A stretch of 64,000 nt of DNA from Lineus longissimus (taxonomy: Eukaryota; Nemertea; Pilidiophora; Heteronemertea; Lineidae): positions 12,092,001 through 12,156,000 of the forward strand of contig NC_088321.1 of the NCBI RefSeq assembly GCF_910592395.1, read 5' to 3'. Positions 1 to 64,000 of this stretch are shown here, one piece after another. The notes below the pieces were generated by a model. It did no database searches. It was not told the origin of the DNA and saw nothing but the letters and a program-made list of their open reading frames with translations. The position numbers and the translations under genes were made by a program. The first letter of the stretch is position 1. Each line of letters begins with the position of its first letter.

Positions 1-40
1 TAAAGTATATTTTTGGCGGTATCTTATTGGTTGCTCGCGA

Positions 41-76
41 GGGGGTGGTGGGGGGGGGGGGGGGGGGGGGGGGGGG
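41..76 (+). repeat. Poly-G tract in unit 1
   Basis: A run of 27 G (50-76) preceded by GGGGGTGGTG. The same place in units 2 and 3 reads GAGGGGGATGGGGGG, and in unit 4 it is a run of 16 G. It is a length-variable G tract with quadruplex potential, and is also prone to assembly error. Confidence 0.85.
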
Positions 77-1550
77 CAGACACATGCAGAGCTCGTAATG
101 TATGTTTGATAACAACCACGATTAGCAACCGTGTAAATATGGAAACGATGTTGATTTTAATGAGAATGAATACCTACTGATTATGATATGCTTGTTACAG
201 GAGACATACCGTGTTGATTATTGAGAATTTAAACAACTAATTGGCAGCATCATGTGCATTGGGCAAGCTATGTTTGGTCTGTTCCTTATGTCTAGTCTAT
301 ATGATTGGGATCTGCGTGGACTTGAATGACCTCGTCGATTGGTTATCGCGTGATGTCGTATTCCCGGTGGGTAAAGGTATCTGTTGGCCTACGAAAAATA
401 CGTGCTTACCTGGAGACAGACAAAAGATTAGTTCATTTTGAGGGGCGTATATAAGGCCCGCATTCATTATTTTTAGCCTTGTTTCTATTGTGTTGCCTTC
501 ATCCACCGTGGTATTGGTCACAAATTTGACTCATTCCACGATCTATCCTCGGGATGAACTGATGTTGTTTTGCGTGTTTTTTTCCGATAGGACAAATATT
601 TACAACTCCAAAAAAGCCGGCTATTTCAGTTTTATATTTTACAGTTCGATCGTGACAGTGCACTTGCATACAGTGTATATGATTTAACAAACAATTGTAT
701 GTGTGAAAATCGACGCCACACAAATACATTACTCCAGATATTATGTTCCCTATAGATGGCAAGTGGTGGGCTACTTCTTCCTATCCACGGGGCAAATTTC
801 GCAGTTGGGAGATTACGATTGTCATACCGAGCGATTTGAACGTTAGCCAGCATCGGTTACTCGTAACATTTTGACCAGGCTTGCATCGAATTCTCATTGC
901 AATCTCTGTCTTCGGACACACGAACAGTTACCTTTTTTTACAGACTGCCAAGACCCTGATTCAAACCTTGTGCCGCAATAAGTATGAAAGCCGATTTACG
1001 AGTGTTGCGTACGTGAGTTTGCGTGCTTGAGCATGCTTGATGACATACACTGAGACCTGTGTTCATCGCAATTCGTCTTTTGTAAGGGTTGCAAAACATA
1101 CATATTTCAATGGAACTTGTCCTTATCCAAATCGAGTGCACGCAAGTACAAATAGTGTCATCTATCCGGGGAAATGTGTCAGTAATGGCTCAGTTCGTCA
1201 TATCTACATATTACTCTGAATTTCGTCAGATATTTTTGAGCCATATTCATTGTGAAATACAGCAAAATGTAAATTATGCATAATACAATTAAATATTAAT
1301 GTCTGTTGTTTGATAAAATACAGCAATCAATTGCTGATCGTTTGATATAATGTAGACGTAATTATACACTTCTGCAATACTCTCCATCACTCCACTAGAT
1401 GGCGCGGAAGTATACTTTTCGCCGCATCGAAGCCACGTGATGACAGAGAATACGTTGTCGGCTGCACTTTCAAAAGGTTTTCGAATTTATTTTACTCTCA
1501 GAAATTAATTGAATTTAAGTGAATGAAACCAACCGCATTTTATTTACTCA

Positions 1551-1814
1551 TCACAGTAGGACATATTGTTGTGACCTAAAGGCCCCCCAATGGCGGTCCC
1601 CAAAAGGAACCATGTTCTGAAAGATAGACACGCCTTTGGGAGACCACGAAGTTACCTTTAATACGATGCATACCTTTATTGCGGTAGACGAAAAACCAAG
1701 TGTATTTGATTTGGCACTGGTCAGTATATAGGCCTGTGCTTCGGCCTCGGTCGGCCTGCCAAATTTCCGAATTCGCATCATGGAAACACAATTGACGCTC
1801 CAGAATTTCAAAAA
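1551..1814 (-). CDS. Candidate minus-strand terminal exon (unit 1), unidentified
   Basis: On the minus strand an acceptor-like CTGACTGACAG precedes an open frame of 88 codons with a stop at 1551-1553, and AATAAA follows seven bases later (TTTATT at 1539-1544 on the plus strand). The frame is open in all four units, and the visible length differences are multiples of three (six bases shorter in unit 2, six longer in unit 3). The frame contains SFGRPTEA-like and GDRHWGAFRSQQYVLL segments that I do not recognise. No upstream exon was found, so it may be noncoding. Confidence 0.25.
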   Translation of the reverse strand, partial: FLKFWSVNCVSMMRIRKFGRPTEAEAQAYILTSAKSNTLGFSSTAIKVCIVLKVTSWSPKGVSIFQNMVPFGDRHWGAFRSQQYVLL

Positions 1815-2171
1815 CTGTCAGTCAGCTCAACCTCGTGCTCATGTTGCCTCTGTCCTGGTTTACACTGACCCGTACTCGAAACTGCAGCGAAAGAGGCTGG
1901 TAGCTTTTTTCTAATAAGTCCGGTTTGCCCGGCTGGGACAGAATTTCTGTTCCACTTCGGTCGGCGGTGGACTTTTTGTGTCGATTGTTTATTTATCTTC
2001 TACTCCGTCAGCTGCGCCACCTAGAGTCAACTTAGATGTGATGGCTGCGCCATCTAATGTAGAAATATTATACGTAACTTAGAAATAATGGCTCCAATCA
2101 ATTATTAGTTGTACTCTCTGCATGTATGGGAAACAAGATAAATACTGCAGAAAAAAATACAGCGACCAGCA

Positions 2172-5100
2172 ATGAAAATTTCCACAGCGATTTATGTTGT
2201 GTTATTCGCCCGACAGGAGGCAGTGCTGGCATTTCTATCCGCAATACTCACATGTTGTTCATCACGTGTCTCAATCCAAGCAAATCTCGGTGAAATTGGA
2301 ACGGCATCAAAAATCGAGTGCTGCCTTCAATGCACTGATAATGACTGTTTGACGATAAACCATATTTTAACTGAAAACCGGTGCCAACTCAGCTTTTCTA
2401 AACCGAAGCCGTTGAACGACGCAATGTCAAACTACAGTGGGGGTCGTTTATATTCAAAATGTAGACGACAGCATTCGGTAAGGGAAACATACCCTGTAAT
2501 AGTCCTGTTTCACCGATCTAGGACAATTTCTGCAAAATCGATTCAGTCGTTCGATTAACTATGTGAACAAGTCTAATTGAAGAGGTGATTGAGTGCAAGA
2601 ACAACTCCAGTCTTTATTTCATGTACTTTAGTATTTTCAGCACTAAACCCCTTCCCTGTCCGTCATTTTTTGCAGATAGCCACATGCAAATGTTTCTGAC
2701 ATGACTGGACAATAGCAACAGAAGGTACTTCTTGCACAAAACTTTTGGATTTTAAAGGAATTGTCATAAAACAGAGCCAATGCCACATTCTGAGAGCAGT
2801 TTTGATTTAAAAAATTCGCAAATCGTTTTGTCAGCCAGCCAACCCAGTGTTTATTTCACTTCTGGTGCTAGCAATATTTTTCAACAGTGACTTCAGTAGT
2901 TCTTGCACTGAGGTCTTCAATTATGAAAGACAATTGGTGGGCGACGCGCCAAGTTGTGCAGTGGTCATGTCGCCATGACATTGGCCTTGGCATTTATCTC
3001 GATTCGAGGTACATTGAACATTATTATACTACATGAAGTTAAAAAAGTGCACGGTCTTAGGTCGGTCAAACTAGGGTAATTAATTACAATGTTTGTAAGG
3101 TACATTTACATGTTGTCAGATTCGCGTGTGCAATGTCCTGTACAGCTACAATACCAAAGCAAAATGCGGAGAATCGATAACTTCGAGTTCAGGTCGCAGA
3201 TTTACCCAGTGCACAAGTTCATTCGATCCCACACCAAAGGTTACACTGGTACATCGATTCGGTTCACATTCATTACGTTTTGACTTGTTTTGCGAGGCGG
3301 AGTTTTGCAAGAGGTCTAAATCAGGATATTTTCAAAACATCTGTTTTAGATCCAAGCAGGATCGATCTTGCATAGCATAGCTTGTTATGTCTTGGAGGGA
3401 TAACTTGAGCAGGTCACGACCACGGGCTGAAGAAGCACCATGTAGTTCACGTTGTTTTCCAGTGTTGATGATAGAATCAATAACACAATGCAGTGCAGTG
3501 CAGTACGTTGGATGCGACATTGACATGCACTCAATGCAAGTGCAGCGTATTGCTAGAACATTGCACCCGCTACTGCTTCTGTCATATTGAAGTGGCACAC
3601 TATATCCGATAGAAGGCGCTATCACTCTTATAATGCTACGACGGAGACAGACTTTCACCAATAAAACACAACAAATGGTGTGCAGCGACAAAGACCCCAT
3701 TAGGTCACGTGGTGTGATATAACAGATGACCCGATGCAATCGTGGACCTTTTATCATGTTTATGCTTTGTTGCAAGTGTTTCCATGAATAAATTGCTTTA
3801 ATGCTGGCATCTTGTGCATTTGATTTGCTGTTGTCGTCACATAATGAACACACAATTATATTCAGAATGATCGGATACCTACCTCATGAATCCTAAGGGG
3901 ATAGATACACGGGGCAGAATGTAAAGTAATTTGAGGCTGGACCCATCAAAGCGAACGGACTTGTTTGAATGAGCGCAACGTTATAAAATTCTGAACATCT
4001 TGAACAAAAAACTTTAGGAGGCCTTCACCGAACGCTCAGCGCCATCTACATACACATGATGCTACCTCCTACTCAACATGTATGGCAAGCCGTGTGTCCA
4101 ATAATTTAGGAAACCTGGTTTTCATCTTTCAAAACTTAGTTTTATGGACGAAAACCAAGCTTTGTTCAATGAAAATAGGTTTTCTTTCAAGAAAACTAAG
4201 TTTTTAAAAACAATTTATTCTTTTTTGAAAAAGTATAAGTTTTATGAAAACCAAGTTTAAAAAAAGATAAAAACTATCTTTTCTTCCATATCACCTAGTT
4301 TTGTATGTTATTCTTCAATAAAAACCTAGTTTCATGAAAAATAAACCCATGGTTTTCTTCCATGAAACTAAGTTTGAAAGAAGAAAAACAGGTTTTACTG
4401 AAACCTAGTTTTTTTACCTCGTCTCCAACCCAACCTCTCCACATCAGACGAACCATGCGTGTCATGCTATGGAGATGAAGTAAAAAGACTAGTTTTTCTA
4501 GCATATGGATTAGAAACTAGGTTTTATAATAAATAACGTAGACTTTTTCAATAGAAACTAGGTTTTGATGAAGACATGTATATGACCTGGTTTTATTCCA
4601 CAAAACCAAGTAATCTTCTTCGAAACTAGGTTTGTATTGAAGAAGCATAGGTTTAATTTTAGTTTTTGACCAAGAAAACGTGGTTTATATAATAAACCTA
4701 ATTGCTTCTCCAATAAACCCCTAATTTCACTGAATAAAAGGTTTTCTTCCATGAAACTAAAATTGGAAAGAAGAAAACCAGGTCTTCTTCAATATAACTA
4801 GGTTTCCTAATGACAAGTTTTGGTCGTGTTTATGCGCAAGTGACTGCACTATTCATCGAATGTGATGATATATAAGATCGGCTATTATTGATCAATTCCG
4901 TATTTGGTGCGCCATTTTGCCTTGAAAGTTCGGAAATGTTCGAGAACATTAGGACATTACTAAAGATGATACAAATGGTGCCACTTATTGATGACGGTCG
5001 AAGGCAGTACTAACGGAACTTGGTGAAAAGGACATTGCATTGAATGATTTTCAGAAAACGTGGGAGAATATTTGCAGTAAAAAAGGAGGTGTAAATCGCG

Positions 5101-6675
5101 TCCAAGATTTATCGCTGTTCATGTGAGCGGTAACAAATCAGATCACGGTTCTAATAGAAGTACTCCTTGTCTAGTTTGGTATACTCTATCGTTTCACTGA
5201 TCTAAAACTGGTTCATTATATGGACAAGGAAATCAAAGCAGAGGCCAGTCCAGCACGAGGCGTCATTACCACAGGACAATTTGCTGTCAACAACCTCTTG
5301 TCTGTCGAAATTGAACATGTTGATTGGCATCAAACGCCCTTTTCTCATGATATCCGGCGTAAAATCGACTATGCAGAGCCGGTCTTAGATCAGCGAAACT
5401 AGAGTCTATGCATGTATTGTTAATTCTGTACACGATTCTTGTAGAATTCAATTATCAGGTAAGAAAAAAAGATCTCAGAAAGAATCTTTGAAGAATATTG
5501 TAAAGAATGTACATGCAAATGTACCAACTGAATAAGACCTTTAAGAAACAGGATTCTCGATCAGGGATGGCGTTCAGAGGAGACAATGGTAATAGTGCGA
5601 GCTTGTACTATTAGATGTGTACAACATTAAACTGGGCATGTATGCGTACAGATGGTACACGTGCATGCACGGTACAAATCATATACAAGTAAAATTGGCT
5701 GGCGAACTTTGTTCACGTAACCTCTTTATTTTCCTCAAGAAGTTTACATCATTCTCTTATCACCTTAGTCACAAACTTGCAATAAGTTCTGCTGTGCATT
5801 TTCAAAACTTTTATTATCATAAGCAAAGTGACTTGATTGTCTTAACCGATTTCACAGGAAATGAAACTTCAATAAGAACACTAAAGCTATATCCGGACTC
5901 TGGCAAGCTTGGATGGGCACAGGCAAGCTACGAAGGCATAATTAAAATTGTCGGTCAATATAAACAGTTCCTCATTGCTACTCCAATGACCCGCCTCTAC
6001 GAAAAGTTCATCATCGTTGGATTGGACGGCCAGTTGCGAGGAAGGCTAAAGTTCCAACACCTGAATAAAATCCAATTTAGCCTATCCAAGTACATGGACG
6101 TTTCATTTCTTCTTCTAAGTGATGCAGATTTGGGCGTTATCACACTTTTCTCTTTGGAAGGCTACTTTACGAAGTATTGTCACAACCGCATATCCAACAT
6201 GTCCAATGGCTCACTAATCCTAATTCTTACATGCAGAAACAAACTTAAGCCTTCCTTGAAATATTCTGCGTACACAAATTCTGGATTATTCGCATTTTGT
6301 TCAGGATTTATCAGTAATGGATCTCTTGTCAGTTGTTTTAATGCGAAGTCAAAACGCTCTAGCCATGCTATATTTTCTGTTAAAAAAACAGTTAAAACCA
6401 CATTCTTCTTCATTAGCGATGTCTACCATCGACTATTAATAGGAACTACTGATAACGAGGTCATGTTTATGAGTTGGCCGAAGGGAAATGGAGTTTCTTA
6501 CCATCAATTAAAACAAGACGACGTCTTCAAATTTAGTGGGGGTAGTCAGTTCGTTTTGTTGAATAATAGTGATCTTGTTCAGTTTTTAACGGATGGTGGT
6601 GCACAAGGAAGAAGAATTCTGACAATGTTGAAGGTGTACTCCCCGAGAGCAGGATGTGAAACGATCAAAGTGTGA
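2172..6675 (+). CDS. Gene A1: predicted secreted apple/PAN-like plus propeller-like protein, two exons
   Basis: Model: exon 1 2172-2477 (102 codons, donor GTAAGG), phase-0 intron, exon 2 5740-6675 (acceptor after TTTTCCTCAAG), 413 residues in all. Exon 1 has a hydrophobic N-terminus to about residue 27, then a cysteine pattern CC-x2-C-x4-C followed by single Cys residues and the ending YSKCRR. This resembles an apple/PAN domain (inference). Exon 2 has alternating beta-strand-like segments around FIIVGLDGQ, RLLIGTTDN and GGSQFVLLNN, suggesting a beta-propeller, and ends near YSPRAGC. Function is unknown; secretion is predicted. The ATG follows a GATAAATA box at 2137-2144, which may be TATA-like. 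The nearest AATAAA after the stop is at 7363-7368. Support comes from four copies with identical exon lengths and from two diverged homologues using the same junction phase. Extra exons within the 3.3-kb intron cannot be excluded. Confidence 0.75.
3120..3380 (+). CDS. A1 alternative terminal exon, Cys-rich (short isoform)
   Basis: The acceptor is ACATGTTGTCAG and the exon opens in phase 0, matching the exon 1 donor. It encodes 86 residues ending SCIA and a TAG stop, with seven cysteines in this copy, six of them shared by all four copies. The interval is 261 nt in every unit with no indel, although the flanks carry indels, and several of the few substitutions are silent in this frame. AATAAA follows at 3660-3665. 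I infer a short secreted isoform: exon 1 joined to this exon instead of the propeller-like exon. I do not recognise the domain. No transcript evidence is available to me. Confidence 0.45.
   Translation: MRVCNVLYSYNTKAKCGESITSSSGRRFTQCTSSFDPTPKVTLVHRFGSHSLRFDLFCEAEFCKRSKSGYFQNICFRSKQDRSCIA
3660..3665 (+). promoter_or_regulatory. Candidate polyadenylation signal of the A1 short isoform
   Basis: AATAAA about 280 bp after the stop of the alternative exon. It is conserved in all four units, and the intervening sequence is also well conserved. Confidence 0.4.
4109..4807 (+). repeat. AT-rich array of AAACCTAGTTT/AAACTAGGTTT motifs (unit 1 intron)
   Basis: About 700 bp made of short segments such as AAACCTAGTTT, AAACTAGGTTT, AAAACCAAGTTT and AAACTTAGTTT, separated by CTTCTTC or GAAGAAG spacers. 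The core variants are halves of the palindrome AAACCTAGGTTT and occur in both orientations, so the stretch can fold on itself. It lies in the A1 intron between the alternative exon and the propeller-like exon. Confidence 0.8.
4990..5402 (+). pseudogene. Decayed coding relic, unidentified (repeated in units 2-4)
   Basis: Translating one frame gives a protein-like string with internal stops: ELGEKDIALNDFQKTWENIC, later VHYMDKEIKAEASPARG and VEIEHVDWHQTPFSHDI before a stop at 5402. Counterparts lie at about 14400-14832, 23650-24067 and 33430-33865; units 2 and 3 have lost the ATG and shifted frame near the end. I do not recognise the source. It sits in the intron just before the propeller-like exon and is probably a dead gene or element fragment that predates the array. 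Confidence 0.3.
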
Positions 6676-6899
6676 CTCAGTAGATCTGAATACGGTTCTC
6701 ATCATTTCCTTCGAAGTTTCTTCAGTAACTAAAAATATCATTATTCTGCCATGGAGCATAATCCACTATTGCCGTTAGGTGGCGCATACAAATGATATAT
6801 GTACCATATGTAACAGAATAGGTAAGCATTTCAAGTTATTTTAAATAGGGACTTTACGAGCTCGGGGTCAGTTAACATGGTAAAGGGCAATGGGTTGTC

Positions 6900-7112
6900 T
6901 TTGATCCTGCGAACTCTTTTCAAGCAAACAAAAAGTTTACACTCAATATGTAAAATGGGTCTTCTTTAAGGCGGACGGCTGCTGCTGATTTCTTCAAACT
7001 GAACGAAGAAAAACAGGTAAATGGCAATGTTAACGCAGGTCGAATGACGAGATTATATTTAGATTCTTCAGAAACATTTGGTTACGATATTAACTGTGGC
7101 TAAAGGTATCAG
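6900..7112 (+). pseudogene. Decayed coding relic downstream of A1 (open in unit 3)
   Basis: In unit 3 (25558-25782) this stretch is open for 74 codons (FDPANSFQ, FFKLNEEKQVNGNVNAG, GYDINCGLRY). Unit 1 has two TAA stops in that frame and unit 2 (about 16330-16540) has an extra T. The mixed state argues for a relic rather than a working gene. The family is not recognised. Confidence 0.28.
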
Positions 7113-7362
7113 TTTGCTTGAGAAAAATACGTGCTTACCTGGAGAGAAAATGACTATACAAAAGAAATATTTAAAAAATATTTGTTAATTTGGAGGGGCC
7201 GAAAGGTCCGCATTTATTTATTTTTGTCCGATTGTACTCCTCCAACACTGTAATGGTGAGAAAGGTTTCTACTCTGATGCCCGATATACACATCCCCATT
7301 TCAACGTACGGAAAATTTTGTAGGAAAAAAAACACGTTTAGGTCTTCCTATTTTTCCCGTAC

Positions 7363-7368
7363 AATAAA
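7363..7368 (+). promoter_or_regulatory. Candidate polyadenylation signal of A1
   Basis: First AATAAA after the A1 stop codon, conserved at 16793 and 26023 in units 2 and 3 and lost with the truncation of unit 4. The distance (about 690 bp) makes use by A1 plausible but unproven. Confidence 0.35.
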
Positions 7369-8106
7369 ATGCTATACAATTTAATCTCACCGTGTACGAT
7401 GAGCTTGCGGTTTGATGTGCGTTTGACCGTTTATTGACTGGATACATGGGAGTAAGAGCCTACAGGCGCCTTTTAATGGTCGTCTTAGGATCCATTGTTT
7501 GGCCCGTTTCAGCGGTTTTCTTCTCTGTTTCCGACGGCAGGAGGAGCGTGAGACTCCCATCGCCAGATCATGACGGCTGCACACGATGCCGAGACAACTT
7601 TTAGTTTGGACAGTACCGGAGGTATTTTCAAAATGGATGGGAATATAGGGCCCTTACTGGTCTATAGTGCGGGATATGATCTATGCAGAATGTTACGTAG
7701 GCCAAGAGTCTCCAACCCAAATGTTCTTGAAGAATATTAACCCGGTTTGGTATCTAGTACACTAGTGGGTTAATCCTACCAAAACTTGCGACCCCGCCAG
7801 ACACGATCAATTTCTCAATCGTACTTAATCCTTCCTATAAAACAATGTACTCGTCGACGTCGGGTTAAGTTGGAGAGAAAATTGTAAACAAATATTTCAT
7901 AGGAATATGTTATCGTGTATAGCGGTCATAACACTGTATTGGGATGGCCTTGTTTCCATTGTGTTGCAAAGGTAAACCAATACCTTTAATTACCCACTGT
8001 GTTATTCAGTGTCGAATTAGTAGGTTAACACTTCAATAAAGAATATACTCATAAATTATTTACACGATTCTTGTATGATTCTTGTATGATTCAAGAACAA
8101 AGCAAA

Positions 8107-8511
8107 GTGGTGGAGAGAGACCCAACACGATTTACGAGATGGGTAAAGGATGCGAATTGGATTCGTAAAACCACCAACATGAATCGATGCACTAAGTCGC
8201 GTGTGGGATCAAAGTCTGACCGCTCCGACATCCAGCAGTCAGATGTCTAACTTCTGAAGAAGAATGGTGCAACCATTTGAAACGTCAATGTGATGATGAA
8301 CATTGATTGTGTAAAAACTGTTGATGACCCAAAGGACTCCACCAGGCATGTCAAAAATGTTGTATGGTTTATTAGACACCATGTGGGATTGCGGAGAGAA
8401 CCAGGATGCGCATGTCGTGTTGGAGTGTTGTCCGAGCTCGGTCGAGTGCATGTTAATCACGCGAATCATGATTTGATGATAGTATACCTTTGTTATTGTA
8501 GTTTTGTTTGA
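8107..8511 (+). pseudogene. Decayed retroelement C-terminal tail (units 1-3)
   Basis: Frame 8107-8250 reads RFTRWVKDANWIRK, then NMNRC, and stops. The unit 2 counterpart (about 17537-17680) reads RFTRWVKEAIRICK and NMNRD. A KEAI-x-I-K ... MNRD motif is typical of the C-terminus of reverse-transcriptase/GIY-YIG retroelements seen in marine invertebrates (from family knowledge). The following 73-codon frame (8290-8511; counterparts 17719-17940 and 27107-27328) starts ATGATGATG but changes residues freely between copies, and is probably the noncoding tail. Confidence 0.4.
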
Positions 8512-10940
8512 TAAGAATTCACTGCAAACATTTTTTTTATACAATATGCATATGATTTGAAGAAAAACATACATGTACTTGCAGACTGAGTATACACTGT
8601 AATATCAGTACGAGTTGATCTCGCTTGCTGACCAACTATGATATGATTCATTAAAAAACAACATACTACGCGGCTTTCAGCCTACATTAACATTGATTTT
8701 CATCAATCAATACTGACGGTTTACCTAATCGTTTAGGAGACAGGGGCAGTGTTCGTTAGGTTTCGACCATATAGACACGATAGACACAATCCCATGAAGA
8801 ATTATTGTTTACGACATCAGACTGATGGCTGGCAGTACCGTACGCCGAACATTATATAAGTGATATGAAAAGCACTTGAGATTATCGTGTGCGGAAGTGC
8901 TTTTTGAAGAACCAGTGGCATAATAAAGGGCTGCCGCTTCCTAGTTTCCTTTGCGCTCTAAAGAACTAGTTCCAGATATGAATGTGCACAAGAAAGGGAA
9001 AATTCGAAATATTACTGAATTATCCCTTATTTCCGTGCAGCGATCATATCTATTGACAACGCGCAGCCTTAGCTGGGGAATATGAAGGCATCATCTTGTC
9101 GGAGGTCGATCACCCCGATACCAAGACGACACTGACAATTATGTTAGATCAGAGTCGTTGCACTATCAGCGAAAAGTCCGGTAAGTTTTTGTCGCCCGAT
9201 GTGTCTACGAGGACTATGAACCCACACACCGGTCGGCAGACGGGGCGGAATAAAATTTCCACATCCGGCTCGCATAGGCTTGAGTAAGTAACTAAGGTAA
9301 CCGAACAGTAAGCAAGTACACCTACCCATGCGCAACCCTAACTGGATTTGGATAATTTTGAAGTGGAAGACTCCATGGCGACGTAATCAAATATCAAATC
9401 GTCTTTAAAGTAGATTTTTGGCGGTATTTTATTGGTTGTTCGCGAGGGGGATGGGGGGCAGATACATGCAGAGCTCGTTATGTATGTTGGATAACAACCA
9501 CGATTAGCAAACATGTAGATATGGAAACGACGCTGATATTAATGAGAATGAATACCTACTGATTATGATATGCTTGTTACAAGAGACATACCGTATTGAT
9601 TATTGAGAATGTAAACAACTAATCGGCAGCATCATGTGCGTTGGGCATGCTATGTTTGGTCTGTTCCTTATGTTTAGTCTATATGATTGGGATCAGCGTG
9701 GACTTGAATGACCTCGGCTATTGGTTATCGCGTGATGTCGTATTCCCGGTGGGTAAATGTATCTGTTGGCCTAAGAAAAATACGTGCTTACCTGGAGACA
9801 GACAAAAGATTAGTTCATTTTGAGGGGCGTATATCAGGCCCGCATTCATTATTTTTAGCCTTGTTTCTATTGTGTTGCCTTCATCCACCGTGGTATTGGT
9901 CACAAATTTGACTCATTCCACGATCTTTCCTCGGGATGAACTGATGTAGTTTGCGTGTTTTTTTCCGATAGGACAAAGATATACAACTCCAAAAAAGCCG
10001 GCTATTTCAGTTTTATATTTTACAGTTCGATCGTGACAGTGCACTTGCATACAGTGTATATGATTTAACAAACAATTGTATGTGTGAAAATCGACGCCAC
10101 ACAAATACGTTACTCCAGATATTGTGTTCCCTTTAGGTGGCAAGTGGTGGGCCACTACTTCCTAGCCACGAGGCACATTCCGCACTTGGGAGATTACGAC
10201 TTGACTGGTTGTCATATTGAGCGATTGGAACCTTAGCCAGCATCAGTTACTCGTAACATTTTGACCAGGCTTAAATCGAATTCTCATTGCAATCTCTGTC
10301 TTCGGACACACGAACAGTTACCTTTTTTTACAGACTGCCAAGACCCTGATTCAAACCTTGTGCCGCAATAAGTATGAAAGCCGATTACGAGTGTTGCGTA
10401 CGTGAGTTTGCGTGCTTGAGCATGCTTGATGACATACACTGATCTGTGTTCATCGCAATTTGTCTTTTGTAAGGGTTGCAAAACATACATATTTCAATGG
10501 AACTTGTCCTTTTCCAAATCGAGTGCACGCAAGTACAAATAGTGTCATCTATCCGGGGAAATGTGTCTGTAATGGCTCAGTTCGTCATATCTACATATTA
10601 CTCTGAATTTCGTCAGATATTTTTGAGCCATATTCATTGTGAAATACAGCAAAATGTAAATTATGCATAACACAATGAAATATTAATGTCTGTTGTTTGA
10701 AATAATACAGCCATCAATTGCTGATCGTTTGATATAATGCTATAAGCCGTAATTATACACTTCTGCATTACTCTCCATCACTCCACTAGACGGCACGGAA
10801 GTATACTTTTCGCCGCATCGAAGCCACATGATGACAGAGAATACGTTGTCGGCTGCACTTTCAAAAGGTTTTCGAAGTTATTTTACTCTCAGAAATTAGT
10901 GAATTCAAGTGAATGAAACCAACCACATTTTATTTACTCA

Positions 10941-11198
10941 TCACAGTAGGACATATTGTTGTGACTTAAAGGCCCCCCAATGGCGGTCCCCAAAAGGAAC
11001 CATGTTCTGAAAGATAGACACGCCTATGGGAGACCAAGAAGTTACCTTTAATACGATGCATGCCTTTATTGCAGTTGACGAAAAACCAAGTGTATTTGAT
11101 TTGGCACTGGTCAGTCTATAGGCCTGTGCTTCGGCCTCGGTCGGCCTGCCAAATTTCCGCATTATGGAAACACAATTAACGCTCCAGAATTTCAAAAA
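10941..11198 (-). CDS. Candidate minus-strand terminal exon (unit 2)
   Basis: Counterpart of 1551-1814 with a six-base in-frame deletion (CVSIMRKFG). AATAAA is preserved on the minus strand just after the stop. Confidence 0.22.
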   Translation of the reverse strand, partial: FLKFWSVNCVSIMRKFGRPTEAEAQAYRLTSAKSNTLGFSSTAIKACIVLKVTSWSPIGVSIFQNMVPFGDRHWGAFKSQQYVLL

Positions 11199-11550
11199 CT
11201 GTCAGTCAGCTCAACCTCGTGCTCATGTTGCCTCTGTCCTGGTTTACACTGACCCGTACTTGAAATTGCAGCGAAAGAGGCTGGTAGCTTTTTCTGACTA
11301 GCCCGGTCTGCCCGGCTGGGACAGAATTTCTGTTCCACTCAGGTCGACGGTGGACTTTTTGTGTCGATTGTTTTTTTATCTTTTACTCCGTCAGCTGCGC
11401 CACCTAGAGTCAAGTTAGATGTGATGGCTGCGCCATCTAATGTAGAAATATCATACGTAACTTAGAAATAATGGCTCCAATCAAATATTAGTTGTACTCT
11501 CTGTAAGGGAAACAAGATAAATACTGCAGAAAAAAATACAGCGACCAGCA

Positions 11551-14500
11551 ATGAACATTTCCACATTGATTTATGTTGTGTTATTCGCCCGACAGGAGGC
11601 AGTGCTGGCATTTCTATCCGCAATACTCACACGTTGTTCATCACGTGTCTCAATCCAAGCAAATCTCGGTGAAATTGGAACGGCATCAAAAATCGAGTGC
11701 TGCCTTCAATGCACTGATAATGACTGTTTGACGATAAACCATATTTTAACTGAAAACCGGTGCCAATTCAGCTTTTCTAAACCGAAGCCGTTGAACGACG
11801 CAATGTCAAACTACAGTGGGGGTCGTTTATATTCAAAATGTAGACGACACCATTCGGTAAGGGAAACATGCCCTGTTTTGCCGATCTAAGACCGTTTCTG
11901 CAAAATCGATTCAGTCGTTCGATTAACTATGTCAACAAGTCTAATTGAAGAGGTGATTGAGTGCAAGAACAACTCCAGTCTTTATTTCAGGTACTTTAGT
12001 ATTTTCAACACTAACCCCTTCCCTGTCCGTCATTTTTGCAGATGGCTACATGCAAATGTTTCTGACATGACTGGACAATAACAACAGAAGGTAATTCTTG
12101 CACAAAACTTTTGGGTTTCAAAGGAATTGTAAAACATAGCCAATGCCACATTCTGAGAGCAATTTTGATTTAAAAAATTCGCAAATCGTTTTGTCAGCCT
12201 GCCAACCCACTGTTTATTTCACTTCTGGTGCTAGCAATATTTTTCAAAAAGTGACTTCAGTAGTTCTTGCACTGAGGTCTTCAATTATGAAAGACAATTG
12301 GTGGGCGACGCGCCAAGTTGTGCAATGGTCATGTCGCCATGACATTGGCCTTGGCATTTATCTCTATTCGAGGTACATTGGACATTATTATATGTACATG
12401 AAGTTAAAGAAACGCACAGTCTTAGGTCGGTCAAACTAGGGTAATTACTTACAATGTTTGTAAGTCTCGTCGATGACAAAGCTAGACTGTAATATACTTG
12501 ATGCAACACATATATATTTTGATAGTAGGTACATTTACATGTTGTCAGATTCGCGTGCGAAATGTCCTGTACAGCTACAATACCAAAGCAAAATGCGGAG
12601 AATCGATTACTTCGAGTTCAGGTCGCAGATTTACCCAGTGCACAAGTTCATTCGATCCCACACCAAAGGTTACACTGGTACATCGATTCGGTTCGCATTC
12701 ATTACGTTTTGACTTGTTTTGCGAGGCGGAGTTTTGCAAGAGGTCTAAATCAGGATATTTTCAAAACATCTGTTTTAGATCCAAGCAGGATCGATCTTGC
12801 ATAGCATAGCTTGTTATGTCTTGGAGGGATAACTTGAGTAGGTCACGACCACGGGCTGAAGAAGCACCATGTAGTTCACGTTGTCTTCAAGTGTTGATGA
12901 TAGAATCAATAACACAATGCAGTGCAGTGCAGTACGTTGGATGCGACATTGACATGCACTCGATGCGCGTACAGCGTATTGCAATAACATTGCACCCGCT
13001 GCTGCTTCTGTCATATTGAAGTGGCACACTAAATCCGATAGAAGGCGCTATCACTCTTATAATACTACGACGGAGACAGACTTTCATCAATAAAACACAA
13101 CGAATGGTGTGCAGCGACAACGCCCTCATTAGGTCACGTGGTGTGATATAACAGATGACCCGATGCAATCGTGGACCTTTTATCATGTTTATGCTTTGTT
13201 GCAAGTGTTTCCATGAATAAATTGCTTTAATGCTGGCATCTTGTGCATTTGATTTGTTGTTGTCGTCACATAATGATCACACAATTATATTCAGAATGTT
13301 CGGATACCTACCTCATGAATCCTAAGGGGATAGATACACGGGGCAGAATGTAAAGTAATTTGAGGCTTGACCCATCAAAGCGAACGGACTTGTTTGAATG
13401 AGCGCAACGTTATACAATTCTGAACATCTTGAACAAAACTTTAGGAGGCCTTCACCGAACGCTCAGCGCAATCTACATACATATGATGATACCTCCTACT
13501 CAACATGTATGGCTAGCCGTGTGTCCAATAATTTAGAAAACCTGGTTTTCTTCTTTCAAAACTTAGTTTTATGGAAGAAAACCAAGCTTTGTTCAATGAA
13601 AATAGGTTTTCTTTCAAGAAAACTAAATTTTTAAAAACAATTTACTCTTTTTTGAAAAAGTATAAGTTTCATGAAAACCAAGTTTAAAAAAAGATAAAAA
13701 CTATATTTTCTTCCATATAACCTAGTTTTGTATGTTATTCTTCAATAAAAACCTAGTTTCATTGAAAAAAAACCCATGGTTTTCTTCCATGAAACTAAGT
13801 TTGAAAGAAGAAAAACAGGTTTTACTGAAACCTAGTCTTTTTACCTCGTCTCCAACCCAACCTCTTCCCATCAGACGAACCATGCGTGTCATGCTGTGGG
13901 AACGAAGTAAAACGACTAGTTTTTCTAGCATATGGATCAGAAACTAGGTTTCATAAGAAATAACGTAGTCTTTTTCAATAAAAACTAGGTTTTGCTGGAG
14001 ACATATAACCTGGTTTTTATTCCACAAAACCAAGTATTCTTCTACGAAACTAGGTTTTTATTGAACAAGCTTAGGTTTAATTTTGGTTTTTGACCAAGAA
14101 AACGTGGTTTATATAATAGACCTATACTAATTGCTTCTCCAATTGAAACCTAGTTTCACTGAATAAAAGGTTTTCTTCCATGAAACTAAGTTTGGAAAGA
14201 AGAAAACCAGGTCTTCTTCAATATAACTAGGTTTCCTAATGACAAGTTCCGGTTGTGTTGATGCACAAGTGACTGCACTATTCATCGAATGTGATGATAT
14301 ATAAGATCGGCTATTATTGATCAATTTAGCATTTGGTGCGCCATTTTGCCTTGGCAGTTCGGAAATGCTCAAGAACATTAGGACATTACTAAAGATGATA
14401 CAAATGGTGCCACTTATTAATGAGGGTCGAAGGCAGTACTAACGGAACTTTGTGAAACGGACATTGCATTGAATGATTTTCAGAAAACGTGGGAGAATAT

Positions 14501-16106
14501 TTGCAGTAAAAAAGGAGGTGTAAATCGCGTCCCAGATTTATCCCTGTTCATGTGAGCGGTAACAAATCAGATCACGGTTCTTATAGAAGTAAACTTTGTT
14601 CAGTTTCGTGTACTCTATAGTTTCACTGATCTAAAACTGGTTCATTATATCGACAAGGAAATCAAAGCAGAGGCCAATCCAGCACGAGGCGTCATTACCA
14701 TAGGACAATGTGCTGTCAACAACCTCTTGTCTATCGAAATTGAACATGTTGATTGGTATCAAACGCCCTTTTCTCATGATATCCAGCGTGAAATCGACTA
14801 TATATGCAGAACCGGTCTTAGATCAATGAAACTAGAGTCGTGCATGTATTGTTAATTCTGTACACGATTCTTGTAGAATACAATTATCAAGTAAGAAAAA
14901 AAGATATCAGAAAGAATCTTTGAAGAATCTTATAAAGCATGTACATGCACATGAACCAACTGAATAAAACCTTTAAGAAACTTTCCAGGATTCTCGATCA
15001 GGGATGGCGTTCAGAGGAGTCGATGGTAATAGTGCGAGCTATTAAATGTGTACAACATTAAACTGGACATGTATGCGTACAGATGGTACATGTACATGCA
15101 CGGTACAAATCATATACAAGTAAAAATGGCTGGCGAACTTTGTTAACCTAACCTCTTTATTTTCCTTAAGAAGTTTACATCATTCTCTTATCACCTTAGT
15201 CACAAACTTGCAATAAGTTCTGCTGTGCATTTTCAAAACTTTTATCATCATAAGCAAAGTGACTTGATTGTCTTAACCGATTTCTCAGGAAATGAAACTT
15301 CAATAAGAACACTAAAGCTATATACGGACTCTGGCAAGCTTGGATGGGAACAGGCAAGCTACGAAGGCATAATTAAAATTGTCAGTCAATATAAACAGTT
15401 CCTCATTGCTAGTCCAATGACCCGCCTCTACGAAATGTTCATCATCGTTGGATTGGACGGCCAGTTGCGAGGAAGGCTAAAGTTCCAACACCTGAATAAA
15501 ATCCAATTTAGCCTATCCAAGTACATGGACGTTTCATTTCTTCTTTTGAGTGATGCAGATTGGGGCTTTATCACACTTTTCTATTTGGAAGGTTACCTTT
15601 TGAAGTATTGTCCCGAATGCAGATCCAACATGTCCAATGGCTCATTAACCGTAATTCTTACATGCAGAAAGAAACTTGTGCCAACCTTTAAATATTCTGC
15701 GTACACAAATTCTGGATTATATGCATTTTGTTCAGAAATTATCAGTAAAGGATCTCTTGTCAATTGTTTTAATGCGAAGTCAAAACGCCCTAGCCATGCT
15801 ATATTTTCTGTTCAAAAAACAGTTAAAACCACATTCTTCTTCATTAGCGACGTCTACCATCGACTATTGATAGGAACTACTGATAACGAGGTCATGTTTA
15901 TGAGTTGGCCGAAGGGAAATGGAGTTTCTTACCATCAATTAAAACAAGACGACGTCTTCAAATTCAGTGGGGGTAGTCAGTTCGTTTTGTTAAATAATGG
16001 TGATCTTGTTCAGTTTTTAACGGATGGTGGTGCAGTAGGAAGGAGAATTCTGACAATGTTGAAGGTGTACTCCCCGAGAGCAGGATGTGAAACGATCAAA
16101 GTGTGA
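11551..16106 (+). CDS. Gene A2: predicted secreted apple/PAN-like plus propeller-like protein, two exons
   Basis: Exons 11551-11856 and 15171-16106, the same lengths and phase as A1, giving 413 residues. The reading frame just upstream of the second acceptor contains TAA in this copy, so the terminal exon cannot be translated from an upstream in-frame ATG as it could in A1, A3 and A4; the exon itself is intact. Exon 1 starts MNISTLIY and has Phe after the CQ near residue 76, both as in A4. The second exon groups with A1 near its C-terminus (GGAVGRR) but with A3 in the variable patch (KYCPECRSN). AATAAA lies at 16793-16798. Confidence 0.74.
12549..12809 (+). CDS. A2 alternative terminal exon, Cys-rich
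   Basis: Counterpart of 3120-3380 with the same acceptor, phase, length (261 nt) and stop. The first cysteine is Arg here (IRVRNV). AATAAA lies at 13089-13094. Confidence 0.45.
   Translation: MRVRNVLYSYNTKAKCGESITSSSGRRFTQCTSSFDPTPKVTLVHRFGSHSLRFDLFCEAEFCKRSKSGYFQNICFRSKQDRSCIA
13536..14235 (+). repeat. AT-rich CTAGG-type array (unit 2 intron)
   Basis: Counterpart of 4109-4807 with scattered substitutions and small indels. Confidence 0.8.
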
Positions 16107-19100
16107 CTCAGTAGTTCTGCATACGGTTCTCATCATTTCCTTCGAAGTTTCTTTAGTAACTAAACATATCTTTATTCTGTCATGGAGCATAATCTACTAT
16201 TGCCGTTAGGTGGCGCATACAAATTATATATGTACAAAATGTAACAAAATAGGTAAGCATTTCAAGTTATTTTAAATAGGGACTTTACGAGCTCGGGGTC
16301 AGTAAACATGGTAAAGGGCAATTGGTTGTGTTTGATCCTGGGAACTCTTTTCAAGCAAACAAAAAGTTTACACTTAATATGTACAATGGGTCTTCTTTAA
16401 GGCGGACGGCTGCTGCTGATTTTTTTCAAACTGAACGAAGAAAAACAGGTAAATGGCAATGTTAACGCAGGTCGAATGACGAGATTATATTTAGATTCTT
16501 CAGAAACATTTGGTTACGATATTAACTGTGGCTAAAGGTATCGGTTTGCTTGAGAAAAATACGTGCTTACCTGGAGAGAAAATGACTATACAAAAAAAAT
16601 ATTAAAAAAATATTTGTTAATTTTGAGGGGCCGAAAGGTCCGCATTTATTTATTTTTGTCCGATTGTACTCCCCCAACACTGTTATGGTGAGAAATGTTT
16701 CTGCTCTGATGCCCGATATACACGTCCCCATTTCAACATACGGAAAATTTTGTAGGAAAAAAACACGTTTAGGTCTTCCTATTTTCCCGTACAATAAAAT
16801 GCTATACAATTTAATCTCACCGTGTACGATGGGGTTGCGGGTTGATGTACGTTTGACCGTTTATTGACTGGATACATGGGAGTAAGAGCCTACAGGCGCC
16901 TTTTAATGGTCGTCTTAGGATCCATTGTTTGGCCCGTATCAGCGGTTTTCTTCTCTCTTTCCGACGGCGGGAGGAGTGTGAGACTCCCATCGCCAGATCA
17001 TGACGGCTGCACACGATGCCGAGACAACTTTTAGTTTGGACAGTACCGGAGGTATTTTCAAAATGGATGGGAATATAGGGCCTTACTGGTCTATAGTGCG
17101 GGATATGATATATTCAGAATGTTACGTAGGCCTAGAGTCTCCAACCCAAATGTTCTTGAACAATATTAACCCGGTTTGGTATCTAGTACACTAGTGGGTT
17201 AATCCTACCAAAACTTGCAACCCCGCCAGACACGATCAATTTTTAAATCGTACTTAATCCTTCCTACAAAACAATGTACTCGTCGACGTCGGGTTAATTT
17301 GGAGAGAAAATTGTAAAAAAATATTTCATAGGAATATGTTATTGTGTATAGCGGCCATAACACTGTATTGGAATGGCCTTGTTTCCATTGTGTTGCAAAG
17401 GTAAACCAATACATTTAATTACCCACCGCGTTATGCAGTGCCGAATTCGTAGGTTAACACTTCAATGAAGAATATACTCATAAATTATTTACACGATTTT
17501 TGTATGATTCTTAGTTAAGACAAGAACAAAGCAAAGTGGTGGAGAGAGACCCAACACGATTTACGAGATGGGTGAAGGAAGCGATTCGGATTTGTAAAAT
17601 CACCAACATGAATCGAGACACTAAGTCGTGTGTAGGATCAAAGTCTGGCCGCTCCGACATCCAGCAGTCAGATGTCTAACTTATGAAGAAGAATTGTGCA
17701 ACTATTTGAAAGGTCAAGGTGATGATGAACATTGATTGTGTAAAAACTGTTGATGACCCAATGGACTCCTCCAGGCATATCAAAAATGTTGTATGGTTTA
17801 TTAGACACCATGTGGGATGGCGGAGAGAACCAGGATGTGCATGTCGTGTTGGAGTGTTATCCGAGCTCGGTCGAGTGCATATTAATCACGCGAATCATGA
17901 TTTGATGATAGTATACCTTTGTTATTGTAGTTTTGTTTGATAAGAATTCACTGCAAACATATTTTTTATACAATATGCATATAGTTTGAAGAAAAACATA
18001 CATGTACTTGCAGACTAAGTATACACTGTTATATCAGTACGAGTTGATCTCGCTTGCTGACAACTTTGATATGGTTCATTAAAAAACTACATACTACGCG
18101 GCTTTCAACCTACATTAACATTGATTTTCATCAATCAATGCTGACGGTTTTCCTAATCGGTTAGGAGACAGGGGAAGTGCTCGTTAAGTTGCGACCATAT
18201 AGACACGATAGACACAATCCCGTGCAGAATTATTGTTAATACGACATCGGACTGATGGCTGGCAGTAACGTACGCCGAACATTATATAGGTGATATGAAA
18301 CGCACTTGAGAATATCGTGTGCGGAAGTGCTTTTTGAAGAACCAGTGGCATAATAAAGGGCTGCCGCTTCCTAGTTTCCTTTGCGCTCTAAAGAACTATT
18401 TCCAGATATGAATGTGCACAAGAAATGGAAAATTCGAAATATTACTGAATTATCCCTTATTTCCGTGCAGCGATCATATTTATTGACAGCGCGCTGCCTT
18501 AGCTGGGGACTATGAAGGCGTCATCTTGTCGGAGCTCGATTACCCCGATACCAAGACGACACTGAAAATTACGTTATATTAGAGTCGTTGCACTATCAGT
18601 GAAAAGTCCGGTAAGTTTTTGTCACCCGATGTGTCTTCGAGGACTATGAACCCACACACCGGTCGGCAGACGGGGCGGAATAAAATTTCCACATCCGGCT
18701 CGCATAGGCTTGAGTAAGTAACTAAGATAACCGAACAGTAAGCAAGTACACCTACCCATGCGCAACCCTAACCGGATTTGGATAATTTTGAAACGGAAGA
18801 CTCCATGGCGACGTAAAACAAATATCAAATCGTCTTTAAAGTAGATTTTTGGCGGTATTTTATTGGTTGTTCGCGAGGGGGATGGGGGGCAGATACATGC
18901 AGAGCTCGTTATGTATGTGGGATAACAACCACGATTAGCAAACGTGTAGATGGAAACGACGCTGATTTTAATGAGAATGCATACCTACTGATTATGATAT
19001 GCTTATTACAAGAGACATACCGTGTTGATTATTATATAGTGACTGGGAATATAAACAACTAATTGGCAGCATCATGTGCGTTGGGCAAGCTATGTTTGGT

Positions 19101-19770
19101 CTGTTCCTTATGGCTAGTCCCAGCTAAAAAAGAATCTCGTTTGCGGGTTGATCTAGACCTATATGATTGGGATCAGCGTGGACTCGAATGACCTCGTTGA
19201 TTAGTTATCTCGTGATGTCGTATTCCCGGTGGGTGAAGGTATCGGTCGGCCTAAGAAAAATACATGCTTACCTGGAGAGGAAGTGACGACACAAAAAAAA
19301 CAGACAAAAGATCAGTTGATTTTGAGGGGCGTATATAAGGCCCGCATTCATTATTTTTAGCCTTGTTTTTATTGTGTTGCCTTCATCCACCGTGGTATTG
19401 GTCACAAATTGGACTCATTCCACGATCTTTCCTCGGGATGAACTGATGTTTTTTGCGTGTTTTTTTCCGATAGGACAAAGATTTACAACTCCAAAAAGCC
19501 GGTTATTTCAGTCTTATATTTTACAGTTCGATCGTGACAGTGCACTTGCATACAGTGTATATGATTTAACAAACAATTGTATGTGTGAAAATCGACGCCA
19601 CACAAATACGTTACTCCAGATATTGTGTTCCCTTTAGGTGGCAAGTGGTGGGCCACTACTTCCTAGCCACGAGGCACATTCCGCACTTGGGAGATTACGA
19701 CTTGACTGGTTGTCATATTGAGCGGTTTGAACCTTAGCCAGCATCGGTTACTCGTAACATTGTGACCCGG

Positions 19771-20086
19771 CTTGAATCGAATTCTCATTGCAATCTCTGT
19801 CTTCGGACACACGAACAGTTACCTTTTTTTACAGACTGCCAAGACCCTGATTCAAACCTTGTGCCGCAATAAGCATGAAAGCTGATTTACGAGTGTTGCG
19901 TACGTGAGTTTACGTGCTTGAGCATGCTTTAATCGAATTATCATTGCAATCTCTGTCTTTGGGCACATGAAGAGTTACCCTTCTTTTACAGACTGTCAAG
20001 ACCCTGATTCAAATCTTGTGCCACAATAAGTATGAAAGCCGATTTACGAGTGTTGCGTACGTGAGTTTGCGTGCTTGAGCATGCTT
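19771..20086 (+). repeat. Local tandem duplication of ~158 bp in unit 3
   Basis: Blocks 19771-19929 and 19930-20086 are diverged copies of the segment that is single in units 1 and 2. Each contains CTTTTTTTACAG-like and ACGTGAGT strings that mimic an acceptor and a donor about 70 bp apart. Confidence 0.8.
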
Positions 20087-20637
20087 GATGACATACACTG
20101 ATCTGTATTCATCGCAATTTGTCTTTTGTAAGGGTTGCAAAACATACATATTTCAATGGAGCTTGTCCTTTACCAAATCGAGTGCACGCAAGTACAAATA
20201 GTGTCATCTATCCGGGGAAATGTGTCTGTAATGGCTCAGTTCGTCATATCTACATATTACTCTGAATTTCGCCAGATATTTTTGAGCTATATTCATTGTG
20301 AAATACAGCAAAATGTAAATTATGCATAATACAATTAAATATTAATGTCTGTTCTTTGATACAATACAGCAATCAATTGCTGATCGTTTGATATAATGCT
20401 ATAAGACGTAATCATACACTTCGTTTGATATAATGCTATAAGACGTAATTATACACTTCTGCATTACTCTCCATCACTCCACTAGACGGCATGGAAGTAT
20501 ACTTTTCACCGCATCGAAGCCACATGATGACAGAGAATACGTTGTCGGCTGCACTTTCAAAAGGTTTTCGAAGTTATTTTACTCTCAGAAATTAAGTGAA
20601 TTTAAGTTAATGAAACCAACCACATTTTATTTAATCA

Positions 20638-20907
20638 TCACAGTAGGACATATTGTTGTGACCTAAAGGCCCCCCAATGGCGGTCCCCAAAAGGAACCAT
20701 GTTCTGAAAGATAGACACGCCTTTGGGAGACCAATAAGTTACCTTTAATACGATGCATGCCTTTATTGCGGTAGACGAAAAACCAAGTGTACATGTATTT
20801 GATTTGGCACTGGTCAGTCTATAGGCCTGTGCTTCGGCCTCGGTCGGCCTGCCAAATTTCATAATTCGCATCGTGGAAACACAATTGACGCTCCAGAATT
20901 TAAAAAA
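20638..20907 (-). CDS. Candidate minus-strand terminal exon (unit 3)
   Basis: Counterpart of 1551-1814 with a six-base in-frame insertion (SNTCTLGFS). AATAAA is preserved on the minus strand just after the stop. Confidence 0.22.
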   Translation of the reverse strand, partial: FFKFWSVNCVSTMRIMKFGRPTEAEAQAYRLTSAKSNTCTLGFSSTAIKACIVLKVTYWSPKGVSIFQNMVPFGDRHWGAFRSQQYVLL

Positions 20908-21259
20908 CTGTCAGTCAGCTCAACCTCGTGCTCATGTTGCCTCTGTCCGGGGTTACACTGACCCGTACTTAAAACTGCAGCGAAAGAGGCTGGTAGCTTT
21001 TTCTGGCTAGCCCGGTCTCCCCGGCTGGCACAGAATTTCTGTTCCACTTAGGTCGGCGGTGGACTTTTTGTGTCGATTGTTTATTTATCTTCTACTCCGT
21101 CAGCTACGCCACCTAAAGTCAAGTTAGATGTGATGGCTGCGCCATCTAATGTAGAAATATTATACGTAACTTAGAAATAATGGCTCCAATCAATTATTAG
21201 TTGTACTCTCTGTTTGGGAAACAAGATAAATACTGCAGAAAAAAATACAGCGACCAGCA

Positions 21260-24200
21260 ATGAAAATTTCCACAGCGATTTATGTTGTGTTATTCGCCCG
21301 ACAGGAGGCAGTGCTGGCATTTCTATCCGCAATACTCACACGTTGTTCATCACGTGTCTCAATCCAAGCAAATCTCGGTGAAATTGGAACGGCATCAAAA
21401 ATCGAGTGCTGCCTTCAATGCACTGATAATGACTGTTTGACGATTAACCATATTTTAACTGAAAACCGGTGCCAACTCAGCTTTTCTAAACCGAAGCCGT
21501 TGAACGACGCAATGTCAAACTACAGTGGGGGTCGTTTATATTCAAAATGTAGACGACAGCATTCGGTAAGGGAAACATACCCTGTAGTAGTCCTGTTTCG
21601 CCGATCTAAGACCGTTTCTGCAAAATCGATTCAGTCGTTCGATTAACTATGTGAACAAGTCTAATTGAAGAGGTGATTGAGTGCAAGAACAACTCCAGTC
21701 TTTATTTCAGGTACTGGTGCTAGCAATATTTTTCAATAGTGACTTCAGTAGTTCTTGCACTGAGGTCTTCAATTATGAAAGACAATTGGTGGGCGACGCA
21801 AAGTTGTGCAGTGGTCATGTCGCCATGACATTGGGATTTATCTCGATTCGAGGTACATTGAACATTATTATACTACATGAAGTTAAAAAGGTGCACGGTC
21901 ATAGATCGGTCAAACTAGGGTAATTACATACAATGTTTGTAAGTCTCGTCGATGACAAAGCTAGGCTGTAATATACTTGGTGCAACACATATATATTTAG
22001 ATAGTAGGTACATTTACATGTTGTCAGATTCGCGTGTGCAATGTCCTGTACAGCTACAATACCAAAGCAAAATGCGGAGAATCGATTACTTCGAGTTCAG
22101 GTCGCAGATTTACCCAGTGCACAAGTTCATTCGATCCCACACCAAAGGTTACACTGGTACATCGATTCGGTTCGCATTCATTACGTTTTGACTTGTTTTG
22201 CGAGGCGGAGTTTTGCAAGAGGTCTAAATCAGGATATTTTCAAAACATCTGTTTTAGATCCAAGCAGGATCGATCTTGCATAGCATAGCTTGTTATGTCT
22301 TGGAGGGATAACTTGAGTAGGTCACGACCACGGGCTGAAGAAGCACCATGTAGTTCACGTTGTTTTCTAGTGTTGATGATAGAATCAATAACACAATGCA
22401 GTGCAGTACGTTGGATGCGACATTGACATGCACTCAATGCAAGTGCAGCGTATTGCAATAACTTCTGCTTCTGTTATGAGGAAGTGGCACACTAAATCCG
22501 ATAGACGGCGCTCTCATAACGCTACGACGGAAACAGACTTTCACCAATAAAACACGACGAATGCTGTGCAGCGACAACGACCCCATTAGGTCATGTGATG
22601 TGATATAACAGATGACCCGATGCAATCGTGGACCTTTTATCATGTTTATGCTTTGTTGCAAGTGTTTCCATGAATAAATTGCTTTAAAGCTGGCATCTTG
22701 TGAATTTGATTTGCTGTTGTCGTCACATAATGAACACACAATTATATTCAGAATGTTCGGATACCTACCTCATGAATCCTAAGGGGATAGACACACGGGG
22801 CAGAATGTAAAGTAATTTGAGGCTGGACCCATCAAAGCGGACGGACCTGTTTGAAGGAGCGCAACGTTATAAAATTCTGAACATCTTGAACAAAACTTTA
22901 GGAGGCCTTCACCGAACGCTCAGCGCAATCTACATACACGTGATGGTACCTCCTACTCAACATGTATGGCTAGCAGTGTGTCCAATAATTTAGAAAACCT
23001 GGTTTTCTTCTTTCAAAACTTAGTTTTATGGAAGAAAACCAAGCTTTTTTCAATGAAAATAGGTTTTCTTTCAAGAAAACTAAGTTTTTAAAAACAACTT
23101 ACTCTTTTTCGAAGAAGTATAAGTTTCATGAAAACCAAGTTTTAAAAAAGATAAAAACTATATTTTCTTCCATATAACCTAGTTTTATATGTTTTTCTTC
23201 AATAAAGACCTAAATCCATTGAAAAAAAACCTGGTTTTCTTCAATGAAACTAAGTTTTGAAAGAAGAAAACCAGGTTTTACTGAAACCTAGTCTTTTTAC
23301 CTCTTCTCCAACCCAACCTCTCCCCATCAGACGAACCATGCGTGTCATGCTGTGGAGACGAAGTAAAAAGACTAGTTTTTCTAGCATATGGATTAGAAAC
23401 TAGGTTTCATAAGAAATAACGTAGTCTTTTTCAATGAAAACTAGGTTTTGATGAAGACATGTATATAAACTAGTTTTATTCCACAAAAACAAGTATTCTT
23501 CTACGAAACTAGGTTTGTATTGAAGAAACATAGGTTTAATTTTGGTTTTTGACCAAAAAAACGTGGTTTTCATAATAGACCTAATTGAATCTCCAATAGA
23601 AACCTAGTTTCACTGAATAAAAGGTTTTCTTCCATGATACTAAGTTAATGAGGGTCGAAGGCAGTAACAGAACTTTGTGAAACGGACATTGCATTGAATG
23701 ATTTTCAGAAAACGTGGGAGAATATTTGCAGTAAAAAAGGAGGTGTAAATCGCGTCCAATATTTATCCCTTTTCATGTGAGCGGTAACGAATCAGATCAC
23801 GGTTCTTATAGAAGTACTCCTTGTTCAGTTTCGTGTACTCTATAATTTCACTGATCTAAAACTGGTTCATTATATTAACAAGGAAATCAAAGCAGAGGCC
23901 AATCCAGCACGAGGCGTCATTACCATAGGACAATGTGCTGTCAACAACCTCTTGTCTATCGAAATTGAACATGTTGATTGGTATCAAACGCCCTTTTCTC
24001 ATGATATCCGGCGTGAAATCGACTATATATGCAGAACCGGTCTTAGATCAATGAAACTAGAGTCGTGCATGTATTGTTAATTCTGTACACGATTCTTGTA
24101 GAATTTAATTATCAAGTAAGAAAAAAAGATATCAGAAGAATCTTTGAAGAATCTTGTAAAGCATGTACATGCACATGTACCAACTGAATAAGACCTTTAA

Positions 24201-25336
24201 GAAACTTTCCAGGATTCTCGATCAGGGATGGCGTTCGGAGGAGACGATGGTAATAGTGCCAGCGTGTACTATTAAATTTGTACAACATTAAACTGGGCAT
24301 GTATGCGTACAGATGGTACATGTGCATGCACGGTACAAATCATACACAAGTAAAAATGGCTGGCGAACTTTGTTCACGTAACCTCTTTATTTTCCTCAAG
24401 AAGTTTACATCATTCTCTTATCACCTTAGTCACAAACTTGCAATAAGTTCTGCTGTGCATTTTCAAAACTTTTATTATCATAAGCAAAGTGACTTGATTG
24501 TCTTAACCGATTTCTCAGGAAATGAAACTTCAATAAGAACACTAAAGCTATATCCGGACTCTGGCAAGCTTGGATGGAAACAGGCAAGCTACGAAGGCAT
24601 AATTAAAATTGTCGGTCAATATAAACAGTTCCTCATTGCTACTCCAATGACCCGCCTCTACGAAATGTTCATCATCGTTGGATTGGACGGCCAGTTGCGA
24701 GGAAGGCTAAAGTTCCAACACATGAATAAAATCCAATTTAGCCTATCCAAGTACATGGACGTTTCATTTCTTCTTTTGAGTGATGCAGATTGGGGCGTTA
24801 TCACACTTTTCTCTTTGGATGGTTACCTCTCGAAGTATTGTCCCGAATGCAGATCCAACATGTCCAATGGCTCATTAACCATAATTCTTACATGCAGAAA
24901 GAAACTTATGCCAACCTTTAAATATTCTGCGTACACAAATTCTGGATTATATGCATTTTGTTCAGGAATTATCAGTAATGAATCTCTTGTCACTTGTTTT
25001 AATGCGAAATCAAAACCGCCTAGCCATGCTATATTTTCTGTGCAAAAAACAGTTAAAACCACATTCTTCTTCATTAGCGACGTCTACCATCGACTATTGA
25101 TAGGAACTACTGATAACGAGGTAATGTTTATGAGTTGGCCGAAGGGAAATGGAGGTTCTTACCACCAATTAAAACAAGACGACGTCTTCAAATTCAGTGG
25201 GGGTAGTCAGTTCGTTTTGTTAAATAATGGTGATCTTGTTCAGTTTTTAACGGATGGTGCTGCACCAGGAAGGAGAACTCTGACAATGTTGAAGGTGTAC
25301 TCCCCGAGAGCAGGATGTGAAACGATCAAAGTGTGA
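21260..25336 (+). CDS. Gene A3: predicted secreted apple/PAN-like plus propeller-like protein, two exons
   Basis: Exons 21260-21565 and 24401-25336, phase 0, 413 residues. The intron is shorter than in A1 because of deletions at about 21715 and 23646. Exon 1 is like A1 (MKISTAIY, CQLSF). Exon 2 differs from A1 at about 30 of 311 residues by my count, and about 20 of those lie in one stretch (24791-25053). The segment from KTTFFFISDVY to SWPKGNG is identical in all four copies. AATAAA lies at 26023-26028. No stop or frameshift is visible. Confidence 0.75.
22028..22288 (+). CDS. A3 alternative terminal exon, Cys-rich
   Basis: Counterpart of 3120-3380, 261 nt, and identical in protein to A1 across the whole exon. 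The one A1 difference I checked near the middle (ATA versus ATT) is silent. AATAAA lies at 22546-22551. Confidence 0.45.
   Translation: MRVCNVLYSYNTKAKCGESITSSSGRRFTQCTSSFDPTPKVTLVHRFGSHSLRFDLFCEAEFCKRSKSGYFQNICFRSKQDRSCIA
22993..23646 (+). repeat. AT-rich CTAGG-type array (unit 3 intron), right end deleted
   Basis: Counterpart of 4109-4807. It ends abruptly at 23646, where the following few hundred bases present in the other units are missing. Confidence 0.8.
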
Positions 25337-25557
25337 CTCAGTAGATCTGCATACGGTCCTCCTCATTTCCTTCGAAGTTTCTTTAGTAACTAAAAATATC
25401 TTTATTCTGCCATGGAGCATAATCCACTATTGCCGTTAGGTGGCGCATACAGATGATATATGTACCAGATGTAACAGAATAGGTAAGCATTTCAAGTTAT
25501 TTTAAATAGGGACTTTACGAGCTCGGGGTTAGTTAACATGGTAAAGGGCAATGGGTT

Positions 25558-25782
25558 GTGTTTGATCCTGCGAACTCTTTTCAAGCAAACATAAAGTTTA
25601 CACTCAATATGTACAATGGGTCTTCTTTAAGGCGGACGGCTGCTGCTGTTTTCTTCAAACTGAACGAAGAAAAACAGGTAAATGGCAATGTCAACGCAGG
25701 TCGAATGACGAGATTATATTTAGATTCTTCAGAAACATTTGGTTACGATATTAACTGTGGCTTAAGGTATCGGTTTGCTTAA
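25558..25782 (+). pseudogene. Open version of the FDPANSFQ relic in unit 3
   Basis: Seventy-four open codons without an ATG start (GTG first). The counterparts in units 1 and 2 are broken. It could be an exon of an unknown gene, but no splice partner was found. Confidence 0.25.
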
Positions 25783-26397
25783 GAAAAATACGTGCTTACC
25801 TGGAGAGAAAATGACTATACAAAAGAAATTTAAAAAAAATATTTGTTAATTTTGAGGGGCCGAAAGGTCCGCATTTATTTATTTTTGCCCGATTGTACAC
25901 CTCCAACACTGTAATGGTGAGAAAGGTTTCTGCTCTGATGCCCGATATACACGTCCCCATTTCAACGTACGGAAAATTTTGAAGGAAAAAAAACACGTTT
26001 AGGTCTTCCTATTTTCCCGTACAATAAAATGCTACACAATTTAATCTCACCGTGTACGATGGGGTTGCGGGTTGATGTACGATTGACCGTTTATTGACTG
26101 GAGTAAGAGCCTACAGGCGCCTTTTAATGGTCGTCTTAGGATCCATTGTTTGGCCCGTTTCAGCGGTTTTCTTGTCTGTTTCCGACGGCGGGAGGAGCGT
26201 GAGACTCCCATCGCCAGATCATGACGGCTGCACACGATGCCGAGACAACTTTTAGTTTGGACAGTACCGGAGGTATTTTCAAAATGGATGGGAATATAGG
26301 GCCCTTACTGGTCTATAGTGCGGGATATGATCTATGCAGAATGTTACGTAGGCCTAGAGTCTCCAACCCAAATGTTCTTGAACAATATTAACCCGGT

Positions 26398-26558
26398 GTG
26401 ACAGCGGATATAGTCCCCCTGGAGTCATAGTCCGGTAGCATTGTATTTGACCAATTAAGCAGCATGATCTATTGTACCGCTAACCCTAACCAAAACATTT
26501 AGCAATGCGGGCTATTGTTACACGGACTATCAGCCCTAGGACTACCATCCCCGCCACA
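26398..26558 (-). mobile_element. 161-bp MITE, copy 1 (inserted in unit 3)
   Basis: The element interrupts a sequence that is continuous in units 1 and 2 (AACCCGGTTTGG). It is flanked by the 5-bp duplication CCGGT (26393-26397 and 26559-26563). Its ends form imperfect terminal inverted repeats of about 36 bp, both containing ATAGTCCG or its complement. It has no coding capacity. The other copy is at 56091-56251 in the opposite orientation and is the same length. Confidence 0.88.
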
Positions 26559-28265
26559 CCGGTTTGGTATCTAGTACACTAGTGGGTTAATCCTACCAAA
26601 ACTTGCGACCCCGCCAGACACGATCAATTTCTCAATCGTACTTAATCCTTCCTACAAAACAATGTACTCGTCGACGTCGGGTTAAGTTGGAGAGAAAATT
26701 GTAAACAAATATTTCATAGGAATATGTTATCGTGTAGAGCGGCCATAACACTGTATTGGGATGGCCTTGTTTCCATTGTGTTGCAAAGGTAAGCCGATAC
26801 CTTTAATTACCCACCGCGTTATTCAGTGCCGAATTCGTAGGTTAACACTTCAATGAAGAATATACTCATAAATTATTTACACGATTCTTGTATGATTCTC
26901 AGTTAAGACAAGAACAAAGCAAAGTGGTGGAGAGAGACCCAACACGATTTACGAGATGGGTGAAGGATGCGAATTGGATTCGTAAAACCACCAACATGAA
27001 TCGATACACTGAGTCGCGTGTGGGATCAAAGTCTGGCCGCTCCGACATCCAGCAGTCAGATGTCTAACTTATGAAGAAGAATGGTGCAACCATTTGAAAG
27101 ATCAAGGTGATGATGAACATTGATTGTGTAAAAACTGTTGATGACCCAAAGGACTCCTACAGGCATATCAAAAATGTTGTATGGTTTATTAGACACCATG
27201 TGGGATGGCGGAGAGAACCAGGATGCGCATGTCGTGTTGGAGTGTTATCCGAGCTCGGTCGAGTGCATATTAATCACGCGAATCATGATTTGAATATAGT
27301 ATACCTTTGTTATTGTAGTTTTGTTTGATAAGAATTCACTGCAAACATATTTTTTATATAATATGCATATGATTTGAAGAAAAACATACATGTACTTGCA
27401 GACTGAGTAAACACTTTAATATCAGTACGAGTTGATCTCGCTTGCTGACCAACGATGATATGATTCATTAAAAAACAACATACTACGCGGCTTTCAACCT
27501 ACATTAAGATCGATTTTCATCAATCAATACTGACGGTTTTCCTAATCGGTTAGGAGACAGGGGAAGTGTTCGTTAGGTTGCGACCATATAGACACGATAG
27601 ACACCATCCCGTGCAGAATTATTGTTTACGACATCAGACTGATGGCTGGCTGTACCGTACGCCTAACATCATATAGGTGATATGAAAAACACTTGAGATT
27701 ATCGTGTGCGGAAGTGCTTTTTGAAGAACCAGTGGCATAATAAAGGGCTGCCGCATCCCAGCTTCCTTTGCGCTCTAAAGAACTAGTTCCAGATATGAAT
27801 GTGCACAAGAAATGGAAAATTCGACATATTACTGAATTATCCCTTATTTCCGTGCAGCGATCGTATCTATTGTCAACGATCTGCCTTAGCTGGGGAATAT
27901 GAAGGCGTCATCTTGTCGTAGCTCGATTACCCCGATACCAAGACGACACTGAAAATTACGTTATATCAGAGTCGTTGCACTATCAGTGAAAAGTCCAGTA
28001 AGGTTTTTGTGGCCCGGTGTGTCTTCGAGGATTATGAACCCACACACCGGTCGGCAGACGGGGCGGAATAAAATTTCCACATCCGGCTCGCATATGCTTG
28101 AGTAAGTAACTAAGGTAACCGAACAGTAAGCAAGTACACCTACCCATGCACAACCCTAACCGGATTTGGATAATTTTGAAATGGAAAACTCCATGGCGGC
28201 GACGTAAAACAAATATCAAATCGTATTTGAAGTATATTTTTGGCGGTATTTTATTGGTTGTTCGC

Positions 28266-28281
28266 GGGGGGGGGGGGGGGG
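28266..28281 (+). repeat. Poly-G tract in unit 4
   Basis: Sixteen consecutive G at the position matching 41-76 of unit 1. Confidence 0.85.
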
Positions 28282-29149
28282 CAGGTACATGCAGAGCTCG
28301 TAATGTATGTTGGATAACAACCACGATTAGCAAACGTGTAGATATGTAAACGACGCGGACTTTAATGAGAATGAATACCTACTGATTATGATATGCTTAT
28401 TACAAGAGACATACCGTGTTGATTATTATTATATAGTGACTGGGAATGTAAACAACTAATTGGCAGCATCATGTGCGTTGGGCAAGCTATGTTTGGTCTG
28501 TTTCTTATGGCTAGTCCCAGCTAAAAAAGAATCTCGTTTACGGGCTGATCTAGCTCTATATGATTGGGATCAGCGTGGACTTGAATGACCTCGTTGATTA
28601 GTTATCTCGTGATGTCGTATTCCCGGTGGGTGAAGGTATTGGTCGGCCTAAGAAAAATACGTGCTTACCTGGAGAGGAAGTGACGACACAAAAGAAACAG
28701 ACAAAAGATTAGTTCATTTTGAGGGGCGTATATAAGGCCCGCATTCATTATTTTTAGCCTTGTTTTTATTGTGTTGCCTTCATCCACCGTGGTATTTGTC
28801 ACAAATTGGACTCATTCCACGATCTTTCCTCGGGATGAACTGATGTTTTTTGCGTGTTTTTTTCCGATAGGACAAAGATTTACAAACCCGGCTATTTCAG
28901 TTTTTTATTTTACAGTTAGATCGTGATAGTGCACTTGCATACAGTGTATATGATTTGAAAAACAATTGTATGTGTGAAAATCGACGCCACACAAATACGA
29001 TACTCCAGATATTGTGTATCCTATAGGTGGCCACTACTTCCTAGCCACGGGGCAAATTCCGCACTTGGGAGATTACGACTTGACTGGTTGTCATATTGAG
29101 CGGTTTGAACCTTAGCCAGCATCGGTTACTCGTAACATTGTGACCCGGC

Positions 29150-29454
29150 TTGAATCGAATTCTCATTGCAATCTCTGTCTTCGGACACACGAACAGTTAC
29201 CTTTTTTCACAGACTGCCAAGACCCTGATTCAAACCTTGTGCCGCAATAAGCATGAAAGCTGATTTACGAGTGTTGCGTACGTGAGTTTACGTGCTTGAG
29301 CATGCTTGAATCGAATTATCATTGCAATCTCTGTCTTTGGACAAATGAAGAGTTACCCTTCTTTTACAGACTGTCAAGACCCTGATTCAAATCTTGTGCC
29401 ACAATAAGTATGAGAGCCGATTTACGTGAGTTTGCGTGCTTGAGAATGCTTGAT
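29150..29454 (+). repeat. Local tandem duplication of ~155 bp in unit 4
   Basis: Same duplication as in unit 3 (second block from about 29305), including the same differences between blocks, so it arose before units 3 and 4 separated. Confidence 0.8.
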
Positions 29455-29965
29455 GACATACACTGATCTGTGTTCATCGCAATTTGTCTTTTGTAAGGGT
29501 TGCAAAACATACACATTTCAATGGAGCTTGTCCTTTACCAAATCGAGTGCACGCAAGTACAAATAGTGTTATCTATCCGGGGAAATGTGTCTGTAATGGC
29601 TCAGTTCGTCATATCTACATATTACTCTGAATTTCGTCAGATATTTTTGAGCCATATTCATTGTGAAATACAGCAAAATGTAAATTATGCATAATACAAT
29701 TAAATATTAATGTCTGTTCTTTGATACAATACAGCAATCAATTGCTGATCGTTTGATATAATGCTATAAGACGTAATTATACACTTCTGCATTACTCTCA
29801 ATCACTCCACTAGACGGCACGGAAGTATACTTTTCATCGCATCGAAGCCACATGATGACAGAGAATACTTTGTCGGCTGCACTTTCAAAAGGTTTTCGAA
29901 GTTATTTTACTCTCAGAAATTAAGTGAATTTAAGTGAATGAAACCAACCACAGTTTATTTACTCA

Positions 29966-30229
29966 TCACAGTAGGACATATTGTTGTGACCTAAAGGCCC
30001 CCCAATGGCGGTCCCCAAAAGGAACCATGTTCTGAAAGATAGACACGCCTTTGGCAGACCAAGAAGTTACCTTTAATACGATGCATGCCTTTATTGCGGT
30101 AGACGAAAAACCAAGTGTATTTGATTTGACACTGGTCAGTCTATAGGCCTGTGCTTCGGCCTCGGTCGGCCTGCCAAATTTCCGAATTAATATTATGGAA
30201 ACACAATTGACGCTCCAGAATTTCAAAAA
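29966..30229 (-). CDS. Candidate minus-strand terminal exon (unit 4)
   Basis: Counterpart of 1551-1814, same length. The AATAAA is preserved although neighbouring bases changed. Confidence 0.22.
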   Translation of the reverse strand, partial: FLKFWSVNCVSIILIRKFGRPTEAEAQAYRLTSVKSNTLGFSSTAIKACIVLKVTSWSAKGVSIFQNMVPFGDRHWGAFRSQQYVLL

Positions 30230-30582
30230 CTGTCAGTCAGCTCAACCTCGTGCTCATGTTGCCTCTGCCCTGGTTTACACTGACCCGTACTCGAAACTGC
30301 AGCGAAAGAGGCTGGTAGCTTTTTTCTAATAAGCCCGGTCTGCCCGGCTGGGACAGCATTTCTGTTCCGCTTAGGTCGACGGTGGACATTTTGTGTCGAT
30401 TGTTTTTTTATCTTTTACTCCGCCAGCTGCGCCACCTAGAGTCAAGTTAGATCTGATGGCTGCGCCATCTAGGGTAGAAATATTATACGTAACTTAGAAA
30501 TAATGGCTACAATCAAATATTAGTTGTACTCTCTGCATGGGAAACAAGATAAATACTGCAGAAAAAAATACAGCGACCAGCA

Positions 30583-33500
30583 ATGAACATTTCCACAGTG
30601 ATTTATGTTGTGTTATTCGCCCGAACGGAGGCAGTGCTGGCATTTCTATCCGCAATACTCACACGTTGTTCATCACGTGTCTCAATCCAAGCAAATCTCG
30701 ATGAAATTGGAACGGCATCAAAAATCGAGTGCTGCCTTCAATGCACTGAAAATGACTGTTTGACGATAAACCATATTTTAACTGAAAACCGGTGCCAATT
30801 CAGCTTTTCTAAACCGAAGCCGTTGAACGACGCAATGTCAAACTACAGTGGGGGTCGTTTATATTCAAAATGTAGACGACAGCATTCGGTAAGGGAAACA
30901 TACCCTGTAATAGTCCTGTTTCACCGATCTAGGACAATTTCTGCAAAATCGATTCAGTCGTTCGATTAACTATGTGAACAAGTCTAATTGAAGAGGTGAT
31001 TGAGTGCAAGAACAACTCCAGTCTTTATTTCAGGTACTGTAGTATTTTCAGCACTAAACCCCTTCCCTGTCCGTCATTTGTGCAGATGGCCACATGCAAA
31101 TGTTTCTGACATGACTGGACAATAGCAACAGAAGGTACTTCTTGCACAAAACTTTTTGATTTTGAAGGAATTGTAAAACAGAGCCAATGCCACATTCTGA
31201 GAGCAATTTTGATTTTAAAAAAATCGCAAATCGTTTTGTCAGCCATCCAACCCAGTGTTTATTTCACTTCTGGTGCTAGCAATATTTTTCAAAAAGTGAC
31301 CTCAGTAGTTCTTGCACTGAGGTCTTCAATTATGAAAGACAATTGGTGGGCGCCGCCAAGTTGTGCAGTGGTCATGTCGCCATGACATTGGCCTTGGGAT
31401 TTATCTCGATTCGAGGTACATTGTACATTATCATACTTACATGAAGTTAAAAAAGTGCACGGTCTTAGGTCGGTCAAACTAGGGTAATTACTTACAATGT
31501 GTAAGTCTCGTCGATGACAAAGCTAATAATATACTTGATGCAACACATATATATTTAGATAGTAGGTACATTTACATGTTGACAGATTCGCGTGCAAAAT
31601 GTCCTGTACAGCTACAATACCAAAGCAAAATGCGGAGAATCGATTACTTCGAGTTCAGGTCGCAGATTTACCCAGTGCACAAGTTCATTCGATCCCACAC
31701 CAAAGGTTACTCTGGTACATCGATTCGGTTCGCATTCATTACGTTTTGACTTGTTTTGCGAGGCAAAGTTTTGCAAGAGGTCTAAATCAGGATATTTTCA
31801 AAACATCTGTTTTAGATCCAAGCAGGATCAATCTTGCATAGCATAGCTTGTTATGTCTTGGAGGGATAACTTGAGAAGGTCACGACCACGGGCTGAAGAA
31901 GCACCATGTAGTTCACGTTTTTTTTTCATTGTTGATGTTAGGATCAATAACACAATGCAATGCAGTGCAGTACGTTGGATGCGACATTGACATGCACTCA
32001 ATGCAAGTGCAGCGTATTGCAATAGCATTGCACCCGCTGCTGCTTCTGTCATATTGAAGTGGCACACTAAATCCGATAGAAGGCGCTATCACTCTTATAA
32101 TGCTACGACGGAGACAGACTTTCACCAATAAAACACAACAAATAGTGTGCAGCGACAACGACCCCATTAGGTCACGTGATGTGATATAACAGATGACCCG
32201 ATGCAATTGTGGACCTTTTATCATGTTCATGCTTTGTTGCAAGTGTTTCCATGAATAAATTGCTTTAATGCTGGCATCTTGTGCATTTGATTTGCTGTTG
32301 TCGTCACATAATGAACACACAATTATATTCAGAATGTTCGGATACCTACCTCATGAATCCTAAGGGGATAGACACACGGGGCAGAATGTAAAGTAATTTG
32401 AGGCTGGACCCATCAAAGCGAACGGACCTGTTTGAAGGAGCGCAACGTTATAAAATTCTGAACATCTTGAACAAAACTTTAGGAGTCCTTCACCGAACGC
32501 TCAGCGCCATCTACATACACATGATGCTACCTCCTACTCAATATGTATGGCTAGCCGTGTGTCCAATAATTTAGAAAACCTGGTTTTCTTCTTTCAAAAC
32601 TTAGTTTTATGGAAGAAAACCAAGCTTTGTTCAATGAAACTAGGTTTTCTTTCAATAAAAGTAAGTTTTTAAAAACAACTTAGTCTTCTTCGAAGAAGTA
32701 TAAGTTTCATGAAAACCAAGTTTAAAAAAAGATAAAACTATCTTTTCTTCCATATAACCTAGTTTTATACGTTTTCTTCAATAAAAACCTAGTTTCATTG
32801 AGAAAAAAAAACACGGTTTTCTTGGATGAAACTAAGTTTTGAAAGAAGATAACCAGGTTTTACTGAAACCTAGTCTTTTTACCCCGTCTCCAACCCAACC
32901 TCTCCCAATCAGACGAACCATGCGTGTCATGCTGTGGAAAGTAAAAAGACTAGTTTTTCTAGCATATGGATTATAAACTAGGTTTTATAAGAAATAACGT
33001 AGTCTTTTTCAATAAAAACTAGGTTTTGATGAAGACACGTATATAACCTGGTTTTATTCCACAAAACCAAGTATTCTTCTACGAAACTAGGTTTGTATTA
33101 AAGGAACATAGGTTTTATTTTGTTTTTTTACCAAGAACGTGGTTTTTATAATAGACTTAATTGCTTCTCCAATAAAAACCTAGTTTCACTGAATAAACGG
33201 TTTTCTTCCATGAAACTAAGTTTGGAAAGAAGAAAACCAGGTCTTCTTCAATATAACTATGTTTCCTAATGACAAGTTCCGGTCGTGTTTATGCACAAGT
33301 GACTGTACTATTCATCGAATGTGATGATATATAAGATCTGCTATTATTGATCAATTTCGTATTTGGTGCGCCATTTTGCCTTGAAATATCGGAAATGTTC
33401 GAGAACATTAGGACATTACTAAAGATGATACAAATGGTGCCACTTATTGATGACGGTCGAAGGCAGTACTAACGGAACTTGGTGAAACGGACATTGCATT

Positions 33501-35143
33501 GAATGATTTTCAGAAAACGCAGGAGAATATTTGCAGTAGAAAAGGAGGTGTAAATCGTGTCCAAGATTTATCCCTGTTCATGTGAGCGGTAACAAATCAG
33601 ATCACGGTTCTTATAGAAGTAAACTTTGTTCAGTTTGGTATACTCTATAGTTTCACTCATCTAAAACTGGTTCATTATAATTATTGACAAAGAAATCAAA
33701 GCAGCGGCCAGTCCAGCACGAGGCGTCATTACCATAGGACAATTTGCTGTCAACAACCTCTTGTCTGTCGAAATTGAACATGTTGATTGGCATCAAACGC
33801 CCTTTTCTCATGATATCCGGCCCAAAATCGACTATGCAGAGCCGGTCTTAGATCAGCGAAACTAGAGTCTATGCATGTATTGTTAATTCTGTACACGATT
33901 CTTGTAGAATTCAATTATCAAGTAAGAAAAAAAGATCTCAGAAAGAATCTTTGAAGAATCTTGTAAAGCATGTACATGCACATGTACCAACTGAATAAGA
34001 CCTTTAAGAAACTTTCCAGGATTCTCGATCAGGGATGGCGTTAAGAGGAGACGGTGGTAATAGTGCGTACTTGTACTATTAAATTTGTACAACATTAAAC
34101 TGGGCATGTATGCGTACAGATGGTACACGTGCATGCACGGTACAAATCATATACAAGTAAAAATGGCTGGCGAACTTTGTTCACGTAACCTCTTTATTTT
34201 CCTCAAGAAGATTACATCATTCTCTTATCACCTTAGTCACAAACTTGCAATAAGTTCTGCTGTGCATTTTCAAAACTTTTATTATCATAAGCAAGGTGAC
34301 TTGGTTGTCTTAACCGATTTCTCAGAAAATGAAACTTCAATAAGAACACTAAAGCTATATCCGGACTCTGGCAAGCTTGGATGGAAACAGGCAAGCTACG
34401 AAGGCATAATTAAAATTGTCGGTCAATATAAACAGTTCCTCATTGCTACTCCAATGACCCGCCTCTACGAAAAGTTCATCATCATTGGATTTGACGGCCG
34501 GTTGCGAGGAAGGCTTCAGTTCCAACACATGAATAAAATCCAATTTAGCCTATCCAAGTACATGGACGTTTCATTTATTCTTTTAAGTGATGCAGATTGG
34601 GGCTTTATCACACTTTTCTCTATGGAAGGTTACCTTTCGAAGTACTGTCACGACCGCAGATCCAACATGTCCAATGGCTCATTAACCGTAATTCTTACGT
34701 GCATAAACAAACGTGTGCAATCGGTGAAATATTCTGCGTACACAGATTCTGGATTATATGCATTTTGTTCAGGAATTATCAGTAATGGATCTCTTGTCAG
34801 TTGTTATAATACGAAGTCAAAACGCCCTAGCCATGCTATATTTTCTGTTCAAAAAACAGTTAAAACCACATTCTTCTTCATTAGCGACGTCTACCATCGA
34901 CTATTGATAGGAACTACTGATAACGAGGTCATGTTTATGAGTTGGCCGAAGGGAAATGGAGGTTCTTACCATCAATTTAAACAAGACGACGTCCTCAAAT
35001 TCAGTGGGGGTAGTCAGTTCGTTTTGTTAAATAATGGTGATCTTGTTCAGTTTTTAACGGATGGTGCTGCACCAGGAAGGAGAATTCTGACAATGTTGAA
35101 GGTGCACTCCCCGAGAGCAGGATGTGAAACGATCAACGTGTGA
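30583..35143 (+). CDS. Gene A4: predicted secreted apple/PAN-like plus propeller-like protein, two exons
   Basis: Exons 30583-30888 and 34208-35143, phase 0, 413 residues. It starts MNISTVIY and has CQFSF as in A2. The variable patch is its own type (KYCHDRRSN, LTCINKRVQ), while the C-terminal part (GAAPGRR) matches A3. The gene is complete although the array unit ends about 240 bp after its stop codon, so the 3' untranslated region must differ from that of A1-A3. Confidence 0.75.
31586..31846 (+). CDS. A4 alternative terminal exon, Cys-rich
   Basis: Counterpart of 3120-3380, 261 nt. The first cysteine is Gln; other changes are Glu to Lys (FCEAKFC) and Arg to Gln near the C-terminus, plus silent changes. 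AATAAA lies at 32127-32132. Confidence 0.45.
   Translation: MRVQNVLYSYNTKAKCGESITSSSGRRFTQCTSSFDPTPKVTLVHRFGSHSLRFDLFCEAKFCKRSKSGYFQNICFRSKQDQSCIA
32574..33265 (+). repeat. AT-rich CTAGG-type array (unit 4 intron)
   Basis: Counterpart of 4109-4807 with several small indels. Confidence 0.8.
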
Positions 35144-36347
35144 CTCAGTAGATCTGCATACGGTTCTCATCATTTCCTTCGAAGTTTCTTTAGTAACTAA
35201 AAATATATCTTTATTCTGCCATGGAGCATAATCCACTATTGCCGTTAGGTGGCGCATAGAAATGATATATGTACCATATGTAACAGAATAGGTAGGCATT
35301 TCAAGTTATTTTAAATAGGGACTTTACGAGCTCGGGGTCATTAAACATGGTAAAGGGCAATGGTCTGTGTTTGATCCTGCGATAATTATATTCCATTTAC
35401 AGGCGAGAATAGTTGCGATGTACTTTGTAATACAGATATATTAAAGACCCCTATCGACGAACTTCTGTAACTTAATCTAACCAAGCAAACTTCTGCCCGT
35501 GCCCCTTGAAGGTACTACAGCATGCACTCTCTGACAAATAATGGACACGTACGTCTTGCAGATTTCCTTGTAGTAAAGTAAAAACGTTCCATTGGTGAAA
35601 TTATTTAGACGATATATAGAAAAAAGCTCGCCTTTAGAGTCTCATATCCAAGAAAAGTACACACCGGAAGAATTCATAATGTGTATTCTTGTAAGATGTA
35701 TGATGTTGCAGCTGATACCTTCTCCAATAATGGCCTTTGGAGTACATACTGAGTTGTTAGCGTATATTCATTTCTTTTAAAGTTTCTTTATTTACAATAA
35801 CATATGTACGTGTATGTCGCAATATTGCGTGTGATACATCTACTTGTAAATCTTTGTTACAACTTGTTATTTACATGATTAATGATCTACTTCAGTCCTA
35901 AGAAGTTTCTTAAACGGCAATGCGTTATACGACATGTACAAGTTGAATGAACCATCATTATGAAACCAACATTTGAGCAATAAGCGCTTGTATTGATTAA
36001 TCGATATTCCTATCGATATTGTTCCATTGTTGTAAAAATTGAAATGAATGGAGATGAAATAATGACTTTCCCTGCATTGAAAATCAGACAATAGTGTAAA
36101 ACGTCATAGATGGTATAATATCGAATAGGCTTTCACAAGCGTAGAGAGCTGTAAATGCGATGCCATTAGTAAATAACATTCTAAGCTGGAGGCATTGTGT
36201 GGAAACGAGATTACGAGAATTCGCTCGAGAGCGGGCAGTAAAATTCACAAGTGCGATTTTTTAGTTGGACACAATTCTGTTTAGCTGCTCTGATGTCGTC
36301 TTGTCTATGTGGACTTATGCTTGATGTCAGACGATGCGACGTAACCG

Positions 36348-36500
36348 TAGGAGGCTTTTTCCGACTTCTTTTATGGTTTATCTAACTCTTTCCTGATTTA
36401 TACGACAAAAGTCCGACATTTTCCTGAAAAGTTGGAATTCTCGAAAACCTGTGAAGAATATTAGGGATTCCCAAAATAGGCCATTACGTTTCTCTGCCCT
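36348..36500 (+). mobile_element. Foldback element fragment A, left part
   Basis: It begins TAGGAGGCTTTTTCCGACTT and follows the left arm of the elements at 39754 and 41552 as far as CCCAAAATAGG. The centre of the element resumes at about 37008-37135, so the copy is split by about 500 bp and lacks its right arm. Confidence 0.6.
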
Positions 36501-37007
36501 TGAAGATTTTTCCGTAAGGACCCCTGCCCCGTTTTAGCCCTTTTGGTGGGTCAATTATATCAAGATTGCCTAGGGATTATGAGGGATTAGCCGTTCAGTT
36601 TGTGTATCTCGTGAAATGATGAAATATTGTGCAGCGTTGCATTTGGGAACAAGACAGTTCGCAAGCAATTAAAAAAATTGGCCAAAACATAAAGCGTCCT
36701 AAGAACGAAATAACTTTAATAATCTTTGTAAAATTTCTATTCATCAAAGTCGCTATTTTCAAAAATCAACCACGCTTCCAGGCAGAGTAGTCCCAGCTAC
36801 ACTAAACAATGATATATATTAAGCATAGCACATAAACTGGTAATAAATCTCTACCTGGGATGACACAGAATGCATTGTTTAGAATGAGGCTTGTTATACA
36901 CTATACGCCTTGCTATTGTTTGGGGTTGAGAAATTAGGCTCACGCTCAGATCTTGAGAGAAGATAGAATAAAATCCGAATCGGGATCGAGGGCTCTAGAA
37001 ACGTAAT

Positions 37008-37135
37008 GAGCATTGGCCTCTGTTTAGGTTAATGATGTGATCTAACTGAGTGAGTTAATTAGTATTCACATCTTGCGTCACTCTGAGCCCACACCTCATT
37101 AACCTCATTTAACATAGGCCTTGGATTTTTTTTAG
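37008..37135 (+). mobile_element. Foldback element fragment A, central part
   Basis: Matches the centre of the elements at 39754 and 41552 (GAGTGAGTTAATTAGTATTC, CACCTCATTAACCTCATTTA). Similarity stops before the right arm. Confidence 0.55.
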
Positions 37136-37847
37136 TCCTTCATTTTTCATGGCCAAATGTCACCAACATATGTTTCTTTTGTTGTTTTCGGCCGATTTCG
37201 AAAGATGCGCTGCTAGGTTACCATCGTGATGATATGTGGAGTGGAAAGTGACAATAGCTCAACACCACTAATAAATCAGAGACGAGATCGGGAAAGGAAC
37301 ATTTCATCTCAGAAAACTATATGCAGCAAATTCACCAGGCGCTGGCGATGCTCTTGAGACATAGACGCTGTATAAACGAGAGGCTAACGGCAAAATATTC
37401 CTATTGCATCTGACAGAGGTAAATTAGGATGTATCTGGCGCGGAAGACTCGTCTCCCAACTGATATGAATATGAACTTCCTCTGTCTGCGGAGTTGACCG
37501 ATGACACACAGTGCTGAAACTCGATGTGTGCCTTCCATACAAGATGGGGCCAACTTCGGCCCGTGTGCACCGAATTCCCCAGTGAATATATTGAGTGCAA
37601 CAATCGCGAGGATGCTGCAGCTAATTCAGTGCTACCTCACAACGAGGGACCATACGTTTAAGTTCCAAAGCGGCGACCCTTTGTTAAAGCGCCGGTTACC
37701 ATAACTGGTTTGCCACCCAGCTCCGGGGAGGTTGAACGGTTCAAATCATTGCAGCAATGTACGTTATAATATACGGTTGAAATGGTTGGGGAAATGGCAA
37801 GAAGTGCACATTCAGGTGTGATGCATGGTATCCATACCATGACATTT

Positions 37848-38140
37848 AACTGATAACTGATCTATTCATCGAACTCCTAATTGATAACTATCCACTCCTG
37901 CGGAACACCTTGATAACTGATGCTGCGAGGGAGTTTTTAATTGATAACTGATCTTCTCTAGAGAACACTGTAGTAATTGATAACTCATTTTCTCATAGTA
38001 CACTTTATTACTAACTGACAACCATTTATATATATGTAACGCTTAATTGATAACTGACCAAACCAGGTAACACTTCAATGGATAATGTTCTCTTTGCATC
38101 ACTTTAAACTGATAAGTGATTTTCCTTGGACGCACTGAAT
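37848..38140 (+). repeat. Degenerate tandem repeat with AATTGATAACTGAT core
   Basis: The motif TTAATTGATAACTGAT and variants recur about every 40-50 bp, often followed by GAACAC or similar. Copies are diverged. Confidence 0.65.
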
Positions 38141-38935
38141 CTTTTCATCGAATAACTAAACCATGTGCAAAAAATGTTGATTAACTTGTACATACTGTTT
38201 TGTTATATGGACGCAGAGTTTCTTGTAACTTGTCTTGAATCACGAAGAGGATGCGATCATCTTGTGATCAGAATGAATGTTCCTCATTTTGACGTTTATT
38301 GCATCGCACTGACTTTATTTACCTAATGTATGCGTGCGCACACGTTCACTAACTCGTAGAAAAAAAAACATTGCTAGAAGTTAAAGGTCTCAGTCTTCAT
38401 TGTATTTTGCGGCCCATTTGATAAAAAACTGTATTGCAGTAATTGTAGTACAGTTACTGTAGTGCAGTAACACCCAAAAATTCACTGAAACTTCGAATGT
38501 TTCGAGTTTTGTATACCGACCCACGCAACGGCATTGCAGAAACTTATATTAAGTATTGACATTTTAACAATCGGTTCGGGACTACGCCTCTTCAGACGCT
38601 GATCATAAGGTTACAAACAGTGACAAAAGGCGCCGCACAAACATGCAATTTTCGTCGCTGTGACCAGCGACAGAGCCACGACAACATGACGAGTGAATGC
38701 AATTTTACAAATTAGGATGCGAAAGCTTTCCAACCACGAACGGCAGGCATGTTGGCATAGGTCAACAGTCGCTGGTGCCACATTATAGTCGCTATACTAT
38801 AGTCGGGAGTACGATTTAACAATGTGTTACATGGTTTCATGCCTCGTGCACGGAAATTCGCGACTAAATACCGTTACAGATGTTTGGTTATTTACAGTGT
38901 TTTGATTAGCAGATTAACTTCGCTAAAGCATCAGC

Positions 38936-41900
38936 ATGAGAGCCTATTCAACGACTGCATGTATATTAATAGTGGTTAGTTCACGACGCTTTGCAACACT
39001 ATCCATGACAGCCACCATATTCAAACTTGGAACACTGCATATTTCGATCACTGGACCAGAGTTTGTTGAAATACTAGTCCCGTCGCTACTACAGTGCTGC
39101 TTCAAATGCAGCGCAGAGAGGTGCTTAACACTAAATTACCTTTATCTGGAAAACATATGTCAGATTAGTTCAATGAATGTCCGGGCCTTGGAGGTTGTTC
39201 CTGATGCAAGTGGTCGGTCGTACTTGCAGTGTCCGGATTCTGTGGTAAGCGATATCATGTACAGTCATGTACAAATCATAATCAAATATAAAATATGTCA
39301 CTTGTGTTGCAATTTTCTTTTTTCATTACAAGAATTAGCCACACAGTCACCGAGCTCATTGACTCATTCGGTCAGAAATTAAAAAAAACTCGAAGTGCAA
39401 CAATCTCTTGTATTCACTTTGGTGACACAGTAAGAAGTCCAATCCGAGCAATAGCATAGGTGATAAACAATGGGTCCCAAACAGAATTTCACACCAGACA
39501 TATTACCTCCAACCACTTCCTTGTATTGTGTACTAGTGTTTATTTAATTGGTTGCCTCGGAATAATAGGAAAATTAATGATGTTGTGGCATTGGCGTTGT
39601 CTAACATGGCGTTATCGGTAACGTGAAATAACGCCATGATTAGAAAACGCCAATTCAATACATTTGCATCATAAAGAGAGATGAAGTAATTTATTTTCTG
39701 AATTTGATGCCGATGCTTAACTCAGCAATCGTGATGTGTTTGTGTGCACCAGTCGGAGGCCTTTTCCGACTTCTTAACGGTTTCTCTAACGTTTTCCTAA
39801 TTAATCCGATAAAATTCCGATATTGTCCGTTTTTCCCTGAAAAATACCTGAAAGATACCAGGGCTTCCTAAAAAAGAGCCGTAAATATCAATGGATCATG
39901 TTGAATGGGGTTAATGAGGTGTGAGCCAAACACCCAAAGTGACCCCAAATGGAAGTATTGATTAGCTCACTTAATTAGGTCACTCTGAGTGTTTGGCTCA
40001 TACCTCATTAACCGCATCCAACAAAGGCCTTTGATCGTAAACGCCCTATTTTGGGAAGCCATTGGCTAGTATTTTTCGAGAAATCCGACCTTTAAGGAAA
40101 TAGTCGGACAATGTCGGATTTTGTCTGACAAATTAGGAAAATGCTAGAGAAACCCGTTAAGAAGTCGGAAAAAGCCTCCTCCTAGAAATAGTTCAAGACA
40201 CGAAATCGACTACTAATAAATAGTGCTGAAATGCATAAGGGCGATGCACTATGAGAACCAGCTACCTGTATTAAAATCATGTTGGTGGTCAAGGACTGCG
40301 TGTCAGTCTAACTATATATCAGCGTGGCGAATGGAGTCTTTTACAAATAAATTATGTTTGAACTCTTAGATTATACATTGGTTATCACGGCGAGAACAGG
40401 AAATGACTGGGTATCTTTGTCTCGAGATCCTATAACCCCAACAACATATGTTGGGGCAAGTACACTATTGATGGGTGTCAAGAGTACAATATACCCTACT
40501 CAAGATACTATTAACTAATGAATTTTCGCTAATTTGCCGAAGCGCCAATGCGAACGCCTGTCTCACTGATTGACAACGTGATCAGGAGTTCGAACAATGG
40601 GAAAGGCGCTCGCGGTGATTTGCGAAAACTCCTTATTGTCCAAACACTCGTAGACTGAGCACCGAGATCGATAGAAAACAGGACGCATGACTTGGTCATC
40701 AATGTTCATCTCCTCGACGTTGCAAGTGGTCAGGCTCTGTTGAGAGCCGAAGCATTTCCTAAACTACATACTAGGCACATATAAATGTACTACGACTGGT
40801 GAATAAAGGACCGTGCAGTGAAACTGTGCACGAGTTACAACAATTTTACCTATATTATGTCATCCCCCACCTCCGTAAGATCATAACCACACTTGATTAT
40901 TCATTTTTATAGAGAATAATTAAGATTAATCGAGGAAACCAGCAGACCCAAAACAGGCTTCCTAAGTGCGCCGATAGGCGTATCTTTCATTCGGAACGAT
41001 TTCATCACCGAACTAATAAATTGTATAAATCCCTGACTGTGCACGGCTTTCTGTGCTGTTACTTAATACCGGATATGTTCCACGCGGACTGAGACTCTTG
41101 TTCATGTATGGATTGTGGGGTGTTTTTTGGCTCAAGTAAATAAGGTCGTTAAAATAATCTCAGACTTGGACATTGATAAACATTTGGTGTTAGTTTTTAA
41201 CTGGGTAGTTTGATGTACTTATTTGAACTACAGAGTGAGATTCTAAAGTCGATTGACCCTTTCCCGACCACCACTGGGTCTGTGGTTTGCGTAAACCATG
41301 TAAAAAAGGAAAATGAAATAGTACTTTTTATTGGTCTCCTGCAAAATGAAATAGTTAGATATACAACAACACCAGAACTAGAGGATTTTGTACTAAAAAC
41401 GTCTTTGACAATTCGTTTAGTACAGACACAACTATCCGTTCACGATGGTCATCATTTCTATTCATATTGGCATCATGTTTGGCGCTGCTAAACTGTGCCG
41501 CATGAACACGACTACTTTGACTCATATAGCTCCCTCCCCGATAATCACAAGTAAGAGGCTTTTCCCGACTTCTTAACGGTTTCTCTAACGTTTTCCTGAT
41601 TTATCCGACATTGTCTGACTTTTCTCTGAAAGGTATAAGATGTCTAGAAATACTGTGAAAAATTCTAGGCCTTCCCAAAATAGGGCATTAAAGAACAAAG
41701 GCATATGTTGAATGGGGTTGATGAAGTGACCTGATTGAGTGAGATAGCTAGTATGCAGCCTGAGGGTCGCTCTGCGTGTTTGGCTCATACATCATTAACC
41801 CCATTCAACATAGACCTTTGATTTTTATTGCCTTATTTTGGGAAGAACTGGTATTTTTCACAGGTTCTTTTCAATCTGACCTTTCAGGGAAAAGTCGGAC

Positions 41901-42956
41901 AAAGTCGGAATTTAGTCGGATAAATCAGGTAAAAGTTAGAGAAACCGTTACGAAGTCGGCATAGGCCTCCTGCTAATGTATAACATTGTCATTTATGTGT
42001 TTTCATTATTGTTATTAATGCACTTAAAGAAACAGCAGTCGTTTTCTTACCATCTTCACCATGTGATAGCTCTGAATTTCTCAGTCCCTGTTTATGAGAT
42101 TTTTTATCACAAAGAAAACGATGTTGTCATAGTGACTTCACTCTTAGAGGCAAGAACAATTGTCAATGTATTCAAAATCGACCCAATGAAAGGTGAATTG
42201 AGACAAGTTGGTTCACAGAAAAGTTTCAATCCACAGGCTAGGGTTATTGGCGAATATGAACAGTTTCTAATCGTGACGCCAGTGGCGGGATCCGGATTAT
42301 TCGTATTCCTCGGATTGGATTGTCGATACAAGGGGAGAATCTCGTTTAAGAATATTGAGCAGTCTTTCGTCGACCAATGTAGAAGGGTTCAGATTGTTTT
42401 CGATAATACACAGTCGCGGAGAATTCAGATGTTGTTGGTGGCTTATCATGATGGTGAGTATATGAAGCTGAACTGTTTGTCCTTTGAAATGCGGTCGAAA
42501 TCAGGATTTACATTGGTCTCGCAGTGCCAGTATGGTGGTCCATCTGTCAAATTTCTTACAAGCTCTTATGCGGGGTCTTTTGCATTGCTGAAAAAAAGCT
42601 TATCACGGTCATCAATTTTTAATGTATTTGACGCAAAAACAAGAGACGTTTTGAAGGTGAAATTATCGATAGCCAACGTGACGGATGTAAAATTTCTGTG
42701 CATAAATGAGGTTTACCAGATATTTCTGATTGGAATAGCAAGGAACAGAATTATACTGTTGAAATGGCAAGAACTGAAGCAGAAAAGTTTCTATAGGATA
42801 AAACAGGAAGACATTATTAAATTCGGTGGGAATGGTCAGTATATCATCTTGAACAGTGGGGAGTTAGTCCTGTTTGAGACTAGTGTCGCTCAACCTAGCG
42901 GTCAGAGGAATCTGACTCAGTTGAGGATTTATTTATCTGGGACTGGATGCTGGTAA
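38936..42956 (+). CDS. Gene A5: diverged member of the apple/PAN-like plus propeller-like family, two exons
   Basis: Model: exon 1 38936-39244 (103 codons, donor GTAAGC), exon 2 42030-42956 (acceptor TGCACTTAAAG), phase 0, 411 residues. Exon 1 keeps the N-terminal hydrophobic stretch and the CC-x2-C-x4-C pattern with LNYLYLENIC. Exon 2 keeps the family landmarks: FSYHL near the start, an FLGLDC block in place of IVGLDG, INEVYQIFLIGIA, a glycine-rich FGGNGQYIILNSGELV block, and a C-terminal GTGCW. It lies outside the tandem array and is clearly older than the A1-A4 duplications. A foldback element (41552-41973) sits in the intron 56 bp before the acceptor. An ATG at 41976 is in frame with exon 2, so an unspliced start is conceivable. 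Confidence 0.7.
39754..40182 (+). mobile_element. Foldback element B, full length (~430 bp)
   Basis: The left arm starts GGAGGCCTTTTCCGACTTCT and the right arm is its inverted complement ending GAAGTCGGAAAAAGCCTCC. The inverted symmetry runs through almost the whole element, including AATGGGGTTAATGAGG against CCTCATTAACC. No ORF; a non-autonomous DNA element located in the A5 intron. Confidence 0.8.
40520..40632 (+). mobile_element. Hairpin element, diverged copy (~113 bp)
   Basis: Shares CGAACGCCTGTC, CAACGTGATCAGGAGTTCG and TGCGAAAACTC with 52717-52842 and has the same inverted layout. Located in the A5 intron. Confidence 0.55.
41552..41973 (+). mobile_element. Foldback element C, full length (~420 bp), in the A5 intron
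   Basis: Same family as B: left arm AGAGGCTTTTCCCGACTTCT, right arm ending GAAGTCGGCATAGGCCTCC. Possible TA at both ends. It ends 56 bp before the A5 exon 2 acceptor, so it may supply or displace branch-point sequence. Confidence 0.8.
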
Positions 42957-43710
42957 AGTTAATTTCCAAGGTAAACCAATGGTCTCCTGAAATCGAGATT
43001 TACGCAACGCGTTTCCAATGCACTGGTCCACAAAAAGACGAATGTTCATTTTGCAACACAATCGGAGATGTATGAGACTATTCCTTCGGATTTTGACTAT
43101 TTCTATTCCATTTCCTGGGATATTATTGGTGAAGGAAAATACATGTAGTACTACATGTATATTATGCACGACGTCAGTTAAGTAATGGTAATGTTTCAAA
43201 AGCCCGAAGCCGCCTCAAATATCCACCATAATCTGAATTTGCAATGATGAAAGTAATGTATTGTGATGTGCTGTATTCATGTAGTTCGCATAGAAAACTC
43301 CTTTTTGTCACAAAACACCGCACACTAACTCACCAAATCATCGGCTCACTGTTCCGTTGGTGGCATTTTGATAATAAAATAACCAACACACCGACCCCTC
43401 TCCCGGCTCATTGGTCAACTAACCCTACGTTCTGAATGCATTTAAAGGTTTTCAAAGCTCACCGGATTCAGCGGTAAACCGACCGACCATGTACTAGTGG
43501 TTTTGAAAGCACCTGCTCAACAAACCACCGACTCTCACACCGGCTCGGTAGAATCATTAGGTTGTCGAGGTATGTATGTGAAATCAGCTAATTGTAAAAA
43601 CGAGCTATTCACGATAGAAGCATTACATATATGTTTTTAAAAACATGTTCCGGACATTGTGCATGTTGTGGGTTTTCTCTCGTCAATGATGTCGTTATCA
43701 CCGAGGGCAA

Positions 43711-44115
43711 CCGGCGTTGCGAAAACACGGAACGGAACGGAACGGAATAATGTTACGGAATATGGTCTGCAGACGCCCCGTAATGATCATGCCAGTTGTT
43801 GTTGTTGTCGTTACAGTAAACCCCGGGTGATGGCCCGGTGCTAAGCGCCCAAAAAACTGACAATTGTCGGCAAGATTGATGAAAACACAACAAAATTATA
43901 ACTTTGGTCAACGTTTGTTGTGTTTCATTACACTTTTCTTGGCTATGTAGCACCAGAGCTAGAGTAGAACAATGTGGGCCTGGCAAAGTCATCTCCGGAC
44001 TCCCTCTAAGTGCTCAACCTTGCCTTTTTACGTAGTTATAAACTACAGACCGGATTTTCACCCTATTCCGTAACATTATTCCGTTCCGTTCCGTTCCGTG
44101 TTTTCGCAACGCCGG
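43711..44115. mobile_element. Long inverted repeat, 52-bp perfect arms
   Basis: Arms 43711-43762 and 44064-44115 are exact inverted copies and contain three ACGGA-type 5-bp repeats (CGGAACGGAACGGAA). The spacer is 301 bp. AGGGC occurs just outside both arms and may be a target duplication. It resembles a non-autonomous DNA transposon with terminal inverted repeats. Confidence 0.75.
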
Positions 44116-44993
44116 AGGGCGCAACGGGGCTTCCGTGGGGAAAAGGCGACGCTGATTTGTGAGGGTGAACACCAAAATTTCAAAAACGATGGCATAGCGA
44201 GTTGTCATATATTTGCCTTGCAACATTCAACAGTAACACCAGCCAACTTCTCGTTATCATTCCTAACCTTTGCATGTGCTTGGAGTACTACCTGATTTTG
44301 TCTTAACTTCAGATCTCATCCCTTCTGGCCATGCAGTGTTAAATGATTCCATTATTTTTCGGGATCTACCAGCTTCTTCGAACGAATAATAACCCGTCCC
44401 CACGCTTGTTATTTTCATACACTGCGTTAGGCAGGCAAACATGTAATACACTAAATTGAACGGCGAGGTTTATTCAAAGACGACATGGAAAATTTTAGTT
44501 ATTCATGATGATAAACTTTTAAAAAAACATATTTGAACTGCACGCATAAACAGCAGTTTTTTGGCTGAGGTTATAGTAAATGCAATAAATGAAGTGGTAA
44601 AAAATTGCTATCTACATCTTTCGCCTTGTATAGATAAGACAGCTGATTATCCTGGTAATCCAAAATCGCTTGGCAGAAAGATGTTTTACTTAATATGCTG
44701 GCGCTAGTGCAAATAAATAGAAAATCATCTCACCCCGATGTGCGCTGGTATCTTAAACTGCTCAGCTATATTTTACGGCGTTGAGACCGTGGTTTTGATT
44801 CTGTTGCCCGTTCTGAAGGTAATCAGTTGTCCGACTTAACTCGAACTTCGAACGAGCAATACAATGCACTTCCAGCGCTCATGCAGTCGGTATAAAGGAG
44901 CAATTGATGTACATGTATCATACAATCATATGCGAGTTTCTGCATGGAGCCATATTAGTGGCCCTATTGTATCCATGTTCAGCAGGCCGAGAC

Positions 44994-45052
44994 TATATTA
45001 CTGATCTGCGCTGGACTTATCAATACTGATCTGCGCTGGACTTATCAACAGG
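44994..45052 (+). repeat. Direct duplication of ~29 bp
   Basis: TACTGATCTGCGCTGGACTT followed by ATCAA occurs twice back to back. Confidence 0.8.
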
Positions 45053-46095
45053 AAATGAGAAGGTTCGTTTTCACCGCCCGAGAGAATGTTAAAACTAGGC
45101 CGAAACGTTAAATTGGTCGTCCGAAATCCCCTTTAATTTGGCGCGTTGCATGAATGGAATTACCGGTACTGCTATAGCCAGATGATCAAAGTATAGTACA
45201 AATACGGAGAAGTTAATCCCATATGCTATTGAGAACTCCTGTTGACTTTTGACAACACCTTATGATGATGACCATGCCCTTGTATGGAAGCAACTAAAAA
45301 TGCAATTTCTCCAAAATCGCTCCAGATAATTCCAAAATTAAACCCGGCAAAAACATACTCTGTATCAATCTCGACTCTCAGGAGAAGTTTTGTTGTCGTC
45401 CGATCTACACTGACGGATGAGTTAGATTACAAACTATCACACCTCTCTGTCCATTATAGTAGTGATGGATTCAGAACATGCTTTGTTTGTCAGTTACAGT
45501 GCGGCCAACAGTGTTATCACCACACGAATCGAATCCTGTCGTACTATAAAGAATATTGAGTTCTTGTTGGCGCACTATATAATGTACATGTATATATATA
45601 CGCAATGTAGCCAGCACACTTAGGAATCTAGTGCATCGTATTCTGGCGCACGGACGGCCGACCTGATGATGAGAGCTGACGGGAAAAAGTTGAGCCCGTC
45701 TAAATATCTTGTCGTCGTTCAATCGGTAGAAATTAAATAAAATGAAATGTAAAGTTAAGCATCCCTTTTACGAAGAGCACCCAACAATCAAGTACAACGC
45801 ATAATACTGTATTACATAATCAATTGATTACGAAAAGTTCCCTGGTTCCTTTCGAATCCGACATACAAGTGTCGCGTAATGAGTTTGCGCAGGGCATTAT
45901 GACAACACAGACTTTTCTCCACGTCATATTTATCACGTATAAGGGTCACGAAACCTTCCGAGTGCCTGACCGTCAGCCAACCGAGGAAGGTGCAGACGGC
46001 AAGTATTGTTCTTAAAATTGCCGCTAGATATTTCTAAAAGTCTTTTTTCTTATCGGGTGATGAATTGCTGTTCTGAAAAGTTGGAACAACCTTCC

Positions 46096-49000
46096 TCAGC
46101 GAAGGATAGCACTTTCAGAGCCGCACCCAGCGTATGGTGAATAGATCCTCAACATTGCAAGGTATTTCGTACCCGGCGCCGCAACACCGTCATCATCATT
46201 TTCTTGATCCTTTTGATTTTCTGTCACTAACTGTACAAGGTCACCATCATTAAGAAGAACAAATTGCTGACTCCCTCTAAATTGGATGATGATGCCTTTT
46301 CTGTTAGTTTGTTTAACATTTTTATTTACTTTTGCCCAATCTGTCACAAATATCTTGTTTCCAGAAACTCCAATGAGAAACTTATGATGGACTTCATTTA
46401 TAAACAGAAAGTTGACCATGATGCTCCTCAGAACGGGGAGCCGCCTTGATATAGTTGTACCTGTTATCGCGTTATAGAAATATACTTCAAGTATTGAAAT
46501 TGTCTTTTCCCAGAAGGCAAACGAACCCAGATGTGCACGGGATAGATTTTTCAATGTTTCTTCGCGAAACTTTTTCTCTTTGCATATTAGATAAACGTCT
46601 ACATCATCATTTAAGTCACTTTCGAACACATTAGATTGACACGGCAAAACGTAAGTGGTACCCAAATCGAGGTATTTGATCATAACGAGAGGTTTGTGCT
46701 TTTGCATTATAATTGAAACATCCTTGTATGAAGACAGTCGTGCGCTTAGATTCTTTTGCATTTTAATATTTCCCTTTTTCCGGCCGTCCAAACCTACGAA
46801 TAGATATTCACGGCTGCCATTGACATTAGTCACAATGAGTAACTTTCTATACTCGCTGACAATCTTGATTCTGCCTCTGTAAGTTTTCTGTGATTTTTCA
46901 AGTGCACCTGTAAAACGGGACTATATTGAAAGTTGTCTGATTTGTTTTTTAAACTGAATACTGTAGAAAAGAAATATTTCGCTTGCATAATTTTTCGCAA
47001 AAAAATCTGCTGCGAAATCCTCTAACTTTTCACAAGAATTCTACACCTATAAGTTCCTATTCAGTTGATCATCGCACTAACCATACGAAGGTGATTGGAG
47101 TGCCCGCGTATACACTGCGCAATTAGCATATATCATAATTACACCATACCTGAGTCTTTCAATTATATTACTTGAAAGGCTATACAAGCACAAATTTCGG
47201 ACCTCTTTAATGAGTTTGGCCTAATTAATGCCAACGTTTGTGTGCTCAAGGCGTGATGACTCGAAACAATGCCAATGAGACTATGGATTTTAGTATATTT
47301 TAAGCCTAAACACCAGAGTTCTACTTCACATTTTTGGCAAAAATTTGACTTGCGTCACGAAAGTATTCTGCCGCGAAGACGTCCATCGTTCGAAATTCGC
47401 GAAAATTGTATGCCGCGAAAATGTTCTGTTCTACAGTAAGTAGTAAGTCGGATGTGGGGCATATGGAGAGGCAGCTAGTAACACCTATATGCGTATTATC
47501 CCAGTATTTGTGTAAGATACATACAGATACTGGCAGATACTGGGTTAATACGCAGATAGGTGTTAGTAAGGCTTTAATGTCACAACCTAAGAGTGGATCG
47601 AAACTGACATAATTGTATATTGCCAGTGATTGCTTTAAAAAGCAGGTCTGTCGACGTTCTTTCATATTGTGTGTGATAAGTTAACGACACTTCGTGTGAA
47701 TGTGGACATTGGAGAATTAATCTAAACCAAGAGATTTGGCTTCACAGTATAGAAACAATAAATATCAAATAAGGCAGCTTTCAATATTGGGCCAATACAA
47801 ACCTGTAACTGGGTGTATCCTTACTATTGTCATCAGAGTGCTGTTCGCTGTCAAGAGGACCAATACTATCGAGTTGCTTTGCTGGTGATAGTAATAATCC
47901 CGAAACTGCACTGGGAGTGCGAGCTCTCGTCCAGGGTAGTAAGAGAATAGAAGCTGTTTCTGAAACACATTTACAATGCTCACACCAGACGTTATGATAA
48001 GCTTGTAGAGTGCTGCCACCAACACTTGTTTACCACTCGCCCCCGGGGGCTAGAAATTTTACGCTGAGAAAATGAATCGTATCGATGTTGACGACATGTG
48101 TACGTTCATCTGTTTTTGTCGCTGCTTCAACTGGCGACCCTCTTAGATGGTGCACACGTCGTCATCGTCTGGAGCATGTGTTCTCTGTCATCCTTTTTTG
48201 TGCCACTAAAAAGATCATTATGACCTGTGTGGTATGCTTGTGATGCATGTACTAGTTTATGTGCACAAGTGTGTTTTATATTCTGTATTGAGTGTGTACT
48301 GTTTTATTTATTGCTATGTTCTTGTATTCACGAAGAAAATCTACTAAAGTTGATATTTCCATTTTTGAGTCAAAGAAATGTGTAGACAAACGCCATACAA
48401 TAAATGATCGATGTACAGTAATACAGTTCACACTTAGCAACATGATCAAGATCATTCTTGATATAAGGTAAATAAATTAGCATGACCACCATGTACGATC
48501 GGCCAGGATGCATACCTCAACCTTTCTTCAAGTTATTTCTTAACAAATGTGATCGTAGATTTGACAGCAAAAAATAAAGATTTAAAAAGAACTCATTCCT
48601 TCTTTAACGAATGGCCGGCGATTATACCCAAATCACCCTAAAAAAAGGTAGACACAGCTCTAGCTGATCTCAACAGCATTGCCAGTTCACAATAGATAAG
48701 GAGTTAAGACCTTTAAAACATATTTGAGTATTGTGGTGTCCCTTTCCCGAAGGTGCGGGATAGGCCTACATGTACAGGACTTGCGTGCGCCCCTGTCGTT
48801 ACTTGCGTCATATTTAGAAGCCTTTGAGTATCGCTATGCAAACGTAATTCTTGCTCAGATCTAAAACAGGGATTTCAAGTCACCCTACTTCAGATCTTAT
48901 GCAAAACTCCGCTTCGCACAACAGGTAACTAGCCATTAATTAATCATGATTGGTTATGCCTTAAATTGACGAGTTATGTAAGAATACACCACGCCCATAT

Positions 49001-50866
49001 CACAAATCAAGATAAGTCCTTTATAATATGCGTATAAGGTAGCATGTGCTTGCACATGTTTATCCATAAGAATACTCTTCGTTAGGGTCTTAGTTAAGAA
49101 TACTCTTAATTAGGGTCATAGTTAAGAATCTTACAAAAAAAACAACGTGTAACTAATGTATACATCACTAGTAGGAGGCTTTTTTCGAACAGTCTGATAA
49201 CTTTTCCCTGATTTATCCGACAAAAGTCCGACACTGTCCGACTATTCCCTGAACGGTCGAATTTCTAGAAAACCAGTGAACAATATTATGACTTCCCGAA
49301 ATAGGGCATTAAAGATCAACGGCCTATGTTGAATAGGGTTAATGAGGGGTGTTATATAAGTGAGTGAGCTTATTAGTATTCACACCTAGGGTCACTCTGA
49401 GTGTTTGGCTCACACCTCAAGCTGCATTTACACGAAATGGAAAAACATCTTTGGGTCTCTTTTGGCAGCAGCTGGGTAGGAAAGAAAAAAGTTTCAGAAA
49501 GCTGCCGACAGGAGTCTCTACCACTCCCATGTACGTCAAAACTATTTTCATTTGTACGAAAAATATATATTTAGTGATGATTCAAACATGACCCGGTGTA
49601 AAAGTAAAAAGTGTCCCCCCTAGAAAAAGTGTCCGGGCCTATTGTATTCTGACAGATTATGGCATATGGTTCTATAGAGGCAATGACCGTCACTAGCTCA
49701 GCGCATAATATAATCCTTTGTTCCCGGACATTGTATCCTAGGACATTTTAAACTTCTACACCGGTGTTGAATGTTTTGTTAGATATGAATAACATTCTCC
49801 AGCGCAGACATATCATTCAAGCATATTATCTCTGCCAGTATTGGCGTCCAACATGTCCATTGGACATGTAATGCGTGCATGTAACACACACATGTACGCA
49901 ACAAGAATGCTCAAATAAAATGCCATATATTCCCGATTCCTAAACTATTTTCGAGTCTGGTCTTATATCGCCTTGTTAGATATAACTAACGTTAATATTT
50001 ATTCCTGTTTTGCACCCATAGAAACTGTTCTATTGTCATACGCTAAAATTCGTTTTGGGAGGAAATATTTCGACCATTGACTTGAAAAACACCTAACATT
50101 AATTGGTTTTGGCATTTTTGAAATAAAAAAGGCACACAAATTCCAGTAGATACCTGGATGAGCGATTTCAGATTTCCGATCCAATGGTGGCCAATTCGAG
50201 CAGCGACAGTATGACCTCACGATCATCACCTCACTGGGCCGGAGTATGAGGAATTATTTCAAACATTCCGCCAAATTTGACATCAATGGAAAAGTTGACT
50301 TTACTTTGGCGAAATACAAAATGTTCCCCGATCGAAGGTTCAAATAATATTCTTATTAAATTCTTAGTTAAGGTATTACTAAGTGCCATGTACAGAAAAT
50401 AACACGATCCAGGTATTAAGAGTATTGGTAAAGAACCTAACCAATTCCTACTAAAAACTAAATGGTTACTGTAAATATACTTAATCAATAGACATTTGAT
50501 TACGACCTTATCTTAAAATATTCTAAGAATCTTCTCTTGATTATCAACCAGATTTTTTATTTACTTTACCTTCTTTCTACACTTAGAATATAACAGACCC
50601 TGTCTTGAGTGTGGAATATTATCCAAGTAACGTGGTCTAAAACCATTCAACCGGCATTTGTTACTGACGACCAGATAGTTAATCGTCACGCAGCGCACCA
50701 GCGCTATACATCGAGAGCAACAATTGATACGCGATGGGGCAAACACTTCCTCAATATCAGGTTTTCTCATCGAAGATCGCAACGGGCCTAGCCAAAGAAT
50801 GGCAGATGTAGCTGTTGTCTCTTGTCGTAAAAAGAATGTAATGAAAATCACCAACGATGGTTTCAT
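46096..50866 (-). CDS. Gene A6: diverged family member, three exons, opposite strand
   Basis: Exons, reading leftward: 50866-50570 (99 codons, donor GTAAAG, phase 0), 47959-47803 (acceptor TGTGTTTCAG, donor GTTTGT, phase 1) and 46907-46096 (acceptor GTTTTACAG), totalling 421 residues in one continuous frame. Exon 1 has a signal-peptide-like start, then INCCSRC, VTINYL and a YSKCRK ending as in A1-A4. Exon 2 has LLFSYYPG and YYYHQQSN, matching FSYHL and YYHKQSD of A1. Exon 3 has LFVGLDG, INEVHHKFLIG, SQQFVLLNDGDLVQ and the C-terminal YSPYAGC. The phase-1 intron lies where A1-A5 are uninterrupted. The gene is tail-to-tail with A5. Function is unknown. Confidence 0.72.
47479..47565. repeat. Small hairpin in A6 intron 2 to intron 1 region
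   Basis: Imperfect inverted repeat: TAACACCTATATGCGTATTA at the left and TTAATACGCAGATAGGTGTT at the right, with loop around 47510-47536. It lies in the intron between A6 exons 2 and 3. Confidence 0.65.
49172..49430 (+). mobile_element. Foldback element fragment D (left arm and centre)
   Basis: Begins TAGGAGGCTTTTTTCG and follows the family to GTGTTTGGCTCACACCTCA. The right arm is missing. It lies in the first intron of A6. Confidence 0.7.
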
Positions 50867-51459
50867 TGTTGGTAGTTCTATAATTGTCCACTGAGAAGTA
50901 GCAGCATATTGATGACGTCAATTGAATACTAGTATTTAATACTAAAGATTGTAAAAAATAACACGACCTTTATAAAGCCGTATGTATCCTGTTGGAGTCG
51001 CACTTCATATTCGAAACTTGGTATCAATAACAATATTTGATAGATTGTATCACAGATTTAGTGTCCTAAGTCGAAGATTCAGATAAGATTATTTCACAGT
51101 GGAGATCCTTACTTTTTTTCAATTTCGTGTCCATGTGCATACATTCATTACACGATACCTATGGTAACATGCATTATAGTTGATATTTCACGCATAAATG
51201 TACATTCGTACGATGTACATTCTTGTAAAGTTCTTAATTGAGATACAAATTACAAATTATAAGATACAAATTACAATACTCTTTGTAACGGATGTACAAA
51301 GGTACATGAACAATTAAAACTGATATTTGTAGCTAATAATATTACAATAATTCTATCCGGACTTTCGTCTTTGTTTCTGATAATTGTTCTATGAGAATTA
51401 TCAACGATCGGCTTATCGGCTTAGACATGCTGCACAACTCTTGCAAACTATCCGGGTCG

Positions 51460-51630
51460 ATGAAGGTAATAATCTTCTTAGTAACCATGACGATTGCGAT
51501 AGATTTGTACACCGCGCGCCCTCTCGTGGGAAACTTGGTACTCTGCTGGACGCGAACGATAATCAATCCTGCATACGCATATGAATTTAGGAACACTGCA
51601 CCATGCAATACTGCAAGTTATTTTCTGTAG
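51460..51630 (+). CDS. Small ORF with signal-like start, unidentified
   Basis: Fifty-six codons from ATG; the first 17 are hydrophobic (MKVIIFLVTMTIAI). Two Cys follow. It lies upstream of A6 on the opposite strand and has no homologue in the window, so it may be chance. Confidence 0.15.
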   Translation: MKVIIFLVTMTIAIDLYTARPLVGNLVLCWTRTIINPAYAYEFRNTAPCNTASYFL

Positions 51631-52334
51631 ATATATTGAGGTTCGTAAATGCATTTGTAATATATGTGTCGTTCTGTGTAGGTGTAACAGAATAACTGAA
51701 AGTGTGCATGTGACGCAAAATACTGCACAAGATGAACGTGCACTTCGACTTGTAAGTGGAGTGGCATCATCAAATTATGGACTACACAGCTACAGTACTC
51801 CAGACATAGAATCTTCCTCAGTGATTAATATCAAGCTAATGTTACCCCAGTAACAGTACACTTATCTTTACCATCATTGTCGAATGCCAAAAGCATATAC
51901 ATGTACATGTAACTTGTTCAGCCATTGCACATTTTTTAAAACTTATGACCGAGTATAGATAGCCATTCGCAAGGGTTGCTCTTGAAGACACGACCAATAC
52001 AAACAAAATGATACCTCTCTAATCTTCACCTACTGTAATAACTGAACTACTGCGATATCTGTGAAAGGACAAAGCTATGCAAAGTCATATATTATTCTCA
52101 ATTTTCTTAATTGATCACGTAGATTGTTATGGGCACTCAGCCTTCCTTTTGATTTTTAATCAAAATTCAATTTTTTAATCAGCTTGGATAACTTATTTTG
52201 CTTGCGGTGAATATTAATTAGAATGGGCTGGAAATGAAACAATTCAGGCAGAAGCAATCCGATAAGTTCAACGATTAATGCATCAGAGCTAATTCAATCA
52301 CAAAAAGCCCCGCCCCCCATATTCAAAATTAGAA

Positions 52335-52553
52335 CTAAGAGCTAGTTAAACTTTCTTCTTTAACTAAGATTATACAAACGCTGTCGGGCTTTTGATCTTG
52401 AATCTCTCGCACGGTAATGAGGCAGTGATCCCACCCACCACGCCCTTTGTCGTCCGTTGGATTCGCGGCTTGTATCCTGTTCTGCATCGCACTGGTTCCA
52501 ATGTCCACGTACAAGACTTGCTTACAGTCGAGAGATTGTTTTAAAAGGGACAC
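52335..52553 (-). CDS. Candidate coding fragment, unidentified
   Basis: Minus-strand open frame of 72 codons with protein-like composition (VLYVDIGTSAMQNRIQAAN, GGWDHCLITVREIQ). No ATG context or splice partner is clear; possibly a fragment of a decayed gene. Confidence 0.18.
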   Translation of the reverse strand: MSLLKQSLDCKQVLYVDIGTSAMQNRIQAANPTDDKGRGGWDHCLITVREIQDQKPDSVCIILVKEESLTSS

Positions 52554-52716
52554 TCAAACAACTCTAAGCTGCTCTCAAACAAAAGCACAAGGAGATCCTA
52601 GAATCCGGAGAATCCAACAACAGGCTCGGCCCGGCCTGTGACGTCGAAAGTTATGATCGAGAAACATGTATAAAGGGTAGGTTTAGCGATAGTGTTTTTT
52701 TGTTTCACTGTAGTAG

Positions 52717-52842
52717 AGAGTTTTCGCATAGCCCCCGAAACGTCAACACCAACGCCTATCACATTGTTCGACATCGTGATCAGGAAGTTGAACATTGGGA
52801 CAGGCGTTCACGTGTGCGTTTCGGGGGCTTTGCGAAAACTCT
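52717..52842 (+). mobile_element. Hairpin element, 126 bp
   Basis: Inverted repeat: AGAGTTTTCGCATAGCCCCC at the left and GGGGGCTTTGCGAAAACTCT at the right. The symmetry continues inwards with AACGCCTATC against GACAGGCGTT. No ORF. A MITE-like foldback; target duplication not clear. Confidence 0.7.
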
Positions 52843-53763
52843 ATTGAATGATGTGATCCCGATGCATGCAATGTTCCACTTCTTTTGGTGCAAATCGACG
52901 TGAAATCGCTGAACACTGTCGCATGCGTTGTCGGAATCGCATTATTCTGTAGAAACGTTCAGGGATTACGGAAGATTTCCACTACACTCGATTGCGACAA
53001 CGTACGCGTTTCGACTTTTTTATCATACGCCCTTCTGCACACCCAATCACCCAAACAAACACTTTGATTATGTGATTATGCAAACCATGGGCGATCTAGG
53101 CAAAATCGCAATCAGTGGATGCTGCCCTAGGTTAGGTTTGCACTGAATGCGATTTCGCGTAGATTTTACAACGCATGAATGTTTTGCATTGATGAGGTAC
53201 AGTGTAGAGTGCTACGTATAAACCCAGCACACTATTAACGCATGCGTTTTTGAGTTTGGCCTTATATACACCGACTGCATTTTTGCATGAATTCCATAAC
53301 GCATGCGGATTTTGCACCTGATTCATTGTACATGTGTGGGAGTGCAGTGCAGCGTGAAATAACTATCGCATGCGTTGTCGCGATCTTATTCTGTGCAAAC
53401 CTACCCTCGAGATGTGACGTGTTGACGATTATTCGAATCGTGTCCTTCGGTCCTCTATTAATAAATGAATCATACACTCATTGCAATATCGATTGATTCA
53501 AAATCGATAGAGAAGTAACCAGGTACAAGTGTGTTTTTTATGTAATTGTTAAAAATCGATACGCTTGATCCTGATCAATAGTTTACTAGCTGCGATTTAC
53601 AGTGTAATGCTGCAATGGAAAAATATGTTGCATAAGAACAGTACGGGGATTGGGGTGTTGTTATGATAAAAGGATCTTAGACCTGAGAGAAACTTAGGTA
53701 ATAAAAATGCTGTGAGAATGTAAGAAGGATATTGTACACTTTTTGACAGGGTGACCATATCCC

Positions 53764-54942
53764 CGAATTTCCAAAGTCAAAAGTTACTTCCACTACAACG
53801 CGGGGAATTTCCGATAGGGTCTAAAGTTACTTCCAGTACATCAATTCGAATTTCCAATGGGGTCTAAAGTTACTTCCAGTACATCAATGCTAATTTCCAA
53901 TGGGGTCTAAAGTTACTTCCAGTACATCAATGCTAATTTCCGATGGGGTCTAAAGTTACTTCCAGTACATCGATGCGATTTTCCAATGGGGTCTAAAGTT
54001 ACTTCCAGTACATCAATGTGAATTTCCAATGGGGTATAAAGTTACTTCCGGTACATCAATGCGAATGTCCAATGGGGTCTAAAGTTACTTCCAGTACATC
54101 AATGCGAATGTCCAATGGGGTCTAAAGTTACTTCCAGTACATCAATGTGAATTTCCAATGGGGTCTAAAGTTACTTCCAGTACATCAACGCGAATTTCCA
54201 ATGGGGTCTAAAGTTACTTCCAGTACATCAATGCTAATTTCCAATGGGGTCTAAAGTTACTTCCAGTACATCAATGCGAATTTCCAATGGGGTCTAAAGT
54301 TACTTCCGGTACATCAATGCGAATGTCCAATGGGGTCTAAAGTTACTTCCAGTACATCAATGCGAATTTCCAATGGGGTCTAAAGTTACTTCCGGTACAT
54401 CAATGCGAATTTCCAATGGGGTCTAAAGTTACTTCCAGTACATCAATGCGAATTTCCAATGGGGTCTAAAGTTACTTCCAGTACATCAATGCGAATTTCC
54501 AATGGGGTCTAAAGTTACTTCCAGTACATCAATGCGAATTTCCAATGGGGTCTAAAGTTACTTCCGGTACATCAATGCGAATGTCCAATGGGGTCTAAAG
54601 TTACTTCCAGTACATCAATGCGAATTTCCAATGGGGTCTAAAGTTACTTCCAGTACATCAATGCGAATTTCCAATGGGGTCTAAAGTTACTTCCAGTACA
54701 TCAATGCGAATTTCCAATGGGGTCTAAAGTTACTTCCAGTACATCAATGCGAATTTCCAATGGGGTCTAAAGTTACTTCCGGTACATCAATGTGAATTTC
54801 CAATGGGGTCTAAAGTTACTTCCAGTACATCAATGCGAATTTCCAATGGGGTCTAAAATTACTTCGACTACAGCACTGCAACTGTTCAATTGGGTCTATG
54901 CGTTACTTCCATTACAGCAATGCGAATTTCCAATGGGGTCTT
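53764..54942 (+). repeat. 43-bp minisatellite, about 27 copies
   Basis: The unit is TCTAAAGTTACTTCCAGTAC followed by ATCAATGCGAATTTCCAATG and GGG. Most copies are near identical; the edges (53764-53850 and 54856-54942) are diverged. Variants CGGTAC plus AATGTCC recur at 54049, 54307 and 54565, exactly 258 bp apart, so part of the array has expanded as a six-unit block. The period is not a multiple of three and there is no long ORF. Confidence 0.95.
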
Positions 54943-55643
54943 ATTTTTAGGTTTTCAATGGTTTAACGTTTGCATTCTTAATATTGCGTATGTACGTATC
55001 GCTGGACATTTTTCAATCTATTGAGCAAAAACGTGGTGAAATTTAAAGTTTAGTTTGGAATTTTCTAATTGACTGTCAATAGAAACTTCGACAACGCAAA
55101 GACAATTACCATTAATTCTTGTAGTTCCACAGTATTAGCAAAGGGTTATCAGTGAAAATCTTGATAATATCGACCCCCTCGAAACATCTCTCGTTAGTCG
55201 ACAGGCGCAAATCGGCAATGGCAAATAAACGCAGTGTATGTGGCCCGAAGGGGAGTAAAATCCCGCGTCGCGTATTTGAATTGTAAACATACACATCGAC
55301 ACAATCCAGGCCTTGATCTAACCTTTATTGACGATACTATTTGACGCTGGTCAATCCAAAATCTGGAAGAATCCGAAACGGAAGTAGATCTTGAATTACA
55401 AGCAGGTCACAGGAAATACGAGGAAACTGATCTCGTTTCCCGGCAAACTTTATTGCTATGAATATATGCATCTCATGAAAATGAATGACCTGTATTGAAT
55501 TGATGATGATGATGTCTGTGGATAAGATCGCCTTGGCGTAGTAGCTGTCACTTTTTTGTTATTGATGCCACCAATATGCTCATGTGACATGTCTTAGATT
55601 GGCAATCGATGATTGCGGTGTTGGCTGATAAAATCGTCATGGC

Positions 55644-55798
55644 GCGTTGAGTGTGTATGCCTTTCAAATCAAGTATAACATTTTTAAATTAACTAATTTT
55701 CGCAGATTTTGCGAATAACCAGCGTTGACTGTGTATGCCTTTCAAATCAAGTATAACATTTTTAAATTAACTAATTTTCGCAGATTTTGCGAATAACC
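55644..55798 (+). repeat. 78-bp direct duplication
   Basis: GCGTTGAGTGTGTATGCC to AATAACCA (55644-55721) is repeated at 55722-55798 with very few differences. Confidence 0.9.
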
Positions 55799-56090
55799 TA
55801 ATTATGCAGTATACACGTCACCAAAATAGTATTCTTTTGATTTGATAAACGGGAAATTTTCGTCAAATGCTCATTATACGTTTATCACTCCTTGAGACCA
55901 AACATCACTTTATAAACCAAGCCTCTCAACCCTTCTACAGAGTTGCTACAAAAAAAACACGTTGATGCGAGAGCCTAATCCGCTGATGGTCAAAAGGCCC
56001 CTGCTGCAACTGGCTTTGGAGCTGTACTGTATCGCTATCTTCGTCTGGAAAATACTCAAACGGAAGTGACATCCCATAGAAAAATAGTGG

Positions 56091-56251
56091 TGTGCAAGGG
56101 ATAGTAGTCCTAGGGCTGATAGTCCGTGTAACAATAGCCCGCATTGCTAAATGTTTTGGTTAGGGTTAGCGGTACAATAGATCATGCTGCTTAATTGGTC
56201 AAATACAATGCTACCGGACTATGACTCCAGGGGGACTATATCCGCTGTCAC
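56091..56251 (+). mobile_element. 161-bp MITE, copy 2
   Basis: Near-identical reverse complement of 26398-26558, flanked by the 5-bp duplication AGTGG (56086-56090 and 56252-56256). The inner part contains GGTTAGGGTTAGCGG. Confidence 0.88.
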
Positions 56252-57512
56252 AGTGGTACCGATTGATGGTGACAATGATTTCTTATAATTGGAATGATCA
56301 GTTTGAAGTCGATCGCTAATGGAGAAGTTCGATCCTTTAATTGCTATCTTACCTACTCATTTCGTGGGATCAACTATCAAATTGACACGGATCAACATGG
56401 CTAAGTTCAAATGTACTTAGACATGAATGACGTGTTTAAGATGTACGTAGAGTATCTAAGATACACTGTGCTCGCCATAACAGAGATATTCAGATCTTGA
56501 TCGAGAATGAGAACAAGTTCGAGTTTGGTTTCTCTGGTTGTCAACATATAAATGGTCGTTTATTTTTTATTGATCAGTAGCTGTATTGTTTCTAGTGATA
56601 CCAAGCATTGACAATGCATTATGTTGACGCAATTTCAACAACAGGGAGACAGCGTTATACTTGTGGTCATGCCAAGCTGCATCGGATCAACACGTGGACC
56701 TCTCAACTGAAGATTTTTTCAGGGGTGTAGCGGGGGAAAGGCATGCAGGGCCCCGAGGAAGTACATGCAAACCAAAAAAATGTGTTTTTGACCATTAGTC
56801 ATTTGCATCGACAGCAGATTAAAAAAGGGACCCAAACATGATAGGATAATGGGCTTCTAGTCATGAATGCGTACAACGAATACAATTTCTGCGTGGCTGC
56901 CTGTCAACCGCCGAGAAATATCGTGCTTCTATTTTGCAAATAAAAAAAATCAATTCAACAACTTCGATGTTGTTTTTGTTTGTGGGAATTATCAATGTCA
57001 TTCAATTTACCCAATCATATTTTTGGGTATTTCATCTATTTTGGCAAGTTGAGGTCATTTATGTAATCCGCCATTTACCCTGCTGTTGATTGAGTTCTTG
57101 TGCCATTCATGATGAGACCAGTACTACCAAACTAAACTAATACAAATGCTCCACGAAGAAAACATCAACATTTGTCGTTCGCAGTTTTTAGTCCAGCATA
57201 TATGAAATACAAATAAATAAATGATGAAAATGTCAGATTTTATGCAGCGTCTTCTAGAAGTTAGGCTAAAGAGCATCACTGCCACTATCATCCCAATAGC
57301 TCGTTCTCATCATCGTATATTGAATCATTTTGAGATACATTGTAGTCCTCAAACAAATTGGTGTTCCATGTTCTAGTTATATCATTCAGAATACGTCTAT
57401 AACAACCTCATTTCCAGATAATTAAACACAAATATATTTCGTCGATATTTCGTCGATCACCGTGTTTAATTTGAAACCATCATTTCCTTTTTTAAGGACT
57501 ATAATATTATAT

Positions 57513-57735
57513 GTAAGTCGGAAAGCCTGAAACCGCCGTATACAATATTTCTGAATTGTTAGTCCAGTGCAGACCATTATGCAGCTCGGAAAGCCTGAAA
57601 CCGTCTTACCTTTCTAGGTTATGCAAGTGGTGCAGGTGATCTTTGTACGTCGGAAACCCTGAAGCCATTGCACCTTCCCTACGTTAGTCCAGTGAATGCC
57701 ATATTTCTAAGTCGGAAACCCTGATCGAAACAGTC
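57513..57735 (+). repeat. Degenerate repeats with GTCGGAAAGCCTGAAACCG core
   Basis: CGGAAAGCCTGAAACCG or CGGAAACCCTGA occurs four times at roughly 60-80 bp spacing, with TTAGTCCAGTG between copies. Confidence 0.6.
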
Positions 57736-58270
57736 TAACAGCCGTCTATTATTATTCGCGAAATCTGCGAAAATATTACGACCCGAAAAATGGAGCATAT
57801 GCATTTGATTGTACCGAATCACTTCAATCATTGTATTATAAATACTCGGTCATGACGATGTCATTTGTAGAAGACAACTACTCAGTAGAATTTCACTCAG
57901 AAGTTGATCGATCTACAATCATCGTAATTTCATTCAAACCGTCATCCGATTGGGCCAGCGTGATGCTTAATGATTGCCTTGAAAACTGATTTAGCTGGTG
58001 ATTTGATTGGGGGAGTAAAAAATGCGTGATGAGGAGCCATGTCATCTATATGACCTGTTCAAAAGAGGATGAACAATATGTTAGATCGAATCAACACAGT
58101 GAAAACCTAGTGATGTTTATAATTTCAGCGAGTAGTCTCTTTCTTGATGGCACCGAGTATCATTTCGTTTCAGCAGTCGCTTAAGAAAACTCTGTTTAAG
58201 GACTTTAATGAACCAGGATTGTTTTCCCCTTGATGAAAACCATACATGTTCATCCAGAAACACAATCCTG

Positions 58271-58348
58271 GGTTCTCCCCGAGATCGAACCCGGGCCATA
58301 TATATGACGTGGTATCCAGTAGTATTAACCACTAGGCTTTGAGGATCC
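58271..58348 (-). tRNA. tRNA-like element (tRNA-derived SINE head or tRNA pseudogene)
   Basis: On the minus strand, AAGCCTAGTGG (58339-58329) matches the A-box consensus at 10 of 11 sites and GGTTCGATCTC (58291-58281) matches the B-box at 10 of 11, with about 36 bases between them. A T-arm-like stem is present, but the acceptor pairing is imperfect and I cannot build a clean anticodon arm. It is more likely a SINE head or pseudogene than a working tRNA. Confidence 0.5.
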
Positions 58349-58929
58349 TCGACGTATTTTTTTAAACGGGCGTGACATTTTTGGGGGATTAGAGTACAAC
58401 TATTTACTAATCTCCTTGTTGATGACTGACAAAAGCACCCTGTGAAAAAAATCCTACTAATCGAAAATGTCAGAGACATTCTAGATGAGCTGGAGAAACG
58501 TACAAAGGCAAATTATTATCTTATCATCTTCAACTGACAGGCGATATAATTGTTGTCGTTTTTCAATTCGGTACAGGTGTCGGAAATGAAGTGATTCTCT
58601 CTGACAGCGGAGCAATTTTAGAATCGGAAGACATCCTCACAGTTGGTAGTTGATACTCCTTTCGAGCGATTATGTTTTACTAGAGTTTGTGAGAAAAAAA
58701 AGAATTATTTCACGCTAGCTTCCCGGCATGGATGGGGCTTCGATTATTAAACGTCAAAAACCCCAATAGGATTTGTTATAAGGTTCTTACAATGTAGCAA
58801 AAAAACCTATTTGGTTTCATAAATTTATTCGCAAAGTCAGACGACATCGAAATCACCTAAATATCTTGTGTTGAAAATATGATATCAATCATATGCAGAC
58901 AAGAATATTTAATCACGTATGTTTTTTCT

Positions 58930-59025
58930 CTCTTTTTTGCCATTTTTTTCGAAACAGCAATTTTTGCTGCTGACGTTTCTCAAACCCCGTCACGGTGACT
59001 TCATTAGAACGTAGGTTAATGGAGT
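58930..59025 (-). pseudogene. Possible retroelement tail relic
   Basis: The minus strand reads NEVTVTGFEKRQQQKLLFRK in one frame, from GAAGTCACCGTGACGGGGTT on. This resembles the region just after the coding end of some marine invertebrate retroelements. Similarity is from memory of the pattern only. Confidence 0.25.
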
Positions 59026-61847
59026 GTCAATTTTCGAGTAATGATCTAATCTAGTCTAACAGAATGATGATTTTTAGCTATTTTTGTTCTTTGAAGTCCG
59101 CGCAATTGGGCGTAAAACTACAAAATCGTAGCGCATGCGTTGTCGTCATCGCAGTGGAACCTGACCTAAATGGAAGGGGTACTTTCATGATCAAATATTA
59201 ACTGTCGACCCGTCAATTTATCTGAACATACGCAAAACGTTGCGAAAGTGATAAGTACTGCATACATGACTAAAATCGTGCAAAAATATTTCAATTGTGA
59301 CCAAATACTGTATGTTGATTATGATGATAAAGGTTGTGCGTGTCAATTGAATCGGGTTGGATCAACCGCTATGATACCGGTATTTCGCGCGCCTGTGGTA
59401 TATTACTCTAATAGCATAGAGCTATCGAGATCCGTGTTCAGACAAATGGTAAATCGATGTATTTCAAAATCGCGTACCTAAATAATGCGAAAAGGTACCG
59501 ACAATGACAGAAGATTGCCATAGTATAATGAAGCCTCTTTTTTCTGTGTACAACAAAACACGTTGACAAAAAAACTATCGTCGGTGATGATAATATGCCC
59601 CTTATAGTCCCTTTACAAAACAAAAACGTCACGGGGAAACCAGTTTAGAAGTGAACGGACCAATGCGTGCATATACCGTAAGAGCTTTCGCTCAGTGAAC
59701 ACCTCGTATCCCCAAACTTCTTAATCAGCTTATAGCCGCCGCGGGTTTCCGTATCATGACCGCCCAATCAAGAAGAGATACTGTCCGCATTCAGAGAAAT
59801 CCTTAATCGATCAAGAATTTCCCACTAGAATGCCACAATATATCTGGAGCGATCACAGTATTCATTGATGACCACAAACCGACAAGAAGATCAATGATCA
59901 TTTTATAGAATTGTCCGCGCATTGCCACACTATGAGCGCTGAGGCTGAAATCGCATTGGAAAATCCCTATTCAGGATGTTTAAGATACAGGAGGCGTCGC
60001 GCTAATGGCGCTTTTCTCTAAGTGCAAAACCCATTTTAGTATAGCCTAATGATTTATACCAGCGTTTCCAGCTAGCTTAGACGCTTCGAATTCCCTTTCC
60101 CCGACACATAAAGGCTACGTCTCAATCTATTGATCAGAATCTCAGACGAATACTAATATAAAGGTGAGCCAAGAATGAAGTATTTGCCGCAAGAGTGCGA
60201 AAATGTTAGGGTTTCATTGATGATTACAAACCGACGGTAAGATTGATTCTGCTTCCATGAGATTGTAGAAGCATTTTTGCTAACCGGATCAGGTGGGGAG
60301 TCTTGCTCTAGATCGACGACTCGAATCTGTTCAAATTTACCCAAACCATTTACCAGTTTGGCGAAGCATTGTAAATGAGAGACAGTCTGATTATGGATAC
60401 AAACTCCACTATGACAATCACACACTTGTATAACGGGAAGGTATCGTGCCGTGATCCCTTTCTTTGTGATTCAGGGTTGTCAATTCCACTCCACTATCAA
60501 AGGGGTAACCCTCAAAGGGATTATATCGCGGCCGCTGAGTATGTGCTCCTGTTTCCCCAAGATAGCAATTACATTGTCAATGGATCAGGCCTTAGTCCTG
60601 GCGAAACGGGCAACAAAAAACAACCTTAACTAAATTTGTTACACAGGTACTTTATTGTATTCATGATAGGACGGGTGATATCTGAAAAGCGTCCCCTAGA
60701 GGTCTTCATCATAACCACTCATATTTTGGCCACAATGTTCTTGGCGGTTGCTAATTATAGTGAGCACGGTGATGTCATACTTACCTCTAACCTAAACGCC
60801 GGGAAACGGGAAGCCCATGATTCCTCCGAACATAGAAAGCAAAATTACGAGTGCCGAATGAACTCGCCCTGGACTTTACTTAAGAGATCTTCGTCGTTCG
60901 TATGGCAAAACAGGTGTAGACGTTTGAAAACTCCCTGAAGAGAATGACTAGGAAATGACAGCACTATGCGCTTTAATCTCTGGGCTATTGACGGCCATAA
61001 CCTATTGAAAAGAGTGACATAATTCGTCAGAATACGACAGTGTTGGACACCGTTTCGGGGAGGACGCTTTCTACTTATACACCGACCTGCAGTAACATGA
61101 GGACATCACACGAGCGATCTAATACATTTCTTTGTGAGATCATTGCTAACACCCCAAATCGATAGTTTCCAGATGGTTCGTCAAGATATCACATGCCAGA
61201 CATGGTAATACTATTGACATATATTTTACAATCAATTCGCAGGTCAGTGGCTAATTCATTCAGCTCTGTTGACTCTGTCTAGCGTAACTCAAGGATGGTG
61301 ACAGACAACTCAATAATTGATATTATATTCATATTATCCTTTGGCTACATGTGAAATCCCACTCACCAGGTGTAAAAAAGATTAGCCAGAAACCTTTCTG
61401 CTATTGAAGCTTGTAGCAATGACGCTTTTTTCCTTGATCCACATAAAACACATCCAGCCAGAGTAAGCCATGATTGTTATTTTGAACCTGACGATAATTA
61501 TTTTACCAAACACACGACTCCGGAGAAAACAAATTAAAGTAAAAAAGTTGATTTGGAAAACTGAAAGAAATTTGTAATCCGCCAAAATAAAAGTCATACG
61601 AGAGTTAAAATTAGAAAGCATTTCCTTTTCAGAATTTGGGCGAATTGTAAAAATAATCAGGTGTGATCATGAATTTTGGTGGGTTTGTAGTACAAGATAA
61701 GAGGTAACAGTATGTTGGGCTGTTCTCGTAGGGACACTAATGTTTAAAAAACGCTTTGGCGAGTGATGACAATTTTTAGAAAAAGGGGGAGACTATATCA
61801 AAATGTCTCATCGTTCTCACTTTAATTAGTGCTGAACATTGGCTTAG

Positions 61848-62106
61848 ATGGATGTCATCATTTTGAACAGCTTCAGTGAGAATCGATCAGTAGCAAGCAA
61901 CACTTCTATTTTTATGTTTAAAACATTGTTCAATTTTGAAAGTTTCAAGACTATCATTACACCCTGTAAAAAGAGGCAAGCAAACCTTTATGGCAGTCAT
62001 TGCAAAATATGCCTAGGTGACGATTCATTATTTGCCATGACATATTTTACAATGGAACGGGCTGAGTCTGCAAAAGAAGCTGCCTCAAGCAAAAGGAAAG
62101 AAAGAG
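61848..62106 (+). CDS. Candidate exon, unidentified
   Basis: An ATG-initiated frame runs to a good donor (GAAAGAG then GTAAGA, phase 1). The second half is protein-like with two close Cys (HCKICLGDD) and a charged helix-like segment (MERAESAKEAASSKRKERG). No splice partner is seen in the window. Not recognised. Confidence 0.22.
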
Positions 62107-64000
62107 GTAAGAAAATGACAATTTTCACCAAAACATCTCTCTTGACAAGTTTTATCTCTGAAAGAGATTGTAAACCTTTATGTTATTTTTGTATGGAATA
62201 AAGTAAAAGTTAGATGAAAAAAAACTACGGTTACTTATTTTTAATGGTGAAAAATATTATTTTCCATAACCAATACTTCTCTTGTAATATAGCCTCATTG
62301 AATACATGTGCTAAAAACAATTCTTCTTGACCGTAAACCATACACACTCCCTATCATATGACATATATCTAACGCTTAAAATGTACTCGTACAGGGTACA
62401 CTGATGAGAGAAAAATGCAACTTACCGTTGTGTACAGTACATCCGTGAAGAAATTTTGGAATCGACAGAGATAGAATCAATTTCTAACCATAAGATCATA
62501 GAATAACTTTGTTTCATGCGTCACCTTCAAAACATGAGGCAATGATCATCCGTACAAAATGAAAAAAAAAACACAAAATGCTCCTGAGTTGTTTTGAATT
62601 GTCGAGCAAATAGAATGATTGAATTCAATCCTTATCGAAAAAAAATCGATTGGAATCAGATTGGATTTGTAGCTTGATCCTCTTGAAACAGATTCTTACT
62701 AAAATATTGTAAGTATTGTGAATTCGGAACTGTGAGATCTTAACAACGAGTGGTATCGAGATTTTCGAATTTGGTGAGCACAATTCGGTTGTTTACTAGA
62801 CACAAGCGATCACACTTGCAATTACAAGATACACTTATAAAGTATCCTCTTAAATGAACGATATCATTGCAAAATAATCCGGAATTTGAATTGGGTCACA
62901 AAGGTATGATCCTTTTATTCTTATAACGGTAAAAAATACAAGCAATACAAGAAATGCACTCCACTTGCTATTCCAATATCCAACTCGTTAGGTTTAGCGT
63001 AGCTATAGCATGGCCTGCCAACGATTCATATAATACAAATTCGCGACAAAATTGTCCTTAATAAATCCACCAAATTAAAAAGTCAAGCTGGACGCAACTG
63101 GTTCGCATTGAAGTCAATCCTGGCTTGATAATCCCACAAGTAATGACTGGATCACACGTGAAGCTAAATAATGGCAAAGTTGAAGAAACCGCGATCCCAA
63201 AGTTAATCAGATGTCGCCATCATCAAATGACAAGTCGGATATTAGTAGTGATAGGGTTTTTACTGCTGGGAAGAATGCTCTACCGCTTTTCTTACCTTGT
63301 GTATGCGGTGATCTGGCATTGACATTTCTTAGCTTAGGTCTTTTGACGCTGCACGAATCTTCTTGAAGGAGTACCATGCTAAATGTGCGAGTTTTATTAC
63401 TATGCTATGCGCTGTGATATCTTCCTTAGACTGTCCTAGCCACGTTCATCAATGATCATAATAACCAATGAAATGGAAAAAATATCAGTTTGTACCAAAT
63501 CTTCTGAAGTCAGCTCGGCATTTCTCCTTGTGATGATAAGAATGACGAAATTGAAGAACTGAAGCTTGCCTCCTTTGTCATATATCGCCTAATCTTCAGA
63601 TGACAAGTACATTTAATACGTCTTGATTGCGTCATATGCAACTGGTAAGATTGCTAGACTGTTTTTCTTTCCTATAAGTGCCTCCGATGTTCTTACACAA
63701 GAAGCAGGCCATTCGTGGTCATTACGACCTAGCCTTTTCAACTGGAATGTCGCCATCTTACTGTTTTTAGGACGATAATGCAACTTGTAGAACTGGTGTT
63801 GTTTTTGTCCAATGTCTTTGAATAATATTGGTTTTCCATCACGGGGATTATTCTTAACAGGAGTGTGTCTCTTCAAAACAAAAGGTTATCTGAGACTATG
63901 TCAGTTCATATCACATAAAGAGTAAGTAGAAAGCATTTAAAATCGTTTGAAATACAGTTTACCCGTGATACATCAACTCGAATAGATAGATCACTGTATT

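Follow-up and report, generated by a model that had tools for sequence, protein, structure and literature searches.

PAN/apple proteins (Pfam PF00024), among them Toxoplasma MIC4, coagulation factor XI, and plasminogen, share a domain whose core holds four to six cysteines, according to the available part of one source (PMC9249922). Expansions of SRCR genes have been described in invertebrates (PMC10855680), ribbon worms use venom and secretions of a toxic epidermis (PMC9132205), and toxin genes of Lineus longissimus occur in tandem, with five Cytotoxin-A loci (PMC10674772), as the available portions of these sources relate. Here we describe a young tandem multigene family in the same species, composed of two-exon genes (three exons in one, A6). 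Each gene is predicted to encode a protein that opens with a signal-peptide-like stretch, continues with a PAN/apple-like domain, and ends in an orphan C-terminal domain of ~310 residues.

Organization of the tandem array

The window, the whole 64,000-nucleotide stretch of DNA that was analyzed, had been interpreted in a preliminary description as holding a six-gene cluster. That observation is confirmed, but it was understated. All six copies are present, with their landmarks or close variants retained, and all six gene models hold (Table 1); the supposed cluster, however, is the right end of an array of 26 recent exon-2 copies in tandem at 11.856 to 12.127 Mb of contig C14, with three older copies at 11.82 to 11.86 Mb. 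The array includes 23 exon-1 copies, and at least two of its copies lack exon 1 by partial duplication.

Within the window, the division into four recent copies (A1 to A4) and two diverged ones (A5 and A6) was upheld. The tandem units holding A1 to A4 measure ~9.4 kb for the first three, with the fourth shortened, and are mostly ~94% identical; the diverged copies are related to A1 exon 2 beyond chance in tblastn (E = 3e-41 for A5 and 2e-33 for A6). When profiles of the two exons were run against the 2207 stop-to-stop open reading frames of the window (at least 20 amino acids, six frames), only these six loci matched, the C-terminal domain of A6 as two pieces; the family profile did not pick up a degenerate CC-x-x-C reading near 56643 on the minus strand. 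No Rfam family or tRNA was found in the window. Searches of the introns with tblastx yielded no accepted extra exon; the A5 and A6 introns share repeat-like similarity, and A1 and A6 share one weak palindromic match that we take as no exon.

The proposed joining of the exons is borne out by A5, whose predicted splice gives residue for residue the protein of the NCBI model LOC135498907. The junction described as phase 0 is seen in the donor and acceptor pairs of A1 to A5; A6 is a minus-strand gene of three exons with an extra phase-1 intron. The CC-x2-C-x4-C motif reported for exon 1 is present in A1 to A5, but A6 reads CC-x2-C-x5-C. The C-terminal landmarks (VGLDG-, LIG-, and QFVLLNNGDLV-like sequences plus a terminal GC) occur in exon 2 of all six copies.

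Table 1. Exons of the six genes and tandem units, in window positions
Feature	Position	Strand	Description
A1 exon 1	2172..2477	+	Signal-peptide-like hydrophobic stretch and PAN/apple-like domain; 102 codons; phase-0 donor GTAAGG
A1 exon 2	5740..6675	+	~311-residue C-terminal domain, single exon including stop
A2 exon 1	11551..11856	+	
A2 exon 2	15171..16106	+	
A3 exon 1	21260..21565	+	
A3 exon 2	24401..25336	+	
A4 exon 1	30583..30888	+	
A4 exon 2	34208..35143	+	Right-most recent copy of array
A5 exon 1	38936..39244	+	Diverged copy; belongs to NCBI model LOC135498907
A5 exon 2	42030..42956	+	Diverged copy
A6 exon 1	50570..50866	-	Diverged copy; PAN_1 above Pfam cut-off
A6 exon 2	47803..47959	-	Begins C-terminal domain; 157 nt; phase-1 donor AG/GTTTGT (exon/intron)
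A6 exon 3	46096..46907	-	Remainder of C-terminal domain, including stop
Tandem units (n = 4)	64..35380	+	Direct repeats; starts near 64, 9446, 18877, 28266

Domains, predicted secretion, and relatives

The apple/PAN-like character attributed to the N-terminal part is supported by Pfam, where A6 (25.6 bits) and a paralog on contig C7 (34.3 bits) pass the PF00024 (PAN_1) cut-off of 21.4 bits, and by a match of the family profile to the apple domains of MIC4. Scores below the cut-off were obtained for A1 (15.4 bits), A2 (13.7), A4 (14.8), A5 (20.5), and a contig C12 paralog (14.4), A3 exon 1 having been scanned against Pfam only within an alignment; the sub-threshold window copies are counted as PAN/apple because they are homologous to A6. 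Six cysteines are common to all six window copies (C50, C51, C54, C59, C71, and C97 in A1 numbering), in agreement with the size of the published core, and the C7 paralog is without the second and last of them. An exon-1 search of the PDB found no match when limited to the six window copies; with paralogs added it returned apple domains, the seven-member exon-1 profile matching those of MIC4 (E = 7e-5) and microneme antigen L2 (E = 0.0044).

The C-terminal part had been said to belong to no named family, and we likewise found no credible entry for it in Pfam, NCBIfam, or the PDB. The best Pfam match among 13 diverse members was PSII_BNR in one paralog (E = 0.057; 13.1 bits, where the cut-off is 27), one member matched a lipoprotein family of NCBIfam at E = 0.051, and sequence searches of the PDB gave a single match, to 14-3-3, at E = 0.089; we take the latter two as chance. 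The description of this part as propeller-like was not sustained. Neither Kelch nor any other propeller family matched it, and the structure predicted for A1 exon 2 consists of one helix and ~20 strands at low confidence (pLDDT 41, pTM 0.28). In self-comparisons from three query choices, residues ~46 to 107 paired with ~196 to 253, at an offset of ~150, with P values of 0.27 (where the pairing was second-best), 0.056, and 0.13, none significant, and a further self-comparison of the domain gave no repeat. The domain as a proven propeller was therefore rejected for lack of support from the family searches, the self-comparison, and the low-confidence model.

A hydrophobic 9-mer averaging 2.46 to 3.17 lies in the first 38 residues of all six proteins assessed (A1, A5, A6, and three paralogs), the best one in A1 beginning only at residue 18. 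On this signal-peptide call, made from hydropathy alone, the proteins may be secreted. N-glycosylation sequons occur in A1, A5, and A6. Internal 19-mers reach hydropathy maxima of 1.72 in A1, 1.83 in A5, and 1.75 in A6, values high enough that one could instead be a membrane segment.

Relatives lie on contigs C7, C9, C10, C12, and C19, and weak ones on C6 and C13. Paralogs on other contigs (~20 to 30% identity) maintain the order of a PAN-like exon followed by a large exon, with phase-0 junctions on C12 and C7 and a PAN-like stretch upstream on C9 and C19; in one older C14 gene, donor and acceptor were both read by eye as phase 2. Of the six window genes, only A5 was found in a database of ~5.8 billion proteins, a sign that gene families may escape annotation when they sit in tandem arrays of near-identical copies. 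Protein searches over 3528, 5703, and 5303 candidates returned, LOC135498907 itself excepted, no relatives outside Lineus; since candidates had to have exact 5-residue words in common with the query, remote relatives in other animals may be missed by them. Viral contigs, prokaryote contigs, and phages yielded no relatives. In the literature, so far as its available text extends, nothing was found on a family of this PAN and C-terminal composition under LOC135498907 or under PAN/apple proteins of nemerteans or Lineus.

Reading frames and residue change

The reading frames are protected against breakage. Across 19 of the 26 array copies, gap events numbered 2 in 936 exon-2 columns versus 19 in 700 intron columns, ~13-fold rarer in exon 2 (Fisher p = 6e-6), and the 24 full-length exon-2 copies contain 2 stops where ~21.6 were expected. 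Exon 2 is open across residues 2 to 311 in 23 of the 26 copies; of the remaining three, one is interrupted inside the domain by a stop and two by frameshifts, one of the frameshifted copies also carrying two stops. None of the 23 exon-1 copies contains a stop.

Residue change in exon 2 is near neutral overall, with an omega of 0.89 that is not different from 1. By thirds of the exon, omega is 1.26, 1.00, and 0.52; the last third is constrained (p = 0.005), and there is no significant positive selection in exon 2, the first two thirds giving p = 0.29 and 1.0 against an omega of 1. Because omega is nowhere significantly above 1, relaxed constraint fits these values equally with diversifying selection. 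Change across copies is greatest in the middle third, and in A1 to A4 a single 93-codon stretch holds 33 of the 58 changed residues, a concentration reached in 0 of 5000 permutations; synonymous differences are raised there too, so that part of this hotspot is locally fast or unconverted sequence. The 24 exon-2 copies encode 23 distinct proteins, that of A1 being identical to the protein of C14:11958996, and one identical exon-2 pair lies 139 kb apart.

Candidate roles and comparison with known systems

The best explanation overall, to which we assign roughly even chances, is a family with open frames and near-neutral residues that encodes a diverse repertoire of predicted secreted binders. 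Frames are maintained while residues shift at close to the neutral rate, most of all midway through the C-terminal domain. Both the PAN and the C-terminal domains may bind proteins or glycans, unequal exchange and conversion probably shape the array, and the array would furnish a set of similar binders for targets that vary, for example microbes, prey, epibionts, or other individuals. The role in recognition, adhesion, or defence that had been proposed is plausible, though conjectural.

Other explanations were weighed against this one. The proteins, being of secreted type and containing cysteines, might be venom or defensive-mucus effectors, released by proboscis or skin glands against prey or predators and expanded in tandem like ribbon-worm toxins; the tandem Cytotoxin-A loci and the toxic secretions of these animals speak for this possibility. 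We nevertheless consider it unlikely, since no toxin family appears among the Pfam hits of the scanned exons and known nemertides are smaller than these proteins of over 400 residues. Counting further against it, the whole word "PAN" is absent from the main text, so far as available, of PMC10674772 and PMC9132205, and "apple" appears once in the former.

A protein needed in bulk (structural, mucus, or extracellular-matrix), with its gene multiplied for dosage, would suit the many near-identical copies, the identical pair, and the N-glycosylation sequons. Strong conservation would then be expected, whereas omega does not differ from 1 and nearly every exon-2 copy encodes a protein of its own, making this reading distinctly improbable. 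Least probable of those weighed is a decaying or hitch-hiking array, with A5 and A6 as the genuine genes and most copies of the array drifting unexpressed. The near-neutral omega, the three broken exon-2 copies, the array copies without exon 1, and the absence of array copies from the protein database searched would all fit such decay, but the predominance of open exon-2 copies, the stop-free exon-1 copies, the rarity of gaps relative to the intron, and the constrained last third argue against it.

Extending the preferred reading, that of a repertoire of secreted binders, we offer as a tentative and rather doubtful proposal that ~20 intact array genes and older members on up to seven other contigs may form a ribbon-worm recognition repertoire, founded on a domain that goes unrecognized in current libraries. 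One C-terminal segment would be free to vary across copies, with the frame and the last third retained, giving each individual many different putative secreted binders. If so, present annotation would largely overlook the array copies of this repertoire. To our knowledge, self/non-self recognition is little known in ribbon worms, which make up a whole phylum, and a large, mostly intact, fast-changing family of secreted type with an orphan domain would offer a concrete entry to it. The copies also represent a natural series for studies of gene conversion and repertoire building.

Among known systems, PF00024 proteins such as MIC4, factor XI, and plasminogen resemble the family through the PAN_1 match of its N-terminal exon, factor XI (E = 0.1 to 1.3) and plasminogen (E = 2.2) matching the seven-member exon-1 profile weakly; here, in contrast, one PAN domain is joined to the orphan domain. 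PDB entries 6ryv, 6ryw, and 6ryx, named "Kelch domain-containing protein" (PAN plus Kelch-propeller) and presumably fungal copper oxidases, similarly have a PAN-like stretch within a longer protein. Their PAN part alone was matched, not significantly (E = 7.4 to 7.5), and the C-terminal part here differs from theirs in having no propeller match and no sign of oxidase chemistry. The tandem toxin genes (PMC10674772, in its available part) come from the same species and also arose by tandem duplication, although the family exons match no toxin family in the scans carried out. With the invertebrate SRCR expansions (PMC10855680, likewise in part), whose domains differ, the family has in common a lineage-specific expansion into many similar genes.

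The C14 array and its wider family

Profiles of both exons, run against 2207 six-frame ORFs of the window, matched at six loci only, A1 to A6. In A1 to A4, exon 1 (a signal-peptide-like start and a PAN/apple-like domain) and exon 2 (a C-terminal domain of ~310 residues) sit within four direct repeat units that are mostly ~94% identical, ~9.4 kb in size in A1 to A3 and shortened in A4, the last. The diverged A5 lies on the same strand, and A6, on the minus strand, has three exons, an additional phase-1 intron interrupting its C-terminal domain. A ~200-base stretch repeated in the A5 intron (77-78% identity) resembles part of the A6 intron (tblastx) and looks like a small mobile element. CpG observed/expected is 0.95 across the whole window, indicating little CpG depletion.

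The bootlace-worm assembly is summarized as 391 megabases, mostly in 19 chromosomal pseudomolecules (PMC8593623). The window occupies C14:12092001-12156000. Searching the genome with A1 exon 2 returned 35 matches, comprising the recent copies of an array on contig C14 that has A1 to A4 at its right end (24 full-length copies and 2 split in two), three older C14 copies that are 35-36% identical to the query, A5, A6, and one match each on C12 and C7. Nearest relatives within the array are often non-adjacent, and A1 exon 2 has an identical twin 139 kb off. Within the older set, two exon-2 copies separated by 34 kb differ at a single residue in their readings and represent a recent duplication.

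Most array copies are intact: the reading frame runs unbroken from residue 2 to residue 311 in 23 of the 26 exon 2s, an internal stop interrupts another, and the remaining two carry frameshifts, with two stops in the second piece of one frameshifted copy; one more copy has a stop in codon 1, at the splice acceptor. Exon 1 was located upstream of 22 of the 26, always with an open frame and a GTAA donor; it is absent from two copies through partial duplication and was not found within the upstream stretch inspected for two. With A6 exon 1 as the query, none of 33 genome matches (E <= 0.1) contained a stop. These were A6, A5, two older C14 copies, 23 array copies, the C12 copy, a C14 fragment, and four matches elsewhere, on C11, C1 (two), and C15; the exon 1s of C7, C9, and C19 were not reached at this threshold.

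A C7 exon-2 query gave 40 matches at E <= 1, among them members on C7, C10, C19, and C9, and recovered the C14 array from E = 1.7e-5. A C9 member gave 20 matches at E <= 0.01, adding C6 and strengthening C13, both at E ~3e-4 to 1e-3 and hence provisional members. Frames of the relatives on C6, C7, C9, C10, C13, and C19 are mostly open, at ~300-405 residues.

Locations of array copies, relatives, and repeats
Feature	Location	Detail
Recent array copies	C14:11.856-12.127 Mb	A1 exon-2 search
Older C14 copies	11.820, 11.826, 11.860 Mb	last stands between recent copies one and two
Older near-identical pair	G000:C14:11860067-11860969; 11825976-11826878	
C14 exon-1 fragment	11843081	
C7 cluster	8.59-8.61 Mb	exon-2 relatives
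C13 cluster (provisional)	15.46-15.57 Mb	exon-2 relatives
C6 cluster (provisional)	14.68-14.69 Mb	exon-2 relatives
Minisatellite	window 53776-54941	43-base unit, 27 copies, 93% matches; ~3 kb past A6
A5-intron repeats	window 39755-39945, 39978-40184, 41764-41975	relative to the third, one inverted, one direct
Short tandem duplications	window 19770-20088, 20384-20459	157-base, 37-base units; A3 repeat unit, upstream of exon 1

Joining of the two exons

Direct reading placed donor and acceptor in phase 0 in A1 to A5, as the preliminary description had proposed. For A5, the joining itself is answered, because the independent predicted gene model LOC135498907 (Lineus longissimus, 411 aa), the sole protein returned by exon-2 alignment in the protein database search, is identical to the predicted splice. 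Protein database searches returned no protein of the array copies and none of A6, which could reflect masking of a high-copy array or absent expression. Independent paralog copies provide the strongest evidence that both exons form one gene: a PAN-like exon precedes the large exon at C12 and C7 too, with phase-0 junctions read directly, and a PAN-like stretch lies upstream of the large exon at C19 and C9. One older C14 gene, read by eye, has phase 2 at donor and acceptor alike, the two having shifted together.

Constraint on the copies

Neither exon of A1 to A4 contains a stop or a gap. Under the intron's substitution pattern, their 85 exon-2 changes would be expected to produce 4.3 stops, and zero stops occurred in 1.4% of simulated runs. 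Across the 24 full-length exon-2 copies, the two split ones being excluded, 2 stops were seen versus ~21.6 expected from tree length; recombination inflates that length, and halving the expectation gives P = 0.0014 for the deficit. Gap events, compared in 19 of the 26 copies with both split ones included, numbered 2 in 936 exon-2 columns versus 19 in 700 intron columns (p = 6e-6).

Individual residues appear freer. Pairwise pN/pS is 0.80 over 24 copies (bootstrap 0.57-1.20), and overall exon-2 omega is 0.89 (p = 0.32 versus 1); by thirds it is 1.26, 1.00, and 0.52, the last only differing from 1 (p = 0.005). Of the 58 replacement changes in A1 to A4, 33 fall within one 93-codon stretch, a concentration reached in 0 of 5000 permutations. 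Synonymous changes are likewise raised there, so this cluster alone is no proof of adaptive change.

Domains and likely function

As first thought, the C-terminal part could be placed in no named family: among the members scanned, exon 2 matched nothing in Pfam and NCBIfam better than E = 0.051, and no PDB sequence credibly. An AlphaFold2 model of A1 exon 2, built on six sequences, was mostly strands and too low in confidence for use (pLDDT 41, pTM 0.28), and in self-comparison residues ~46-107 paired weakly with ~196-253 (P of 0.27, 0.056, and 0.13 for three query choices). Given these results, the propeller fold initially suggested for this part is possible rather than demonstrated.

A hydrophobic stretch near the start of all six proteins computed (A1, A5, A6, and three paralogs; hydropathy only), together with N-glycosylation sequons in A1, A5, and A6, points to putative secretion. 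In A1, A5, and A6 the four most hydrophobic 19-mers all lie away from the C-terminus, though internal ones reach 1.72-1.83. Because frames are kept, residues are free, and copy number is high, we infer that a repertoire of binders suits the family better than a dosage array. The putative binders could act in defence, in predation, or in mating. The searches made found no relatives outside Lineus by which to date the family.

PAN/apple domains commonly mediate binding of protein or carbohydrate. PAN_1 scored above its cut-off of 21.4 bits in A6 (25.6) and the C7 paralog (34.3) and below it in A1 (15.4), A2 (13.7), A4 (14.8), A5 (20.5), and C12 (14.4). An exon-1 profile of the six window copies alone had no PDB match; a seven-member profile matched the apple domains of Toxoplasma MIC4 (E = 7e-5), which, with the PAN_1 scores of A6 and the C7 paralog, upholds the apple/PAN-like assignment of the N-terminal part, and it matched factor XI weakly.
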